Below are positions 1 through 64,000 of a stretch of 64,000 nucleotides of DNA, piece by piece (within the stretch, counting starts at the first letter, position 1; every line of letters begins with the position of its first letter). Source of the stretch: Umbilicaria muhlenbergii. Its lineage: Eukaryota; Ascomycota; Lecanoromycetes; Umbilicariales; Umbilicariaceae. Under the pieces are notes generated by a model, which saw nothing but the letters and a program-made list of their open reading frames with translations, had not been told where the DNA came from and did no database searches. The translations under genes and the position numbers were made by a program. The DNA lies in NCBI GenBank assembly GCA_000611775.1, contig KK106984.1, forward strand, positions 1,642,364 to 1,706,363, given 5' to 3'.

Positions 1-1860
1 TCCGCGCCACCGCCTGCGAGGTCCTCGCAAAACAACTGTACTTATCTCCTTACCCCTTCCCATTCCCCCTCCCATCCCCCCCCCCGGGCCGGGGGTTCCA
101 TTCACCCCCCTCATCCACAAATCCCCCCCAACCTCCGCGCCCTACCCGGCCATCCAGCTAACCACCCCCCAGCATCGAAACAGAAGAAGACCAAGACTAC
201 CTCCTCCAAGAAACGCTCCTAAAACGCTACTCCACCCTCACGCACTCGCACCCGACCCCCCCCTCCAACGTGATCGAAACAGCCGTCGACCAGCACGCCC
301 TGCGCATCATCGCCTCCTCCGGCTACCAACGCTGCATCTCTTACCTATGGCGGGGCTGGCTCATCCAAGACGACGCCAACCCGGCCAACTTCGTCCCCTG
401 GCCCAACCGCGCCACCACCTCCTACCGGCCGCACTTCGACCCGGACCGCATGCGCGCCCCCGTGTACCAGAACGTCGTGCAGATTTTCTTCAGCTTGCTG
501 TACTTGGCGCTGTACACGGTGGCGATCAACACGATCAATCGGAGCGGGGATCTGGATACCGTCGAGGGGGTCTTGTACGTCATGACGGCCGGGTTCGTGT
601 TTGACGAGGTCAGCAAGTTTTGGAAGGTCGGGCGGTATTATGTCGGGTTTTGGAACGTGTTTAATTTGACGCTGTATGCGATTTTGACGACGAGTTTGAT
701 CACGAGGCTGGTGGCGTTGGGACATCCCGTGGGCGCGGAGGAGAGGCTGCGCTTTAATCATTTGAGTTATAATTTCTTGGCGTTTAGTGCGCCCATGTTT
801 TGGATGCGCTTGCTGCTTTATTTGGATACGTTTCGGTTCTTTGGCGCCATGATGGTGGTGTTGAAGGTTATGATGAGTGAGTCGTTGATCTTTTTTGCGC
901 TGCTGGTTATTGTTATGGGTGAGTGCCGGTCCCTTTCCATAACCGATCGATCTTCTTTGGTATTGACGGCTGTCCAGTTGGCTTCCTCCAAGCTTTTGTC
1001 GGCATGGACCAGGCAGACGATAGCAAACAGGTGACGAGCTTCATCGTCCAGTGAGTATATGCTGCTGAGAGGCCAGTCTACAGGATTGACGCGCCGATTA
1101 GGTCTATGGTCAATGCTGTCATGCAGTCGCCGGATTTCGATGGCTTCGAAAACTTTGCTCCGCCGTTTGGTATCATTCTCTACTACATCTTCACGTTTGT
1201 GGTGATGGTTGGTAAGCTGAAGCAACCTGGTGCTTGGTGTCCGACTAGATGCTAACAGCCTTTTGCTAGTGCTCTTGAACATCCTGATCGCCTTGTACAA
1301 TAGCGCATATTCGGATATAACCGACAATGCACTCGACGAGTACATGGCTCTCTTCTCGCAAAAGACGATGCAATTCGTTCGAGCTCCCGACGAGAACGTC
1401 TTCATAGCACGTAAGCTGCAAATAACTTTTCCCCGTGTACCATAAGCCCAGCTAATTCCCTTTAATTTAAGCCTTCAATCTGATCGAGATCTTCTTTCTT
1501 ATCCTCCCCTTCGAATGGTGGATGCCTAGGGAGCGCTACGAACGTCTAAATAACTTTGTGATGGGCGTCATCTACTCTCCTCTCCTTCTCATAACTGCCC
1601 ATCTGGAAACGAAACAAGCATACGAGGTGAAACACAATCGGAAGCGCGGCGAGCAGGATGATGATACTATCGAAGAGTGGGAGCAGATGCTAGGTGATGT
1701 TGATTTTGAGGCCGAGGGGTGGGCAAAGAAGGTTGAGCGGACGAAGCCGAATGTCGAGACGGATGCTGCGGTTTTGGAGGTTAGAGAGTTGAAAGAGAAA
1801 ATGGGGGAGCTGCTTAAGCTGGTGGAGGGATTGAAGGATGGGCTTAATGGTTCTCCCTAG
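1..1860 (+). CDS. YVC1: YVC1-like vacuolar TRP cation channel (5' partial)
   Basis: This is the fungal TRP-type channel that releases Ca2+ from the vacuole. The gene is cut by the window edge. Exons read by eye: <1-37, 173-918, 978-1050, 1102-1211, 1270-1410 and 1472-1860, giving 497 codons in one frame. Seen: several hydrophobic segments from about 470 to 920, then the pore region FAPPFGIILYYIFTF followed by the S6-like VLLNILIALYNSAYSDI, and a charged C-terminal tail with coiled-coil-like heptads. These match the Yvc1 family closely. The first intron (38-172) is very C-rich with a weak donor (GTACTT). Composition changes from C-rich to G-rich near 480. The stop codon overlaps that of the convergent gene on the other strand. 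The family is clear; the N-terminus lies outside the window. Confidence 0.9.
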
Positions 1861-2651
1861 TAAGCTGCTGCCTTGCTCTTGAGCATTCTCGATTCGAGGT
1901 ATTCGATGAATTCGAACTCAAATAAAGCGTTGCTTTCCACACGATGGGGAGAGAATATAACATCGGCCGGCTCAGGGAAGTCAACTTCGACATTCAAGGC
2001 CTCGAGCTCGTTGATCGAGATGAGGGAGTCCACCCATTGCATTCTGGGGACCCCCTGCCTGATTTCCGTCATGCTGCACTCTGTGAAAGTGCAAACCGTA
2101 AGGTCAAGCGTCCCGAGCCGTAGTTTTTGGCCAATGTAATCGAGCGCAGAACTCCATAACTTGTGTCTCCGCTTGGCACCCTCTATCTCCACAATGAAGC
2201 ACAGGCGTACGCGCTTGATTTGTGCTAACGACGTGAGTGGCCGATCACAAAGAAAGGGGATGATAGCTTGCATGCTGCAGAAGTTGAATCTGTTCATGCC
2301 GTAGAAGATCGGGACGGCTTCTGTATTGATTTGTCGGCAAACGGAGAAGAGACGCGTACTCCTGATCTTGTCTCCACAGCGGCACCAATCATACTCGTAG
2401 GTAGTACGCGGATCCGGCTCGGACGAGGCCGTTTCCCAATATCCTGCGTCCTGGGCGTTCATGAGATAAGTACTCCTCCGAATGGGAGGACGAGTTTCTT
2501 TAAAGTACTCAAAGTCCGGGGGATACATGTCCGTGACCATGATCCAGCGGTCGGAGACGAGGGCGAGGTTGTAGATCATGTTCCTGATTTCGGCCGGCAA
2601 CTTGAGGAAAGGGAAGTGTGCCTTCTCCCTGGGCACGTCAGCATAAAGCAT
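1857..2651 (-). CDS. 2EXR / F-box-like domain protein
   Basis: Single-exon gene of 264 codons. Near its N-terminus it has FPFLKLPAEIRNMIYNLAL, the signature of the fungal 2EXR domain, which resembles an F-box (L-P-x-E-I-R-x-x-I-Y). The rest has the layout usual in this large family: a middle part with RLFSVCRQINTEAVPIFYG, then a less conserved tail. Function is unknown for most members; the motif suggests an adaptor role, which is inference. The frame stays open upstream to 2675, but the first true ATG is at 2651, eight codons in, so I start there. An unseen 5' exon is possible. The stop codon overlaps the stop of the convergent YVC1 gene. Confidence 0.7.
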   Translation of the reverse strand: MLYADVPREKAHFPFLKLPAEIRNMIYNLALVSDRWIMVTDMYPPDFEYFKETRPPIRRSTYLMNAQDAGYWETASSEPDPRTTYEYDWCRCGDKIRSTRLFSVCRQINTEAVPIFYGMNRFNFCSMQAIIPFLCDRPLTSLAQIKRVRLCFIVEIEGAKRRHKLWSSALDYIGQKLRLGTLDLTVCTFTECSMTEIRQGVPRMQWVDSLISINELEALNVEVDFPEPADVIFSPHRVESNALFEFEFIEYLESRMLKSKAAAY

Positions 2652-3234
2652 CCACTGCGGTAATAGGGGACGCACCTGAAGAGGTTCTTCCTGGACAAGT
2701 GACGACCACTTCGCGTGACCAAGTACGAGTTGGAATCATCCATATTTGGTTTTGTGAGGTGCGGAGGATGCGGAGGACGTCTTGACCGAGGTGCTGGAGG
2801 TTCTGTAGCTTGGATGTGTAGTTTGTACCCCGAAGTTACTGGATGAGCACAGCGGAAGGTGGAAACCTCGAGAGATGATTTTGGAGGGAATTGAGGTGGA
2901 TGAAGGTTCTGTCAGCTTTGAGAAATGAAGTATGAACTCGAAGACCCCGCTAAGAAGGTGGCGACTCGGTAAGCGACTTTAGGGCTGCGGCGCTTTAGTC
3001 TGCTATTGACAAGGAGGCCCGACTGGGGAATTGGCTATTCGTGTGCTTCTCTGATCCATGCAGATAGTTTGAACTATTCTTCAACCAGGAAGTGAAATTG
3101 CGACAGCTTGATGGCAGGCGCGGATGCAAAATCCAAGAAGAGAGTGCCAAAGATGCGGTGACTTGACACGGTGCAATCCCAATCAAGTTCCATCTATTGG
3201 ATCATCTAATATACATCAGCGCTGGTCTAAATTT
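2652..3234. other. Intergenic, upstream of the 2EXR gene
   Basis: This stretch holds the promoter of the 2EXR gene (read leftward) and the 3' end of SPF1. Short open frames are present but none shows a recognisable domain or convincing splice structure. Confidence 0.5.
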
Positions 3235-6200
3235 CTATGCCGTCCCGTTAGCCTTCTGCTCTTCCGCTTCCAGCTTCGCCAATTCCTCCTGTTTTACTCT
3301 CTCCTCTTCCGCCTTGATTTGATCAGGTCTCCTGATAGCAATGTCTTTCGGTCGGAAGTCGCTGAAGGCTTGCTTGAGTACCTTCTCAATGACCCAGCAT
3401 CCAACATAATCCAAGATCATAACAGTCGTCATGGTTAGCTTGAATGCATTGGAGAATGGGACTAGCCTGAGCTTCTGGTTCAACTCAGGGATGAACTCGG
3501 TGGAGCAGGAGAAAGCCACTCCTGATACCAGGATGATTCCCCAGTACATGCCGCGGTTCTCGCTGATCGCTTCTCTGAAGGGACGTCCTTGATAGTTGAT
3601 AGCAAAGGTGGAAATCTGTTGGATAAGTTGCAAAAGGTAAATGGCGCTATTCAAAAGGGAGGGCTCAAATTCGCCTTCGAGGTCGACATTATCCGAGCGT
3701 GGCTCTATCTGGTGGACGTAGTTCGAGATGTATATAAGGGTGACGATGTGGATAGCAAATTGCCCGAGAACGGATCCGATGATGTAGGGGTTGAAGATAT
3801 TAGGTTGAGGTCGCTCCTTTGATAGACCTTCCACACTCTGGACAACGTCAGCAGCAGCATCTTTGTAACCTGAGAAGCATTACACACCTTGGCTCTGGAG
3901 ATCGACAAGAAGCAAACACTCATGAGCATGCCACTAATGGTGACCTGGCCGTCACCAAACTTGATCCCCTCCAGATATAGTACACTCAGACTGTACGCGC
4001 TAATCAGACAGTTTAGGGCAAGGATTTTGTACATCTGAATAGTTGCAACTAGAGTGCAGCGACCTTGGCGAATGATGTTCGGAATAGCAATGACGTTCGC
4101 AAGCTTGCTTGTGAACGGTGCAGCCACGGATGCATCCCCAAGCTTGATGGTTGGAGGTTCATTCTCATCAATCTCTTGCTCCATCATTGACGCCGTGAGC
4201 TTGTCAGCAAGACCAGCTGCCGCTTTCTGAGCGTTGGCTTGCCTTTGTTGAGCAGGTGTGAGCTGCTTGTTAGCGTCTTCGATGGCTTTTGCACCAGGTG
4301 AAGTAATGGTGGTCATGCCGTTAGCTTTGTCCTTCGAATCCGAGTTCGCAGCAACCGCACCAGCTGAACTCTTCTTTTCCGCTTCGCGTAACATGGCTTT
4401 CTCATAATGAGGGTTGCTGGGTCCTGGTGGATATATATGCGCGATTTGAACAGGTACAGGTGGCGCTGGCTGATTGAACCTCTTCATCATCGAAACCTGT
4501 TTCTCGTAGATTTCCTTCATCTTCGTTATCCGGAAATGCTCCGATATCCTGTTTAAATCGTCTTGGGAACCATTCAGCAGGGCAACCCCGATATGAGCTT
4601 GCTTCAGTGCACCAACGTCATTTGTGCCATCACCGCACATGAGCGTTGTATAACCCGCATCTTTCAGTCCCAGTAGAATCTCCTCTTTCTGCTTGGGAGA
4701 TACGCGGGCATAGACCCAGGTGTGTCGTAATAGCTGAGGAAGAGCAATCTGGTGCTTGTATTTCGCCAGTGCATATCCGGTCACACAAAGATCTTTGTTG
4801 GCCACAATCTCCGGGTCCAGGGGCTTACTCGGATCGACAGGTATATTAATCTTCTCATCAACGCTTCGCCACACAAGTTTCTCACCGGAATCGTCATTTT
4901 CGGGAGCATCGAGGATGAGCACTTCGCGATCGACAATGTCGACCTGCCGCGCCACATGAACTGCAGTAAGTGGATTGTCACCCGTAATCATGACCACGCG
5001 ATGGCTGCTCTGGTTGAGCATCTGTACCGCTTTCTTTGCATCTTCCTTAAGAGGGCACTGCAATACTAGGAAGCCGGCAAAGGTGAGGTCCGCCTCAACC
5101 TCCTCTCGCTTTAGATTGTTGATTCGCGTTTGGCCCAGTTCTGATTCAGTAGAGAGGTACCTATACCCAAGAGCTAGGACTCTGCCTCCGTTCCTCGTAA
5201 AATACTTGAAAGTCTCCTCATAGTTCGGTGGTGTCTTGGACAACATGGTTCGAATTGTCTCTGGAGCGCCCTTAACACCGACAAAAGTGCTCCTAATCTT
5301 CTTAGACGTAGCTCTGTCGGTAGTGACAACCGTTGCAACAGAGCTCTGTCGTTTGAGCGCAGAGGAGAATTGAAAACGTCGTTTTATCTGTACGACATTG
5401 CCTGCCGATGAGTCTCCCTTACTTGAGCTTGCGGCGCCGGCAGTAAGTATGTCGTTACGGCCAAGTGTCCATCCGAGCGATGTTAGGGTTGCCTTCTCCA
5501 TTGGGTCACCCACAATATCGCCTTCATCAAGCTTCACAAGAGCATGTGCGGTAGCAAGGACGAGCGTAGTCTGTTGACCAGCATCAAGCACGGGCGTAAG
5601 TTTGCTATGAGCTCCGTCCTTCTCAACTACCGCATCACTTCGTCCTAGTGAGAGCCCGGCTATGCCGTCCACAACAAGATCCTCGCCGGTCAAAGTCCCA
5701 GTCTTATCGAAACAGGCGATATCCACCCTTCCAGCAAATGGTATTCGGAAGGGTTCCGTGCAAAAGATAGCATATCGGCTAAGAGCAGCGAGACTGGTGT
5801 TAACAGCAAGACTGAGCTCCATGGGTAGCTCTGGTGGGACAACGCTGGTAATAATCAAAACGCAGTCAAGCAGTAGTTTTGACCGCTTACGATCCTTGCT
5901 AACACCTTCTTGCCAGACATACCACGAGGCCGCAATGGCGAAGATGAGTAGAAACAGGATGAACAAGAGGGCTTCCGCGTTGTTTGCTGATACTCTTTCG
6001 GTCGAGTAAATCATTGTGCGGACCAAGCTACCTTGACTCGTCTCGAAACCAGTCTTGACAACGATCGCCATGGCCCCGTTATCAGGAGCGGGTTTGACGC
6101 CTGAGGCTAAGGTTGGTACCTTGTCCGGCTCATCATCGCTTGCGTTGCCATGCGTAACTTGAAGGACCTTGGTACCGCCGTAAAGGAAAGCGTTCTTGTC

Positions 6201-7323
6201 CAAACCTTCAGGATCAATGGCAGCGTCTCCCGGCCGAAGTTGAACAGAATCTTTAAGTAAAGGTGTACTCTCACCGGACAGCATGGCCTCGTTCACAATC
6301 GCGGTACCTTCCACAAGGAGCATATCGCAAGCCACTCCACTGTCCTCTTTTGTACGACCTACGGAGGCGAGATCGCCAGGTAGAAGCTTGTCACTCGTTA
6401 TTTGTTCCCACTTCTTCTGTCTGTATACCCAGATATCGTAAGGCTTGATGCTCATCCCGCGGAATTCGGCCAAGGTGCGCTGTCTCTGCCATACCACAGT
6501 GCTCTCAAAAGCTACCAGCATGAAAAGTGTAAACAGCGAGTAGTACCAATAGTCGTCAAGGAGCCATAGTCCAACACAGAAAATCTGAAAGACGAAGAAT
6601 GGTGCCACGGCATGTTCCTTCCAAAGTTCAGTAAATGTTGGAACTGGTATATCGAAGGTATTATCTCCATAGTGTTGATGTATGCGTTCGATCTCGGCCT
6701 TTGATGTGAGACCTTGGGACTCTTGAAAGGTTTTTATGAGTGGCCGGGGTTCCAAGTCGAGGGTGTAAGACAGGGGCGCAAAGCTGTTTTGCTCATAGTC
6801 GTACAGGAATCGTCGTTTCTGGAAGAAGAACGAGGTGTTATTCCCTCCTCCAGTCTGTGCAGTATATTAGCAGTCAGCCATCAAACATTTTCCATGGATG
6901 CATACCGTATCCCTAAGAATAGTGCAAATCTCCGCAGAGCCTGCGTTCGTGACTGGAATGACTTTGATAAGCCGCGCGTGTTGCACGTCCTTTGCTTTGG
7001 TAGTAGTGAAAAGTGCATCGAGATTGACGTTCCATTTAGTCGTCAACCACGTCAACGATTGCAGAGTAATGATTGATCCCGCCCACACAAACGTCCACTC
7101 GGGCCCTTCAATATACTTCTGGTAGCGCTCTTCGGAGAGATAAAAGGCGAGGAAGACGGGCCAGATGAACAAGAATGGCCAGATGTATAGATGTGCATAC
7201 AGAGGTAGGGGGTTGTGTAGCGTGGCAGACTGGATCTGGCGGTTATTGACCAGAGGCGCCCTATTCGAGTAGAAGTTAGGTTTGGCCTTGGTGTGACAGC
7301 TAGTCGCGAATGATAACTTACAT
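3235..7323 (-). CDS. SPF1: P5A-type ATPase of the ER (SPF1)
   Basis: P-type ATPase of the P5A class, which acts in the ER membrane and extracts mis-inserted transmembrane helices. Exons on the minus strand: 7323-7322, 7260-6906, 6854-3888 and 3837-3235, giving 1308 aa in one frame. Seen: PEWTFVWAGSIITLQSL near the N-terminus, actuator motif MLSGEST, the P5A signature PPELPMEL in TM4, phosphorylation loop CFDKTGTLTGEDL, hinge GDGTNDVGALKQAHIGVAL, and a multi-helix C-terminus ending in a Lys/Glu-rich tail. The exon 3/4 splice rejoins ISRAK to SVEGLSKERPQPN, as in other fungal Spf1 proteins. The start codon itself is interrupted by a 61-nt intron (AT at 7323-7322, G at 7260). The same reading frame has an upstream stop and no other ATG before conserved sequence. 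Divergent from the GlnRS gene. Confidence 0.95.
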
Positions 7324-7612
7324 CTTGATAGACCGGCAGCTCAGTCAGAAGGGGTGAGAGCCCAAGCAGGTGGGAGGGAAAGAAAAATAGCAATTTCTAA
7401 AGACACATGGCAGATGGCGAATTCAACTTTCGTTGCGGCGAGGTTGCAAATGTTCCGGCGGCGAAAAGTGAACATCTCGCCCGCCGTACTGAAATTCTAC
7501 GGACGCCACTATTTGGTGCAGAACACCTTTGACTCACTGCGTTTCGATCAACAATAGGTAAATTAGAGCACACGACCCAGCGCACATAGCAGTACAGAAT
7601 TGATCAGGCAAA
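7324..7612. promoter_or_regulatory. Divergent promoter between SPF1 and GlnRS genes
   Basis: A 289-bp spacer separates the two start codons, so both genes must be driven from it. A leftward open frame runs through it out of frame with SPF1 and looks like chance. No clear TATA box is seen. Confidence 0.5.
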
Positions 7613-9590
7613 ATGGAAAACGGCACTGCATTGCCGGAGAGGCCCAAAGAAGAGAACAAGGCACCGAAAGCGAAGAAACAGCCCAAAGAGCCCAAGCCGC
7701 CAAAAGAACCCAGAGCTCCACCACCCAAGAAAGAGAAAGTACCAAATGCGCCGACCGCTCCAACAGACCCTAACTCCATGTTCAGGGAGGGCTTTCTCAA
7801 GACAGTACACAGCGAGAAACCGTCAGAACATGTCATCACCAGATTTCCGCCCGAGCCCAATGGCTTCCTCCATATTGGACATAGTAAAGCTATTGCTATA
7901 AATTTCGGATTTGCGAGATACCATGGTGGTGATTGCTATCTTCGGTTCGACGACACCAATCCAGAGGCAGAAGAGGAGAAATATTTCGTTGCTATAAAAG
8001 AGATGATAGAATGGCTTGGTTTCAAGCCGTACAAGATTACATACTCAAGTGACAACTTCGACAGACTGTACGAGCTAGCAGAGGACCTAATAAAACGGGA
8101 TGGCGCCTATGTGTGCCACTGTACCGGTGTGTATTTAGGGGGTTTTGCACCGCTTGCCCTATGTGCTGACACCATATCCAGATACGGAGGTGAAGCTTCA
8201 GCGCGGAGGGGAGAATCACGGTCCACGGTACGCTTGCTCACACCGTAGCAGACCAAGGGAAGAATCCCTAGCAGAATTCCGGGCTATGCGAGATGGGAAG
8301 TACAAGCCGAAAGAAGCTTTCCTACGGATGAAGCAGAATCTGGAGGACGGCAACCCTCAAATGTGGGATCTGTCCGCATACCGAATCCTGGAAGCTGAAC
8401 ATCACCGGACGGGAAGCAAGTGGAGAATATACCCAACCTATGACTTTACCCATTGTTTGTGCGATAGTTTTGAAAATATTTCGCATTCGCTATGTACTAC
8501 AGAGTTTCAACTATCAAGAGTGTCCTACGAGTGGCTATGTGACGCATTGGAAGTTTACAAGCCAATGCAGAGAGAGTGAGTTTCCAAAACCGCCTTGGCT
8601 TATAGCTACTAACGATGTTGTAGATATGGCCGACTTAATGTCACTGGTACAGTACTTTCGAAGCGGAAAATCGCCAAATTAGTCCACGAAAACATTGTTC
8701 GTGGATGGGATGATCCTCGACTCTACACCCTAATCGCTCTTCGACGTCGCGGCATCCCTCCCGGCGCGATCCTATCCTTCATAAACGAGCTTGGCGTATC
8801 AACCGCCCTCACCAACATCCAACTCGCTCGCCTAGACCAGTCCGTCCGGCGCTACCTCGAACAAACAGTCCCTCGTCTAATGCTCGTACTCGACCCCATT
8901 CCCGTCGTCATTGACAATCTCCCCGATGATTTCCTAGAAGAGATCGAACTACCCTTCTCGCCCAAAGACCCCTCAATGGGTAGCCACGTCGTCCCATTCA
9001 CGAAAACAGCCTACATAGACCGAAGTGACTTCCGCGAAGTGGACAGCAAAGACTATTTCCGACTCGCCCCCGGAAAAGCAGTCGGGCTTCTGAAAGTCCC
9101 ATTTCCCATCAGCGCCACCTCCTTCGAAAAAGACGAATCCACCGGCCTAGTGACCAAAGTCCACGCCCACTACGAAAAGCCAGAGGAAGGCGCTACGTTC
9201 AAGAAACCCAAGACTTACATCCAATGGGTAGCCTCGTCACCGAAACACAACTCGCCCATCAAAGCCGAAGTCCGCTTTTTCAACTCCCTCTTCAAATCCG
9301 AGAATCCGGACGGAGCTGAAGGCGGCTTTCTCAACGATGTCAACCCTGACAGCGAAGAGATCTACCCCAACGCGATTATCGAAACTGGGTTGCTTGAGGT
9401 GCAGAAACGAGCCCCTTGGCCGGCGGTGGAGGGGGAGAAAGATGTTGCGGCTAAAGCGGCGGGACCGGAGACGGTGCGGTTTCAGGGACTGAGAGTGGCG
9501 TATTTTGCTATGGATAAGGATAATGCGGAGGGAAAGGTGGTGCTTAATAGGATTGTGAGTCTGAAGGAAGATGCGGGGAAGGCGACGTAG
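7613..9590 (+). CDS. GLN4: Glutaminyl-tRNA synthetase, cytosolic
   Basis: Charges tRNA-Gln in the cytosol. Exons 7613-8126, 8182-8575 and 8624-9590 give 624 aa. Seen: class I signature [17 protein letters not shown] (the HIGH motif) near residue 85, the [14 protein letters not shown] strand, [16 protein letters not shown], the KMSKS equivalent [10 protein letters not shown] after the second intron, and the two beta-barrel anticodon-binding domains in the C-terminal half. The N-terminus is only about 60 residues rich in Lys and Pro, in place of the roughly 190-residue YqeY-like domain known from yeast Gln4. The second intron (48 nt) carries a clean CTAAC branch site. Late codons become G-rich after about 9415. 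Confidence 0.95.
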
Positions 9591-10273
9591 TGTCAAAGGG
9601 TAATCGGGACTATGGGGGTCTACGGACTTTACGATGTTATGCTGAAGTTGCTTTGGCTCCTGGGGATCGGGGGATTCGGAATGGGTTGTTAAGGGCTTCG
9701 ATAGAGGTGTTTAAAGATAGAGGAGAGGTGAAAATGCTGTATATTATCATTTCTTTACATCTTGTTCGGCACTAGTAGAGCCTTCTCTCGAGCTTCCTTG
9801 TGCAGGTCATGTAGTAGCCCACGATTGCGCCTAGGGTGGATGGTGGAGGTATGGATTGGCCCATCGGTACATCGGCCTCATGTACTACTGTATATTCGTT
9901 TCAAATATATGCAAGTAACTCGAATTGAACTGGAATTATCTATTTAAATCCAATCCATGCCGCATTGACCTTCTCTACCTAGGTACAGTTCGTAATGCTC
10001 CGGGTCCTGCATATCATTGTTTCAATGTTGGTTGTTTGATACCTTGGTTGCCAGTAAAACATGGTCATGCAGTCTGCCGACATATGCAGGGACCGCTCTA
10101 CGCTCTACAATAGATAAGGGCGACCAGTGATGAAGGATTGTCATCCTAGCGGTTTCGCTGTATATATACCGGGCAGGCAAACCTTTTTAACTTATGGTTA
10201 CTGGAGATTCTTCTTGGACTGGCACTAGACGTCTTTGTGTTGGAGTAGTTACTCCTCGCTCAAGAACTTAAGC
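9591..10273. other. Intergenic
   Basis: No gene is visible. It contains the 3' end of the GlnRS gene and the promoter of the ceramidase gene, with a TATATATA stretch near 10161 about 110 bp upstream of that gene's ATG that could act as a TATA box. Confidence 0.45.
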
Positions 10274-11560
10274 ATGATACCACTCTCGCTGCCTTATAGC
10301 GATGAACCAACGCAATATGTGTGGGGCTCACCGAGCGGGAATCTCAAGTGAGCTTTGAGGGACATCTCATGCGAATGGCCGTGTGCGTTAAGCATCTACT
10401 GACCAGGTCACAGCTTTTGCGAGGAAGTAAGGCCCCTTCTCGGCGTGAAGGATAATGGAGGAGTGCTCAATCCTAACCCAGGACTCTGTTGTCACACCCT
10501 ACATTGTCGAATTCGTGAATACGCTCAGTAATGTCACATACAGTAATACGCACCCGAATGACTGAGGAGATTGAGCAAATGTTGACAATAGAGCAGTCAT
10601 CTTCGCCTATCACGGCATGCGAAGAAGCTGGCGGGATAAGTCCGTTTCTAACTTAACCTGCCTACCCTACCTAGGGCTGTTCGCGGTGGGAGTGGGCTCT
10701 GGGCTTTTTCATGCCTCGTTGCAGCGCTCTCCTCAGATCTGTGCGTAACTCAACTCCTGTTGTGGCCATGAGTCCATGAGCGCTACTTCGTTCCTGATTT
10801 TGTTTCATTCTCTCTCCCAATTCTTAACGTCAGTTCCTTAAAAGGGCATTACGAGTTGACGCCTTCTTCTTTCTCCCTCTTAGCCGACAGCCTCTCCATG
10901 CTCCTTGCCACCGCCTTCGTCCTCCAGCGTGTCCTCACTTACAACAAACCCCCAACATACCGCAGAAATGCGACACTGTTGATAATCACCAGTCTCCTGA
11001 CTTTCTCGACTTATCATATGAGGTACAATGATATGACATCGCACAGTCTTGTATTCGGCACCATGATTTTTGTGGTGGGCGTCAAAACAATGGCGTTGGT
11101 AGAGAGTATTAGGGATGAGAAGGTGAAGAGGAATGTTAGGAAGCTTGGGAGAGTGGGAGCTGGTGAGTACCTTTTTCTTTGGCTTTGTCATTTTTGTGGC
11201 AGTATTGTGGAAGGCTGAGTGTCGAGCAGTTACTTTTGTTGGCGGTTTTGCGCTCTGGCTTATCGACAACTCTGCCTGCGATTCTCTGCGTTCATTTAGG
11301 AGAAAGATAGGAATGCCATGGGGTTTTCTGTTTGAGTTGCATGGCTGGTGAGTTTCTTGTTTCTAACGCAAAAGTGTAATGCTGAACGAGACAGGTGGCA
11401 TATTCTGACTGGAATTGGCGCTTACGTATTTATTGTTATGGCGGAGTTCTTGACCTTGAGGGACGATGGAACTACTTCAGGTGAAATGTATGCGTGGCCG
11501 GTGTCTGCTTTCTTGGGCGCCGATGCGGAACAGCTGGGAAGGGCTGCCAAGAGATATTGA
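10274..11560 (+). CDS. Alkaline (phyto)ceramidase, YPC1/YDC1 family
   Basis: Membrane-embedded hydrolase of the ER/Golgi that cleaves ceramide to a sphingoid base and fatty acid. Seven exons rebuilt by eye: 10274-10347, 10414-10426 (13 nt), 10482-10542, 10597-10740, 10884-11162, 11203-11347 and 11395-11560, giving 293 aa with no frame break. Family landmarks all appear in order: an acidic N-terminal Ca2+-site segment NFCEEDSVVTPYIVEFVNTL, the zinc-ligand motif GSGLFHASL, the catalytic-Asp region QISDSLSM, and the last zinc ligands in ELHGWWHILTGIGAY (H-x3-H). Hydrophobic stretches between them fit the seven-helix fold. Boundary of exon 4 is the least certain (acceptor at 10596). A telomere-like repeat sits just after the stop. 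Confidence 0.85.
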
Positions 11561-12330
11561 CAGGGTTAGGGTTTAGGGTTTCTCATCTTAGTAGGTGCAT
11601 CGAACGCTTAGTAGCATATGATGTTTCAGAATTTAATTGGCAATAAATACTCTTGTGTTGTGTTGCGTTGTACATTCGCTGCACATTTCGACCCTCCTAA
11701 CTACTCAATGACAACAATAATACATCAAAATGCCTGTGGTGGAGATTGCAGAGCTTGTCTCTGTAAGAACATTCCTCGAAATGGGTTTTGGCTTTTTAGT
11801 AGTCGAGGTGAGCCTCCGGCTGATGAATGCCACGTATCAGTACGGCTGCCTCAAAGCACACCTAGGGGGTTCCTCTGCAGCGATTTGATAATCGAAAAGA
11901 CACACTCGTTAACCATAAGTGCAGGCTGCATCTGTACAATTGACAGCTGTCAAAACTTTCTTTGCAAAGCTTTCTTTTGCGGTCAAGACATCGGGGGCCT
12001 CCGAGTCAGAGGAAGCGAGGTGATTTGCTACTTGGACGCCACGTATTCCTTGGCCCTCGGCTCTTCGGCTCGAAGCGGTGCGATAAGATAAGATGTGGGG
12101 TAAAAGAATGTTGCATTTCGGACGTTTTCAGCGCATACGGTGCCGCGTGCGGGGATTGCAGCACCGTCTCACCGTGCCGTCATCAGACCCCAATGGCCTC
12201 CTCAGCTGCCAGCTTCCTTTGGAGAAGGGAGACAGATGCTATAAAGGTGCACTGGCCAACAGAGGCATTACTGTTACGGCACACGGGACACGGCACTCGG
12301 CCACAAGCTTCTTGCTAGTATTGTCTCATC
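11561..12330. other. Intergenic with a telomere-like repeat at its start
   Basis: Holds a short GGTTAGGGTTTAGGGTTT stretch at about 11564-11582 and the promoter of the aquaglyceroporin gene. The open frames here have no recognisable domain. Confidence 0.5.
11564..11582. repeat. Short telomere-like repeat
   Basis: GGTTAGGGTTTAGGGTTT, between two and three telomeric-type units (TTAGGG with an added T), four bases after the ceramidase stop codon. Too short to be a chromosome end. Confidence 0.8.
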
Positions 12331-13564
12331 ATGGCGGACCCAAACCCTCCATCATCAACGCAAACCGCGGCGGAATGGAGAGCTCAGGGGACCGGAAAGC
12401 CCACGGAACATGAAACCTACAGCTTGAAGCCACGGACGTCGAATCTTGAGAATAAATTGGCCAAACTCGAGACCGTGAGGGCTACCCTTGGCCTTCATAC
12501 CAATCCACCAATCGACGAGGAGCACAAGGTCCACGAACACCAAGCACTGCTATGGAGTCGTATTAGACTTATACTGCGGGAGCCCTTCGCCGAGTTCATG
12601 GGCGTCTTCATCATGATTCTCTTCGGGAATGGGAGTGTGGCCCAAGTCCTTCTCAGTACTGGCAACCGGTCTGCTCCGGGCGGCGATGGCTGGGGAAGCT
12701 ACCAATCCATCTCGTGGGGGTGTGTCTCCTGCAGCTTCCCTTCTTATCCCTTCCTTCTAGACTCATGTTTGCTAATGTCTGCCCTCTGCAGCTGGGGTAT
12801 CGGTGTGATGCTTGGCATCTACGTTGCCGGCGACTCAGGCGCCTTTCTAAATCCGGCCATCACCTTCTCCAGCTGCCTCTACCGCAAGCTGCCCTGGCGA
12901 CGATTCCCCATATACCTTCTCGCCCAGTTCCTCGGTGGATTCTGTGGGTCAGGCGTGGTGTACATCAACTATGTTGCCGCGATCAACAACTATGAAGGCG
13001 ATGGGAAGCGTACAGTGCCGCCTTCGAAAACCGCAACTGCTGGGATCTTTTGCACATACCCGCAAGCTTTCTTACCGAGAGCGAATATGTTTTTCTCTGA
13101 ATTTATTGCCAGTACTATTCTTATGTTTGTTATTTTTGCGCTCAAGGACGATTCTAATATTGGGGCGGGCAACCTACTACCGTTAATGCTATTCTTCCTT
13201 ATATTCGGGCTGGGTGCTTGTTTTGGGTTTGAGACAGGCTACGCTCTCAATCTTGCCAGGGACTTTGGACCGCGGCTTATGTCGTATGCTGTTGGTTATG
13301 GACACGAGGTCTGGTCCGCAGGAGGATACTATTTTTGGGTAAGATCAATTGGTGGATACCCACAATGCCGCTCTGCTGACTCTTTGCATACAGATACCTA
13401 TGGTTGCACCATTTTGCGGCTGTGCGTTTGGCGGCTTTCTATACGACTTGTTCCTCTATACTGGCGAAAGTCCAGTTAATACGCCTTGGATGGGGCTAAA
13501 GCGTGTGGATCGCAATTACCTTTCGTCACGGACGGCAATGACCTCATCTTCTGGTGAGGTCTAG
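12331..13564 (+). CDS. Aquaglyceroporin (MIP family)
   Basis: Channel for glycerol and/or water in the plasma membrane. Exons 12331-12719, 12792-13338 and 13394-13564 give 368 aa. Seen: a hydrophilic N-terminal tail of about 85 residues, then six hydrophobic helices. The first pore motif is intact (SGAFLNPAITFSSCLYRK). The second reads GYALNLARDFGPRL, that is NLA instead of NPA, with the selectivity-filter Arg retained; yeast Fps1 also has NLA at this position. The channel closes with a helix containing FCGCAFGGFLYDLFLY. The first intron is 72 nt, a multiple of three without a stop, so an unspliced message would still code. It lacks the long cytoplasmic extensions that gate yeast Fps1. Confidence 0.9.
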
Positions 13565-14428
13565 TACTGCTCGGCCCTTAAGGAGTCAGGAATGTACGAC
13601 AGCTACGGAAACTTGGAGCAGACTGTCTGCAAGAAAGGGACATGGAATTGTCTCGGGGCAATTATTGTATTTACTAGCAAAGTTCAGCGTCAGAAAAGCA
13701 GGGGGTAGAGATAGATGGATTAGTCTCTACCGGGCAAGATTGTGTCGTATCAAAAAGTTGAGTATAGGAAGATCTTTAAAGCAAGTCGAAAGTCGAATAT
13801 AATGTAGCAGGGTAGAAGAGAGGAGAAGACCAGAAGACAGTCAGGGCTGCCATTGAACCGCTATCACAATCAAATATTCCTATGTGCTCTTCTACGGATA
13901 GTCTGATTGGCAAACCGACCCTTGTCTTGTTACCTTAACGCAATGACTATTTGTTAATGCGGGCACATTTGAGCAAAATAATGTTAGTCCACCTTGACCC
14001 TAAAGCAGTCGCATGACACATACTCCCACAGTTATTGTGTTATATGTACAGAACAACTCAGTCACCTGTGTGGAGAACCCTCGCCCTGTTAGAGCCCAGT
14101 CAAACTGAAGCTTATAGATGCTCTGAGTCTGCAAGGCTCTCACTTTCTTCTTCAGTTGATTATATCGTACACACAGTAGCCTCTAATGACATGTTTTAGT
14201 CTGCGATTGTCCTTTGCTACTGCCATATATTCGTTAAATTCAATTTAGAATGAAGGGGTTTGGGAAGTGAGGAAGTTGTAGACACAACCACGACAACTAA
14301 GTTCACAAGGCTTAGCGCCCGATCTGATAAGATAAGCCTCCCCACTCTCGCCACCACCACCCCATAACCCACAAACCAGCTCCATCACCCCACCCTCCAA
14401 CGCCCATCGCAAAATCTCCCAAACTTCT
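13565..14428. other. Intergenic
   Basis: About 860 bases with no supportable gene on either strand. The last 120 bases before the macro-domain gene are already strongly C-rich. Confidence 0.45.
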
Positions 14429-15546
14429 ATGCCACCCCGCTCCCTCAGAATGGCCGCGGAAATCATTGCCCTCTCCGAAATCCCCACCCTCTCCCTCCTC
14501 TACAAACTCAAGCACCTCGAACCCCACTCCACCACCACCGCCTTCCCCCCCTCCCAACGCCTCAACGACACAATCTCCCTCATCCGCACAGACATCACCA
14601 CCCTCGCCGTCGACGCCATCGTCAACGCAGCCAACGAGTCCCTCCTCGGCGGCGGCGGCGTCGACGGCGCTATCCACTCCGCCGCCGGCCCCGGCCTCCT
14701 GCGTGAATGTCGCACTCTGCACGGCTGCGCGACCGGCAGCGCCAAGATGACGGACGCATATGAGTTGCCGGCCAAGAAGGTGATTCATGCGGTGGGGCCG
14801 GTGTATTGGGTTAGAAAGAGGGAGGGGACGCAGGAGGGGTTGCTCAGGGGTTGTTATAGGCGGAGTTTGGAGTTGGCGAAGGAGGGGGGGTTGAAGAGTT
14901 TAGCGTTTAGTGCGTTGAGTACGGGGGTTTATGGGTATCCGAGTGGGGAGGCGGCGGAGGTGGCGGTGGGGGAGGTGAGGAGGTTTTTACTGGAGGAGGA
15001 GGAGGCTGGGAGGGAGGGGTTGGAGAGGGTGGTGTTTTGTTGTTTTGAGAGGAAGGATGAGAGGGCTTATGAGGAGTGGTTGCCGTATGTGTCGTCATCT
15101 CTTGTCCTCATCCTTTCCCCAATCTCCCAACGATAAATCACGTTTGTGGGTGTTGGTTTATTGATTAAGCTAACGGAACCCCCCGCAGCAAATTCTTCCC
15201 CCCAACCGAACACGATCTCTCACCCAAAGACCAAGAAAAGCAATCGCGCGAGGGTGAGTTACTGGCCGATATGCCCGATCCACCCACAGGAGAACCACTC
15301 AGCGAGGGACAGCCCGAGGCTAAGAAACAAAAGGTCGACTCTGATGAAGCTCTCGATCAGGATTGGGAGGAGATTGAGAAACCGGAATTCGAGCCTGCAG
15401 ACGACCTGATGGCTAGTAAGGGTGATATGAGCGAGGAAGGGGAGCTGGTTAAGGCGTCGGCGGCGGAGGAGCAGAGTTCGACGGCGCTGCATACGGCGGA
15501 GGGAGGGGGAGATCCGCCGCAGAGTGGGCTGCTGAGGGATTGGTAG
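14429..15546 (+). CDS. Macro-domain protein (ADP-ribose binding/hydrolase type)
   Basis: Exons 14429-15084 and 15189-15546, giving 337 aa. The macro domain is plain: DAIVNAANESLLGGGGVDGA (about residues 63-82) with the ADP-ribose-binding loop, then AAGPGLLRECRTLHGCATGS, KVIHAVGPVYW and the second loop ALSTGVYGYPSGEAAEVA. Members of this MacroD-type group remove ADP-ribose from proteins or process ADP-ribose-1''-phosphate. The second exon encodes a disordered acidic tail with a basic KKQK patch, a possible nuclear signal. The coding sequence is C-rich up to about 14730 and G-rich afterwards, an extreme case of the skew switch described under findings. The upstream Met was chosen; a second Met lies eight codons later. 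Confidence 0.88.
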
Positions 15547-16962
15547 GGATTTTTTCATAGGGCTACAAGAGGAGTGGGGATGAAATTGTTTGTGGGTGAG
15601 CGAGGCGTTGGGAGAGAACTTGTGGCTTTTGCAGTGGTGTTGTTGATGATGATGATTTATTGCTGCTTGTCGCTTCTTGTGTTTTCCTTGTGGGAACTCA
15701 TGATGAATGAGAGTTTCGGATTATCAATCCACACAGTTACAGATACTACTCTCTTTGAGATCCTTTCCACCGACACACCACGTCCGCCTCTGCAACAAGG
15801 CAGTCATGTGGCTGCCTGGGCTGGAGAGCAAACCCTAAAGGGCTTGGGCTGCCTTTGAGACCTTGAGAGTATCAGGTGGTTGAGATTTCTCTTCTTTTGC
15901 TTTTATCACATTCTTCATCATGCAGTCACCGCTATGCAGTTCAGGCATCTCTATCTACTCTGTTTTTGGGAAGAAAGCCTTTCATGTCATGATCGACTCA
16001 TCGACAAAGTCGCCCACATCTCACGAGACCAATCAGTCACAAAATCAAAGGCAACTCATGGAACAGACTGCGAAGATTGTTCTTGTCGTACCTCGCAACC
16101 TTTGTTCCGACGAACCTGGACTGGATCCCCACAGTCTAGTATTATGACTGACCACCCGCTCAGGGCCTGGCCGCTCGGCAAGGAGATGTCAGCCAAGACG
16201 TTAGTAGCAGCCATGTAGCTTCCCGGAACACCAAGCCAACAGCAGAACACCTGGGCTGGTTGCTAGTAACGGGTACTCTACGGCGGTTAGTTCGATTAGT
16301 TCGGCGGATGTTTTGGCGGAGTCGGGGGGTGTTTGGGAGACGTGTAGTGCGCAGGTTTATATTGGGAGTAGTACTGCTGGTGGGTGTGCGGCGCCGTCGT
16401 TCAATGTGGTGCCTGTCTGTAACGGTTCCGCAGATAGGTAGTCTGGCGAATGGGTCTGTATAAGCACTGGGGCGTATGGCGTGGGAGATGTTGGTTCGAA
16501 CATCCTAAGAGCCCTGAACCCATCTGGTATAGGCTTCATAGCATCAAGTCCTCCACAGGGTATCTTTGCGCCGCGGCGTAATTTTAAGGCTCCCATCCGT
16601 CTGCTTCTCCCGCACTTTAGAATCACGTGGTTCGTATCTGTTTATTATCTTTGCTGTTATTCGACGAACTGTGTCTATATTTTCGCATCTCAACGGATAC
16701 TGCAGCCAGCGGAGATAACATGTAATCCTTGGAAGTCTCCAAGCGGGTGAAGAACCGGTCTTGCATGTCCTTCAAGGAGGCCTAGAGTACTTAAGTTCAA
16801 CTGAATGCCCGTTTTGCGCTCCTTCAACAAACCACCCTCAAGCAGTATGTGGAGGTTTATGCTCAAAGCCTCCTGTGACAGAAACAAAGCGACGATTCTT
16901 TTGTGACATATTTCGAAGGCTAAAGGCTATACTCACACTCTATCCCAAGTAAGGAGGGGTCC
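15547..16962. other. Intergenic with a possible gene remnant
   Basis: About 1.4 kb without a supportable complete gene. A 58-codon Ser/Gly/Ala-rich open stretch (16268-16441) is listed separately as a doubtful remnant. Confidence 0.4.
16268..16441 (+). pseudogene. Possible remnant of a secreted-protein gene
   Basis: An open stretch reads as a Ser/Gly/Ala-rich, Cys-containing segment (SISSADVLAESGGVWETCSA, then GGCAAPSFNVVPVC) and ends at a TAG. Composition resembles the C-terminal end of fungal secreted proteins, but I do not recognise a family, see no start codon, and the flanks do not continue it. It may be a decayed 3' exon or chance. Confidence 0.2.
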
Positions 16963-18163
16963 CTAAGAAACTGCCGCCACCCTCCTCCCAATCTCCTCAC
17001 AAACGGCCTCCGTAACCTCCTTTGTTCCCGCAGTCCCTCCCAAGTCTCTTGTTTTGATCCCTGCTTCACAGACATTCTCGATACACTCTAATAACCTCTC
17101 CGCTACCTCCTCTTCACCCAACCACCTCAGCATCTCCACGCACGTCCAAAATGTAGCCACCGGATTTGCAACCCCCTTCCCAGTAATATCGAAGGCGCTC
17201 CCATGGATTGGCTCGAACATACTCGGGTTTTGCCTCGTAGGATCGAGATTACTCGTCGGCGCTATGCCGATACTGCCTGCCAGACTAGCGGCCAGGTCAC
17301 TGAGTATGTCTGCATGGAGATTTGTGGCAACGATAGTGTCTAAGCTCTCCGGTTGCAGCACCATCCGCGTAGTCATCGCATCCACAAGCATCTTGTCGCA
17401 CTCCACATCTGGGAAGTCCTTGGCTACGATCTTCGCAACCTCGTCCCATAACACCAACCCATTCCGCTGCGCATTACTCTTCGTCACAACAGTAATCTTC
17501 TTCCTCTTCCTGTTCCTAGCGATCTCAAATGCGAACCGCATTAATCTTTCTACCCCATGCCGTGTGAAGATCGAGACTTCGGTGGTCACTTCCCACGGTT
17601 GACCGATATGGGTGCGGCCCCCTTGGCCGGCGTATTCACCTTCGCTGTTTTCGCGAATGATCACCCAGTCGAGGGAGCCGGGCGGGCAATTTTTGAGCGG
17701 CGAGGAGAGGCCGCGCAGGACTTTCGTGGGGCGCACGTTGGCGTATTGTTGGAGGGGCTGGCAAATAGCGAGGCGCAAGCCCCAGAGCGAGATGTGGTCG
17801 GGTACGTCTATGTGCAGGAGACGTTAGCTGGAATATCTGAATGTATGCCGGCTATGTAATGGACCAGGGCACCAGAGGGAGAAATGGACTCGGCAGATTC
17901 GGGGCGGGCTTACCAGGCGCGCCCACGGAGCCGAAGAGAATGGCATTGTACTTCTTCAATGACTCCAGTCCGCCTTCAGGGATGTAGTATCCATGCTTTT
18001 TGTAGTAGTCACTACCCCACTCGATGTGGTCGAAGTGAACGTCGAATGTCCCCACCGTTGCAGCGAGTTTCTCAAGGACTTGGATGCCGGCGCTGATGAC
18101 CTCGGGGCCGATACCGTCGGCCGGGATAGAGGCTATCTTGTAGACTTTGCGGACTGACAACAT
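16963..18163 (-). CDS. Tartrate/D-malate dehydrogenase-type beta-decarboxylating dehydrogenase
   Basis: Member of the isocitrate/isopropylmalate dehydrogenase superfamily, oxidising a hydroxyacid with NAD and a divalent metal. Exons 18163-17914 and 17807-16963 give 364 aa. Seen: N-terminal IPADGIGPEVISAGIQVLEKL, FGSVGAP then DVPDHISLWGLRLAICQPLQ across the splice, substrate-site IIRENSEGEYAGQGGR, catalytic Lys region KITVVTKSNAQRNG, metal-binding Asp run DAMTTRMVLQPES and NLHADILSDLAA, and adenine-binding FEPIHGSAFDITGKG. The SLWGLRL motif and the EGEYAGQGGR loop favour the tartrate dehydrogenase/decarboxylase group over leucine biosynthesis; exact substrate is inference. A 106-nt intron splits the gene. 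Confidence 0.88.
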
Positions 18164-19300
18164 GATGGGGAAGCCTTTCTAGGGCAGAGCGGCAGGAAGA
18201 AAGCATTGTGCGTCTTATGTTTTGAAGAAATGTGATCGACCCCACGATCTTGCTATATGACGTTGAGAACTGGAGAGGCCGGGACATTGTTACGGCGCGC
18301 TCGGGGTAAAAGGTGTCGACGCTACGGCGTCCTTGCCCATCCACACAGTTCTGAATGGCCAGAGCTACGAGACTCGTGATAGTCATGCGGCAAGACTTCG
18401 TACTGAGGGGGAGCCACTTTGATGGTGGGAGGAATAGTCATCACAGCGTTGCAATCAGTTCTTCTCATCAAGAACCATCATTCATGGTTATCCTCAAACG
18501 TCAAGTCTCATATCATTGCAGGAAATTGCCGTCCATGACAGCCAATCTCTCTTCCTTTGACACTGCGGCAAACGCAGCCCGTTCCGCTGCTGCATGGTTC
18601 AAGTATCGCTCTACTGCTGTAAGTTTGTGGTGTCTCTGGATTGCGGCGATGATACTGCTCAAGTATTTGTCTTAACATATTTACTGGTTCTGTAACTGGT
18701 TCCGAAGGTATTGACGGTAGCACTCAGTCACCCTGACACTGGCTTTCTGGGCCTGGCGCCAGAGAAGTGAGAGGAAGCTCACACATAACATCAGATGATG
18801 ATGGGCCTGTAGCGTTACCTGATGCTGGACTGAGGCTGCTTGGTATCGTGTCCTGGATAAACTAGCCTAGGTTGAGGCCCCAGCCTACCCCTAGACCAGT
18901 TAGCCCTGTGAGATGGACTACCTAGGCCTGACAAGGAATGTCGGATTTAACATTAGGGCGATTGAACCAAATACCCTGGAAACACTGACGAATGAGTATT
19001 CTACCCTCAAGTCTTGATTACTGAATGATATATGCAACGCTGACCACCCAACCCCCTAACCAAGACTGTTACATATCAATCCTGGCCACCGAACCGCTCA
19101 CTGCGCTTATCTCTAATCCACAGAAAAGGACTGGACGAAGGACCTGACACTGCGCGACGGCTCGTTGCAACAGTTATTAGAGTGGTGACAACATAGCACG
19201 AGTTGGTAGTGTTGATTAATCCGACGTTGCAACGGGGAAAGTCTCCTATTTTCCAGCTTCAAAATCAGTACTGCAACTGATCTTCTCTCACCCTTTGACC
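18164..19300. other. Intergenic
   Basis: Promoter side of the dehydrogenase gene followed by about 1 kb with no supported gene. Several CCTAGG-type short palindromes occur around 18860-18930. Confidence 0.4.
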
Positions 19301-19309
19301 TACTCCACA

Positions 19310-20166
19310 GCTTGCTGTGCGACAGCAATAATCAGTCTGACAGCAGCACTTCCCAACACCAACAACGACGGCATCTTTTCCGCTTCAGCAACACCAGACT
19401 CCGTGAGCATATCATACATGACAACCGCGCCTTTCACTGGGTCTCAGCTGATTACCATGAGCTAATTGAACCAACCTATCGCATTTCTCGTTCAAAGCAA
19501 CATAGTCGTCAATGGTGCGGCCTTGATCCGTCCGCTGAGCGTTGTCAACTGCTGCACTTAGAAGGTCGGAAGCCTGGCTCGATTAGTGTGCTTGATGCCA
19601 AAGCCGCTGACCTCGGACTCCAAGCCTAAAGCCCATCATGCGCACTGCTGCTTTCGAGGACCTGTATAGAACAGAGCCTGGCGAGCTGTACCAGGCTGCC
19701 ATGCTTCCTATGGTGGCGGGAGTGCCGGATCGCTGTTTGCAGAGCTATGGCAGAACTGCACGGTAGACATTCAGCGGTCTGAAGATGTTGGCTTGGAATT
19801 GTGTGAATGTCTCCTTGGGACTGGTCCGTGTCAGTATGCTGCAAAGTAATGTGTTTGACTAACACGGTCTTGTACTTACCTGGTTTCCTCCAGCATACCA
19901 GTATGCACGTAGGCGGCATTGTTCACTACAATGTTGATCTTACCGTAGATTGCAAGTGCGTCTACGACTGCCGCTTTGACATGGTCAAGGGACTGATTTT
20001 GATCGAGAGAGAGTGTCACAGTGCCTTTGGCTTTCAGTGCTTCAAGACGGCCAACGCTGCGAGAGGTGGCTATTACTCTATCGCCGCTGGCGAGCACTTT
20101 CTCAGCCAGCGCTTGGCCAAGGCCACCGCTGGCGCCTGTGATGAGTCAGATGTTTTGTGACTTCAT
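19310..20166 (-). pseudogene. Decayed short-chain dehydrogenase/reductase
   Basis: A minus-strand gene of the classical SDR type that no longer reads through. Seen in order: ATG at 20166, the Rossmann motif LITGASGGLGQALAEKVLAS preceded by a TGA where this family normally has Trp, VNNAAYVHTGMLEETR (the NNAG-like motif), a GT donor, then KETFTQFQANIFRPLNVYRA in the next exon, which soon hits a stop. Further down, about 19320-19440, the family's C-terminal segment VMYDMLTESGVAEAEKMPS is recognisable in a different frame from its neighbour. The segment carrying the catalytic Tyr-x3-Lys was not found. At least three disruptions make a working enzyme unlikely. Confidence 0.6.
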
Positions 20167-20962
20167 GGCTAGTGATTCGAAATGTCAATCTGGTAATTTC
20201 GAGTCAAACAAACAGGGTAGACAGAGACAGATGAGTAGTAACAGGTACTGCTTGGCTGAACTTGCTATAGATTGAAGATAAAACGCACGAAGATAACAGC
20301 TCTTAGCTATTCCATAACTTTACTAACCCACCCAGCAAGGCTGATCAATCTCAAAGACTCAATGCAGAGTGGACCCTAAAACGTATGCAGGGAAATATCA
20401 AAAGGAAAGGTAACCCTTGTTGTCTACCCTGCAAACATAGCCCTCGACCCTTTATCGTCCATCAGCTGCCGCTCCCTCCAATGAGCGTTGCGAAATATGT
20501 GGAGTGAACCTTAACAACACGATGAGAGATTGGAAAAATCGGTACTTTAATTGCTGGACGTGTATAAGTACGTGTGCAGTACGCCACAGAAATGTACTCC
20601 ATGTAATACTAGTCAAATGGCAGTATATGGGAAAAGAACACACTCGCCTCCTTATTGCTAAAGAGAGAGTATCTTCTGAGGGCGAGTTCACGAGCTGGGT
20701 CTCTGTCGCAGCTCGATCTTGAACATCTCGTCCGGCTTGACAATTGACAGAGGAGAAGTTGTGCTAGTAAAGAAGTGGGTCGGTATCTAGATGAGGTTTC
20801 AACAACAGCCGCTATCCCGCATCTAGCCGACCTGTCTTCGACCAACATCTTCTCCACCAGCTCCAAAACCCACCACCTCTGCCTCCCAACCATCACTGCA
20901 CTCACTCCCGCCCTCAATCATCACTACAACGCCCTTCTCCCCTTCCCCTTCCCCTCCCCACA
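20167..20962. other. Intergenic upstream of IMP2
   Basis: No supported gene. The final 100 bases before the IMP2 start are strongly pyrimidine-rich (CT tracts), as often seen in fungal 5' leaders. Confidence 0.45.
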
Positions 20963-21916
20963 ATGCCCCCCCGCTTCCTCCCCACATCCCCCCTCCTCCG
21001 CACGACCCTCCCCCCCTTCCTCACCCTCCTTACCTACCTCCCCATCGGCATCTTCCTGAACGACAACTACTTCCAACTCATGCGCATCACGGGTCCCAGC
21101 ATGTACCCCGTCTTCAACAACGACTGGTACTCGCACGGGAAACTGAGGCGAGATGTCGTGCTGGTGGATATGCGCAGGGCGTGGACGAGGGAGAAAGAGG
21201 GGGGGTTGAGGAGGGGGGAGGTGGTTGCGTTTTGGTGAGTCTGAGGTGGTGTGGGTCTGATTGTGGGCCTGGGTATGAGAGGGGAGGAGGGGAGCAAGAG
21301 AAGTGGAGATAGGGGGAATGGGGAGGGATGAGGAGGGATGAGAGGGTGTATACTGAGATGATCTGGGAAATGGCCAGTCACTAACGGTATGGTATATGAG
21401 AACAGGTCGCCTCAAAATCCAGAAAACATGATTGTGAAGCGCATCATTGCGCTCGAAGGCGACATCGTTGCCACGCGCGCCCCGTACCCTTTTACGACCG
21501 AGACGGTGCCGCTGGGGCATGTGTGGGTGGAGGGAGAACACCCGGAGGGGAGGATGAGTTTGGATAGTAATACTTATGGACCGGTGAGTGCGGATTTCCT
21601 GGGTTCTGCTCTATGAGCGCTGGGATGGAGCGAGGAGGGTGGGGTGTAGGGAGGGAAAGGAGTGGATATTAGAAAGCATGTGGAGAGCGGAAGGGAAAAG
21701 AGAGGGGAGATGATAAAGAGATTGGGAACGATGGGAATGGGAGATTGAGGCTAGGTGCTAATGTTGCGGTGCTTCCAGATCGCAAAGAGTCTGATAGCGG
21801 GGAAAGTGAAAGGAATTGTGTGGCCATTCGCCAAGGCCGGGTTCATGAGGCAGGAGGACTATAAGGGTAGTTCAAGGGTCATCGAGGGGGACGGACCGTA
21901 CCCAGTTGTGAGTTGA
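20963..21916 (+). CDS. IMP2: Mitochondrial inner membrane protease subunit 2 (IMP2)
   Basis: Signal-peptidase-like serine protease that matures proteins sorted to the mitochondrial intermembrane space, working as a dimer with Imp1. Exons 20963-21234, 21406-21583 and 21779-21916 give 195 aa, the usual length. Seen: an N-terminal membrane segment (residues about 16-32), the nucleophile Ser in ITGPSMYPVFNN, the general-base Lys in MIVKRIIALEGDIV, and the family's GHVWVEGEHPE and SLDSNTYGP boxes. The 171-nt first intron and the 195-nt second intron are long for this window and strongly G-rich, while the first 100 coding bases are C-rich. Confidence 0.92.
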
Positions 21917-22111
21917 TACCGGAGCTCACTGAGAACCAATCACACTGGTCTCCGTTGCCTAAGTACACCCATAACAATTACCGGATCGAGCGCTATACTA
22001 CAGTCTCCCACAACCCCACTCCGGCGGAGCCCAGTCCTTTCAACAGCAATTCTCCGGAACTTAAACCACCAACGCCTCGCTAAGACAACCCACCCATAAA
22101 TACCGAGATCA

Positions 22112-25100
22112 TCACGTCTTAGACACAACCCTAACCTCCTCCGGCAGCTGCAACCTCTCAATCTCCATCCCAATATTCATAACCCAATGATCCCTCTCGG
22201 CGCGACTTCTCGTCTTGAAAACAATCGACCGCCCCGGAACGCCCAACCTCGACACATACCTCAACCTCTGCGACGTCTTCCCCTCTCCTCCATCTTCATT
22301 AGCTCTAAAAAACGACCTCTTTCTCCCCTGCCAAATGACGAAGCACGTCATGGTGTCCTCGTCGGAAGAGGTCCACCCGTCTTCGAGGTAAACGCGGGGT
22401 AAGGCGTGGTGGCCGGGGTGGTTGCTGTCGAACGTTTGGTTTTGATACAAGAGATCAGCCTCGGTGACGAGACCGCTATAGATGTAGCAGTCTTTGAGAT
22501 CGATCGCGGTTTGGCGTTCGTGGTGGATGTGAGGGATTTCTTTTCCTGTACGCTCGCGGAGAGAGCCTTGGAAGATGAGGAGACTGCCGTGGCAGAGAAT
22601 CACGCCGCAGCGCTGGAAGGTGGAGTGGCGCCTTGGTTTGCGGTATAGGACACCGGAAAACTAGGGGGTTGTTGTTAGTAAATACCGGGGAATGTATGGA
22701 GTATCGCTTACCCTGATGGTCCGGCAAAGTGAGATGTTGCAGACATTGTAAAGCTGTGGAGAAGCTTCTGATCTGCTCACTTCCCACTTGCGTGCAAATT
22801 GACCAAGCCACGACTCCATCTCCTCATCAACATTCAAATTCTCAAGGTTCGCGTGGCGGACCAGCTTGTATTGGTTGATGTCGTCAAACTTTCGGACCTT
22901 CCAATACCTGACCAGCTGGTCCAAACGTATCATCCATTCACTCTTCGTCTGTTTATTGTACGCCTGCAGTCTGATGATAAGCCCATTCTTCATGACTAAT
23001 TCAAAGGTACGCTTGTCGTCGAACTCATCGGTTTTGCCGTCATCCTCCCGGGTATCGTCGACCTCTTGATGGAAATCCACGTCGGGTCCTTCATCCACAT
23101 TCTGGTCTGCGGGCGTGCTTCCTCTCACAACGTGCCGCACTCGAGTAACATGGCACAGATTGATGTAACCTTCAGCTTGCAGCAACGTATTGACTTTTCG
23201 TTCTGCCTCGTCGTAGGCATCCTGGTCGTGCTTTTCCCTTGCCGAAGCTCCGTCTTTGAGCCAGCTCAACTGTCCGTCGTTTAGAGGGAACGGATTAACC
23301 GCATAAATCAATGGGGTTTTGTCGACGATCTGGCTTGCACTAGGTATCTTTGCACCCCTGGTCACGGGAAGCTTCGGTGGTGGCGGAGGCAGTGCTTTTG
23401 CGGGTCTGCAGAAGAAGAGAAACTCGTTGTGGCTGGCAAAGTACAGTCGCTTGAAGAACATCTTCCCAAGCCGTTGTACCCGACCTCGCTGAGACGTGAG
23501 TCTGATTAGGAACCCCTCCACCGGAGCAGGTTCTTCCTTGGGTTCATCACCCTTGGTGGGAATGCTTGTGGGGTAATGCTGCTTTGGCCGGAGTTCGAGC
23601 TCATGCGACTTCTGCATCGCCATAGTACCGTACATCTTCTGTTCATTGGCACCATGGACCCATTCCAAGCGGTCATACCTCTTCCAAGCCAAGCCCATTT
23701 TCTCATTCTTCAGCCAGGTGTCCAGCACATTCTCCCATTCCGGGGAATCTTGCAGCATTTCGATGCAACGTCCCATGATATTGCTCGCCACAGCCTTCTC
23801 AGCTGCCATGGTACGAACAAGAGCTGCATCATTAGCTTCTCCTTCGTGAGCGGCATCTCTAGAAGCCTCCAATTGTTGGAAAGGATCGTCCAGGCGCAAG
23901 CTCACATTGAGATCTGGCACGTTAATCTGTAAAGTTTTGGCGCGTTGCCAGCCTAAGACACTGTGTAAAAACGTATACCACTCCACAGAGCTAGCTGCTG
24001 ACCGTGGTCGAAGAATATATATCATCGTACCCTTCTTCCATGGCAGCCAGATGACCACCGTCTTGTCCAGCGATGAGTACAGGTTGACCTTTGTGGTTTT
24101 CCGAATCAGAGGAATCTCGTGCGTCGAACGTTTTTGGACATTTGTCTCCTCAACAGCAGGAATGACTCGGCTTTTATACATTTGCAGCGAATACTCCGCG
24201 TCAGTATTCGTACTAGCTCTGCAGACCACAACAAACTCCCTCCACTTTTCTACAGTCCGAGATTCAGTCTTGAGACTGTCGTTCTCGTCGTAATCATCTG
24301 GGAGCTGTTGCATTGTCGAATCTACCCGCACGAGCATCTTTTCCATCTTGACGATTTCTCCAGGGTTGACTCTCCTACGCCGGAAGTGCGCCAGTGATCT
24401 ATGGCGAGTGGCGTGTGCCAGCCGAGCCTTCACCTGAGCTTGACCATTGGCAAGTTCATCGGACACATTGAAACGCACAAGACCAGATCCGAGGTGTCGC
24501 CGTTGGCGCTGTTGCACAGCGTTTGGTCCAGCTGGGTCGATATATTCTTCAGGCGCCTCATCTTGAAGTCGGGGCAGCTGAGTTTCAGAGCGTGAAGATC
24601 GGCTCTTAGCACGCTTAGAGCCCTTGAACTTGGACTTTCGAATCTCGTCGTGCGGAATCAAGGAAGTAGTTGAGCTCGAGCGTGCATCAGCCGTTGGTGG
24701 CTCTTCAGCCGTAGGTGATTCATCAGCGATGGGACTTAAGGGTTCCGTGTTGGAGGCTTTAGACCTTCGCTCTCTTGGCTGGTGTGTCCGCGCTGTGACA
24801 AACGAAGCCGCACCGGGACTTTCACCATGAGCTTTGATCTGTTCCTCATGCACCGTGCTCGAGCCTACTTTAGACTCGGCCACCTCAGGCTGCGAAGACG
24901 GCTCCGGTGCGGAAGCAGCGTCGACGTCCATCTGTAAGACAGTCGAACCCTGGTCATCAGTTCCGAATACTGGTGGAGGCGGCTCGCTAACAGCTACTAA
25001 TTCTGCATCTACCTCACCAGGCGCTTCGTCTCCAGCTTCATCAACGTCCTCTGGTTGCGGAAAGCTGTGGCCGTACATTGCTGTCGCCGACGGCCCATCC

Positions 25101-25436
25101 AGTCCAGTGATCTGACGCTGATGGGAGACATTGCTACTGGCGGAGAATGTTGCGGCTCGTGACGAGTAATTTGAAAGATGTAGAGACTTCTTGTACCAGG
25201 ACTTGCGATGGGTCTTGAGCCAGCCCGCAGGAATGGGACCGATGAAACAGCGGCGCGATGTAAGATACAAGTGCTGCGGAGATGCATGTTGCTAGCCAGC
25301 GTTAGCCAGAAGCCCAAATTTGATATACTGGGGAGCTTACCAGCCGATGGGCGGTGTACGAGCCAGGCTCGAAGCCATGTTGTTCCTCAACCGCAGGGAC
25401 TGTGACCTCACCCACAACTGGTTGCTCAGAACTCAT
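22112..25436 (-). CDS. Spo71-like PH-domain protein
   Basis: Exons 25436-25341, 25291-22712 and 22660-22112, giving 1074 aa. Near the N-terminus FIGPIPAGWLKTHRKSWYKK matches the Spo7_2_N-type module found in fungal Spo71 homologues. A long disordered Ser/Pro/Glu region with basic clusters (KFKGSKRAKSRSSRS) follows. The C-terminal half has two stretches with the fold pattern of pleckstrin-homology domains: one around APVEGFLIRLTSQRGRVQRL to MIRLDQLVRYW, and a last one in the final exon from FSGVLYRKPRRHSTFQRCGV to ERDHWVMNIGMEIERL. Yeast Spo71 acts in prospore-membrane growth through lipid binding; a membrane-associated role here is inference. It shares a short divergent promoter with a lipid-transfer protein gene. 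Confidence 0.75.
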
Positions 25437-25677
25437 TTGGAGTTAGGTCACCTTTCATCTGTACACATCTTTATCAACAGCATCAAGTAAAGCTGAGCAA
25501 AACCGAACAAGCTCAGAAAAGCAACCTCTACAAAAAGAGGAGTCGCATCCCGGTACCAACGTTGCGGCCTACGACATCCAGTCTGTTTGCTCTGTTTGCT
25601 CAGCGGGGACGCTGCAGCCATCTTCCACCACCCCCCCTTGACTCGAAGATACTTGTGTCCTGCATCTACCCGCAAGG
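25437..25677. promoter_or_regulatory. Divergent promoter, Spo71-like / GLTP genes
   Basis: 241 bp between two start codons on opposite strands, so it must serve both genes. It contains a C-run (25631-25638) but no obvious TATA box. Confidence 0.5.
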
Positions 25678-26518
25678 ATGGCAGCTCCACAGTCAAACAG
25701 CAAGCCCTTCTTCGAAACGATCCGCAGATCCTTCGTCGACGTCCCCGTCGACGCCAGTCACGACAATGCCATAGCGACTACAGAATTTCTAGAAGCAGCG
25801 GACTCGCTGACCACGCTCTTTGGTACGCACTGGCAGCATTGAGCTGGCCTCACGTCGGAGTATCTAGCATGCTTACAATCCCTAGATCAACTCGGCTCCG
25901 TGGCCTTCACCCCCGTCAAAAATGACATGCTCGGCAATATCAAGGTTGCCCCCCCCAACCCCAAAAACCTCCCACGAATTGCTCAAGCTGACCCTGACCC
26001 AGAAAGTCCGAGACCGCCAACTCGCCTCCCCCACCGACTCTGCATCCCTCCAATCTCTCGTCGTCAACGAGCTCAAAACGAAAAAACACACCGCAGCCGA
26101 AGGTCTCCTATGGCTCGTGCGGTACGCCCTCCCCCCATTCCCTAAATTTCCTAACCCCTAAGTCCCCTTCCCCTCGTTCCCCCCCATCGCCCTCCCCCAG
26201 CACACCCTACTAACCCCACCCAGCGGTCTCGATTTCACGGCCCAAGCCCTCCGCCACAACACGACGCACCCCGCCGAAGAACTCTCGACCTCCTTCCGCA
26301 CCGCCTACAACTCGACCCTCAAGCCTCACCACAGCTGGCTCGTGAAACCCATCTTCAGCGCCGCCATGAGCGCGACGCCGTATCGGAAGGACTTTTATTC
26401 GAAGATGGGGGTGGAGGAGGGGGAGGGAAAGGAGGCGTTGGGGAGGTGGTTGGAGGCGCTTGAGAGGCAGGTGCGGGTTTTGAAGGAGTTTCAGGGGAAG
26501 AGGGAGGCGCAGTGGTAG
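25678..26518 (+). CDS. Glycolipid transfer protein (GLTP / HET-C2 type)
   Basis: Small cytosolic carrier that moves glycosphingolipids between membranes; the Podospora homologue is HET-C2. Exons 25678-25822, 25886-25944, 26003-26121 and 26224-26518 give 205 aa, the typical size. Seen: FLEAADSLTTLFDQLGSVAF, then the sugar-binding region NDMLGNIKKVRDRQ joined across the second intron, GLLWLVRGLDFTAQAL across the third, and C-terminal HHSWLVKPIFSAAMSATPYR, which carries the conserved His-Trp-type site. The second intron has an unusual GTTGCC donor, so its exact edges are a little uncertain, but this splice gives the best family match. The coding strand turns from C-rich to G-rich near 26380. Confidence 0.88.
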
Positions 26519-26931
26519 CGGGGTGCTTGGGATGACGGGGTTGCTGCATAGATGGGGGGAAGTGGGGTGAGGAGCTTGGGTGCTTGTTGGCCAGTGGTGT
26601 TGCTGGTGGCTGGAGTGGACATGAGCATTCATATACCTAAAACAACCAAAGAGTGCAGAGATCACGATATTGCGCATAAAGGCAACTCAAGTCATGTAGC
26701 TGAATATTGGAAGCTCGACCATACAACAACCTAATAATGTTACCACAAGCTTTAATTTACCGGCTTCCAAATCCCAATCTCCAACCCTCGAAATCAATTT
26801 TCCCAAAATCCCCGATCATGACCCTTGAATCCCTCGTCAACAACTCAACCCCGTTCCCCACACATCCACTTCTTACTGCCACCTTCTAGCTCAACCCGTA
26901 ACTCAACCCCACCATTCTCCCCCCACCCCAC
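26519..26931. other. Intergenic, convergent tails of GLTP and CYP505
   Basis: Contains the 3' flanks of two converging genes and no supported gene of its own. Confidence 0.5.
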
Positions 26932-29900
26932 CTACCCAAAAACATCAACCACAAACCTCCCCCCCCTCCCNNNNNNNNNNNNNNNNNNNNNNNNNNNNNN
27001 NNNNNNNNNNNNNNNNNCCCCTCCCCCACCACCCTCCTCCCACAAACCAGCACCACCGCCCCCTCCCTCCACAACCCCACCAATTCCCCGCGCTCAGCCC
27101 ACATCCTCTCCCCCACATACCTGTACCCGTCCGACTGCTCCGGCTTCCGCGAGAAACAAGGCCGCACGTCCACCACCCCCTGTTGCTGCCAGCGAGCCAG
27201 GTCGGAGCGGTAGAGATAGTCGCGGGCGGGGTCGCGGCAGTTGTAATAGAGGAGGACTTGCCCGAGCTGGGGGGTAGTACTAGAAGAGGAGGGGGAAGAG
27301 GAGGCGAAGAGGAGGGCGCGGTCTTGCAGGAAGGCGCGCATGGGGGCGATGCCCGTCCCAGCGGCAACGAGGATGAGCGGGGTGGCGGGGTCGGCGGGGA
27401 GGCGGAAGTTGTTCGTGCAGGGGCGGACGGAGCAGGGGAGTGGGGCGCCGGGGAGTAGACGCGAGAGGTAGGTGGATGCGACGCCGGAGTGGATTCGGCT
27501 GGTGCCTCCGCTGAGGGCGGGGGCGCGGAGGACGTCGTAGGTTATTGTGGCGGTGGGGGAGGCGAGGGGCGAGGACGAGATGGAGTATTGGCGGGGTTTG
27601 AGGGGGGGGAGCATGGTTAGGTAGGTGGAGAAGGGGAGGGTGCAGGAGGGGAAGGTTTCGAGGAGGTCGAGGAGGCTGGTGCGGGTTTTTAGGACCTTGG
27701 TGTCGAAGGAGGCGCCGGCGAGGGTCTTTAGTTGATGCTTCTCTTCTTTGTTGGTGGCGTGGTCGGAAAGGGTGAGGATTTGTTTTCGAGAGGCGGGAGT
27801 GTTGAGCTCGACGCTGTGGGCTAGGAATTCGTAAGGAGACTGCGGGTCCTCTGGCTATACTCACTAATTAGCAAGGCATCTCCCAACAGACTTTGGAAGA
27901 AGTGCAGGAGTAGGATTAAAGCAATCGGCAGTTATCAGCCGAGGTCGCTGACCGGTCAACAACTAACATGAGACTATGAAGAATTTGAAATGGTTGTTTC
28001 CTAGAAGACATAGATAATTTTCACTTCAAGAATCTCCATCATCCTTTCTTGTTGTTGGCTTGTCGAGGCGACCCCAAGCTGAAATCTACCCGTGATTTCG
28101 AGGCCTGCTCCAGATATGTTCTTACCTTGAATGATTCGCTAGTGTCCTCAAGAACAACTGCTGCATCAGCCGGCAAATGGAAATGGTTGAGAACTCTAAG
28201 AATGGTAGTACGGCAGTTGGTGGGTTGGACCACGAGATAATCCCCTGGAGCAGGTCAGCGACACGTATCTTAGGGGGACGAGATGTCATACCAGGCGCAT
28301 AGCTCATCCCCTCGGGCAACGCAATCTCCATGTGCCTCTTAGCGAATCCGACTTCATCGCTCGCCAACTGCTCATGAGCCAGAACAGTGCCTAACTTCAT
28401 CTTTTCTTCTCCTCCGTTAAGCGCCCGCTGTCCTCTATAGCTTCTCAGCTTGCCTAACCCTGAATCCGCGCGGCTCATGGGCGGCTGCTCAAGTGGGCCT
28501 GCTTCAGTACCGCAAATTGCAAGTCCCTTGAGTGCCTGTATCAAATCTCTCCACCACTCTTCAAAGGCATCGAACACATCATCGGCAACGTCAACTAAGC
28601 CAAGCGGGGCAAACCTCTGAGCTCCCTGCTTTTGCATCAAGTCATCTATCAGCTTAGGAACTCGGTGGAACGTCTTGACCCAATCGCTGTTTCCAAACCC
28701 ACAGACGGAGTACCTGACCCCTTCAAGTGCCTTCGGGTCATCTTCATGTGCTTTCAGCCAAGAGACAAACTTCTTGCTGTCGTCAGAGGGCAGTCCATCA
28801 TAGGAAGGGGCAATGATGACCACCGGGCGATCTCTGGCAAGGTTGTCCGTTGCAGCATCTAGGATATGTGTTCCGTGACAATCATAGCCAAAGTTCGGAA
28901 GACTTGATCGCACATCTTCAGCAAAGCTCTTACATGTGCCTGAATTGGAACCGTAGAATATTGCAACGGGTACTAGTTGTCGTGTGTCGCTTTGGGACAA
29001 TGGTGTCTCTGGTAGCGAGGATTGCCCCGTAGGCGCATCATCTTGCAAAGTTGAAGAGGATAGCGGGCACTTGGTGTGAAGACTAGTCTCTATCCCCACC
29101 CCTGCTGGCGAGAGACCGGCGTTTGGAAGCCCCGGTCCAAGTCCCATGAGATTCGCACGGCACAGCCGCGACCCAGGCTGCTCTGCCTGCAGACCAACCA
29201 TGGCACCTTTCCCTTCTCTCCTCCTGACCTTGATTGCGAATCCAAGCGGCTTCTGCGTTATCGTTTGGCTAATCTTCAGCGTGTACGAGGGGTCCGCCAT
29301 TTCCAATTGGAAGCGCTGCAAGATAAGAGCCATTGTCATGATGGCCTCCTGCATGGCAAACTCGCGCCCGATGCATTCACGTTGGCCATTTCCCCATGGT
29401 TTCCAACTGTTGGGTGGGAGTTTCTCGAAGGCTCCATCGAGCATGCGCTCGGGCTTGAAGGCAGAGGCATCGGGTCCCCAGATCTTAGGATCTTTGTGCA
29501 TATCGTTCAAGTTGATGACGAATAGATCATTGCCTGTATAGGCGTACTTGCCGCCCAGTATACCGTCCCCTTCTTTTGAATGAAGTACGATCTGTCCCGC
29601 AGGTGGATGGAGACGAAGTGACTCTTTGAGAACCGCCTTGACATACTTTAGTTGGGGGAGATGACGAATTGTTAGTACATCGTTGCCAAGCACGGTATCG
29701 ACTTCTTCCACGGCTTTGTGAAGTTCGTCCGGGTTCTTCAATAGCAAATAGATTGTGAAGGAGAGCAGACCTGATGTCGTCTCGTGACCGGCCGCCTAAC
29801 ACAGATAAGCACTAATGCTTCACAGGAAATGGAATCTCATACCAGCAAAGTTAGGACTTGGTAACGAATGTTCTCATCAGAAAGGCCTACCCCGGTTTCC

Positions 29901-30697
29901 TTGTCGCGCGCATTAAGCAAGTTGTTGAGAATATCGTCACTCTCCTGAGGATTTTGACGTCGACCGGCGATTATTTCGTCGACAATGCTATGCATGGTAG
30001 CAATGTCCCTGTTGAAGCTCCGTTGCGACCACATCCTAAGCTTGTTCTCAAGGCCCGTTCTAGAAAATCTCCTATTGGCTTCTTCTAGCATGCCTACCAT
30101 AGACGAGACAAAGGGGTGCGGGGTGTCGCCGTAAAAGCTGTTGCAGCGGTAGTTGAATGCACAAAGGGCTATGATATCAAAGCTCAAACGAGTAAAGTTA
30201 TCTGTAGCATCGTGACTCGGAGTCGGTCCAAGACGATCCCATTTAAGGATCATTTGAGATATGATGTCCAGCATCTTGGGGAACATTCCGCGGATGGCCA
30301 TGGGCCCAAGTGGACCCAGCAAGAGCTTGTGAGCGAGCTTCCAGTTCTATTGTTATTAACATCAGAGTTTGCAACTCAATCTCGGGGATAGACTCACAGG
30401 CTCGTGGGTCAACGCCGTTATAAGCCCATCACCAGCAGCATGACGGACTTCTCTAAGGGTCCCCAGTACCTTCTCGAAACGTGTCTCGTCAAATGTCTCG
30501 TTGACAAGCTCATGCGAGCTCAATATGGTGATCTCCTTGGCAACGAGGTCGAGCTTGTAGATGGGACCATACATAGCGACAAGCTGGCTATAGGATGTGG
30601 ATTTGGCAGTGATGTCGATGTCTGGTATGTTTCCCAGCAAGCCGAAGAAATGCTTTGGCGGCTGTGGTATCGGCTGTAGGGGGCTCTTCGTTGCCAT
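26932..30697 (-). CDS. CYP505-type P450-reductase fusion (fatty acid hydroxylase), with an assembly gap
   Basis: Self-sufficient fatty-acid subterminal hydroxylase in which a P450 is fused to its own reductase (P450foxy/CYP102-like). Exons 30697-30398, 30346-29843, 29795-28292, 28244-28126 and 27854-26932, about 1116 aa. Seen: I-helix AAGHETTSG (about 269), ExxR KESLRLHPP (about 326), heme loop PWGNGQRECIGREF (Cys about 409), a Pro/Ser linker, FMN domain VAIFYGSNSGTCKSFAED (about 545), FAD motif RQYSISSSP, NADPH motif LILVAAGTGIAPMRAFL, and C-terminal RFVVDVFG. The last intron (27855-28125, 271 nt) is long and its acceptor is the least sure. The 47-N gap in the NADPH domain breaks frame, so its stated length is wrong or arbitrary. 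No partner pathway genes lie nearby. Confidence 0.9.
26971..27017. other. Assembly gap (47 N) inside CYP505
   Basis: Run of N between two extremely C-rich flanks, within the last exon of the P450 fusion. The flanking frames agree only if the true length is a multiple of three, so 47 cannot be right. Confidence 0.95.
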
Positions 30698-31217
30698 TTC
30701 GTATTGTCCGAGGGTAGAAATATTGAGAGACTAGAGAGAGAAACAACGAGTTCAACGGCAGAGATTTATCAAGACAGCTTAGAAGCTCATCAGTATCAAG
30801 ACGGGAGAGGTGTAGAATGTAGAGAAGTTGCGTTGAGGTGATGCGCAGTGTTAGGTATAATAAAGTTCAGATCGCCAAGTGAACAACGATGACAGATATC
30901 AGCCACGGTATGAATATCCACGTACATGTAGTGAAGATGAATATTACACACCGCACAAAGACGGCTGAACAGCCCGGCCGAGTTGAAGAGCAAGCATCTA
31001 GACCACCCATGTGCCTCCCAAATTCTGCATCTGATCTGCCTGAAGCCTACTCTTTTCTCGGACCCTCCACTACCCAACCAACACATATATATTCACTCAC
31101 TCATTTTTATATGTCAGGTTCACCGATGTGAATTTCGAGGGTTTCGAATGCTGCCTCCTCTACAAACCGAACCCAAAACACGCGGTGAAGCGTCACAGGC
31201 CCACGTAGACGACTGCG
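30698..31217. other. Intergenic between CYP505 and the GNAT gene
   Basis: Promoter of CYP505 (leftward) and 3' flank of the acetyltransferase gene. No supported gene seen. Confidence 0.45.
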
Positions 31218-31788
31218 TCAAATCCCTCTTCCCAGTTCACCCAACTTCTCCAACCCATCCCTTTCGACCCTCATGCCCACCCATTCCTCCATCCTGACCG
31301 CCCCCAGACTCTCATAGAAGTCTAAACTCGGCTTGTTCCATTTCAATACACTCCACTCCAATCTCTTCCCCCCGATCGCCAATGTTTCCCTTGCTAGCTC
31401 GCCCAACAATCTCTTTCCATACCCCCTCTTCCTATAATTCGGCCTGATGAACAGATCTTCAAGGTAGATGCCAGGGCTAGCGCGCCAGGTGCTATAGTTA
31501 TTGAAGTACAACGCCATGCCCGCGCAATGGCCATCGGGGTCAATTACCAACAGGGTTTTGGCGTAGCCTTTTTGGGGGTTCGAGGGGAAGGAGAGGGTGG
31601 AGAGAAGGGTCTCGGGGGTGGCAAGGACTTCGTGAGAGGCCTTTTCGTAGGCGGCGAGTTCGTTGATTAGTTGGAGGATGGTGGAAACATCTGCGGGGAT
31701 GGTAAGCTCCTGTGGGGTTTTCCTAAGCCATCAATCAGGGACATGTACCCTCCTCAGTTGCGTGACGGACTATAGCTTGGGACGCCAT
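31218..31788 (-). CDS. GNAT N-acetyltransferase (diamine/thialysine type)
   Basis: Acetyl-CoA-dependent N-acetyltransferase of the spermidine/thialysine acetyltransferase group. Exons 31788-31749 and 31690-31218 give 170 aa, the family's normal length. The intron was placed to join RHATEE to DVSTILQLINELAAYEKASH, which restores the family N-terminus exactly. Seen: GMALYFNNYSTWRASPGIYL, the motif-A strand and acetyl-CoA loop EDLFIRPNYRKRGYGKRLL (R-x-x-G-x-G/K type), and the C-terminal LEWSVLKWNKPSLDFYESLG. Substrate (polyamine, thialysine or similar) is inference. Composition switches from C-rich to G-rich near 31440. Confidence 0.88.
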
Positions 31789-32960
31789 ACTGCTCTATTG
31801 TTACAGTGAAGATAGAGCTAAGAGTAAGATTCTGGGCTTCACGGATGCTGTTGTAGCGATAAGCCCTCAACTCGAGCAGGGTGGTTGTGGTGGACTGAGG
31901 AAGTCCTCAATCCACGTCACATCCGCCGGTGCACTAGGGCAAACCTTAGTCCGAATATAACGGCACATTTTGACGAGTACAAGTACAAAGAATGATGGCG
32001 GTGTGCTGCTTTACTCGTGCAGCACCTCGAAGAAAGCTAGCCCTGTTGTACCAATAGAAGGTGTGCTTGACTATGAAGATCTCTCCTATGATAACTTGTA
32101 CTTAGAGAAATGGATTGTTGTGGCGGCTTCGCCGTAAAGCAACAACGGCCTTCTCCGAGGCTACTTCGCGCCTTCCTCATCAAACCCCGTGGTCAAGTCC
32201 CTCATAACAGAAACCCATAAATTGGAACCCCTCAATCAACGCGTAGATTGCTCATCGCACGCTCCGACTGATGCGCTCAAGCGCCGGTGTGGCCGGCAGA
32301 GACGCAAAGACTACTGCGGTCAGACCTGGGAGAACACAGCCACTTGGGCCAACTAGATCAAAGTTATTCGGCAGCATGCTTCCATGGATATCAGTATCTG
32401 GACTGAGATTCAACAGCTACCTATTTGGACAAGCCCCACGATGATGAATGATGAGTCACACAGTGTGAATCAAAGTGCGGTGGGGATTATGGGTGGCCTG
32501 ATTTTGATTTCTTTGGTTAAATACGCATTCACACCTCGACTGCTCTCTACCCCAATCCTTCAACATTCTCTTGACTTCTGGCCGCATCGTGTTATTGTCC
32601 TTTCACTTTGGCTCCCCTTCTCACGTGCTTCCCCTCTCTTATCGACCCTTCTGCACTGCAATAGTAGCAAACACTCTCATCCAGTCACTTCGCACAGACT
32701 CCACGTGGGAATCCCAAGGAATCGCATCAAAAGTCGCGTCAGTATATAATCACTTATGGTGGGTGTTACAGCCCTCTCATCGAGTACAAAGAGAGAAAGC
32801 TGACAAGATATCTGATCGGCCGAAACAGCGGAAAGAGACACCAACTAGCGCATTCCTGCGTCAGCTTCCTCACAAAAACGCAACCATTTCGGAAGCTCGA
32901 AACTGGTCGCAAGTCTTTCACACCAAGCAACAGGAGCTTTCCTTTGGCCGTTGACACATC
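31789..32960. other. Intergenic
   Basis: About 1.2 kb containing promoters of the GNAT gene (leftward) and of the unknown gene at 32961 (rightward). I see no gene, tRNA or repeat in it. Confidence 0.4.
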
Positions 32961-33920
32961 ATGTGTACGGGAGTCTCGGTAATTCGTAGACTCGTAAACT
33001 TTAACCGCCTCGACATTCAGCGATATGAACAGGACACGGACATCACTGCGGGCTGGGAGATGGACATGTTTGACGACGCCGCGTTCTTCGACGACGCCAT
33101 TTCCGTCTCCTCTGCACTGCTGTCGGAGGACTGGGACCATAGTGTGGCTATGTCAGAACTTGACCAGCGGTACGCATTTCCGCCAAACGCTAGCGTAATG
33201 AGGAACCAGGAAAAGCACAAGCTTTTTGATGGCGCCCAACACGAAGACCAGATGAGACACGATTTGCGGAGTGCATCTATACCTTACAAGCGCGACGCTG
33301 ATCAGGGTCAGAAGTATTACTACTTCAAAGCCGTCAAGCGAGGAGACTTGGGACAAGCCTACTACACCGCGCAGGACGACGATCCGAGGCTGGCCGCCCT
33401 AGGGCTCGAGGTGCTTCCGCCAGATCGCAGAGAGGCAAAGGTCAAGCGCTGGACGAAATGGAGTCTCTTTGTAAAAGCCCAGTTCTACCCATGTCCGCCC
33501 CGCCATCACCGTCATTGCATATTTTGCAACGAAGGCAGGAACGCCTGGACGAAGCGGCAAGCCCGTACACGTGATATCAGGCAGACACTGAGAGTATCCT
33601 CCAAGAGTATATCTGAAGAAGACTGGCTTGCTGATCTCGATGTGATCACCGAAAGTTCGGGGGATGATTCGAATTATCCAAGTCAAGCACACACCCACTC
33701 ATACGCACAGACGGTCGAAGAGAAAAACAACGAGATTGCTGATAATATCATGGACCGTGCTATAAGGAAGTGGAAGAAAAGGAGATGCGAGTCTTCGGGA
33801 GCACCGTCGAGGGTCATTACTTCCGAGCCGTCCTCACCATTCTGGGGTTGTCCCACGCCCAGCGACACCTTTACAGAAATAGCCGTGGACGACCCCTGGG
33901 CATTGGTTCCATTGCTTTGA
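32961..33920 (+). CDS. Uncharacterised protein, 319 aa
   Basis: Single open frame of 319 codons starting at an ATG; a later ATG 33 codons in (EMDMFDDAAFFDDA) could also serve. I do not recognise the family. Seen: an acidic N-terminal third, a charged middle with KYYYFKAVKRGDLGQAYYTA, then a compact Cys/His cluster CPPRHHRHCIFCNEGRNAW that could bind a metal, flanked by basic residues, and an acidic, Ser-rich tail ending in DDPWALVPLL. No signal peptide or membrane segment. The gene converges on the Cup1-like gene, whose stop lies only 45 bp away. Nuclear or nucleic-acid-related roles are possible but not shown. Confidence 0.6.
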   Translation: MCTGVSVIRRLVNFNRLDIQRYEQDTDITAGWEMDMFDDAAFFDDAISVSSALLSEDWDHSVAMSELDQRYAFPPNASVMRNQEKHKLFDGAQHEDQMRHDLRSASIPYKRDADQGQKYYYFKAVKRGDLGQAYYTAQDDDPRLAALGLEVLPPDRREAKVKRWTKWSLFVKAQFYPCPPRHHRHCIFCNEGRNAWTKRQARTRDIRQTLRVSSKSISEEDWLADLDVITESSGDDSNYPSQAHTHSYAQTVEEKNNEIADNIMDRAIRKWKKRRCESSGAPSRVITSEPSSPFWGCPTPSDTFTEIAVDDPWALVPLL

Positions 33921-33964
33921 GGATTTGTAGTGGCATGGTAGAGACAATTCTCAATGTGCTGTCG

Positions 33965-35116
33965 TCATGTCCGCGCCCATCGAATTGATTTGAATTCCTC
34001 CATTGTGTCTCGGGTCCGTTTCTCCGCTGCAGGGCTAGGAGACTTGGCCCCTGGTAGAACTTTGCCCTTGGAATCGACTCCTGCGAACATACTTAGATCT
34101 GTGAAGCGATCCCGTCCCTGCATGTTGATTTTAGGTGACTCGGAAATGCCCCATTGTACCTGCCATTGCATAGACTCTTCATCCCACCTCATGACAGGAC
34201 ATTTCTGGAAGACCCTCCACCATAATCTCTGCATGAGCCTAGCGGTGAGGATATGTGTTTCTCTAGAGTGCTCGTACTTGGATCGCATGTATTGTAACTC
34301 TGTGTCTTCTGAATCGCTCGTGGCAATTGTTCTCCTAGGTAAAGGGCCTTCCCATGTCCGCTGCCCAACAGCTAGATCGCGGAGTCGATCCCAATCGGGT
34401 TCGGGCAACGGCGCAACAATGCTGTCAAGTACATCGGCGTACCAAGTTACCTTCAGATTTCTCACCCTCGACTGAGGTAACGGCCGTCCCCAGCTGTTCG
34501 ACTCTGGAATGTCCGGTTCCAGCTTCTTTTGTTTTGGCAAATCGTCTGGAAGATGCTTTCTCATGGCCTTTTGGGACTTGATCAATACTCTCATCTTTTC
34601 AGTCAGGCCAGGCTTCTTTTCCAATTCCGCGAGTGAGAGCTCTTCCAAAGCTTTGTGATCCATGGGTACATTGGGCTCACGTAGAAATCGCATGAGCTCA
34701 TGCCGCCTTTTCCCTATGCGCCCATAGGTCAAAAGCAGTATTCTCTCCAACGGTTTTAGGTGTCCGGCATTAGCACGTAGTAGAAGGGAAAGACCCTGTC
34801 GTGCCTTTTTCTGAAGAGCTGTTCCTCGGGGGGATCCAAAGGGAGTCCTCGAATTATTTCGATAGCGGGCTTTCACGTACCATTGCATGTAGCTGCGGGC
34901 TGCAGGGTCAGGTAAATAGGTACACTGGCGAAGAAGAGCGCGGTAGAGGTGAAGAGGGTTGGAGAAGACGTTCGAGTCTTCTTGGACCACGCTGTAGCCT
35001 CCATTGGCAGCGACTTTGACAGCATCGCGGTAGACGGTGCGCACCTGCCGGGCGCAGGTACTGCCTCTGAAGAGGCGAGTTGCGGCGGCTTCAAGGCACT
35101 TTGCAGGCCTTGTCAT
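33965..35116 (-). CDS. Cup1-like LYR-motif protein
   Basis: One exon of 383 codons from the ATG at 35116. The key feature is NPLHLYRALLRQCTYLPD about residues 42-59, followed by ARSYMQWYVKARYRNN, the LYR-type helix pair of the fungal Cup1-like group (fission yeast Cup1). A second conserved block, ERILLLTYGRIGKRRHELMR, follows; the C-terminal half is charged with WYADVLDSIVAPLPEPDWDR. LYR proteins generally work in mitochondria with acyl carrier protein. The frame remains open upstream to 35320 without an ATG, so a missed 5' exon is possible. Divergent from the APSES gene. Confidence 0.7.
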   Translation of the reverse strand: MTRPAKCLEAAATRLFRGSTCARQVRTVYRDAVKVAANGGYSVVQEDSNVFSNPLHLYRALLRQCTYLPDPAARSYMQWYVKARYRNNSRTPFGSPRGTALQKKARQGLSLLLRANAGHLKPLERILLLTYGRIGKRRHELMRFLREPNVPMDHKALEELSLAELEKKPGLTEKMRVLIKSQKAMRKHLPDDLPKQKKLEPDIPESNSWGRPLPQSRVRNLKVTWYADVLDSIVAPLPEPDWDRLRDLAVGQRTWEGPLPRRTIATSDSEDTELQYMRSKYEHSRETHILTARLMQRLWWRVFQKCPVMRWDEESMQWQVQWGISESPKINMQGRDRFTDLSMFAGVDSKGKVLPGAKSPSPAAEKRTRDTMEEFKSIRWART

Positions 35117-35687
35117 GCCGGAGGCGCTGGCTTGGGTGGATGCAGTGCACCTCCGAGGACAGGAGAGGATGCGACTGTTTCCTGTCACCCTGTGTGCCCC
35201 TGACGGTTTGAAGTGAATACAGTAGCGCCATTCGTAAGCGAGCCCTCTTGAGGACGGCGCTGGTAAGCCAACCCCGCGACGCGAAACCTCCACCAATGCG
35301 ACCAACGACGGCCCAGACACATTGCCCCCGACGAGTAGAAACGTCTGTATCTTATTTCCAGGCCATATTTCGACATCGGTCTTCCGTTTGAGAGCGTGCC
35401 ATCGCTCAATGCATCATCTGAAGAAGGCCCCAAACCAGACGCCGAAGAATTCCAAGACGCGCCAAAGCGCGAACAAAGCAATTTAACGGTGCAGCGCGAC
35501 ACGTTCTAATCGTGGCACGGAGTTCGGGGGACCAGAATCACTTGGCGGTCGGTGAGTCTCGAGGGCTTCCATGAAGTATGACTTGCAGCAGTGCAGCTGA
35601 CGTTCGGACCGTCAAGATAGTCACAGTGACTGGTGACAAGACTCACCGGCATCTACCTCCAAGCGCTACCAGCTCCGCTCCGGCTGT
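35117..35687. promoter_or_regulatory. Divergent promoter region, Cup1-like / APSES genes
   Basis: About 570 bp between two divergently transcribed genes. Part of it may be 5' coding sequence of the Cup1-like gene if that has an unseen upstream exon. Confidence 0.4.
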
Positions 35688-38592
35688 ATGGCCTCGACCA
35701 TCCACGCCGCTCCCCCTCCATACCCTGCGCCGTCTTTCTCTCGCAGTACTACTGCATCGTCCATGAGTGGTATTCACTTTTCGCAAGCGTCCCTAAATCC
35801 TTTTGACACACAACAGTCGGTCGCATCGACCCCTACAGCGACTCCACCTCCCATCAGAGGACACCAACCGCATATGTCTTTCAACATGGGGAGCTATGGC
35901 CCGCAAAACGGTGTTCACATGCAGCAAGGTGGTTCTAGGGCGTACGGAGAGCTCAATGGCAACATGCCGCAGCAGCAGTACCCACCAGGTCACAAACCTC
36001 AGATTTATACGGTATGGCTGCCTAGGCACCTCAGTCGGCTAAAAGGGCTTGCCCTAGGCGCATGTACTTTGTCAGAACATTGGCGCTAACGATTCAATGA
36101 TTTCCAGGCGGTCTATTCTGGTGTGTCCGTGTACGAGATGGAGGTGAACAACGTAGCCGTGATGCGCCGGCGCTCAGACTCGTGGTTGAATGCGACTCAG
36201 ATTCTCAAGGTTGCAGGTATAGATAAAGGAAAGCGCACGAAAGTGCTAGAGAAGGAGATTCTTGCAGGCGAGCACGAGAAAGTACAGGGTGGTTATGGTA
36301 AGTATCAAGGAACCTGGATCAATTATAGAAGAGGCGTCGAGTTCTGTCGCCAGTACGGTGTGGAGGAGCTATTACGCCCTTTGTTGGAATATGACATGGG
36401 CCAAGATGGTGTTAATGCCGCCGGAAAGGGAGGTATCGATACGCCAACGAAAGAGCAAGCGATGGCAGCTCAACGTAAGAGATTGTACAATGGTGGCGTT
36501 GACAATCGACCACCGGCGCAATCACCAAACGGGACGTTTTTCAAAAACATATCCAGCACAGCCGCCAACGCGGTAAATGCCATGAGCAAAGCTCGATTCG
36601 ACTCGCCTGTACCACGTCCTGGAAGTGGAAATCGACGTTCAGTGACAGCCAGAAGACCGTCACAACAGATGATGGGAAGCCAAGATTCTGCGTATCCCGG
36701 TAGCAGTCAGCAAAGTATGCAGAGTATGCAGAGTATGCACTCGGAGACCAGCTTTGGCATGAACGGTCAACTTGAGCCCGCCTTCGAATCTCACAACACA
36801 CCGTACTTCATCAACAACCGCAACCAAACTCACAACTTCAACAGCGAAATGCAAGAACCACCACGCAAACGTGCCAGACCGTCATCAAGCCAAGGTCATT
36901 TCTCACATAACATGAACGGGGACTACGACATCTCTATGAGGGAGACGACTCCTACAGAACCTAACGAATCATTTGTCTACCACAAATACGGTCTCTCTAC
37001 TAGCAATGTCGACCCCAAGATCGTCGGCTTACCCCCATTACCTCAGCCTACTACGGAGAGCGCCATGGAAAAGCAGCAGCTCTTGACTTCACTCTTCCTC
37101 GATCCCACTCAGACTGATTTCTCGAATCATCCAGCATTTCTCCGTCTCTCTGGAGAAGAACTCGACATTCCCATTGATCCCACTGCTCATACTGCTCTAC
37201 ACTGGGCCGCTACACTTGCACGTACGTCACTCTTGAGGGCTTTGATCTCTAAGGGAGCGAGCATATATCGTCTCAATGGAGGTGGTGAGACAGCGTTGAT
37301 ACGAGCCGCCCTTACAACGAACAATCTCGATCAAGTCAGCTTTCCAGATCTACTGGAACTGCTGGGTCCGACCATCGAGATGAGAGATGGACGTGGACGT
37401 ACCGTACTTCACCACATCGCCGTGTCCTCGGCAGTAAAAGGTCGAAGTCCAGCTTGTAGATACTACCTTGAATCTCTTCTCGAGTTTGTCGTCCGGCAAG
37501 GGAGTGCTCCAAGCAGTCAACAGAACTCCTTCCACGCCGGGCTAGATCGTGAGGTGCCGGCCGCTGCAAAGTCAATCGGTCTTGCAAGATTCATGTCGGA
37601 GATCGTCAATGCGACCGATATGTCTGGAGACACTGCCTTGAACCTTGCTGCCCGAATTGGCAATAAGAGTATCATCCAGCAACTTCTCGAAGTGGGAGCA
37701 AATCCAACGATAGCCAATCGCGGTGGGCTTAAGCCTGTCGATTTCGGTGTTGGTGGAGAGCCTGAACACTTGACACCACAGCCATCCAGTCAGGTCACGC
37801 TACCAAACCAGGAAAAAGGCATTAGCAAAGTAGGCGAGACCAGCAGAGATCTCATGGCCTGTAAGCTTTGTCCCGATTCGCGTTTTGTTACACCTTGTTT
37901 CACCTTGTGTATACTAATTCGTCTCAAAAGCAATATCCACCCTCCTCTCCGAAGCCGAATCCTCCTTCAAATCTGAGCTCCAGACAAAACAATCACTCAT
38001 CGACCAATCTCACGCCAAACTCCGCGAATGCACCACCTCACTTCACGAAGAACGTCGCCGTCTCAACGACCTCCAACGCAAATCCAACGAACGCAAAGAA
38101 ATCCGGCAGAAGATCTTGAATCTAAGGAGAGCAAACGAGGAACAGCGCGTCAGGCTCACTCTTCAGATGAACTCGAATGGACATCCGCAGCAAGTGGAAT
38201 TGGAACCGAGGATGGACGTTAAGATTGGAGAAGCCGACGCGGGGCTTGAGATCGATGCGGCGTTACTCCCGGAGAGGATGGAAGACCTCCTGCCAGAACA
38301 TGTGGCTTATCTTACTTCTCTGCCGCCAGCGCGGATTCTGAGGGCTAGAGCTGTGGCATACGAGCATAACAATTCGGCATTGAGGGAACAGGCGAAAGGG
38401 CTCAGAGGGAGGAGTTCGGAGCTTGAAGCTAAGTTGAGGAGGGTGGTGGCTATTTGTACGGGCGTCGGAGAGGGTGCGGTCGATGCGATGGTGGGGGGGC
38501 TGGTGGTCGCAGTCGAGAGTGAGAGGGGGGAGGATGTGGAGGTGGGGAGGGTGAGAGAGTTCTTGAGGAGGGTAGAAGGGGTAGAGGCGTAG
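35688..38592 (+). CDS. APSES transcription factor, Mbp1/Res type (MBF subunit)
   Basis: DNA-binding subunit of the MBF complex that drives G1/S transcription. Exons 35688-36011, 36108-37860 and 37931-38592 give 912 aa. Seen: a Pro/Gln/Ser-rich N-terminus of about 105 residues, the APSES domain from YSGVSVYEMEVNNVAVMRRR through LNATQILKVAGIDKGKRTKV to YRRGVEFCRQYGVEELLRP, a disordered middle with a QSM repeat and a basic PPRKRARPSS nuclear-signal-like patch, ankyrin repeats (THTALHWAAT-like TAHTALHWAATLARTSLLRA, then GRTVLHHIA and DTALNLAARIGNKSIIQQLL), and a C-terminal coiled coil (SEAESSFKSELQTKQSLIDQ). The N-terminal extension before APSES, on its own exon, is longer than in yeast Mbp1. Coding strand becomes G-rich after about 38110. 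Confidence 0.93.
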
Positions 38593-39155
38593 GGGTGGCT
38601 GTTTGCTGGGAAAGGGTTGCGGGTGCCTGGCATAGATTTATTTGGTGGATCTTGTTGACTACTTTCGTGTAGCATGCTTGCTTCGCTTCTTGTCCATGAT
38701 TCAGCGCGGCGGAGCCTGTATGCTTGATTCATGTATGCAAGGATAGGGCCTGGTCAGGGTGGTGCTGAGGTTGCAGCACCTGGGTTATGATAGGCGCTTA
38801 ATGTATGGCATCGGTCGCGCAGTACAGTGTCAGCATTCTCGAAGAAGCATGTTCTTGTCTTTCAACGATCGTAGAGCTGTCAAATGAAATGTTGTTGGAC
38901 AAGGACTATCGTGAGGCTTGTAGGGCCGGGATATCTTGGTGAACTTTTGTCAGAGGCTTGAGGTGGTAACTCCAACACCACAGCTCTACTCACACCCCCT
39001 CGAACCGTCTCCAAATCAATCTGTCTTTGTGAACCTTGTTCAGTAAAGGCTTGAATTTTCGCTGCCATGACAATGTGGATTTCATAGCCAGTTTTTTCAG
39101 CCATTCCATTTAGGCCTAGATCCTGTCTCTGTAGCTACGAAGAGAACCTAGCATT
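38593..39155. other. Intergenic between APSES and METTL16-type genes
   Basis: 3' flank of the APSES gene and promoter of the methyltransferase gene. No gene is supported; a small minus-strand frame at 38880-39104 has no recognisable domain. Confidence 0.45.
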
Positions 39156-41027
39156 ATGGATACACCCAGAAATATCTACAAAGATGACGTCGATTTCCGA
39201 GCTCTAGCATTACAGTCTCCGGAGTTCGCAAAACAGTGTGTCCTTCAATATTTTGAATTCCCGGACGGTAGACGTAATCGAAGCTGACGATGTGCTGTAG
39301 CTTGAAGAAGAATGGTCAACTAGACTTCAGCGATCCGGAAGCTGTCCAGTACGCTGTTACCGATATCTAAGAGTGAGCAAAGACTTATGTAGAATACTAA
39401 AGACAGCTCACGAAGAGTCTGCTCAAGCGTGACTTCAATCTCGAGCTGGAGCTCCCAGACGATCGTCTTTGCCCTCCTGTGAGTACCACCAGATGTACCT
39501 TAATATTTACTCATGGCCTAACCACTAATAAAACCCTTGAAGGTCCCCAATCGGTAAGTTAACGCCCAGAAGAGTTTGTAACATGAACTCTAGTTGATGT
39601 TGCACCAGACTAAATTACATCCTCTGGGTCCAATCACTCCTCGACACCACCAGCCCCAGCTACACCGACACCTACGACCCAGACCGCGAAGTCGTCGGTC
39701 TAGACATGTACTCCTCCCCTCCCTCTCCCCGTTATCCATCTCCCTTCCCCTCCCTCTCCCCGTTATCCATCTCCCTTCTCCTCCCTCTCCCCGTTATCCA
39801 TCTCCCTTCCCCTACCACGCCACGGCTAACCCTCTCCCAGCGGCACAGGCGCCAGTTGCATTTACCCCCTCCTCGGCTGCACATTACGCCCTTCCTGGAA
39901 ATTCGGCGCTACAGGTCCACCCTCCCTTCCCACATTCCCATCTACTACCAACGAAAAAACCCTTCATACTAACAGCACTCCAGACATCGACGACAAAAGC
40001 CTCCACTACGCGCGCACCAACATCGCGCGCAACAACCTCACCTCCCGCATCCGCCTCGTGAGAACCCTCCCCACGGACCCGCTTATCCCTCTCGATGCCC
40101 TGGGATTAGATCAGTACGACCCCTCCCTCCCTCCCTTCTCCTTCTCCTCCCCTCTCCCCTACCCCCAATCTCCCCATCAACCCCCCAAAACTAACCCCCT
40201 TTTCCCCCAGTCTAACATTCACCCTCACCAACCCCCCCTTCCACCCCTCCCTCCCCTCCCTCCTCCTCTCCACCTCCTCCAAATCCCTCCCCCCGCACGC
40301 CATCTGTACCGGCTCCCCCTCCGAACTCATCACCCCCGGCGGCGAAGTCGCCTTCATCTCCCGCCTCATCGCCGAATCCCTCGTCCTGAAAACCAGAGTC
40401 CAGTGGTACACCACCCTGCTCGGCAAACTCAGCAGCGTCTCCGCGGTGGTGGAAAGGCTGAAGGAAGTCGGGGTCCGGAATTGGGCCGTCACGGAATTCG
40501 TGCAGGGGAGGCGCACGAGGAGGTGGGGGGTGGCGTGGAGTTGGGGCGGGAGGAGACCGGCCCTGGAGGTGGCGAGGGGGATCCCGGGGCTGGCGAAGCA
40601 TCTGCTGCCGTTTCCTGCCGAGACTACTGTTGTGGTTCCGGGGGTTGGGCGGGATGGAGTGGGGGGGCGGGTTGANNNNNNNNNNNNNNNNNNNNNNNNN
40701 NNNNNNNNNNNNNNNNNNNNNNNNNNNNNNNNNNNTTGGAGTCGGGCTGCGAGGAGGGGGAGGGGGAGGGGGAAGGAGGGGGGTGGGAAGAAAGAGGGTG
40801 AAAAGAGCGGGGTTGGGGAAGAAGGGGATGAGGATGAGAGTGAAGATGATGAGGGGGAGGAAGAAGAGGCGGCGCTGGTGTTCAAGATCCAGATCAGGGA
40901 AAGTAAGGGGGATGAGGGCGAGCAAGAGAAGGTGGAGGTGTTGGTGCGATGGCTGCACGGGCATGAAAGTGTGCTGTGGGAGAGTTTTTGTGGGTGGTTG
41001 AGACGGAAATTACTCACTGCAGCTTGA
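39156..41027 (+). CDS. METTL16-type U6 snRNA/RNA m6A methyltransferase
   Basis: SAM-dependent RNA adenine-N6 methyltransferase of the METTL16 family. Eight exons: 39156-39235, 39301-39348, 39403-39478, 39543-39553 (11 nt), 39609-39707, 39841-39914, 39984-40113 and 40211-41027, 444 codons with the gap counted as 60 nt. Seen: YKDDVDFRALALQSPEFAKH, LKKNGQLDFSDPEAVQ, LTKSLLKRDFNLELELPDDR, LNYILWVQSLLD, SAM loop GLDIGTGASCIYPLLG across an intron, ATDIDDKSLHYARTNI, catalytic NPPF in LTFTLTNPPFHPSLPSL, PGGEVAFISRLIAESL, and the C-terminal VEVLVRWLHGHESVLWESFC. The end of exon 2 has two possible splices. Intron 5 holds a 31-bp tandem repeat. Composition flips from C-rich to G-rich near 40430. Confidence 0.85.
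39721..39813. repeat. Tandem repeat, three 31-bp units, within an intron
   Basis: The core GTTATCCATCTCCCTT recurs at 39731, 39762 and 39793, each in a pyrimidine-rich 31-bp unit. It lies inside intron 5 of the METTL16-type gene and accounts for most of that intron's length, so it is probably a recent slippage or unequal-crossover expansion. Confidence 0.9.
40676..40735. other. Assembly gap (60 N) inside the METTL16-type gene
   Basis: Run of N flanked by very G-rich sequence. A length of 60 keeps the reading frame into the recognisable C-terminal block, but the real length is unknown. Confidence 0.95.
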
Positions 41028-41266
41028 ACACGCGAGTGTACAGGCACATGCAGTTGCGAAGCTACAAGCAATAGCCACTGACATCACAATCGAACTCACA
41101 AATGGAAGGCTGCAACGAACGAACGATTGTCGGTTGGTATCCTAGCACTTCATCCACTACCCACCGATCCTCTCCCAACCTCAACCCCAACCCTACCCCT
41201 CCTTTCCCCTTCCTCCCCTCCCTTCCACTCCAACGGTCTCTTCATCCCAACCCCCCTCCCCTCTCC

Positions 41267-44200
41267 TCAACCCCTCCTCAACTCCTCCATCCTCCCCCGC
41301 AACCTCTCCCACCCCTCACTCCCCTCCCACCCCTCCCTCGCCCTCCCCAACACACCCCTAACCGCGCTCCTAGCCTTGAATTTCCAATCCTTACAAACCA
41401 ATTCCCCCTCCCCTTCCGCATCCCCGTCTGCATTCCCCTTCTCTTCCGCATCCCCACCGCGCTCGCGTCTTCTTCCGCCAAGACTCTCATAAGCGTCCAC
41501 CAACTCCCCCGTCGCATCCACCACCTCGCTCCAAGCCTCCTCAGCCGCAGCCTCGCCCTGTTGTTCCCACCCCACCCGGTTAACGGCGACGCGCCACGCT
41601 TTTTCGTACGCCCCCAGCGCCTCTCCCGGCCGGTGGAGATGCAGCGCCAATTTCGCGACGAGCAGGTGCAGCCGGCGGGACGTGGTGATGAGGGGCGCGA
41701 CGTGCTGTTCCACCAATCGGACGACCATTTTCTCGAGTCCCTTGAGGGGTTTCCGCGTGCTGGTTTCGCCTACGCCGCCGGTGTCATGGCTTTCCGTGGC
41801 CGTTCCAGCGCCAGCTCGACGTTCAGCGCTCAAGGCGACCACGTGCGCGACCAGCCCCTCGACGATCTCGACGTCGATGCATTTTTCGCCGTCGACGGTC
41901 CCGCGCAGTTCGATCAGCCGCTGTTGCGCGACGATGATGTCGGCGTACGGGGGGGGCGAAATGGTCGCGCAGACGGTGAGCAGGTTGTGCCAGATGCGGT
42001 GGGAGGTTCGGTTTAGGGTTGCGGCGCGCTTGAGGGCGACAAGCGCTTCGTGGGTGTGCCGTTGTTGTGGGTCCACTGCCTCCTTTTTCTTTCTTGTAGT
42101 CGAGACATTGTCGTCGTCGTCGTCGTCGTCATCATCATCATCATCAAGAACCACAGCAGCGCGAGAAGCAGCACCCTCATCCGAAGCCGCTTCCCCGGGC
42201 TGCAACCGCAACAGCGCCGCCGCGAGGTTCGACCACGCCTCCGCGTCCCCGTCTTCGATCTGCACGCACCGCCCAAACGCATCCACCGCGCCGCGCCAGT
42301 TTTGCAGTTCCAAGCGCACGCACCCGAGCGCGAACCACGTGCTCTGGTTCTGCGGGTTCGTCTTCAGAGAAAGCGCATACGCCGTTTCGGCTTCGGGGTA
42401 GTTTTTCGCGGCGAGGTGGTACTTCCCGAGCGAGCGCTGGGCGCGCGCGTAGCGGTTCCCCGAGACGAGCCAGGCGCGGGAGTAGTGGGAGGGCGTGTGC
42501 GTGAGGTCGCCGAGGATGCAGAAGAGGCGGGGGGCGTCTGCTGGTAGTGGATCGAGTTCTGGGCCGAGGAATTCTTCTTCGGGCGCGGTGAGGTCGGAGT
42601 TGTTTTCGTCGAGGATGGTGATGGCGGGTAGGGGGGTGGAAGGGTGAGTGGTGGTGGCGGGTGTGGGTTGGTAGAGTTGAGAGCGCACGATTCGGAGCGC
42701 TTTGTCTTCGCGCTCGACGGCTGCCCAGCATAGTGCTGCTTCTGCCCACATCTGTAGGCGTTCGTAGATCTCGAGCGCGGTTCGTAGGCCGCCTAGGGAG
42801 ACCCAGCGGGCGGCGAGCTCGGCTTCGAGTGTCCAGCGGGTGGGCGAGGCGAGAGGGTGGATGTATTGGAGGCGTTCGGAGACGGAGGCAGATTCAGAGG
42901 GTTTGGGCCGGGGGAGGAAGGTTGTGGAGGGATTTGTGCTGTTGGTAGAATCTGATGACTCGGTTGAAGGGTGGGTGCTGGTGGTTTCGGCGATTACTTG
43001 GTCGACGAGTGCTTGGAGTTGGAGAACGCCGCGTTCGATTGTTCGGGATCGGTAGCCTTCGATGCGGCTGCGGACGAGGAGGGCTTGTGTGTATACTTGC
43101 CAGTTTGTGCTGCCGCCTTCGAGGACGCGGGTGGCGTAAGGGAGGGTTTCTTCCCGGGTGAGACCGTGTTGGGGCGAGGTGTTGGTTATGGAGGAGGCGA
43201 GGGATAGGAGGATGATGGAATCTAGAGGTTTTAACACTGGCTGGTTGGCTGGATCCAAAGAAGAAAGTGCTGCGGGTAGGTTCTCCTCGTCCGCCATACC
43301 AAGCGAGGTTGCAGATGTCTTCGAAAAGGAGATCGACTCGAGTAAGGTGTCATCATTCAAATCCAAATTCTGTGGCTTCGAAGCCGTAGAAGTGGGCTTG
43401 TCTGGCTCTTGACTGCCTTTCCCATCTTGCGAGACCTTATTGCTTGCAACCACATCCTCATCTGCACTCTTAGCCAAAACAACCAGCTGACTCAACTCCT
43501 TCTCCTGAAACTTCGTCCTCTTCCCCAACCTCCCCGTAAGCGCAAATTGAAACCCCGTCTCCTTCGCCGCCCTATCAAGATCCTCCCTCGCCTTCACATC
43601 AAAGCCATGATAAGTATGCACAGCTACTCTCTCCAGTAGAAAGTGCACCTTCGCTTCCTTACTATACCGTGACTTCTCCCCCAAGACCCTACCACCAAGA
43701 AACTCCAGATCCCGGTATATGCTCTCTTGCAGGGAAGCAGCATTCTCGCTCAACATCCTCTGATGCCAGAAATTAACCCTCAACGTCGCCCACCGCGTGT
43801 CTTCATCTTCCCTCACCACCGCCGGATGGTTCAAGATACACCTCGCCAAGCAAAAGAGCTCCACGTCCGGCGTCAACTGGTACGCCGCCTCTCCATCAAC
43901 CGTGAGGCTCGCAACAGCTTGCCTGCGCAGCTCCTGCACCTTGGCCGCATCCCGCCGTAACGCATCCGGAAATACTATCTCGCTCGCTCTCCACGACAGC
44001 GGAGGTCCGGTCACGTTTGACTGCAGAAAGGCATGCAGCGCTGCGATACCGAGAACGACAAAATCCGCACGAGACGCTCCCGATTCCACATTCGAGGTAT
44101 TGGCGAACTCCCCATCTCTCTCGAGAGCATCATTCCAGTGCTGCTGGAGATCCAGCCACGACCAATGACCGAGACCTTCCGCTGCGGGCCGCAGCAGACT

Positions 44201-44347
44201 CTGTGCCAGGGGGGATGTGAGAATTTTGCGGAAGTCGCCCGCTTCTAGACTTTGCAAGCCGGGAATGGCCTGCTTGCTATAGCCGTCTTCGAGTAAAGAG
44301 TGTAAAGAAAAGCTCGACAGGGGAGAGAGAAATGGAAATTGCGACAT
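41267..44347 (-). CDS. TTC27/Emw1-type TPR protein
   Basis: Large intronless gene of 1026 codons encoding a tetratricopeptide-repeat protein of the TTC27/Emw1 family, essential in yeast and linked there to cell-wall integrity. Seen: N-terminal helical region with ADFVVLGIAALHAFLQSNVT, RCILNHPAVVREDEDTRWAT, TYHGFDVKAREDLDRAAKET then FQFALTGRLGKRTKFQEKEL, and, in the C-terminal half, TPR units such as RSLGKYHLAAKNYPEAETAY, NQSTWFALGCVRLELQNWRG and AEAWSNLAAALLRLQPGEAA. A run of 12 Asp interrupts the TPR array near residue 740. The frame is open upstream to 44383 but lacks an ATG there; 44347 is the first ATG and begins MSQFPFLSPLSSF. Coding composition is uneven, C-rich and G-rich blocks alternating. 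Confidence 0.88.
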   Translation of the reverse strand: MSQFPFLSPLSSFSLHSLLEDGYSKQAIPGLQSLEAGDFRKILTSPLAQSLLRPAAEGLGHWSWLDLQQHWNDALERDGEFANTSNVESGASRADFVVLGIAALHAFLQSNVTGPPLSWRASEIVFPDALRRDAAKVQELRRQAVASLTVDGEAAYQLTPDVELFCLARCILNHPAVVREDEDTRWATLRVNFWHQRMLSENAASLQESIYRDLEFLGGRVLGEKSRYSKEAKVHFLLERVAVHTYHGFDVKAREDLDRAAKETGFQFALTGRLGKRTKFQEKELSQLVVLAKSADEDVVASNKVSQDGKGSQEPDKPTSTASKPQNLDLNDDTLLESISFSKTSATSLGMADEENLPAALSSLDPANQPVLKPLDSIILLSLASSITNTSPQHGLTREETLPYATRVLEGGSTNWQVYTQALLVRSRIEGYRSRTIERGVLQLQALVDQVIAETTSTHPSTESSDSTNSTNPSTTFLPRPKPSESASVSERLQYIHPLASPTRWTLEAELAARWVSLGGLRTALEIYERLQMWAEAALCWAAVEREDKALRIVRSQLYQPTPATTTHPSTPLPAITILDENNSDLTAPEEEFLGPELDPLPADAPRLFCILGDLTHTPSHYSRAWLVSGNRYARAQRSLGKYHLAAKNYPEAETAYALSLKTNPQNQSTWFALGCVRLELQNWRGAVDAFGRCVQIEDGDAEAWSNLAAALLRLQPGEAASDEGAASRAAVVLDDDDDDDDDDDDNVSTTRKKKEAVDPQQRHTHEALVALKRAATLNRTSHRIWHNLLTVCATISPPPYADIIVAQQRLIELRGTVDGEKCIDVEIVEGLVAHVVALSAERRAGAGTATESHDTGGVGETSTRKPLKGLEKMVVRLVEQHVAPLITTSRRLHLLVAKLALHLHRPGEALGAYEKAWRVAVNRVGWEQQGEAAAEEAWSEVVDATGELVDAYESLGGRRRERGGDAEEKGNADGDAEGEGELVCKDWKFKARSAVRGVLGRAREGWEGSEGWERLRGRMEELRRG
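42111..42146. repeat. Trinucleotide microsatellite encoding poly-Asp
   Basis: On the plus strand a block of GTC repeats is followed by a block of ATC repeats; on the coding (minus) strand they are GAT then GAC codons, giving 12 consecutive Asp in the TTC27-type protein. Confidence 0.9.
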
Positions 44348-44933
44348 GGCGGCTTTGGTAACAAAATGAGGGCAGAATTCCACAAGCCGAGGAAGACGGC
44401 CGCTATGCCACGCGCAAGAATTTTCGCCTCAAAAAACGGACTTGGAGCAGGATACTCAAATTGCACAGATATGATTCGACATGTTAGAGAGCGAAGCTAG
44501 GGGTAACATGTGTCATCTTTTCATCTCTACTACCAAGGGAGTGGTGATTGCTGAATAACACGCAAGAAAACTTCAACGGCATTAGTAAGCGAGGGTTATC
44601 GCCCCCCTTGGTAGCAGTCAATCAACCATACAGTAAATTCCAAGTTAAACTCTGCTTGATATCTTGAAACCATTAAATGCTTCAATTCCATCCAATCTAC
44701 GATCTATAGTTTATCATAAACAAGCACGCGCCACATAATGCCTAAGACACCACGCAAATGCCGCCAAAATCGCAATGACAACTGAGAGGAACAATTTCTA
44801 GGAGTTTTCGTAGGGAGCTAAACCCCGGTGTGGGCAATGCATGCATCTGTACACAGACCTCCATCACCTCCCCATAGCCAAGTGATCCCCCATTCCCCCT
44901 CCCCCTTCCCCCCTCTCCCCAATTTCATCCTCG
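44348..44933. other. Intergenic
   Basis: Promoter of the TTC27-type gene side and 3' flank of the chitin synthase gene are both here, though the two genes are read in the same (leftward) direction. No gene is supported. Confidence 0.45.
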
Positions 44934-47760
44934 TCACCTCCTTCTCCGCCTCTCCCCCCTACGCCCACCCCCCCCACTCTCCCCGCTCTCTCCACTCCCC
45001 GTATCCTCCCCCCACTCCCTCCTCATCAACCCCTCCGCTTGCTCCCTCCTCCTCTCCATCTCTATCCCCGCCTCATCGCCCGTCCTGGTCCTGATAAACG
45101 ACCCCATCCCGAGCGGACTGCGTTCCGTCCTCACCCGCCTAGTGGTCGGAGCGGGTCGCTCAGCGGGGCGGTAGGACATAGCCGGCACCCCCAACGACGA
45201 CAGGTTCGTCCCGGGCCCGACTTCCGCGGCCAAATGACCCGGGTGCGCGGGACTGGAATTCGGAGAGCGCGACCCAGGCGATGGCGCATAGTGACTGCTC
45301 CCCCCCGAATGCGTGGGTCGATGCCAATCCGGCTGATACCCCGTCTCCTCCCCCAGATCCTCCACCGAGTCCGCCCACTCCGGTTTCCGGTCCGACTCGT
45401 CCCCCAGGTCGAACACCTGTCCCCGAACCGGTTCGTTCATGTACGCCCCGCCGGGCTCGCGTTGCGCCTGCTGCGCGAAGAAGTACTTTTTGCGGTCTTC
45501 GTCGCCCATGATGCTTTCGACGCGACGCGGCATGTAGACCGAGTTGCTCGTCGACGCACTCGTGACGAAGGAGTCGAAGGAGTCGCGCGGGTGCAGCGGG
45601 ATGTGTGGCGCGTCCGGGTTGCGGGGGAGCATGTTCGGGAGGGTGAGGCCGGAGTCGTTGTAGGGTTCGTACCAGCCGCCGGGAAGTCGCTCTGCGGGCG
45701 CAAAGCGGCCTTCTAGGTAATCCATAGGTTGCAGGGGTACGGGGCCGGGGCGCTTCTCGGGATGTTGGGCCCGTACCGCGGGTTTGAAGGTCTCAGGTAC
45801 GACGTTGAGGTCATCGCCGGTGGCAATTGCATGCTCGATGGCCTGTTGCGGCGTTGTGTGCGTATCGGCGGCTCCGGCATCGGCTCGTGGTCCACCCCAT
45901 GTACGTTGTCCGGCGGTGAAAATACCGTATACCATGTACACCCAGTTGAAGAAGGGATTAATTAGGAACATTACGGGGTAAAGCCAAAGCTTGTAACGGT
46001 GCAGCTTGGCACCAAAGTAAAGCATGAGCAGCCAATTAAGTCCCAGCGAGACGGCGATGAACCCAACCGGTAGGTTCTTGATCTTATTCGAGGTGGTGAT
46101 GACGGAAAGGACCATGATGAAGAACAGTAAAGCGGTCGTCCGAATGGTGTTTTGCATGAAGCGTACGACAATGAGCAGTGGATATCTCTTCCACAGCCGT
46201 ATATCGGTCAACATGCATACCTCGTTAGTGATGAAGCCTAAGAACCACCTTCGGCGCTGCTTCAAGAGACTCTTGTATGTCTGCACAGCTTCGGTCTTGC
46301 AGAACGCCCCAGTGCACATCTGGATTTGATAGCGTTCTTTTGCGCCAATCATGAATAGATGGGTCAACCATCGATCCTCTCCAAGGTGACACTTGCCGTA
46401 ATCGAAAAGGTCATCGCATTGCTCGGCCTTGTCAGCAAAGTAGTATTTGGCCATCTTTCGGAAGGCTGAGAATCGAAGCATGGTAAGAGCGCCTGGCAAA
46501 CAGGTGACGGAGCCACAGCCAGATTCTACAGATCGTTCGAAGAGCTGACCGTGAATGTATTCCATGTCTTGTAGAAGCGTGATGAGGGAGTTCTTTTCTG
46601 TTGTCGCAGTGATGACACCAGTCATGGCCAGCATGTTCTGTTTACTGCCCGGCTTGAGCTCCTGCACGGAACAAACCACATTAGCACATCTGCCACATGA
46701 TTGCTGACGTTGAAACATGCTGCCGAGACCCACGTTCCACAGAGCGTGGCGTAGTGCCCTGCATCCGCCGCAGGCTAAGGGGTAAACGACTCACCATCTC
46801 GTACATGAAGTTCTGAATGCACACTTTGTCTAAAATGCAGTCCGAATCGATGAACAAAATGAAAAGGTTGTCGTTTCTCTTGAGATACTCGGTATAAATC
46901 TTATCAATGAGCTTGAACGTGGACTTCTGGCAATGTCTCTTTCCGCCATGAGGAAACCTCGACACCGTTATTCTGGCGGTACGATACGTGACATCGATAC
47001 TCTTGGGATAACTCTCCAATGTCAGCGGCACCCCTAGCTGTTCGATCGTCTTGAGGTATAGCTCGTCCTCCTGGTCACCATCGAATGAGAGAAAGACATG
47101 AAGACACGAGGGAGGATAGTCGCAGTCCACAACCGAATCAATCGCCGTGACCAACACCTCCGGCTCTTCCTTGTACACCGGCATTACTATGACGGTCTTA
47201 GGAGCCGAGCCTTCATCCAGGACGTGCTTGATTCGCTTCGTACGACCAAGATTGTTTGTAACGAGTTGATAGACGCAAAATAGCCACGGGATTGTCAGTA
47301 GACCGGCGAAGGTCCAAAACGCGAACCATTGGAGGAAAGACACCATTGATGCTGGGAAGTATTGGGTGATTTGAGCCGGCAAAGGGAGTGTAACGATCAT
47401 AATAGGGAGGAAGATGGCTCTATTAAGAAGGGTCAGTACCATCCGGCCCTTTCGTTTGCGCGAGTGGCTCACCTCAGAGCCGTGAAGAGTATCATCATGA
47501 CCACGGCCAGCATTCTGATACTCCAGTGTTCGGCTTTTTGAAACACTTTTACCAAACAATAAAGGAAGGCGGCGAGCCAGAGAAACCACTCCAAGAAGGC
47601 CATGAGCATCGCTGTGCCCATGATTGAGACATAGATGATCTGTTGGAGTTTACCGGTAAGTTCAATGTCTCCTTCAATCTTGTTTGGACATGCCACTCAC
47701 ATCCTTCTTGGGCCATGGCGCCGTAATCGGCGGCACCCCGCTACCGTACTCGCTGTTCAT
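44934..47760 (-). CDS. Chitin synthase, short form without myosin motor (probably class VI, ChsD-like)
   Basis: Plasma-membrane glycosyltransferase family 2 enzyme polymerising UDP-GlcNAc into chitin. Exons 47760-47701, 47639-47473, 47419-46795 and 46661-44934 give 859 aa. Seen: paired N-terminal membrane helices (YVSIMGTAMLMAFLEWFLWL), catalytic domain with KTVIVMPVYKEEPEVLVTAI, the SDG-like LFILFIDSDCILD, acceptor-site CLPGALTMLRFSAFRKM, the ED motif in GEDRWLTHLFMIGAKER, and the product-site QRRRWFLGFITNE, then C-terminal helices and a 300-residue disordered Ser/Pro/Arg tail. No myosin motor or cytochrome-b5 domain is present. Class assignment rests on length and motif wording from memory and is less certain than the family. 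The last intron (133 nt) lies inside the catalytic domain. Confidence 0.9.
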
Positions 47761-50099
47761 CTCGAGATGATTGTGTTTCTTAGGGTTATTGTTGGGCTAA
47801 CGAGTGTGTTGTAGGTATCGAAAAGGTTGGCAGCTTCTCCGCGGACATGGATGGGAAGAGGAGCGCACTAGGCGTGCGAGATGGCGGTCTAAGAGAAGTA
47901 TTTGGTAGGTGAGGTAGATGGAAAGTGCTCTGCCTGTAACTTCACCTAAACGTCAGCTCAAGGTTATTTCAGGTCGACAAAAATGTACATCAGAAAGGTA
48001 GACATTGCCAAGTGGAGAGAAGTCGCAATGGCTTGGGGTAGAATATGACGAGACGCACTCACTACGAGGACCTATAACGAGCGTGAGGTGGTACTGGTAC
48101 CGTAAGATAAGGTAAGGAGATGCCGGCACTTGAAGGTTGGGTGGTCGCACCGCATTCACTCACGTTGCCACGCAATAATGGCCGTTCAATGGTGAAACCT
48201 GTTTAAGCCTATCCTCAATCCCGCTGCGGTGTGAAGTGAAGTGTTTCCAGAACACTCCTTTATTTAGAAGCACGGCAAAGGGACGGAATTGGATGTACAC
48301 GGATAGGCACATCGAAAATACGATGCGCAGCGCATCAGGGTACCGATCACACGACCCTAGGACGAGCACAGGAAGAAGCAAGAAAACGAATGGAACTGTC
48401 GTGGATTACGAAACAGCGTGGGACTCATCAAATCCCAAAGTGTCGATTGCAGCACGCACGCTGCAAGGTCCAAGTCCAAAAATGCAGCATGGAGGGGTCT
48501 ACGCTTCCAGAAGGGGACGGGCATGAGAGATGACTGGACGTCGTGTATGCAGGGTTCCTGCGCGTCCAAGGGAAAAGGGAAAAGGGAAAGAGCGACTGGT
48601 CGACGGCATTGCGGATGTCGACTTGATTGAGATAGAAGACAAATCGAAGCATGGAAAAGTAGCCGCAACACCAGGTGGTTAAAGCATCTCCACCCCTTCC
48701 AACAGAGTGGAATCGTGCTCCCCGGCGGTGCTCCGTGAAGCCCGCCAGCGGTGCAAACGAGCTCGCCACACACAGCCATGGATGGTGATGCTGTCGTGTA
48801 ACCCTCGGCGCATTCTGTCCGGCAGCACGGGTCGTATTTATTGGCCCCTCTTTTCTCCCTGCTCCTGAGCGGAGTGCAATTCTCCGGCCACGTTGGTAGG
48901 AAGCGGCCCAGTCACGGTGGCCAGGATGATATTGTGCGATAGATTGGCTGGGGCTTCTGATCCTCGCTCGAGGTCGTTGGATGGAGCTCTCATTGACTTT
49001 TGGGCCCCGCAAGGGGGCGTTTGCGCCATCTTTACCGCCTCATGCTTTAGCAGCGTCATGCTTGGCATGGCGACTTGATGCTTGGGCGCACTCCATTACT
49101 ACATACCAGTTACTCCGTACTACCTGCCTATTTTGCAGTCCTGGAATCGCGAATAATAGCTGGATTTTCATATGAAGGATCAACGATCCTCTGCCGATTT
49201 ATTTGGATTACAACATTGCCTCTATCAGTCCATGCGGAATAAGAATTCCAAAGTCCCAACCCTTCTCTTCGCAGGTTGAGTCTCAGGTTACACAGCAGCC
49301 GACATGCGGCCATCCTTGTCGATGATCTAGATGCTTTTGCGCATGCAAATCGGAAGCGGAGACCGAGCCCCTGATTCCAGCAATATGATGGCCCCTGCCA
49401 GATCGTGGCTGCGGCTGTTCTGGATGAAAGCTAGGCGCCGATGCAGAAGTACCTTAGGAAATGTGTGCGCGGTTTCCCGCAGCCGAATACTCTCTCCGTC
49501 AAATATCAAGGGTTTGCGTTGCAATCAATGTACAGCGTGAGAGATTCCCAACCAGCGCAATCACTTCAGTGTAAAGCTCAATTTGACTCTAGCAGCATGC
49601 GTGCTCCGACTCACTGAAGCAAAGCGCCTACGTAAGCACAGGAGCACACCGCCAGATACCATTCCCAAACACATAGTCGAGCACCCATAGAAATGAACAG
49701 TCTGTACTACGATCCACCGCCCAACTCCCGCTTTGTCTCGCGGGAAAGATTTGTACCCTTAACTCCCCTGCCAAGCATCTACCAAACGTTGAAGACCTTC
49801 CTCGTCCAACTCGTGCCAAACCAGACTGTGGTCTTGTAAAGTGGTACTAGTATGCGAGCAATATGCGCAGGATCCTGTCCTATGCAAGTCCTCTGAAAGT
49901 AGTTACGCCTCGAAGTTGCTGAACGTTCGGTACTGCTAAACCGGCACTGCTCGTCTTTTCCCGCCGCCTTTGTTTTGCGCGGCCTATTACCGGTAAGGCG
50001 TCCGGACGATGCAGGTTGGGTGGTCGCATGTTCGTTTTGTTGCTTTCGTTATAAGCAAGCCATCCGATGATCATGTCCTAGAAACCCCATCGGGCTACG
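47761..50099. other. Long intergenic region upstream of chitin synthase
   Basis: About 2.3 kb with no supportable gene. Minus- and plus-strand open frames between 48240 and 49010 have no recognisable domain and no convincing splice sites. It is the longest empty stretch in the window and includes the chitin synthase promoter and the 3' flank of UPF2. Confidence 0.5.
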
Positions 50100-53000
50100 T
50101 CAGCCAGGTGTCCTTCGAGAACCATAAGGACCTCCACGTCCCCGACTCCGGGAAGAGCCGGGCTTCTGTTCATACCAGTCCACATCACTGAGTTGCAATT
50201 TCCTCGCTCGCTGACCGCTCCGGTTCGTGCCAGACTTGTCAGTGGGTCTGACATTAGCCGCGCTGTTCGACGACGACGGCTGATGCAGGGATGCATTGTA
50301 CTGATGAGAAGCGGGGTGCCTCTCACCAAGACCTTCATTAGATGTGTGAGCAGCTGTAAGTGATTGGAAATGGGTGATGAGATGGGGTATGTTTGGGTTT
50401 GGTTGGGTGAAATAGTTGTAGTAAAGGTCATTATCTGTACCATCTTGATCGGCATTGGAGTCTTGCAGATCGTAGTTCAAGACCAGATTTTTGATGCGCT
50501 GCTGTTCGGCGCGCTCCGCTTCTTTTTGATTTTTCATAGCTACTGCAAAGTGGGAGTCCGAGGGTAATTCGATTGTGCGGGTCTGGTTCGCGCAGTTTAG
50601 TTACATTCTGAACGAAGATTGTCGTTCAACACGCACCTGCTGCCGGTTGCCTTTCTTGGTCATGAGAGAAAACGCCATCATGTTTGGTGGAGTTGCAGTG
50701 CCTTCACTTGGGCTATCCTCGGCGGCAGTGGATGCATCACGAGGTGCCCTCCGCATAGGCAACGGCACGTCAAACATAGGCTTCCGGTCGAATTTGCGGG
50801 AATCTAAGCTTTCAGCCATCATCTTCGCGAGCTCTCTGTCAAATTCGGCTTCGGCCTCCGGATCACGCTCCTCCTGTTGGCGGGTGACAACAATATCCTC
50901 CTCGAAATCGGAATCGGGCTTGACTCCACCATTGATAGCTGCCTGAACCAATTGTTAGGGTAAGCTGGCAAGAAATACACTTCGACTGACCTCTGGCTCT
51001 GCTTCCTCACTGGAGGATTGAGCATCTTCCATCTCCGGTACGCGAAGTTCGTCCTCGTCGCCACCATCTGATGAAGCGTCATCCTCGACCTCTTCAGGCT
51101 CTACCACCTTATCGGGCTCTTGGGACTTGTAATTCTGGGTCACTGCCTCTGCAAAAGCACGCCCGGCTTCGTCAAGATCAGTAACAAGCTTCCACTGTGG
51201 TCTTGTCAAGGCATAAGTATCTTGTATCAAAAAGTCAATATCCATGGGAAGCGGCTGCTTAGTATGTATGTAGTACTGCACGATGGTTAGCAACTGCCAA
51301 GTTACCATCTGGTTATAGAGAATTTTACCTGGAAGAAAGTCAAGAAAAAATCGAGCTTCTTCTTGGCAGCGCCACGGTCAAAGCACACTCCACATGTATC
51401 AAGAACATTGCACACAAGTCGAATACGGAAGAAGTCATCCGGCATGTCTAAAGGGTTCAAGCGACCCGGTGTTGGCGTACCGTTGGCTGTATAGGGTTAG
51501 TGCACTAGCAACACAACGGTGCCAGACGGACTCACGATGTCCGAACGTGACAATGCGGTAAAGCGTGTCAAAGATGACGGGGGAGTCAACCATCTTGTAA
51601 TTGTATAGCTCTCCCAAATACTTGACCTCGGCGATGCGCCGCTGGTTAAACTTGAAGTCATTCTGCTCAAGGCCAAGTGTGATCTGCTCGAGAAGGTCGT
51701 CGATGATCATAATCACAAAGTCTTGATGATAGCGGTATAGGGCCCCAACCAGGATCGCAAGGAGATGGATGTTACTATACTTAACTTTTCCAGGCTTCGA
51801 GAAGATCTTCTCAAGGATACTGACGACCTTAGAGCTTTTTAGTAAATCGTTCGGCTTGGAGACACTGGATAGACATACCTCTGGCTCTTCCCAATGAAGC
51901 TTGCGAATCGATTTGAGCACCTTTGTATAAGTACGCTTGTTCATATCCAAGTAGACCAGCTTTCGAACGAATAAATCCACAGGTGTCCTCTCTTTTTGCT
52001 GTATTGCAGCACGCTCGGGAGGGTTGACATAGTACATGGCGTTCTCGATGATCATGCGCTCCTGCTGGCCCAGATGTTGCGCGGCTTTCTTGCGCTGCAG
52101 AGTCTCGAGGAAAGACTGCATCCGTGGAGAAGTCTCTGGATTGCGAAGCAAGTAACGCCCACAGTTCTCAAGAAGGTTGCCAATGATCTCGATATTCATC
52201 CGCGAGAAATCATCAAGACTGACTTTCAAGCAATGGAAGATGACATGCTCAGGGACAACGCCAAATTTCGTAAGCTCAGCAAGGTAGCGTATGTTACTTG
52301 TCCGCACCTGACCTAGAAAATCCTTCTGCTTGCGTCGTTGAAGACTTCGGAACTCGTCATCGAGGTAAGATACGAGGCCTTGAGAGATGTCTGGCATGTA
52401 CTTCCCAAGCGTAGCTACGAGTCGTGAATACGTCGGTAGTAGATCTGAACGACCCTTTGGTACCTCTTGAACAGCTTTGATGAGACGATTCCGCGAAGCT
52501 TTGGAGTTGAGGAAGCAAAAGTCCATTGCGGCTTGATCGACCATCTCCTTGTTCTGGAATTCAGGAAAGCGAGCCAAAAGTGCGTCCACCTGCGCTCCCA
52601 CAGTTTTGTTGGCAATAGCGGTAGATTGGTCTTCTGATTCCGTCGGCTTTGCATCACTTGGGATTACTTTATCTTGAATATCTTTGGCATCGCCATCATT
52701 AACCGCACCATCAATCCGCCTGCCAACCTGCTCGTCTCCATCAGTCTTCTTCTTCTTACTATCTTCAAGCAAGATAGCTGGAACTCGATCCTTGAGATCA
52801 ATGAGGTTCTCATAGAAGCGCCTCTCGTCTTCGTCTTCCCAGATCCCAGCGCCTTCAGCCTGCCCCCGAAGGTACTCCCCCGTCTTGACCAGTCCGATGC
52901 CACTAGTCCCAACAGCATCAGGGGCATCTTTCTCTTTGAGATCTGGCACATCCGAACCCAAGACATCGCATAAGATCTGAGTATTGGCGATCAGTTTCTC

Positions 53001-54187
53001 TTGCGCCTTCAGCAATTTGTCGTAATTTGCTTGACGATCTTCGAAGACTTCCCCAGACTTGACATAGGCTTCTGCATTCCGCCGGCCTTGCGCCGTCATC
53101 GACTTCTGGTCCCTAATCACATGGACTTTCACGTCCTCAAGGTATCGGTCGAGAATGTTCTTGAACCTCTGCCGAAGTTCTGGTGATGTGAGTGGAGGGT
53201 CGTCAGCTGTAAGACCGTTGGCGTTATCTTCATCGGCCGAACTAAACTCTCCCGTCTCTGCGCTGACAGTTGTTGCGCCATCGACTTCGACAGTTTTTCG
53301 TCCCTCCGTCGCGGTAGCCTTGACACCTAAAACATCCCACGCAAAGGTCTTCACGAACAGCACGACCAGTGGCAGGTTGATGTGGTCACGATCATGGCCT
53401 AGAAGATCCTTCAGAACCTCCAGTGGGAAAGGCTCAGCTTCCGTGGCTCCGTTTAGCTTGGCTGCGGTCTGGCCTGACTTGGCTTTGTTGACAGCCTCAC
53501 CAAGCTTGCTAGTCCCAGCTCCAGCATTTTCCTTTCCCCTCGCCGTAGCATCTTCGGGCCTTGCGACATCATCCAAGCTTCGCAGCACCCCGGCAAGCCA
53601 CAGCTCTGTCACCACCTTCAATAGTACACGTTGTCTAGCAAGCCGCTCCTTCTCTTCCTTCTCTCTTGCATCTTGTCCAAGGCTCTTCAGTTGCGCCTTC
53701 TCCGGTGTAGTCAATCCACGCCCAAGAAGCCACCCTAGGTAACTGGTAAACTCTGCAGGTCCGAATCGCTGGTGTAGAGCGCTGATGACTTCGACCCCTG
53801 CCGCAGTTTCTGCTGGCGTCTTCAGCTTACAAAGTCCTTCATAGCTTGCGGAGATCACCTCAGAGAGGTATTTGTGTAAGGACAAGGCGCGAATTTCTTG
53901 TAGGAAGGTATTGACGGAAGAGGCCGTAATGGCTGTTCGTAGGCGCTTGATGAAAGCAGTGTTCTTCTTTAGGGAAGAGTCGAGAGAGCTATTGACGGTA
54001 AAGACATCTATTGCTTATGAGTGTTAGACCTCGAGAGAAGTAGGGAACGTGGGGGCACCTTTCTGGCCAGCCCAAGCTCGAGCATTGAGGTCGCGTAGTT
54101 CACCTGGAGCACACCATGTCAGCTCCTGTATCGCAAAGTCCTTTCTATGACCGTGGTGTGGTGGTTACGTTTCCTCTTGCGATCCAT
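50100..54187 (-). CDS. UPF2: Nonsense-mediated mRNA decay factor UPF2
   Basis: Scaffold of the NMD surveillance complex, bridging Upf1 and Upf3 on mRNA. Exons 54187-54169 (19 nt), 54103-54059 (45 nt), 54007-51536, 51486-51329, 51275-50991, 50942-50637 and 50582-50100 give 1255 aa in one frame. Seen: MDRKRKRELRDLNARAWAGQ assembled from two tiny 5' exons, the first MIF4G domain (KKNTAFIKRLRTA, LSEVISASYEGLCKLKT, HQRFGPAEFTSYLGWLLGRG), the second (AKFPEFQNK-like LARFPEFQNKEMVDQAAMDF), the third (FVRKLVYLDMNKRTYTKVLK to YRYHQDFVIMIIDDLLEQI), DFFRIRLVCNVLDTCG, the acidic stretch and the Upf1-binding C-terminal region with FDRELAKMMAESLDSRK. The Arg/Gly-rich end (RSRGRGGPYGSRR) closes the protein. 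Confidence 0.95.
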
Positions 54188-54695
54188 GTTGACGCGATCC
54201 TTCCATGCGTCACAGGTAGTGGGGTTAATTGCGAACACAGCCGGATGAAAAGTCAAGGACCTTTCATGTGAGCAAATGGGTAGGAGGCGTCGCAATGGCC
54301 TAAGCGCTGCATGAGTGTAGCGTCCGAGCCTTTGACTCTGACAGTCTGAGCTTCACAGCAGGCGAATTACTGAGTCCGTGTCAGATACAGAACGGTACGG
54401 TGCATGTCTCGAGTGCTGGGCCATCACGCCATGTCCCTCAGTCCCTACCAGACACGCCTGCGAAACTAAGGTACCTTAGCGAAACTGGCCATCGCTAATT
54501 GCCCCACTAGCGCCACGCCTTAGCGCCATGCGTCCGGCAGGCACAGGCACTGCGCCCTAAGGTACCCCTGCTTACCTATGAAGGAACAGGGAACAGGGCT
54601 ATGATGGAGATTCGTTGCATTACATTGACGTAGGTTTAACCACTCCGTAGCAAGCCATCATCTGAACTAAACCCTCGTAAAGCCTACCGACCCAA
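54188..54695. other. Intergenic between UPF2 and transporter genes
   Basis: Holds the UPF2 promoter and the transporter's 3' flank. A perfect 14-bp palindrome CTAAGGTACCTTAG lies at 54466-54479, with a related CCTAAGGTACCCC near 54557. Confidence 0.55.
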
Positions 54696-56342
54696 TTAGG
54701 CCGTGTGCGTGTGCGTCCCCTTCTCTTGAGCATCGCCATCGCTGGACTCCTGGTCATGACCCATAGCCTCCCTTCTGTGCAAAGCCGCAGCGATGGTCCC
54801 ATCGCCCGCCGCCTCGACCATATCATCATCCCCCTCGACCCCGAAATGGTGGCCGCGCCTCTCGGGGCCGATAAATGTTAGAAGGATGACGTACGCGTAC
54901 ACACATCCCAGAAAGATACAGATGACCTTGCCGTAATTGTAGCGTTTCACCTTCTTGAGAGGCGGCAGCGGGAAGCGCTCTCCAATGGTCGCCTCAATGG
55001 TACTCGAAGCAGAAGAGACGAGGTTCCCGAGTTGGTAGGAGGTACCAACGACGAAGGTGCGGAAAGAACCTGGCGAGAGCTCCATCAGGTGGATTGGGAT
55101 GACTCCCCACGCACCTTGAACACAGAATTGCTCAAAGAATGCGGCAGCCATGACACGCTTGTTGTGAGTGAACGTATATGGGTAGAGTAGGGCGCCGCCA
55201 ACGATGGAGATGAAGATGATGGAGAAGCGTCGACCGAAGATTTGAGAGGAGTAACCGATCACCGTGCCTCCTGTCATGGCGCCCAGATTGGCTAGAACTT
55301 GAGTTACAGTGACCGCATTGGGAGAGAACTGGAACTGATTTGTCAACATGGTGGGATAGAGATCTTGGGAGCCATGAGACTGCGCAGAAGAGGTTAGCAG
55401 ATTAATCTGAGGATAGACGGAGTATACAGACCATGAAGTTGAACCCAGCCATCAGGAGAACAAGATAGATCAACAATAGCCAGTGTCTTTTCAAGGCCAC
55501 ACGTCCCTCTGATACAAAGGTACTGGTCAGATTACCACTGGCGAGTCGCACGCTTTCTCTTTCCCTAAATGCCGCTGTTTCTGGCAGGCACAGGCGGAAG
55601 ATGATGATAAGGACCGGTGGACATGCGCCAAACCAGAACAGTGGGCGCCATCCGTGGCTTGTAGTATTCACAAGGCCCCGAGCGAAAACCACGGCGAGGA
55701 GGTAGCCAAAGGCATAACCTTGTTGCAGCATCCCAGAAACGAGGCCTCTTGCAGCCGCGGGGCAATCCTCGAGTGCGGTCGCCGCTGCATTACCGTATAG
55801 ACCTCCCATTGCGATACCGAACAAGGCCCGTACAGCGAGGAACTGCTTGTAGGTCTGGCAGAAGCCGGTCCCGAGCTCGAGCACGATGAAAAGGATGTTG
55901 TTCACTACAAAGGGCCATTTCCTCCCGTATCTGTCGGCGGCGATGCCAAAGATGATGGAGCCGACCGAACGAAACATGAGCACAAGAGTGATGCCCCAGG
56001 TTATCTGCGCGTTGGACTTGTTAAAGGCCTTGGCAAGATCGGAAACCGTCAAGGAGACAGTAAAGAAGTCAAAAGCATCCCAAGACCAGGCTATGAAACC
56101 GACCTGGACGACCTGTCAGCAAGGCCCTACGGGGCGATCAAGGCCACACAACTCACCAAAAAGAAAAGCCATTGTTGACCATTAAGCATGGCCAGAAGCT
56201 TGAATGGATTGGGCACCTTGGCCATCGGTGGCTTGAGCGTCGGGACGCGCGTGGCGATGTAGCGCGAAACAGACATGTTCTTGTGGTCCATGGAGGCGTT
56301 ACCGTATTCTCGAGACCCATTGTGAATCTTGTCAGATGCCAT
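54696..56342 (-). CDS. Jen1-like carboxylate/proton symporter (MFS)
   Basis: Major-facilitator plasma-membrane transporter for lactate, pyruvate or related monocarboxylates. Exons 56342-56157, 56103-55432 and 55379-54696 give 513 aa. Seen: about 12 hydrophobic helices, VGFIAWSWDAFDFFTVSLTV as the first, the MFS loop motif FGIAADRYGRKWPFVVNN between helices 2 and 3, and, built across the second intron, NFMSHGSQDLYPTMLTNQ, the NxxSHxSQDxxxT signature of the Jen1 family. The tail is acidic and His-rich and ends in a THTHTA repeat. Expression in the family is repressed by glucose in yeast; nothing in the sequence shows this here. Confidence 0.92.
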
Positions 56343-57644
56343 TTTGGCCGATCACCGATGTCCGACGATATTTGACTCGCAGCAACAACTGGATGAGACT
56401 TGGGGGGAAGAAGAGAGGGCCAGCGCATGCTTTTACGTGAGCGCGAGATATGCGGGGCAAGCCCGGCCATCCGATCGGGAAGTGCAGCTGACCGGGCCCA
56501 GGCCATGCCTACTGCTCGAGCTACGTGCTTACCTTCTTACAGTACCTTGACTCAGTTCGGCGAAGTATTTCTGAGGTTACGCAGCAGGCGGCCAAGAGTC
56601 GAGCGGTTATCGGCTCAAGCTGGACAGTCTCGACCCTGTCTCGTTGACAGTTATGCCCGGAATGCCCGGAATGCCGAACGCTTTGCTGTTCAGTTGCACA
56701 GGGACACAGGCCTGATTCGGAGTTGCAGGAGTCAAGAATGGAGGCGCCAAACAAGCTCGACAAGCCATAAAAGCCGTTTCGCCATCCCGTCTCGCCGTGT
56801 GGAGATGGAATCCCCAAGGCCGCGGAGTGGAGACTCCCGTCCAGCCGGGGAATCTTGGGGAGTCTTGTATGGAAAGTCAAACTTAATTGCAACGTCACTT
56901 GCGCCGGGTGATTCGTCCGCTTCATCTGATCACGTGAATGGCCTTATATTCCGAATCTCGGTCTGTCGTGATTTGATAATGATGATTCGTGGTTCGCAAA
57001 GGGGAAAAGGATTTACTTCGGAACAGCTCAGCCTTCCCAGTCGTGCTGATAGGTGCATTCGGGCTGGGATGCTAACAGGTTGACCTTCAAGGCATCCCGT
57101 CATCTTCTGACTATGCAAGCTGTTCCTCATTCTGCCAAGGTAAAGCTTCCGTCATGAGGAGGACTTATCTGGCCTACCATAAGCTGCTAAGGAAGGGGGT
57201 CTACTTTCATAAATTCATAACTTTATGATTCTGGAAGTGTTTTTCATGACTTCTGTATCAGTGAAAAGGTCTCTGCTGAGTGTATTCACGTGTGAATTAT
57301 GAGAAATCCGTCACGGTGGCGCATTGAATCATATCAATGTGAAGTTTTGCAAGAATTTTGAAGTTCCCACACTAAAAGTAAGGTTGCTGCTGTCACTACT
57401 CAAGGTGCTACAGTAGAAGATCGAAAAAGTGACTTTTATAGTGGTCAGTATGACAAGAAAAAGACAAGAATTTGAGCTTCTTCTGAGGTCTAAAAGGGCT
57501 GTCTTATCAAGTGACGTCTCACGCGAAGCGCGAAAAAAAAGTTTTTCAGAAAAAGCAGATTTTGTGAAGCAAATCTGGGCCTGAACTGCGCTCTGTTGAG
57601 TCACTGTATATAATTGATTTATTGTAGTTTTCCTATTACGCGGA

Positions 57645-57670
57645 CCCCCAAATAATCAACTTATTGGGGG
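57645..57670. repeat. Short inverted repeat (hairpin)
   Basis: CCCCCAAATAA at 57645-57655 faces TTATTGGGGG at 57661-57670 across a 5-nt loop, with one unpaired A. It could fold as a hairpin or mark the end of a small element. Confidence 0.7.
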
Positions 57671-57707
57671 TGGTTTGTATGGGGGATAAATGGTCGCAGG
57701 GGGGCGG

Positions 57708-57738
57708 CGTAATTACGTGAGGGGCTCTCGTAATTACG
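57708..57738. promoter_or_regulatory. Twin 10-bp palindromes CGTAATTACG, 21 bp apart
   Basis: The perfect palindrome CGTAATTACG occurs at 57708-57717 and again at 57729-57738, so centres are 21 bp apart, two helical turns. They lie about 250 bp upstream of the ATG of the Zn2Cys6-containing gene. The arrangement suggests paired binding sites for a dimeric factor, which is inference. Confidence 0.5.
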
Positions 57739-57988
57739 CGGGCCCTCGATAAGTTGCACAACAGTGACTCTTTCGCTACGTGTTCCAATGAAGACCCCGG
57801 CGCAACGACTTGCAATTGTGGCTGTGAACCACCACTAGCTACCAATGTTGTACATAGCTGGCCCACGGGCGGGATCCCGATTTCGCCTGAACGCCGTGAT
57901 ACAAGACTGCGCCAATACCCATCCGATGGACTGCATCTCCATCTATCATCGCTCGTACTAGCTATTGCTATTGAAAGCGTCGTCAACC

Positions 57989-59699
57989 ATGAGTTTCGGT
58001 GCCAGTGTTGGGGATTTCATCGCTGTCCCTACCCTCGCCTGGCGGGTCTACAGAGCATGTCGAGACTCCTCGAGCGACTTCGCTGGATTGTCGAATGAGG
58101 TGCTGTCGATGCATGCTGCTCTCGAAGATGTGGGAGATTACGTCAACCGCCATAAGCTAGGGCCAGAGCGGGTGACCAGGCTGGCGCTAATAGGGAATGG
58201 ATGTAACGATGTACTGAAGGCTTTACAGTTGACATTGGCCGGGTATGAGAGCTTGAAAAGCAAGAGCAAGGGGTTGAAAGAGAGGTGCAAGCGTATAAGA
58301 GATAGGCTGCGTTGGGCGATGGAGACTGTTGGGGACTTCCGGATTCGGCTTGTCACGCACACTAACATGTTAACGTTATTTCTTACTAGCATCACAATGT
58401 GAGCCAGCTTCTAAGGACTTCTCTCAATCGCATCGACTGACCGAGGCCACAATAGCTCATCACAGACCGTGGTCGAAGCTGATGTCGCTCAAGTACTCCA
58501 ACATGTCGCGCACCTCACTATAGCACATCAAAACCCTGTCATGACTTCGATAGATCGCCCTAAATCCCCAGGGCCGGAAGATCAGCCAATAGGGGTTGCC
58601 TTATCTTGTTGGGGCTGCAAAGTGCTACGGAAACCGGTATGCGTTTCACATCGCGGGCTCTCATCTCATTCTGTTTAGCGGCTAATTTGAAATCAGTGTG
58701 CGCCAGGAAGGCCGTGTCCGTCATGCCTCGTCTCTCAAAGTAGGCTTTGTCATCTGCCGTGCCGTAGAGGTCCTCTGAAACACTTGGCCAGGGAGTTGAC
58801 TCCTAGTAAGGTCTTCAGCCCAGTTCAAATGCTTAGTCACTAAAGTAAAAGGTCCCTTTTGGCCTTCGGAAGGCGCTTACAAACATCTTCGATCCACCGG
58901 GATGGACGATGATTTTTTGGCTCTAGGAACTGCGCATAGGACCTACTCTACTTTGAATCTTGTGGAGATGCTGGATTCAGCTCTGAGCGCTGTATCGAAA
59001 AGTGAGCAAGCATTTGATTTGGAAAAGATAATTCAGCAGAGCTGTCCAGTAGGATGTCGATTCGGAGCGGATTTGCTCATTATCGCTTTCCGCTATTGTC
59101 AATATTCGAAACAGACCGTGAGTCAGGATCTCAGATCTATTGGGGTCAGACTAATAATCAAATAGACGCGCATTGTAGCTCAGGCGATACACCTCATGCT
59201 CATGGCCTTTTTAATAATTGGCATTAAATTACCTGTAATGAATTTTCTCCACCGTGAAAGTAAAACAATAACCTTCTGGTATGGGCAAGACGAAGAACGC
59301 TGCCTCATCAAGTTGAAGTCCTCCTTAGAGGATGTTCTTGCGGACCTCGAAACACTGCTTATTCGAAGGGACCGGCGCGAGTGGGCTTCCGCATGCTTTG
59401 CCCTTTGTCTTATCTTCTTCAGTGCAGAACTCATGCAGCTAAACATTCATAGCATGCACCCATCAAGTACAGCAAGCTCCATGTGCGAAGCAATGAAGAT
59501 GAACTTCATATTACCCTTGGCGGAACTGTTCTCCGCAAGCACGGCCGGATTTCATCCCCTCGACTTAGACTGGGAGTTGGAGGAAAATGCTACTTTGGTG
59601 GACAACAATCATCAGATCATCGACTCATTGCAAAGGCTACAGAGCTTAACTCAGGAGCACAGTAAGTTCTACAAAGATCTACGAAAGAGTAGTTACTGA
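57989..59699 (+). CDS. STAND-type N-terminal domain fused to a Zn2Cys6 zinc-cluster protein
   Basis: Exons read by eye: 57989-58398, 58456-58636, 58697-58805, 58846-59117 and 59166-59699, 501 aa in one frame. The first about 140 residues (MSFGASVGDFIAVPTLAWRV, EVLSMHAALEDVGDYV, then a Lys/Arg-rich helix) look like the helical domain that opens many fungal NACHT/STAND and ankyrin proteins. Splicing the second intron then gives CWGCKVLRKPCAPGRPCPSC followed by LVSQSRLC, spacing C-x2-C-x6-C-x5-C-x2-C-x7-C, exactly a Zn(II)2Cys6 DNA-binding cluster. The remainder (GPFWPSEGAYKHL, WASACFALCLIFFSAELMQL) resembles the all-helical middle region of fungal zinc-cluster factors. The third intron is only 40 nt and least certain. 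The gene sits alone in an AT-rich, gene-poor stretch. Function unknown; probably a regulator. Confidence 0.6.
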
Positions 59700-61979
59700 C
59701 AGCATTCAAAGCAACTTTTCTTGAGCAGAGCAAACAGACCGAGTATGTTTATCGGGAAGAAGACTATCTTTATCGGGAAGAAGACTATCTTTTGGGGAGA
59801 CTGGCTGCAGAAATACTGATTTGAGATAGAGCGTTACTCCTTGCGAAATCCAATTTCTTGACCGTAGTAACACTCAATGTCTCAAGTATATCTCTTCATA
59901 CAGTCCATTGGAGAAAGTTTGACACTCTACACCTGATGAATATACACTCATGGGATGAACTACCCTCTGTACCTCTTCTCATGTTTTTCCAACGTCTTGA
60001 TATTCTGATTTCAAAGCTGTCGCATTTGGTATTGATTCTCCGCTATATACAACCTTCCTGTCAGAAGAGCACTGAAATCCTTGTTTTTGGAACTCTTCAA
60101 TACCATCAACCTTGTAAGCTTTGCATTCTCACGAACGGTGAGATAAGTGCTACAATGATAACTCCCACAGTGCCTACTGCAGGTGCTGTTTACAGAGAAG
60201 GGGCTACTCAGATCACCCACAACTATGAGATGAAGTCTTCGCGTTGCGGCATTGATCCTCTGCCCGTATAGCTTTCTAGATTTTCCTCACCTCCCATCGT
60301 TGAATAGCTACCGAAAGGCCCTCCAGTCCGTACTACCCATGAGCGCCGCTTAGTTTAATTGCTTCCCTTACATTCCTTAGCATTAATTTTGGCGCAGTAG
60401 AGTCGAACGAAGCAAAGCATTGAACTAGTGCCATCACCCAAATTTTTCATATTGTTCTATCACATTTCCTGCATTCTATTCTATTTCTCTAGCCTTTACC
60501 CGGGTCATCTCCACACTTTTACCCATATTCGCATCCACACTGAGTCGCCAAGATTGTGCGCTGCCAAGATCGAAAAGTGAGCCCGAGGTAGGGTGACATT
60601 TGATCAAGGGCAACATGTCTCTCAGCCGCAATGACGTGGGAATGTCGATTGCCGAGGGCGTACCTGTTGAACTAGATCTAGCGCAACTTCACAGAGCAAA
60701 CACGCAGCGGACTGCTGTTGGAGCTGCCGTCTTTACTGTCCTGACGGCACAGTCCTCGCTTCGCGGGTCCTTGCACATTGTCACCCCCAATTTCTGTCAC
60801 GGACACCCCCCTCCACCTAAATTCTTAACATCTGATCACTTAACCACCTCGCCACATTCGCTTCGCTCCACATTCAGTAGCAGGCCATCAGTTCTCACTG
60901 TCGATCTTTACTTTGTTTCAACAAATCAAGCGAATTATTTCCGGTCACTACCGCATTCAGCAGCACTAAAACTACGCCTCCTCAGCCAGTGTCTTTTCCA
61001 GAATTCCTCTTCTGTATTGCTGTGAGCTTCGTATCACCTAAAAAGGCTGTATTAGATCTTTTTCGATGTTCTTGGTGGCCATTCGGGAAGTGTGGCATCC
61101 CTCACACTCTCCTTGCCGCGAGCTACCACAGGGGTTTGGCAGATTCCCGTCTTGGAGCAATAGCCTCGTGGAGATGGACAAGGTCGTGAGTGGTGAGGGT
61201 TAATTTCCTATACATCGCAAAGCGGCTCTGTTTTGTTTTGCACCTTCAAGTTATTAGTATGAGAGAGAAGATCTGATGCTCTCTATTTTTATAGTATACC
61301 ACGTTTTCGCGGAGAATTTTCTACCAACTAAATCAACTATCTGACTTCGAGTATTGAGTGTTAAAATTTGTCCGAGTGAGGACGGCCGGTTATGGTGGTC
61401 ACACAATTATTACAAGCTGACATGCAACACTCAGGGAATATGAACTATAATTCCCTTTTAGGTACAAAATCCAGAAGGCATGCTACTGTATGATGTCTGT
61501 GGCTAACTTGTAAGATCTAAAGTGAGCTATATCTCCATCATGGTAGTGGTTGATAGGCCATAGAAGGACGGGAATAGGATCGGTAGATGAAGATCTGCCT
61601 CAGTGACAAGAGTGGGGTTATGATCGAAGAGACAACCCTGTTGGCTTCCTGAGATTGCCCACCCGGGAATAGGAAGACTTCTCCACGGCTTCCTGACGCG
61701 GCTCACTATTCAGTCCCCACCGCCCGCTACGCCGCCGGAGATGACGTTGGATTGGGTCTAAACATCATGGCCTTTTACGGACGGATGCTACGTGAAAGTA
61801 CAAAGAATGGTTGACTAAATGAATTGGCACCGGTCACAAACGAGTACTTAAGGTGTGTTCTCGTCCTGATTCCACAAGCGTTCGTTGTCTGCATCTGTCA
61901 AGCGCTTCCAAGCATCGCAAAGCACCGTTCTTGCATCACTCCTACTTCCTTAACGTTTACCGCTCGTATATTATTCAAC
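59700..61979. other. Gene-poor region
   Basis: About 2.3 kb, AT-rich in parts (notably 61230-61520), with no supported gene. Open frames at 59858-60271 and 60600-61025 lack recognisable domains. A 21-bp tandem duplication lies at its start. Confidence 0.45.
59748..59789. repeat. 21-bp perfect tandem duplication
   Basis: The unit TTTATCGGGAAGAAGACTATC occurs twice without a spacer, just after the stop codon of the Zn2Cys6-containing gene. Probably a recent slippage event. Confidence 0.85.
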
Positions 61980-63137
61980 ATGTTCATCTCTCGGTCTTCT
62001 TCCCTGCTCGGACTGAGTGTCCTCCAGCTGCTACACTTGTGCACAGCCAACCCTCCCTGCACCGATCTAGTCATCCCTATTACAGCCGCAGCGACCAACG
62101 AGGTCATCCCTATCCCCACCACGCTAAACTACAGCGACCCCGCTGCCGTCTCCGCATTCATTCAGACTATCATCGGTGACGCAGATGCACTCTACCCAGG
62201 CATACCTACGGGTGGCACTTTTCAAATCAGCGCCCGATTCTGTGAGCCTCAAGTCAGCGTCGCCAGCCGTCACAATACCATCCAGCTCTTGGTGCACGGC
62301 GTTACAGAAAACAAGTTATACTGGTCCGGCTTGGGCTACCCTGTTGGATACAATGGTGACATGTACTCGTGGATCGCGTACGCCTCCTCGAAGGGCTATC
62401 CAACCCTGTCCATCGATCGAATCGGCAACGGCAACTCCACGCACCCGGATCCCATCCTACAACAGCAAGTCCAACTCGAAGAAGCCGTTCTCCACCAACT
62501 GGTCTTGAAATTAAAATCTGGAGCCGCAGTCCCAGGGCGAGCATTCAACAAAGTCATCTTCGTCGGCCATTCCTACGGTTCCGTTCTGGGCAACGACATG
62601 GCAACCAACCACCCAACCGACATCGCCGCCTTCATCCTCACCGGCTTCGGCGTCAGCATCATCCCCGTAGCCGTCGACCTCCCGCAAACGGTCCTCTTCC
62701 CCGCCGTCCTCTACGCCCCCCGCTTCGCCGGCTTCAACCCCGGCTACCTCGTCACGTCCTCCGAGCTCGGCCGCCGCGGCTACCTCTGGGGCGCCCCCGG
62801 CTCTTTCGACGAGGGCATCTTCCTCATGGACTACAACAACGAAGACGTGGTCGGCATCGGCGAGCTTCTCTCCATTGCCGGGGGTCTGAAAGAGGCGCCC
62901 GCGTACACGGGGCCGGTCTTCGTGGTGACCGGCTCGAATGACGATGTTTTTTGCGAGGCGGCGCAGTGTGGGATGGGGTCGGCGTCGCCGCAGGCGATGT
63001 CGGGGGCGCTGTTTCCGAAGAGTTCGAACTTTTCTTACTCGGAGCCGGTGGGGACGGGGCATATGATTAATTTGCATTATTCTGCTCAGCAGTCGTTTGC
63101 GGCGTCGCATAATTTCTTGGAGGCTAATGGGTTTTGA
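61980..63137 (+). CDS. Secreted alpha/beta hydrolase
   Basis: Intronless gene of 385 codons. The frame is open from 61824, but the Met at 61980 starts a clean signal peptide (MFISRSSSLLGLSVLQLLHL, cleavage likely near CTANP), so it is chosen. Seen: IQLLVHGVTENKLYWSGLGY (the HG oxyanion strand), YPTLSIDRIGNGNSTHPDP, the nucleophile elbow VIFVGHSYGSVLGNDMA with Ser, the acid in VVTGSNDDVFCEAAQ and the catalytic His in GTGHMINLHY, a complete triad in the order of the AB-hydrolase-1 fold. Substrate is unknown; many fungal relatives are annotated only as hydrolases or esterases. Composition is C-rich to about 62830 and G-rich after 62920. Confidence 0.88.
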   Translation: MFISRSSSLLGLSVLQLLHLCTANPPCTDLVIPITAAATNEVIPIPTTLNYSDPAAVSAFIQTIIGDADALYPGIPTGGTFQISARFCEPQVSVASRHNTIQLLVHGVTENKLYWSGLGYPVGYNGDMYSWIAYASSKGYPTLSIDRIGNGNSTHPDPILQQQVQLEEAVLHQLVLKLKSGAAVPGRAFNKVIFVGHSYGSVLGNDMATNHPTDIAAFILTGFGVSIIPVAVDLPQTVLFPAVLYAPRFAGFNPGYLVTSSELGRRGYLWGAPGSFDEGIFLMDYNNEDVVGIGELLSIAGGLKEAPAYTGPVFVVTGSNDDVFCEAAQCGMGSASPQAMSGALFPKSSNFSYSEPVGTGHMINLHYSAQQSFAASHNFLEANGF

Positions 63138-64000
63138 GGGGATGTTGAGTTTTGCGTTCGCTGAGGGATGAGCGCATTTACTGATTTTAAGGGCATCTGT
63201 GGTGTAGAAGTCTTTCAGTCGAGTAGTCATGTTTTGTGTTTGAAATCTGTTGAAGAAAGATGCAGTTAAAAGTCTTTTCTGTGTTCAGGCTGGCCCCTTG
63301 ATGGTAGTGCTGATTTGAAGGCTAGGGGAAGTATGGCAGGAAGTAGTCATCACAGTCAATGTATGCTATAAAGTCTATAATATATACATCAAATCATCGT
63401 TGATCAGAGTTTCCCGTAAATAGTAGCTCTAACTTAATAACTTCTATAAAAACCTATAAAGTACACAATTTTTCCATCTTGATAGGTGGGTAACGCAGTC
63501 CTGCAGGGTACTCCGTAGTTCAAAGCACATGAGAGGGGGTACTCGGGGGTAATTAACCATACAGACAGCCCCCAGATCCTGCTGCTGCAGAACTTGTCAG
63601 AGAAAATAGGAGTTGAGGGTGAATGTAGGGAGTAGACAAGCGATTGTCTTAGTATTGTTCATGATCTTTCTGTAGGACGGTTTGAGGTTTCACCGTCCAA
63701 GCAGTCAGAGCGGGGCCTTATAAGTGAGCCATTCCCACCTTGATTTTAGGGAGCTAGGCCGTTCCTTATGCAACAACTTTAACGAGAATAGCAGAAAAGA
63801 GAATCACATTTCGCTTTGCGTAAAGTAGGGGCATTTGGTACTAGCATGTGCAGAGCTGATAAACTAAGTGGTACCATGATAGCTGCTCTCTATCAAGGCT
63901 GCGACCCGCAGGAAGAAACGTAGTGATTGGCCTGCACAGACCTTTCCTCTTCGTCTCGGACTTGCACGTCGTCTTCTGTAGTAGCAACTTCGTTCGCCAC
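63138..64000. other. Intergenic to the window end
   Basis: No supported gene. Bases 63360-63480 are AT-rich with several repeats of TATAAAG/CTATAAA-like words, possibly a degraded element, but no family is recognisable. Confidence 0.4.

Follow-up and report, generated by a model that had tools for sequence, protein, structure and literature searches.

Abrupt C-to-G switches within genes of Umbilicaria muhlenbergii as a single-gene form of the fungal 5'-C/3'-G gene skew

The abrupt changes from C-rich to G-rich sequence that occur within genes of this fungus are the single-gene form of the published fungal gene skew, in which the coding strand is biased towards C at the 5' end and towards G at the 3' end, and their features do not resemble those expected of replication origins. 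When GC skew was followed along the sense strand, a C-to-G change point with a log-likelihood gain (dLL) above 10, the property by which a step gene is defined here, was present in 32 of 57 gene models, the opposite G-to-C change was present in none of the 57 at the same threshold, and 25 of the 57 genes had no step. The pattern is real, strong and of a known kind, and its step form, the mirrored composition of its two sides and the accompanying rise in GC content merit follow-up.

The window, i.e. the whole stretch of 64,000 nucleotides that was analysed, comprises bases 1,642,364-1,706,363 of one contig of a 34.8 Mb assembly in 7 contigs. The genes are of fungal character, with a chitin synthase, an SPO71-like gene and short introns. 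A further 240 kb sampled elsewhere in the assembly was added, and the combined sample was split into 204 kb with a GC content of about 50-54% and five 20-kb pieces of 32-39% GC. The gene analysis covers the 204 kb only, with the five AT-rich pieces left out. It is based on 57 complete gene models, all with predicted starts and stops, from a home-made gene finder that was trained on the same 204 kb. For 44 of the 57 models the predicted frame matched a Pfam family (E at most 0.001), two of these 44 scoring under the Pfam curated cut-off. Since 13 models had no Pfam match, and these include 5 of the 32 step genes, among them three of the four strongest, the main counts were repeated on the 44 Pfam-matched genes. 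In this set the C-to-G change was found in 27 of 44 genes, 15 of these 27 being on the plus strand, and the G-to-C change again in none of the 44.

Twenty complete gene models overlap the window, one of which starts 422 bp outside it, and 14 of the 20 are step genes. The first-pass annotation had listed 14 sharp upward jumps, mostly inside exons, and these are confirmed: each site has a GC-skew step of 0.57-1.32 between adjacent 150-bp windows (at least the 96.8th percentile of the window, and at least 0.83 at 7 of the 14), and each of the 14 step genes of the window holds one of them. The maximum-likelihood change point fell at most 112 bp from the listed site in 11 of 14 cases and deviated by 272, 793 and 459 bp for the sites at 38110, 42370 and 45540. 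The step genes of the window, the borders between convergent neighbours and the assembly gaps are as follows.

1-1860, plus strand: YVC1-like channel, its model beginning 422 bp to the left of the window; step gene, jump at about 462
7613-9590, plus strand: glutaminyl/glutamyl-tRNA synthetase family; step gene, jump at about 9422, 169 nt before the stop
14450-15546, plus strand: macrodomain gene; jump at 14648 (gene fit) or 14743 (window scan), within the Macro domain (14621-14965); exon 2 of the model (15190-15546) is uncertain
16963-18163, minus strand: isocitrate/isopropylmalate dehydrogenase family; step gene, jump at about 17561, within the domain (Iso_dh)
20963-21616, plus strand: signal-peptidase-like; step gene, jump at about 21122, G-rich block extending across an intron
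21616-22111, no strand: convergent intergenic stretch; sharp G-to-C switch 61 bp off the midpoint
22112-25078, minus strand: SPO71-like PH domain gene; step gene, jump at about 22332, 221 nt before the stop
25922-26518, plus strand: glycolipid transfer protein; step gene, jump at about 26385, G-rich block extending beyond the stop codon
26518-26844, no strand: convergent intergenic stretch; sharp G-to-C switch 32 bp off the midpoint
26845-30697, minus strand: fused P450/reductase-like gene with FAD- and NAD-binding domains; jump at about 27128, within NAD_binding_1 (27033-27371)
26971-27017: assembly gap in the skewed block of the fused P450/reductase-like gene
31218-31788, minus strand: GNAT acetyltransferase; step gene, jump at about 31440
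35874-38592, plus strand: KilA-N/ankyrin gene; step gene, jump at about 38382 (gene fit) or 38089 (window scan)
39706-41027, plus strand: RNA methyltransferase (Methyltransf_10); jump at about 40443, within the domain (40212-40544)
40676-40735: assembly gap in the skewed block of the RNA methyltransferase gene
41027-41266, no strand: convergent intergenic stretch; sharpest G-to-C switch observed, 6 bp off the midpoint, dLL 143
41267-44347, minus strand: TPR protein; step gene, jump at about 41577, 311 nt before the stop
44934-47609, minus strand: chitin synthase family; step gene, jump at about 45081, 148 nt before the stop
61980-63137, plus strand: alpha/beta hydrolase; step gene, jump at about 62841, 297 nt before the stop

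Both assembly gaps of the window thus lie within strongly skewed blocks, as had been noticed before. A boundary between domains or fusion partners as the site of the switch was rejected for four genes, in which the jump lies within a single Pfam domain (Macro, NAD_binding_1, Methyltransf_10 and Iso_dh).

Upward steps within genes are more frequent than expected by chance. Those of at least 0.8 (200-bp windows) were present in 13 of 56 genes, against 1.1 expected from shuffling synonymous codons within genes, and downward steps of the same size in 2 of 56 against 0.1 expected. Protein composition alone was rejected as an explanation, since this shuffling removes most steps and the introns also switch. 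The direction of the change is nearly always the same in the different site classes: with third codon positions and introns analysed apart from the rest, 38 upward and 1 downward change points were obtained at dLL > 5 and 30 and 1 at dLL > 8, and codon positions 1 and 2 gave 37 and 3 at dLL > 5 and 24 and 0 at dLL > 8, their skew shifting upward in 46 of 57 genes. The few downward cases appear when the data are split by codon position in this way.

Over the 204 kb (200 bp, steps of at least 0.7), gene models contained 21 of the 25 upward jumps, and 14 of the 20 downward ones were located between models. Four of the 25 upward jumps were counted as intergenic, and one of these, at 11063, lies in a ceramidase-like exon that the gene finder had missed. 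The earlier impression that no comparably sharp G-to-C jump exists does not hold, since downward steps of 1.06-1.16 (200 bp) are present at about 15083, 26714 and 41138. The balance in the window varies with scale: 14 upward against 25 downward steps of at least 0.7 over 100 bp, 10 against 5 of at least 0.8 over 200 bp, and 29 against 29 of at least 0.4 over 300 bp. It was correctly remarked that a C-then-G order reads the same on both strands, but the conclusion that gene direction offers no explanation fails, as the sense strand changes from C to G in plus- and minus-strand genes alike and gene structure accounts for the pattern.

The position of the jump is related to the 3' side of the gene. 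The distance from jump to stop codon has a median of about 300 nt and is uncorrelated with gene length (0.01), whereas the distance from jump to ATG correlates with it at 0.95, from which it follows that the switch tracks the 3' end of the gene. Whichever of the three classes of jump position is considered, the G-rich block crosses zero skew some 150-250 bp past the stop, and it does so later, at about 350 bp, when the neighbours are in tandem. Seven convergent pairs are separated by less than 500 bp. Relative to the point halfway between their stops, the downward change points lie at -6, 19, 32, 44, 61, 206 and 219 bp, i.e. at most 61 bp away in 5 of 7, the pair at 206 bp being one without step genes; the largest likelihood gains (143, 101 and 77) belong to the change points at -6, 32 and 61 bp.

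These borders are important for the proposal, made in the first-pass annotation, that the jumps could mark local replication origins. Forks leaving a jump in both directions, with initiation-linked mutation making the leading-strand-like side rich in G and T, would give the polarity that is found, as well as a composition mirrored about the jump. Constitutive human origins, as described in the part of the paper of Murat et al. (2022; PMC9645720) available to us, also combine upward skew jumps (S-jumps), mirrored sides and a local rise in GC, and about 80% of them are in gene bodies, where many of the present jumps are found too. The GC rise at the present jumps speaks in favour of an origin. 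Unlike at those origins, the skew obeys the borders of transcription units and the stop codon. Origins are expected to be independent of gene borders, yet the polarity resets there over a few hundred bases, with sharp reversals between neighbouring genes and at some borders a return as sharp as the jump itself, and the density, one in 32 of 57 genes, also counts against origins. AT-rich stretches, which are also replicated, have 1 upward and 1 downward jump in 100 kb at z of at least 5 (6 and 1 at z of at least 4), against 29 and 26 in the gene-rich 204 kb at z of at least 5, although decay towards AT may hide jumps in the former. An origin-based reading is thus unsupported and appears quite improbable.

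The switch is seen at all three codon positions as well as in introns and in the flanks of genes. Skew at four-fold sites rises from -0.28 in the first tenth of the gene to +0.30 in the last, that of introns from -0.25 to +0.41 along the gene, and the flanks have -0.19 over the 100 bp that precede the ATG and +0.24 over the 100 bp that follow the stop. Among the 18 strongest genes the four-fold composition (A/C/G/T) is.107/.627/.180/.087 over the 600 bp leading up to the jump and.078/.174/.606/.142 past it, the fraction of C in C/T-ending two-fold codons drops from.834 to.375, and that of G in A/G-ending ones increases from.374 to.802. Across the jump, two-fold sites thus exchange C for T and A for G, and the composition to the right comes close to the complement of that to the left. 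At distances of more than 1000 bp upstream of the jump, genes with steps have the same composition as step-less genes.

Circularity in this comparison was avoided by placing the jumps on codon positions 1 and 2 and measuring composition at position 3. For the 24 genes with dLL > 8 this gave.126/.550/.205/.119 on the left and.145/.528/.214/.112 for the complement of the right. When the threshold is relaxed to dLL > 5 (37 genes), the mirror is weaker, C being.473 on the left against.344 in the complement of the right; in the Pfam-supported set it holds at both cuts (29 and 19 genes). It is also visible without any selection for steps: over the 100 codons at either end of 44 genes, the four-fold composition is.174/.426/.205/.195 at the 5' end and.195/.442/.209/.154 in the complement of the 3' end. 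The two agree within bootstrap intervals at four-fold sites and in the 100-bp flanks, with a less exact agreement at two-fold sites, where the 3' end deviates more from the middle of the gene than the 5' end does. A/T skew is nearly flat along genes on average, and at the four-fold sites of the 18 strongest step genes it goes from +0.07 (interval -0.06 to 0.22) to -0.24 (-0.42 to -0.12). The idea that the jump leaves AT skew unmoved is at odds with the replacement of C by T and of A by G at two-fold sites.

The complementary composition of the two halves could in principle reflect selection on RNA, by pairing of a C/A-rich with a G/U-rich half, or selection on protein composition, and amino-acid usage does shift across the jump in the 18 strong genes (Pro, Ser and Thr down; Gly, Glu and Val up). 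The switch of synonymous sites and introns argues against this, and folding at the jump was no stronger than in synonymous shuffles within each half (18 genes, mean z -0.17, sd 1.28, with two genes at -3.3 and -2.8), which leaves base pairing across the jump unsupported. Such selection is an extremely improbable cause.

GC content is raised where the polarity changes. Four-fold sites of the strongest genes have a GC content of 0.85-0.86 up to 200 bp from the jump, compared to 0.54-0.61 at more than 1000 bp upstream of it. The excess of GC near the jump over the rest of the gene was 0.062, compared to 0.030 (sd 0.006, maximum 0.043 of 100) when the stop distances of other genes were used, and in the Pfam set 0.059 compared to 0.025 (sd 0.007, 100 simulations). 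Step strength correlates with gene GC (Spearman 0.62; 0.64 in the 44 genes of the Pfam set). Among 13 long genes, third-position GC was higher near the jump as well (0.68 and 0.67 against 0.60 and 0.58). Third-position skew in these long genes was -0.16 before the jump, -0.09 at the gene start and -0.13 in the middle; a C-rich block at the base of the jump in long genes was considered and dropped, as the differences in an independent-site test on the 13 genes were within error.

Recurrent recombination, with breaks either between genes or at the jump, would bring together strand-asymmetric mutation and GC-biased gene conversion. The GC rise around the jump and its correlation with step strength fit this, and strand-asymmetric C>N and A>N mutation has been described beside human meiotic breaks (Hinch et al. 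2023; PMC7615360). The polarity that we infer from the available part of that report would give a downward jump at the break. This would place the breaks between genes, where GC is lowest, while the GC peak is at the jump, and recombination is therefore a very unlikely source of the pattern.

McLean and Tirosh (2011; PMC3315797) described that the coding strand of fungal genes is biased towards C at the 5' end and towards G at the 3' end, that the bias extends into promoters and 3' UTRs, and that it is present at four-fold sites and alters amino-acid use, with only a small change in A/T. The order of C and G, the effects at four-fold sites and in flanks, and the amino-acid shift are all found here. 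In the portion of that paper at our disposal the skew is given as averages and linear ramps, and it correlates negatively with GC content. Single genes in the present sample are mostly step-like, not ramp-like. For 29 of the 32 step genes the step outperformed a straight ramp by more than 3 lnL units, and when compared to a 3' ramp with an equal number of parameters, the step was ahead by more than 2 lnL units in 19 of 32 genes and the ramp in 3 of 32. The summed step-minus-ramp lnL was 208.6, compared to -64 (sd 8.5) in data simulated from ramps, and 18 of 32 genes were above all 15 of their own ramp simulations. Averages over genes look gradual despite the steps in single genes. What goes beyond the published description, as far as that portion reaches, are these single-gene steps, the near-mirror sides (including transition-type two-fold sites), the GC rise at the step and the excess of steps in genes with convergent neighbours. 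A narrow search for title phrases, judged by titles, yielded no further paper on opposite gene skews, and the step form may already be published.

The last of these features emerges when genes are sorted by their neighbours. Where the downstream neighbour is convergent, 21 of 30 genes have a step, and where it is in tandem, 9 of 25 (p 0.016); the corresponding counts in the Pfam set are 20 of 25 and 7 of 19 (Fisher p 0.005). These p-values are optimistic since both partners of a convergent pair are counted and are not independent. Together with the mirror symmetry and the flips between convergent genes, this excess suggests one process with two polarities, one for each gene end.

McLean and Tirosh proposed that different mutation or repair regimes accompany initiation and termination by RNA polymerase II, or that C is selected against late in the transcript. 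Either could operate without antisense transcription, and the location of the pattern in genes and its effects in UTRs and at four-fold sites match what they reported. Two unrelated polymerase phases offer no reason why four-fold, C/T-ending and A/G-ending sites should be near mirrors, the flips midway between convergent genes are unaccounted for, and the ramps in the available text are gradual whereas most single genes here are steps. We regard this explanation as unlikely.

The most probable source of the pattern, to which we would give a probability of about 55%, is a substitution process linked to transcription, whose second polarity would be supplied by antisense transcription from the 3' border, the last being an inferred link. 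Both a 5'-C/3'-G gradient and transcription-linked mutation had been named as alternatives in the first-pass annotation, and both fit the data. The substitution process would be strand-asymmetric, with a polarity that reverses inside the gene, and both gene ends would act alike on opposite strands, sense RNA being initiated at the 5' end and antisense RNA at the 3' border. Each start would leave its own RNA-like strand rich in C over the first few hundred bases. The upward jump would then be the meeting point of the sense and antisense fields, and a downward jump a border from which such fields diverge. A bias of C over G at transcription starts is already published for plants and some fungi (Fujimori et al. 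2005; PMC555766), and the sense strand is likewise C-rich at the 5' end of the present genes and just upstream. The abstract of that paper is silent on the 3' end or a switch within genes, both of which are prominent here.

Some properties of the steps are not predicted by the antisense model. This applies to the GC excess near the jump, to the sharpness of the step if the model stands alone, and to the lower frequency of steps in genes with a divergent upstream neighbour, which share a promoter region (12 of 30, compared to 19 of 25 where the upstream neighbour is in tandem). The imperfect mirror, seen at the dLL > 5 cut and at two-fold sites of gene ends, and the 25 of 57 step-less genes count against it.

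A tentative and rather doubtful extension would be that the fungal 5'-C/3'-G gradient is in general an average of discrete steps, that both gene borders imprint the same spectrum in mirror, and that the steps, as sharp limits between sense and antisense, would record past antisense transcription like a fossil map that can be read from the sequence alone. Since 2011 both mutational and adaptive hypotheses have been offered for the fungal gene skew, with no decision between them. If single genes show discrete mirror steps, explanations by polymerase phases or avoidance of C lose ground, and a process whose polarity can reverse is called for. Such a process is open to direct test, as its expected boundary is defined to within tens of bases per gene. 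In genomes with such genes, codon usage, gene finding and skew-based prediction of origins will be distorted. The steps also occur at chaperonin (Cpn60/TCP1) loci, which are outside the set of 57 genes and where 2 of 7 complete models had a step at dLL > 10.

The three short assembly gaps in the 104-kb gene-rich piece probably reflect sequencing drop-out on G-run strands:

26971-27017, short gap
40676-40735, short gap
L010 (a sampled piece, with coordinates counted within it), about 5480-5500, short gap

All three are flanked, within 150 bp on either side, by sequence with an absolute GC skew of 0.47-0.86, the 95th percentile of 300-bp windows being 0.52. At 40106-41083 and 26829-27458, in the strongly skewed blocks, both strands carry long open frames, spread over several reading frames, and these could misdirect gene finders.

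Very strong steps from C-rich to G-rich sequence are present in four predicted exons without a Pfam match:

L025:4000-4743, in a gene of which a different exon has an MFS match
L010:4877-5464, orientation from the gene finder alone
L012:5243-6136, likewise
L017:4212-4826, likewise

Our home-made gene finder overlooked one exon, within which falls the upward jump at 11063 that had been scored as intergenic:

10772-11215, a ceramidase-like exon that matches Pfam PF05875 at E 1.1e-12

Outside the window region, GC content is 32-39% in five of the ten sampled 20-kb pieces (L013-L014, L015-L016, L023-L024, L027-L028 and L029-L030) versus 51-54% in the other five; the genome is composed of AT-rich and gene-rich compartments.
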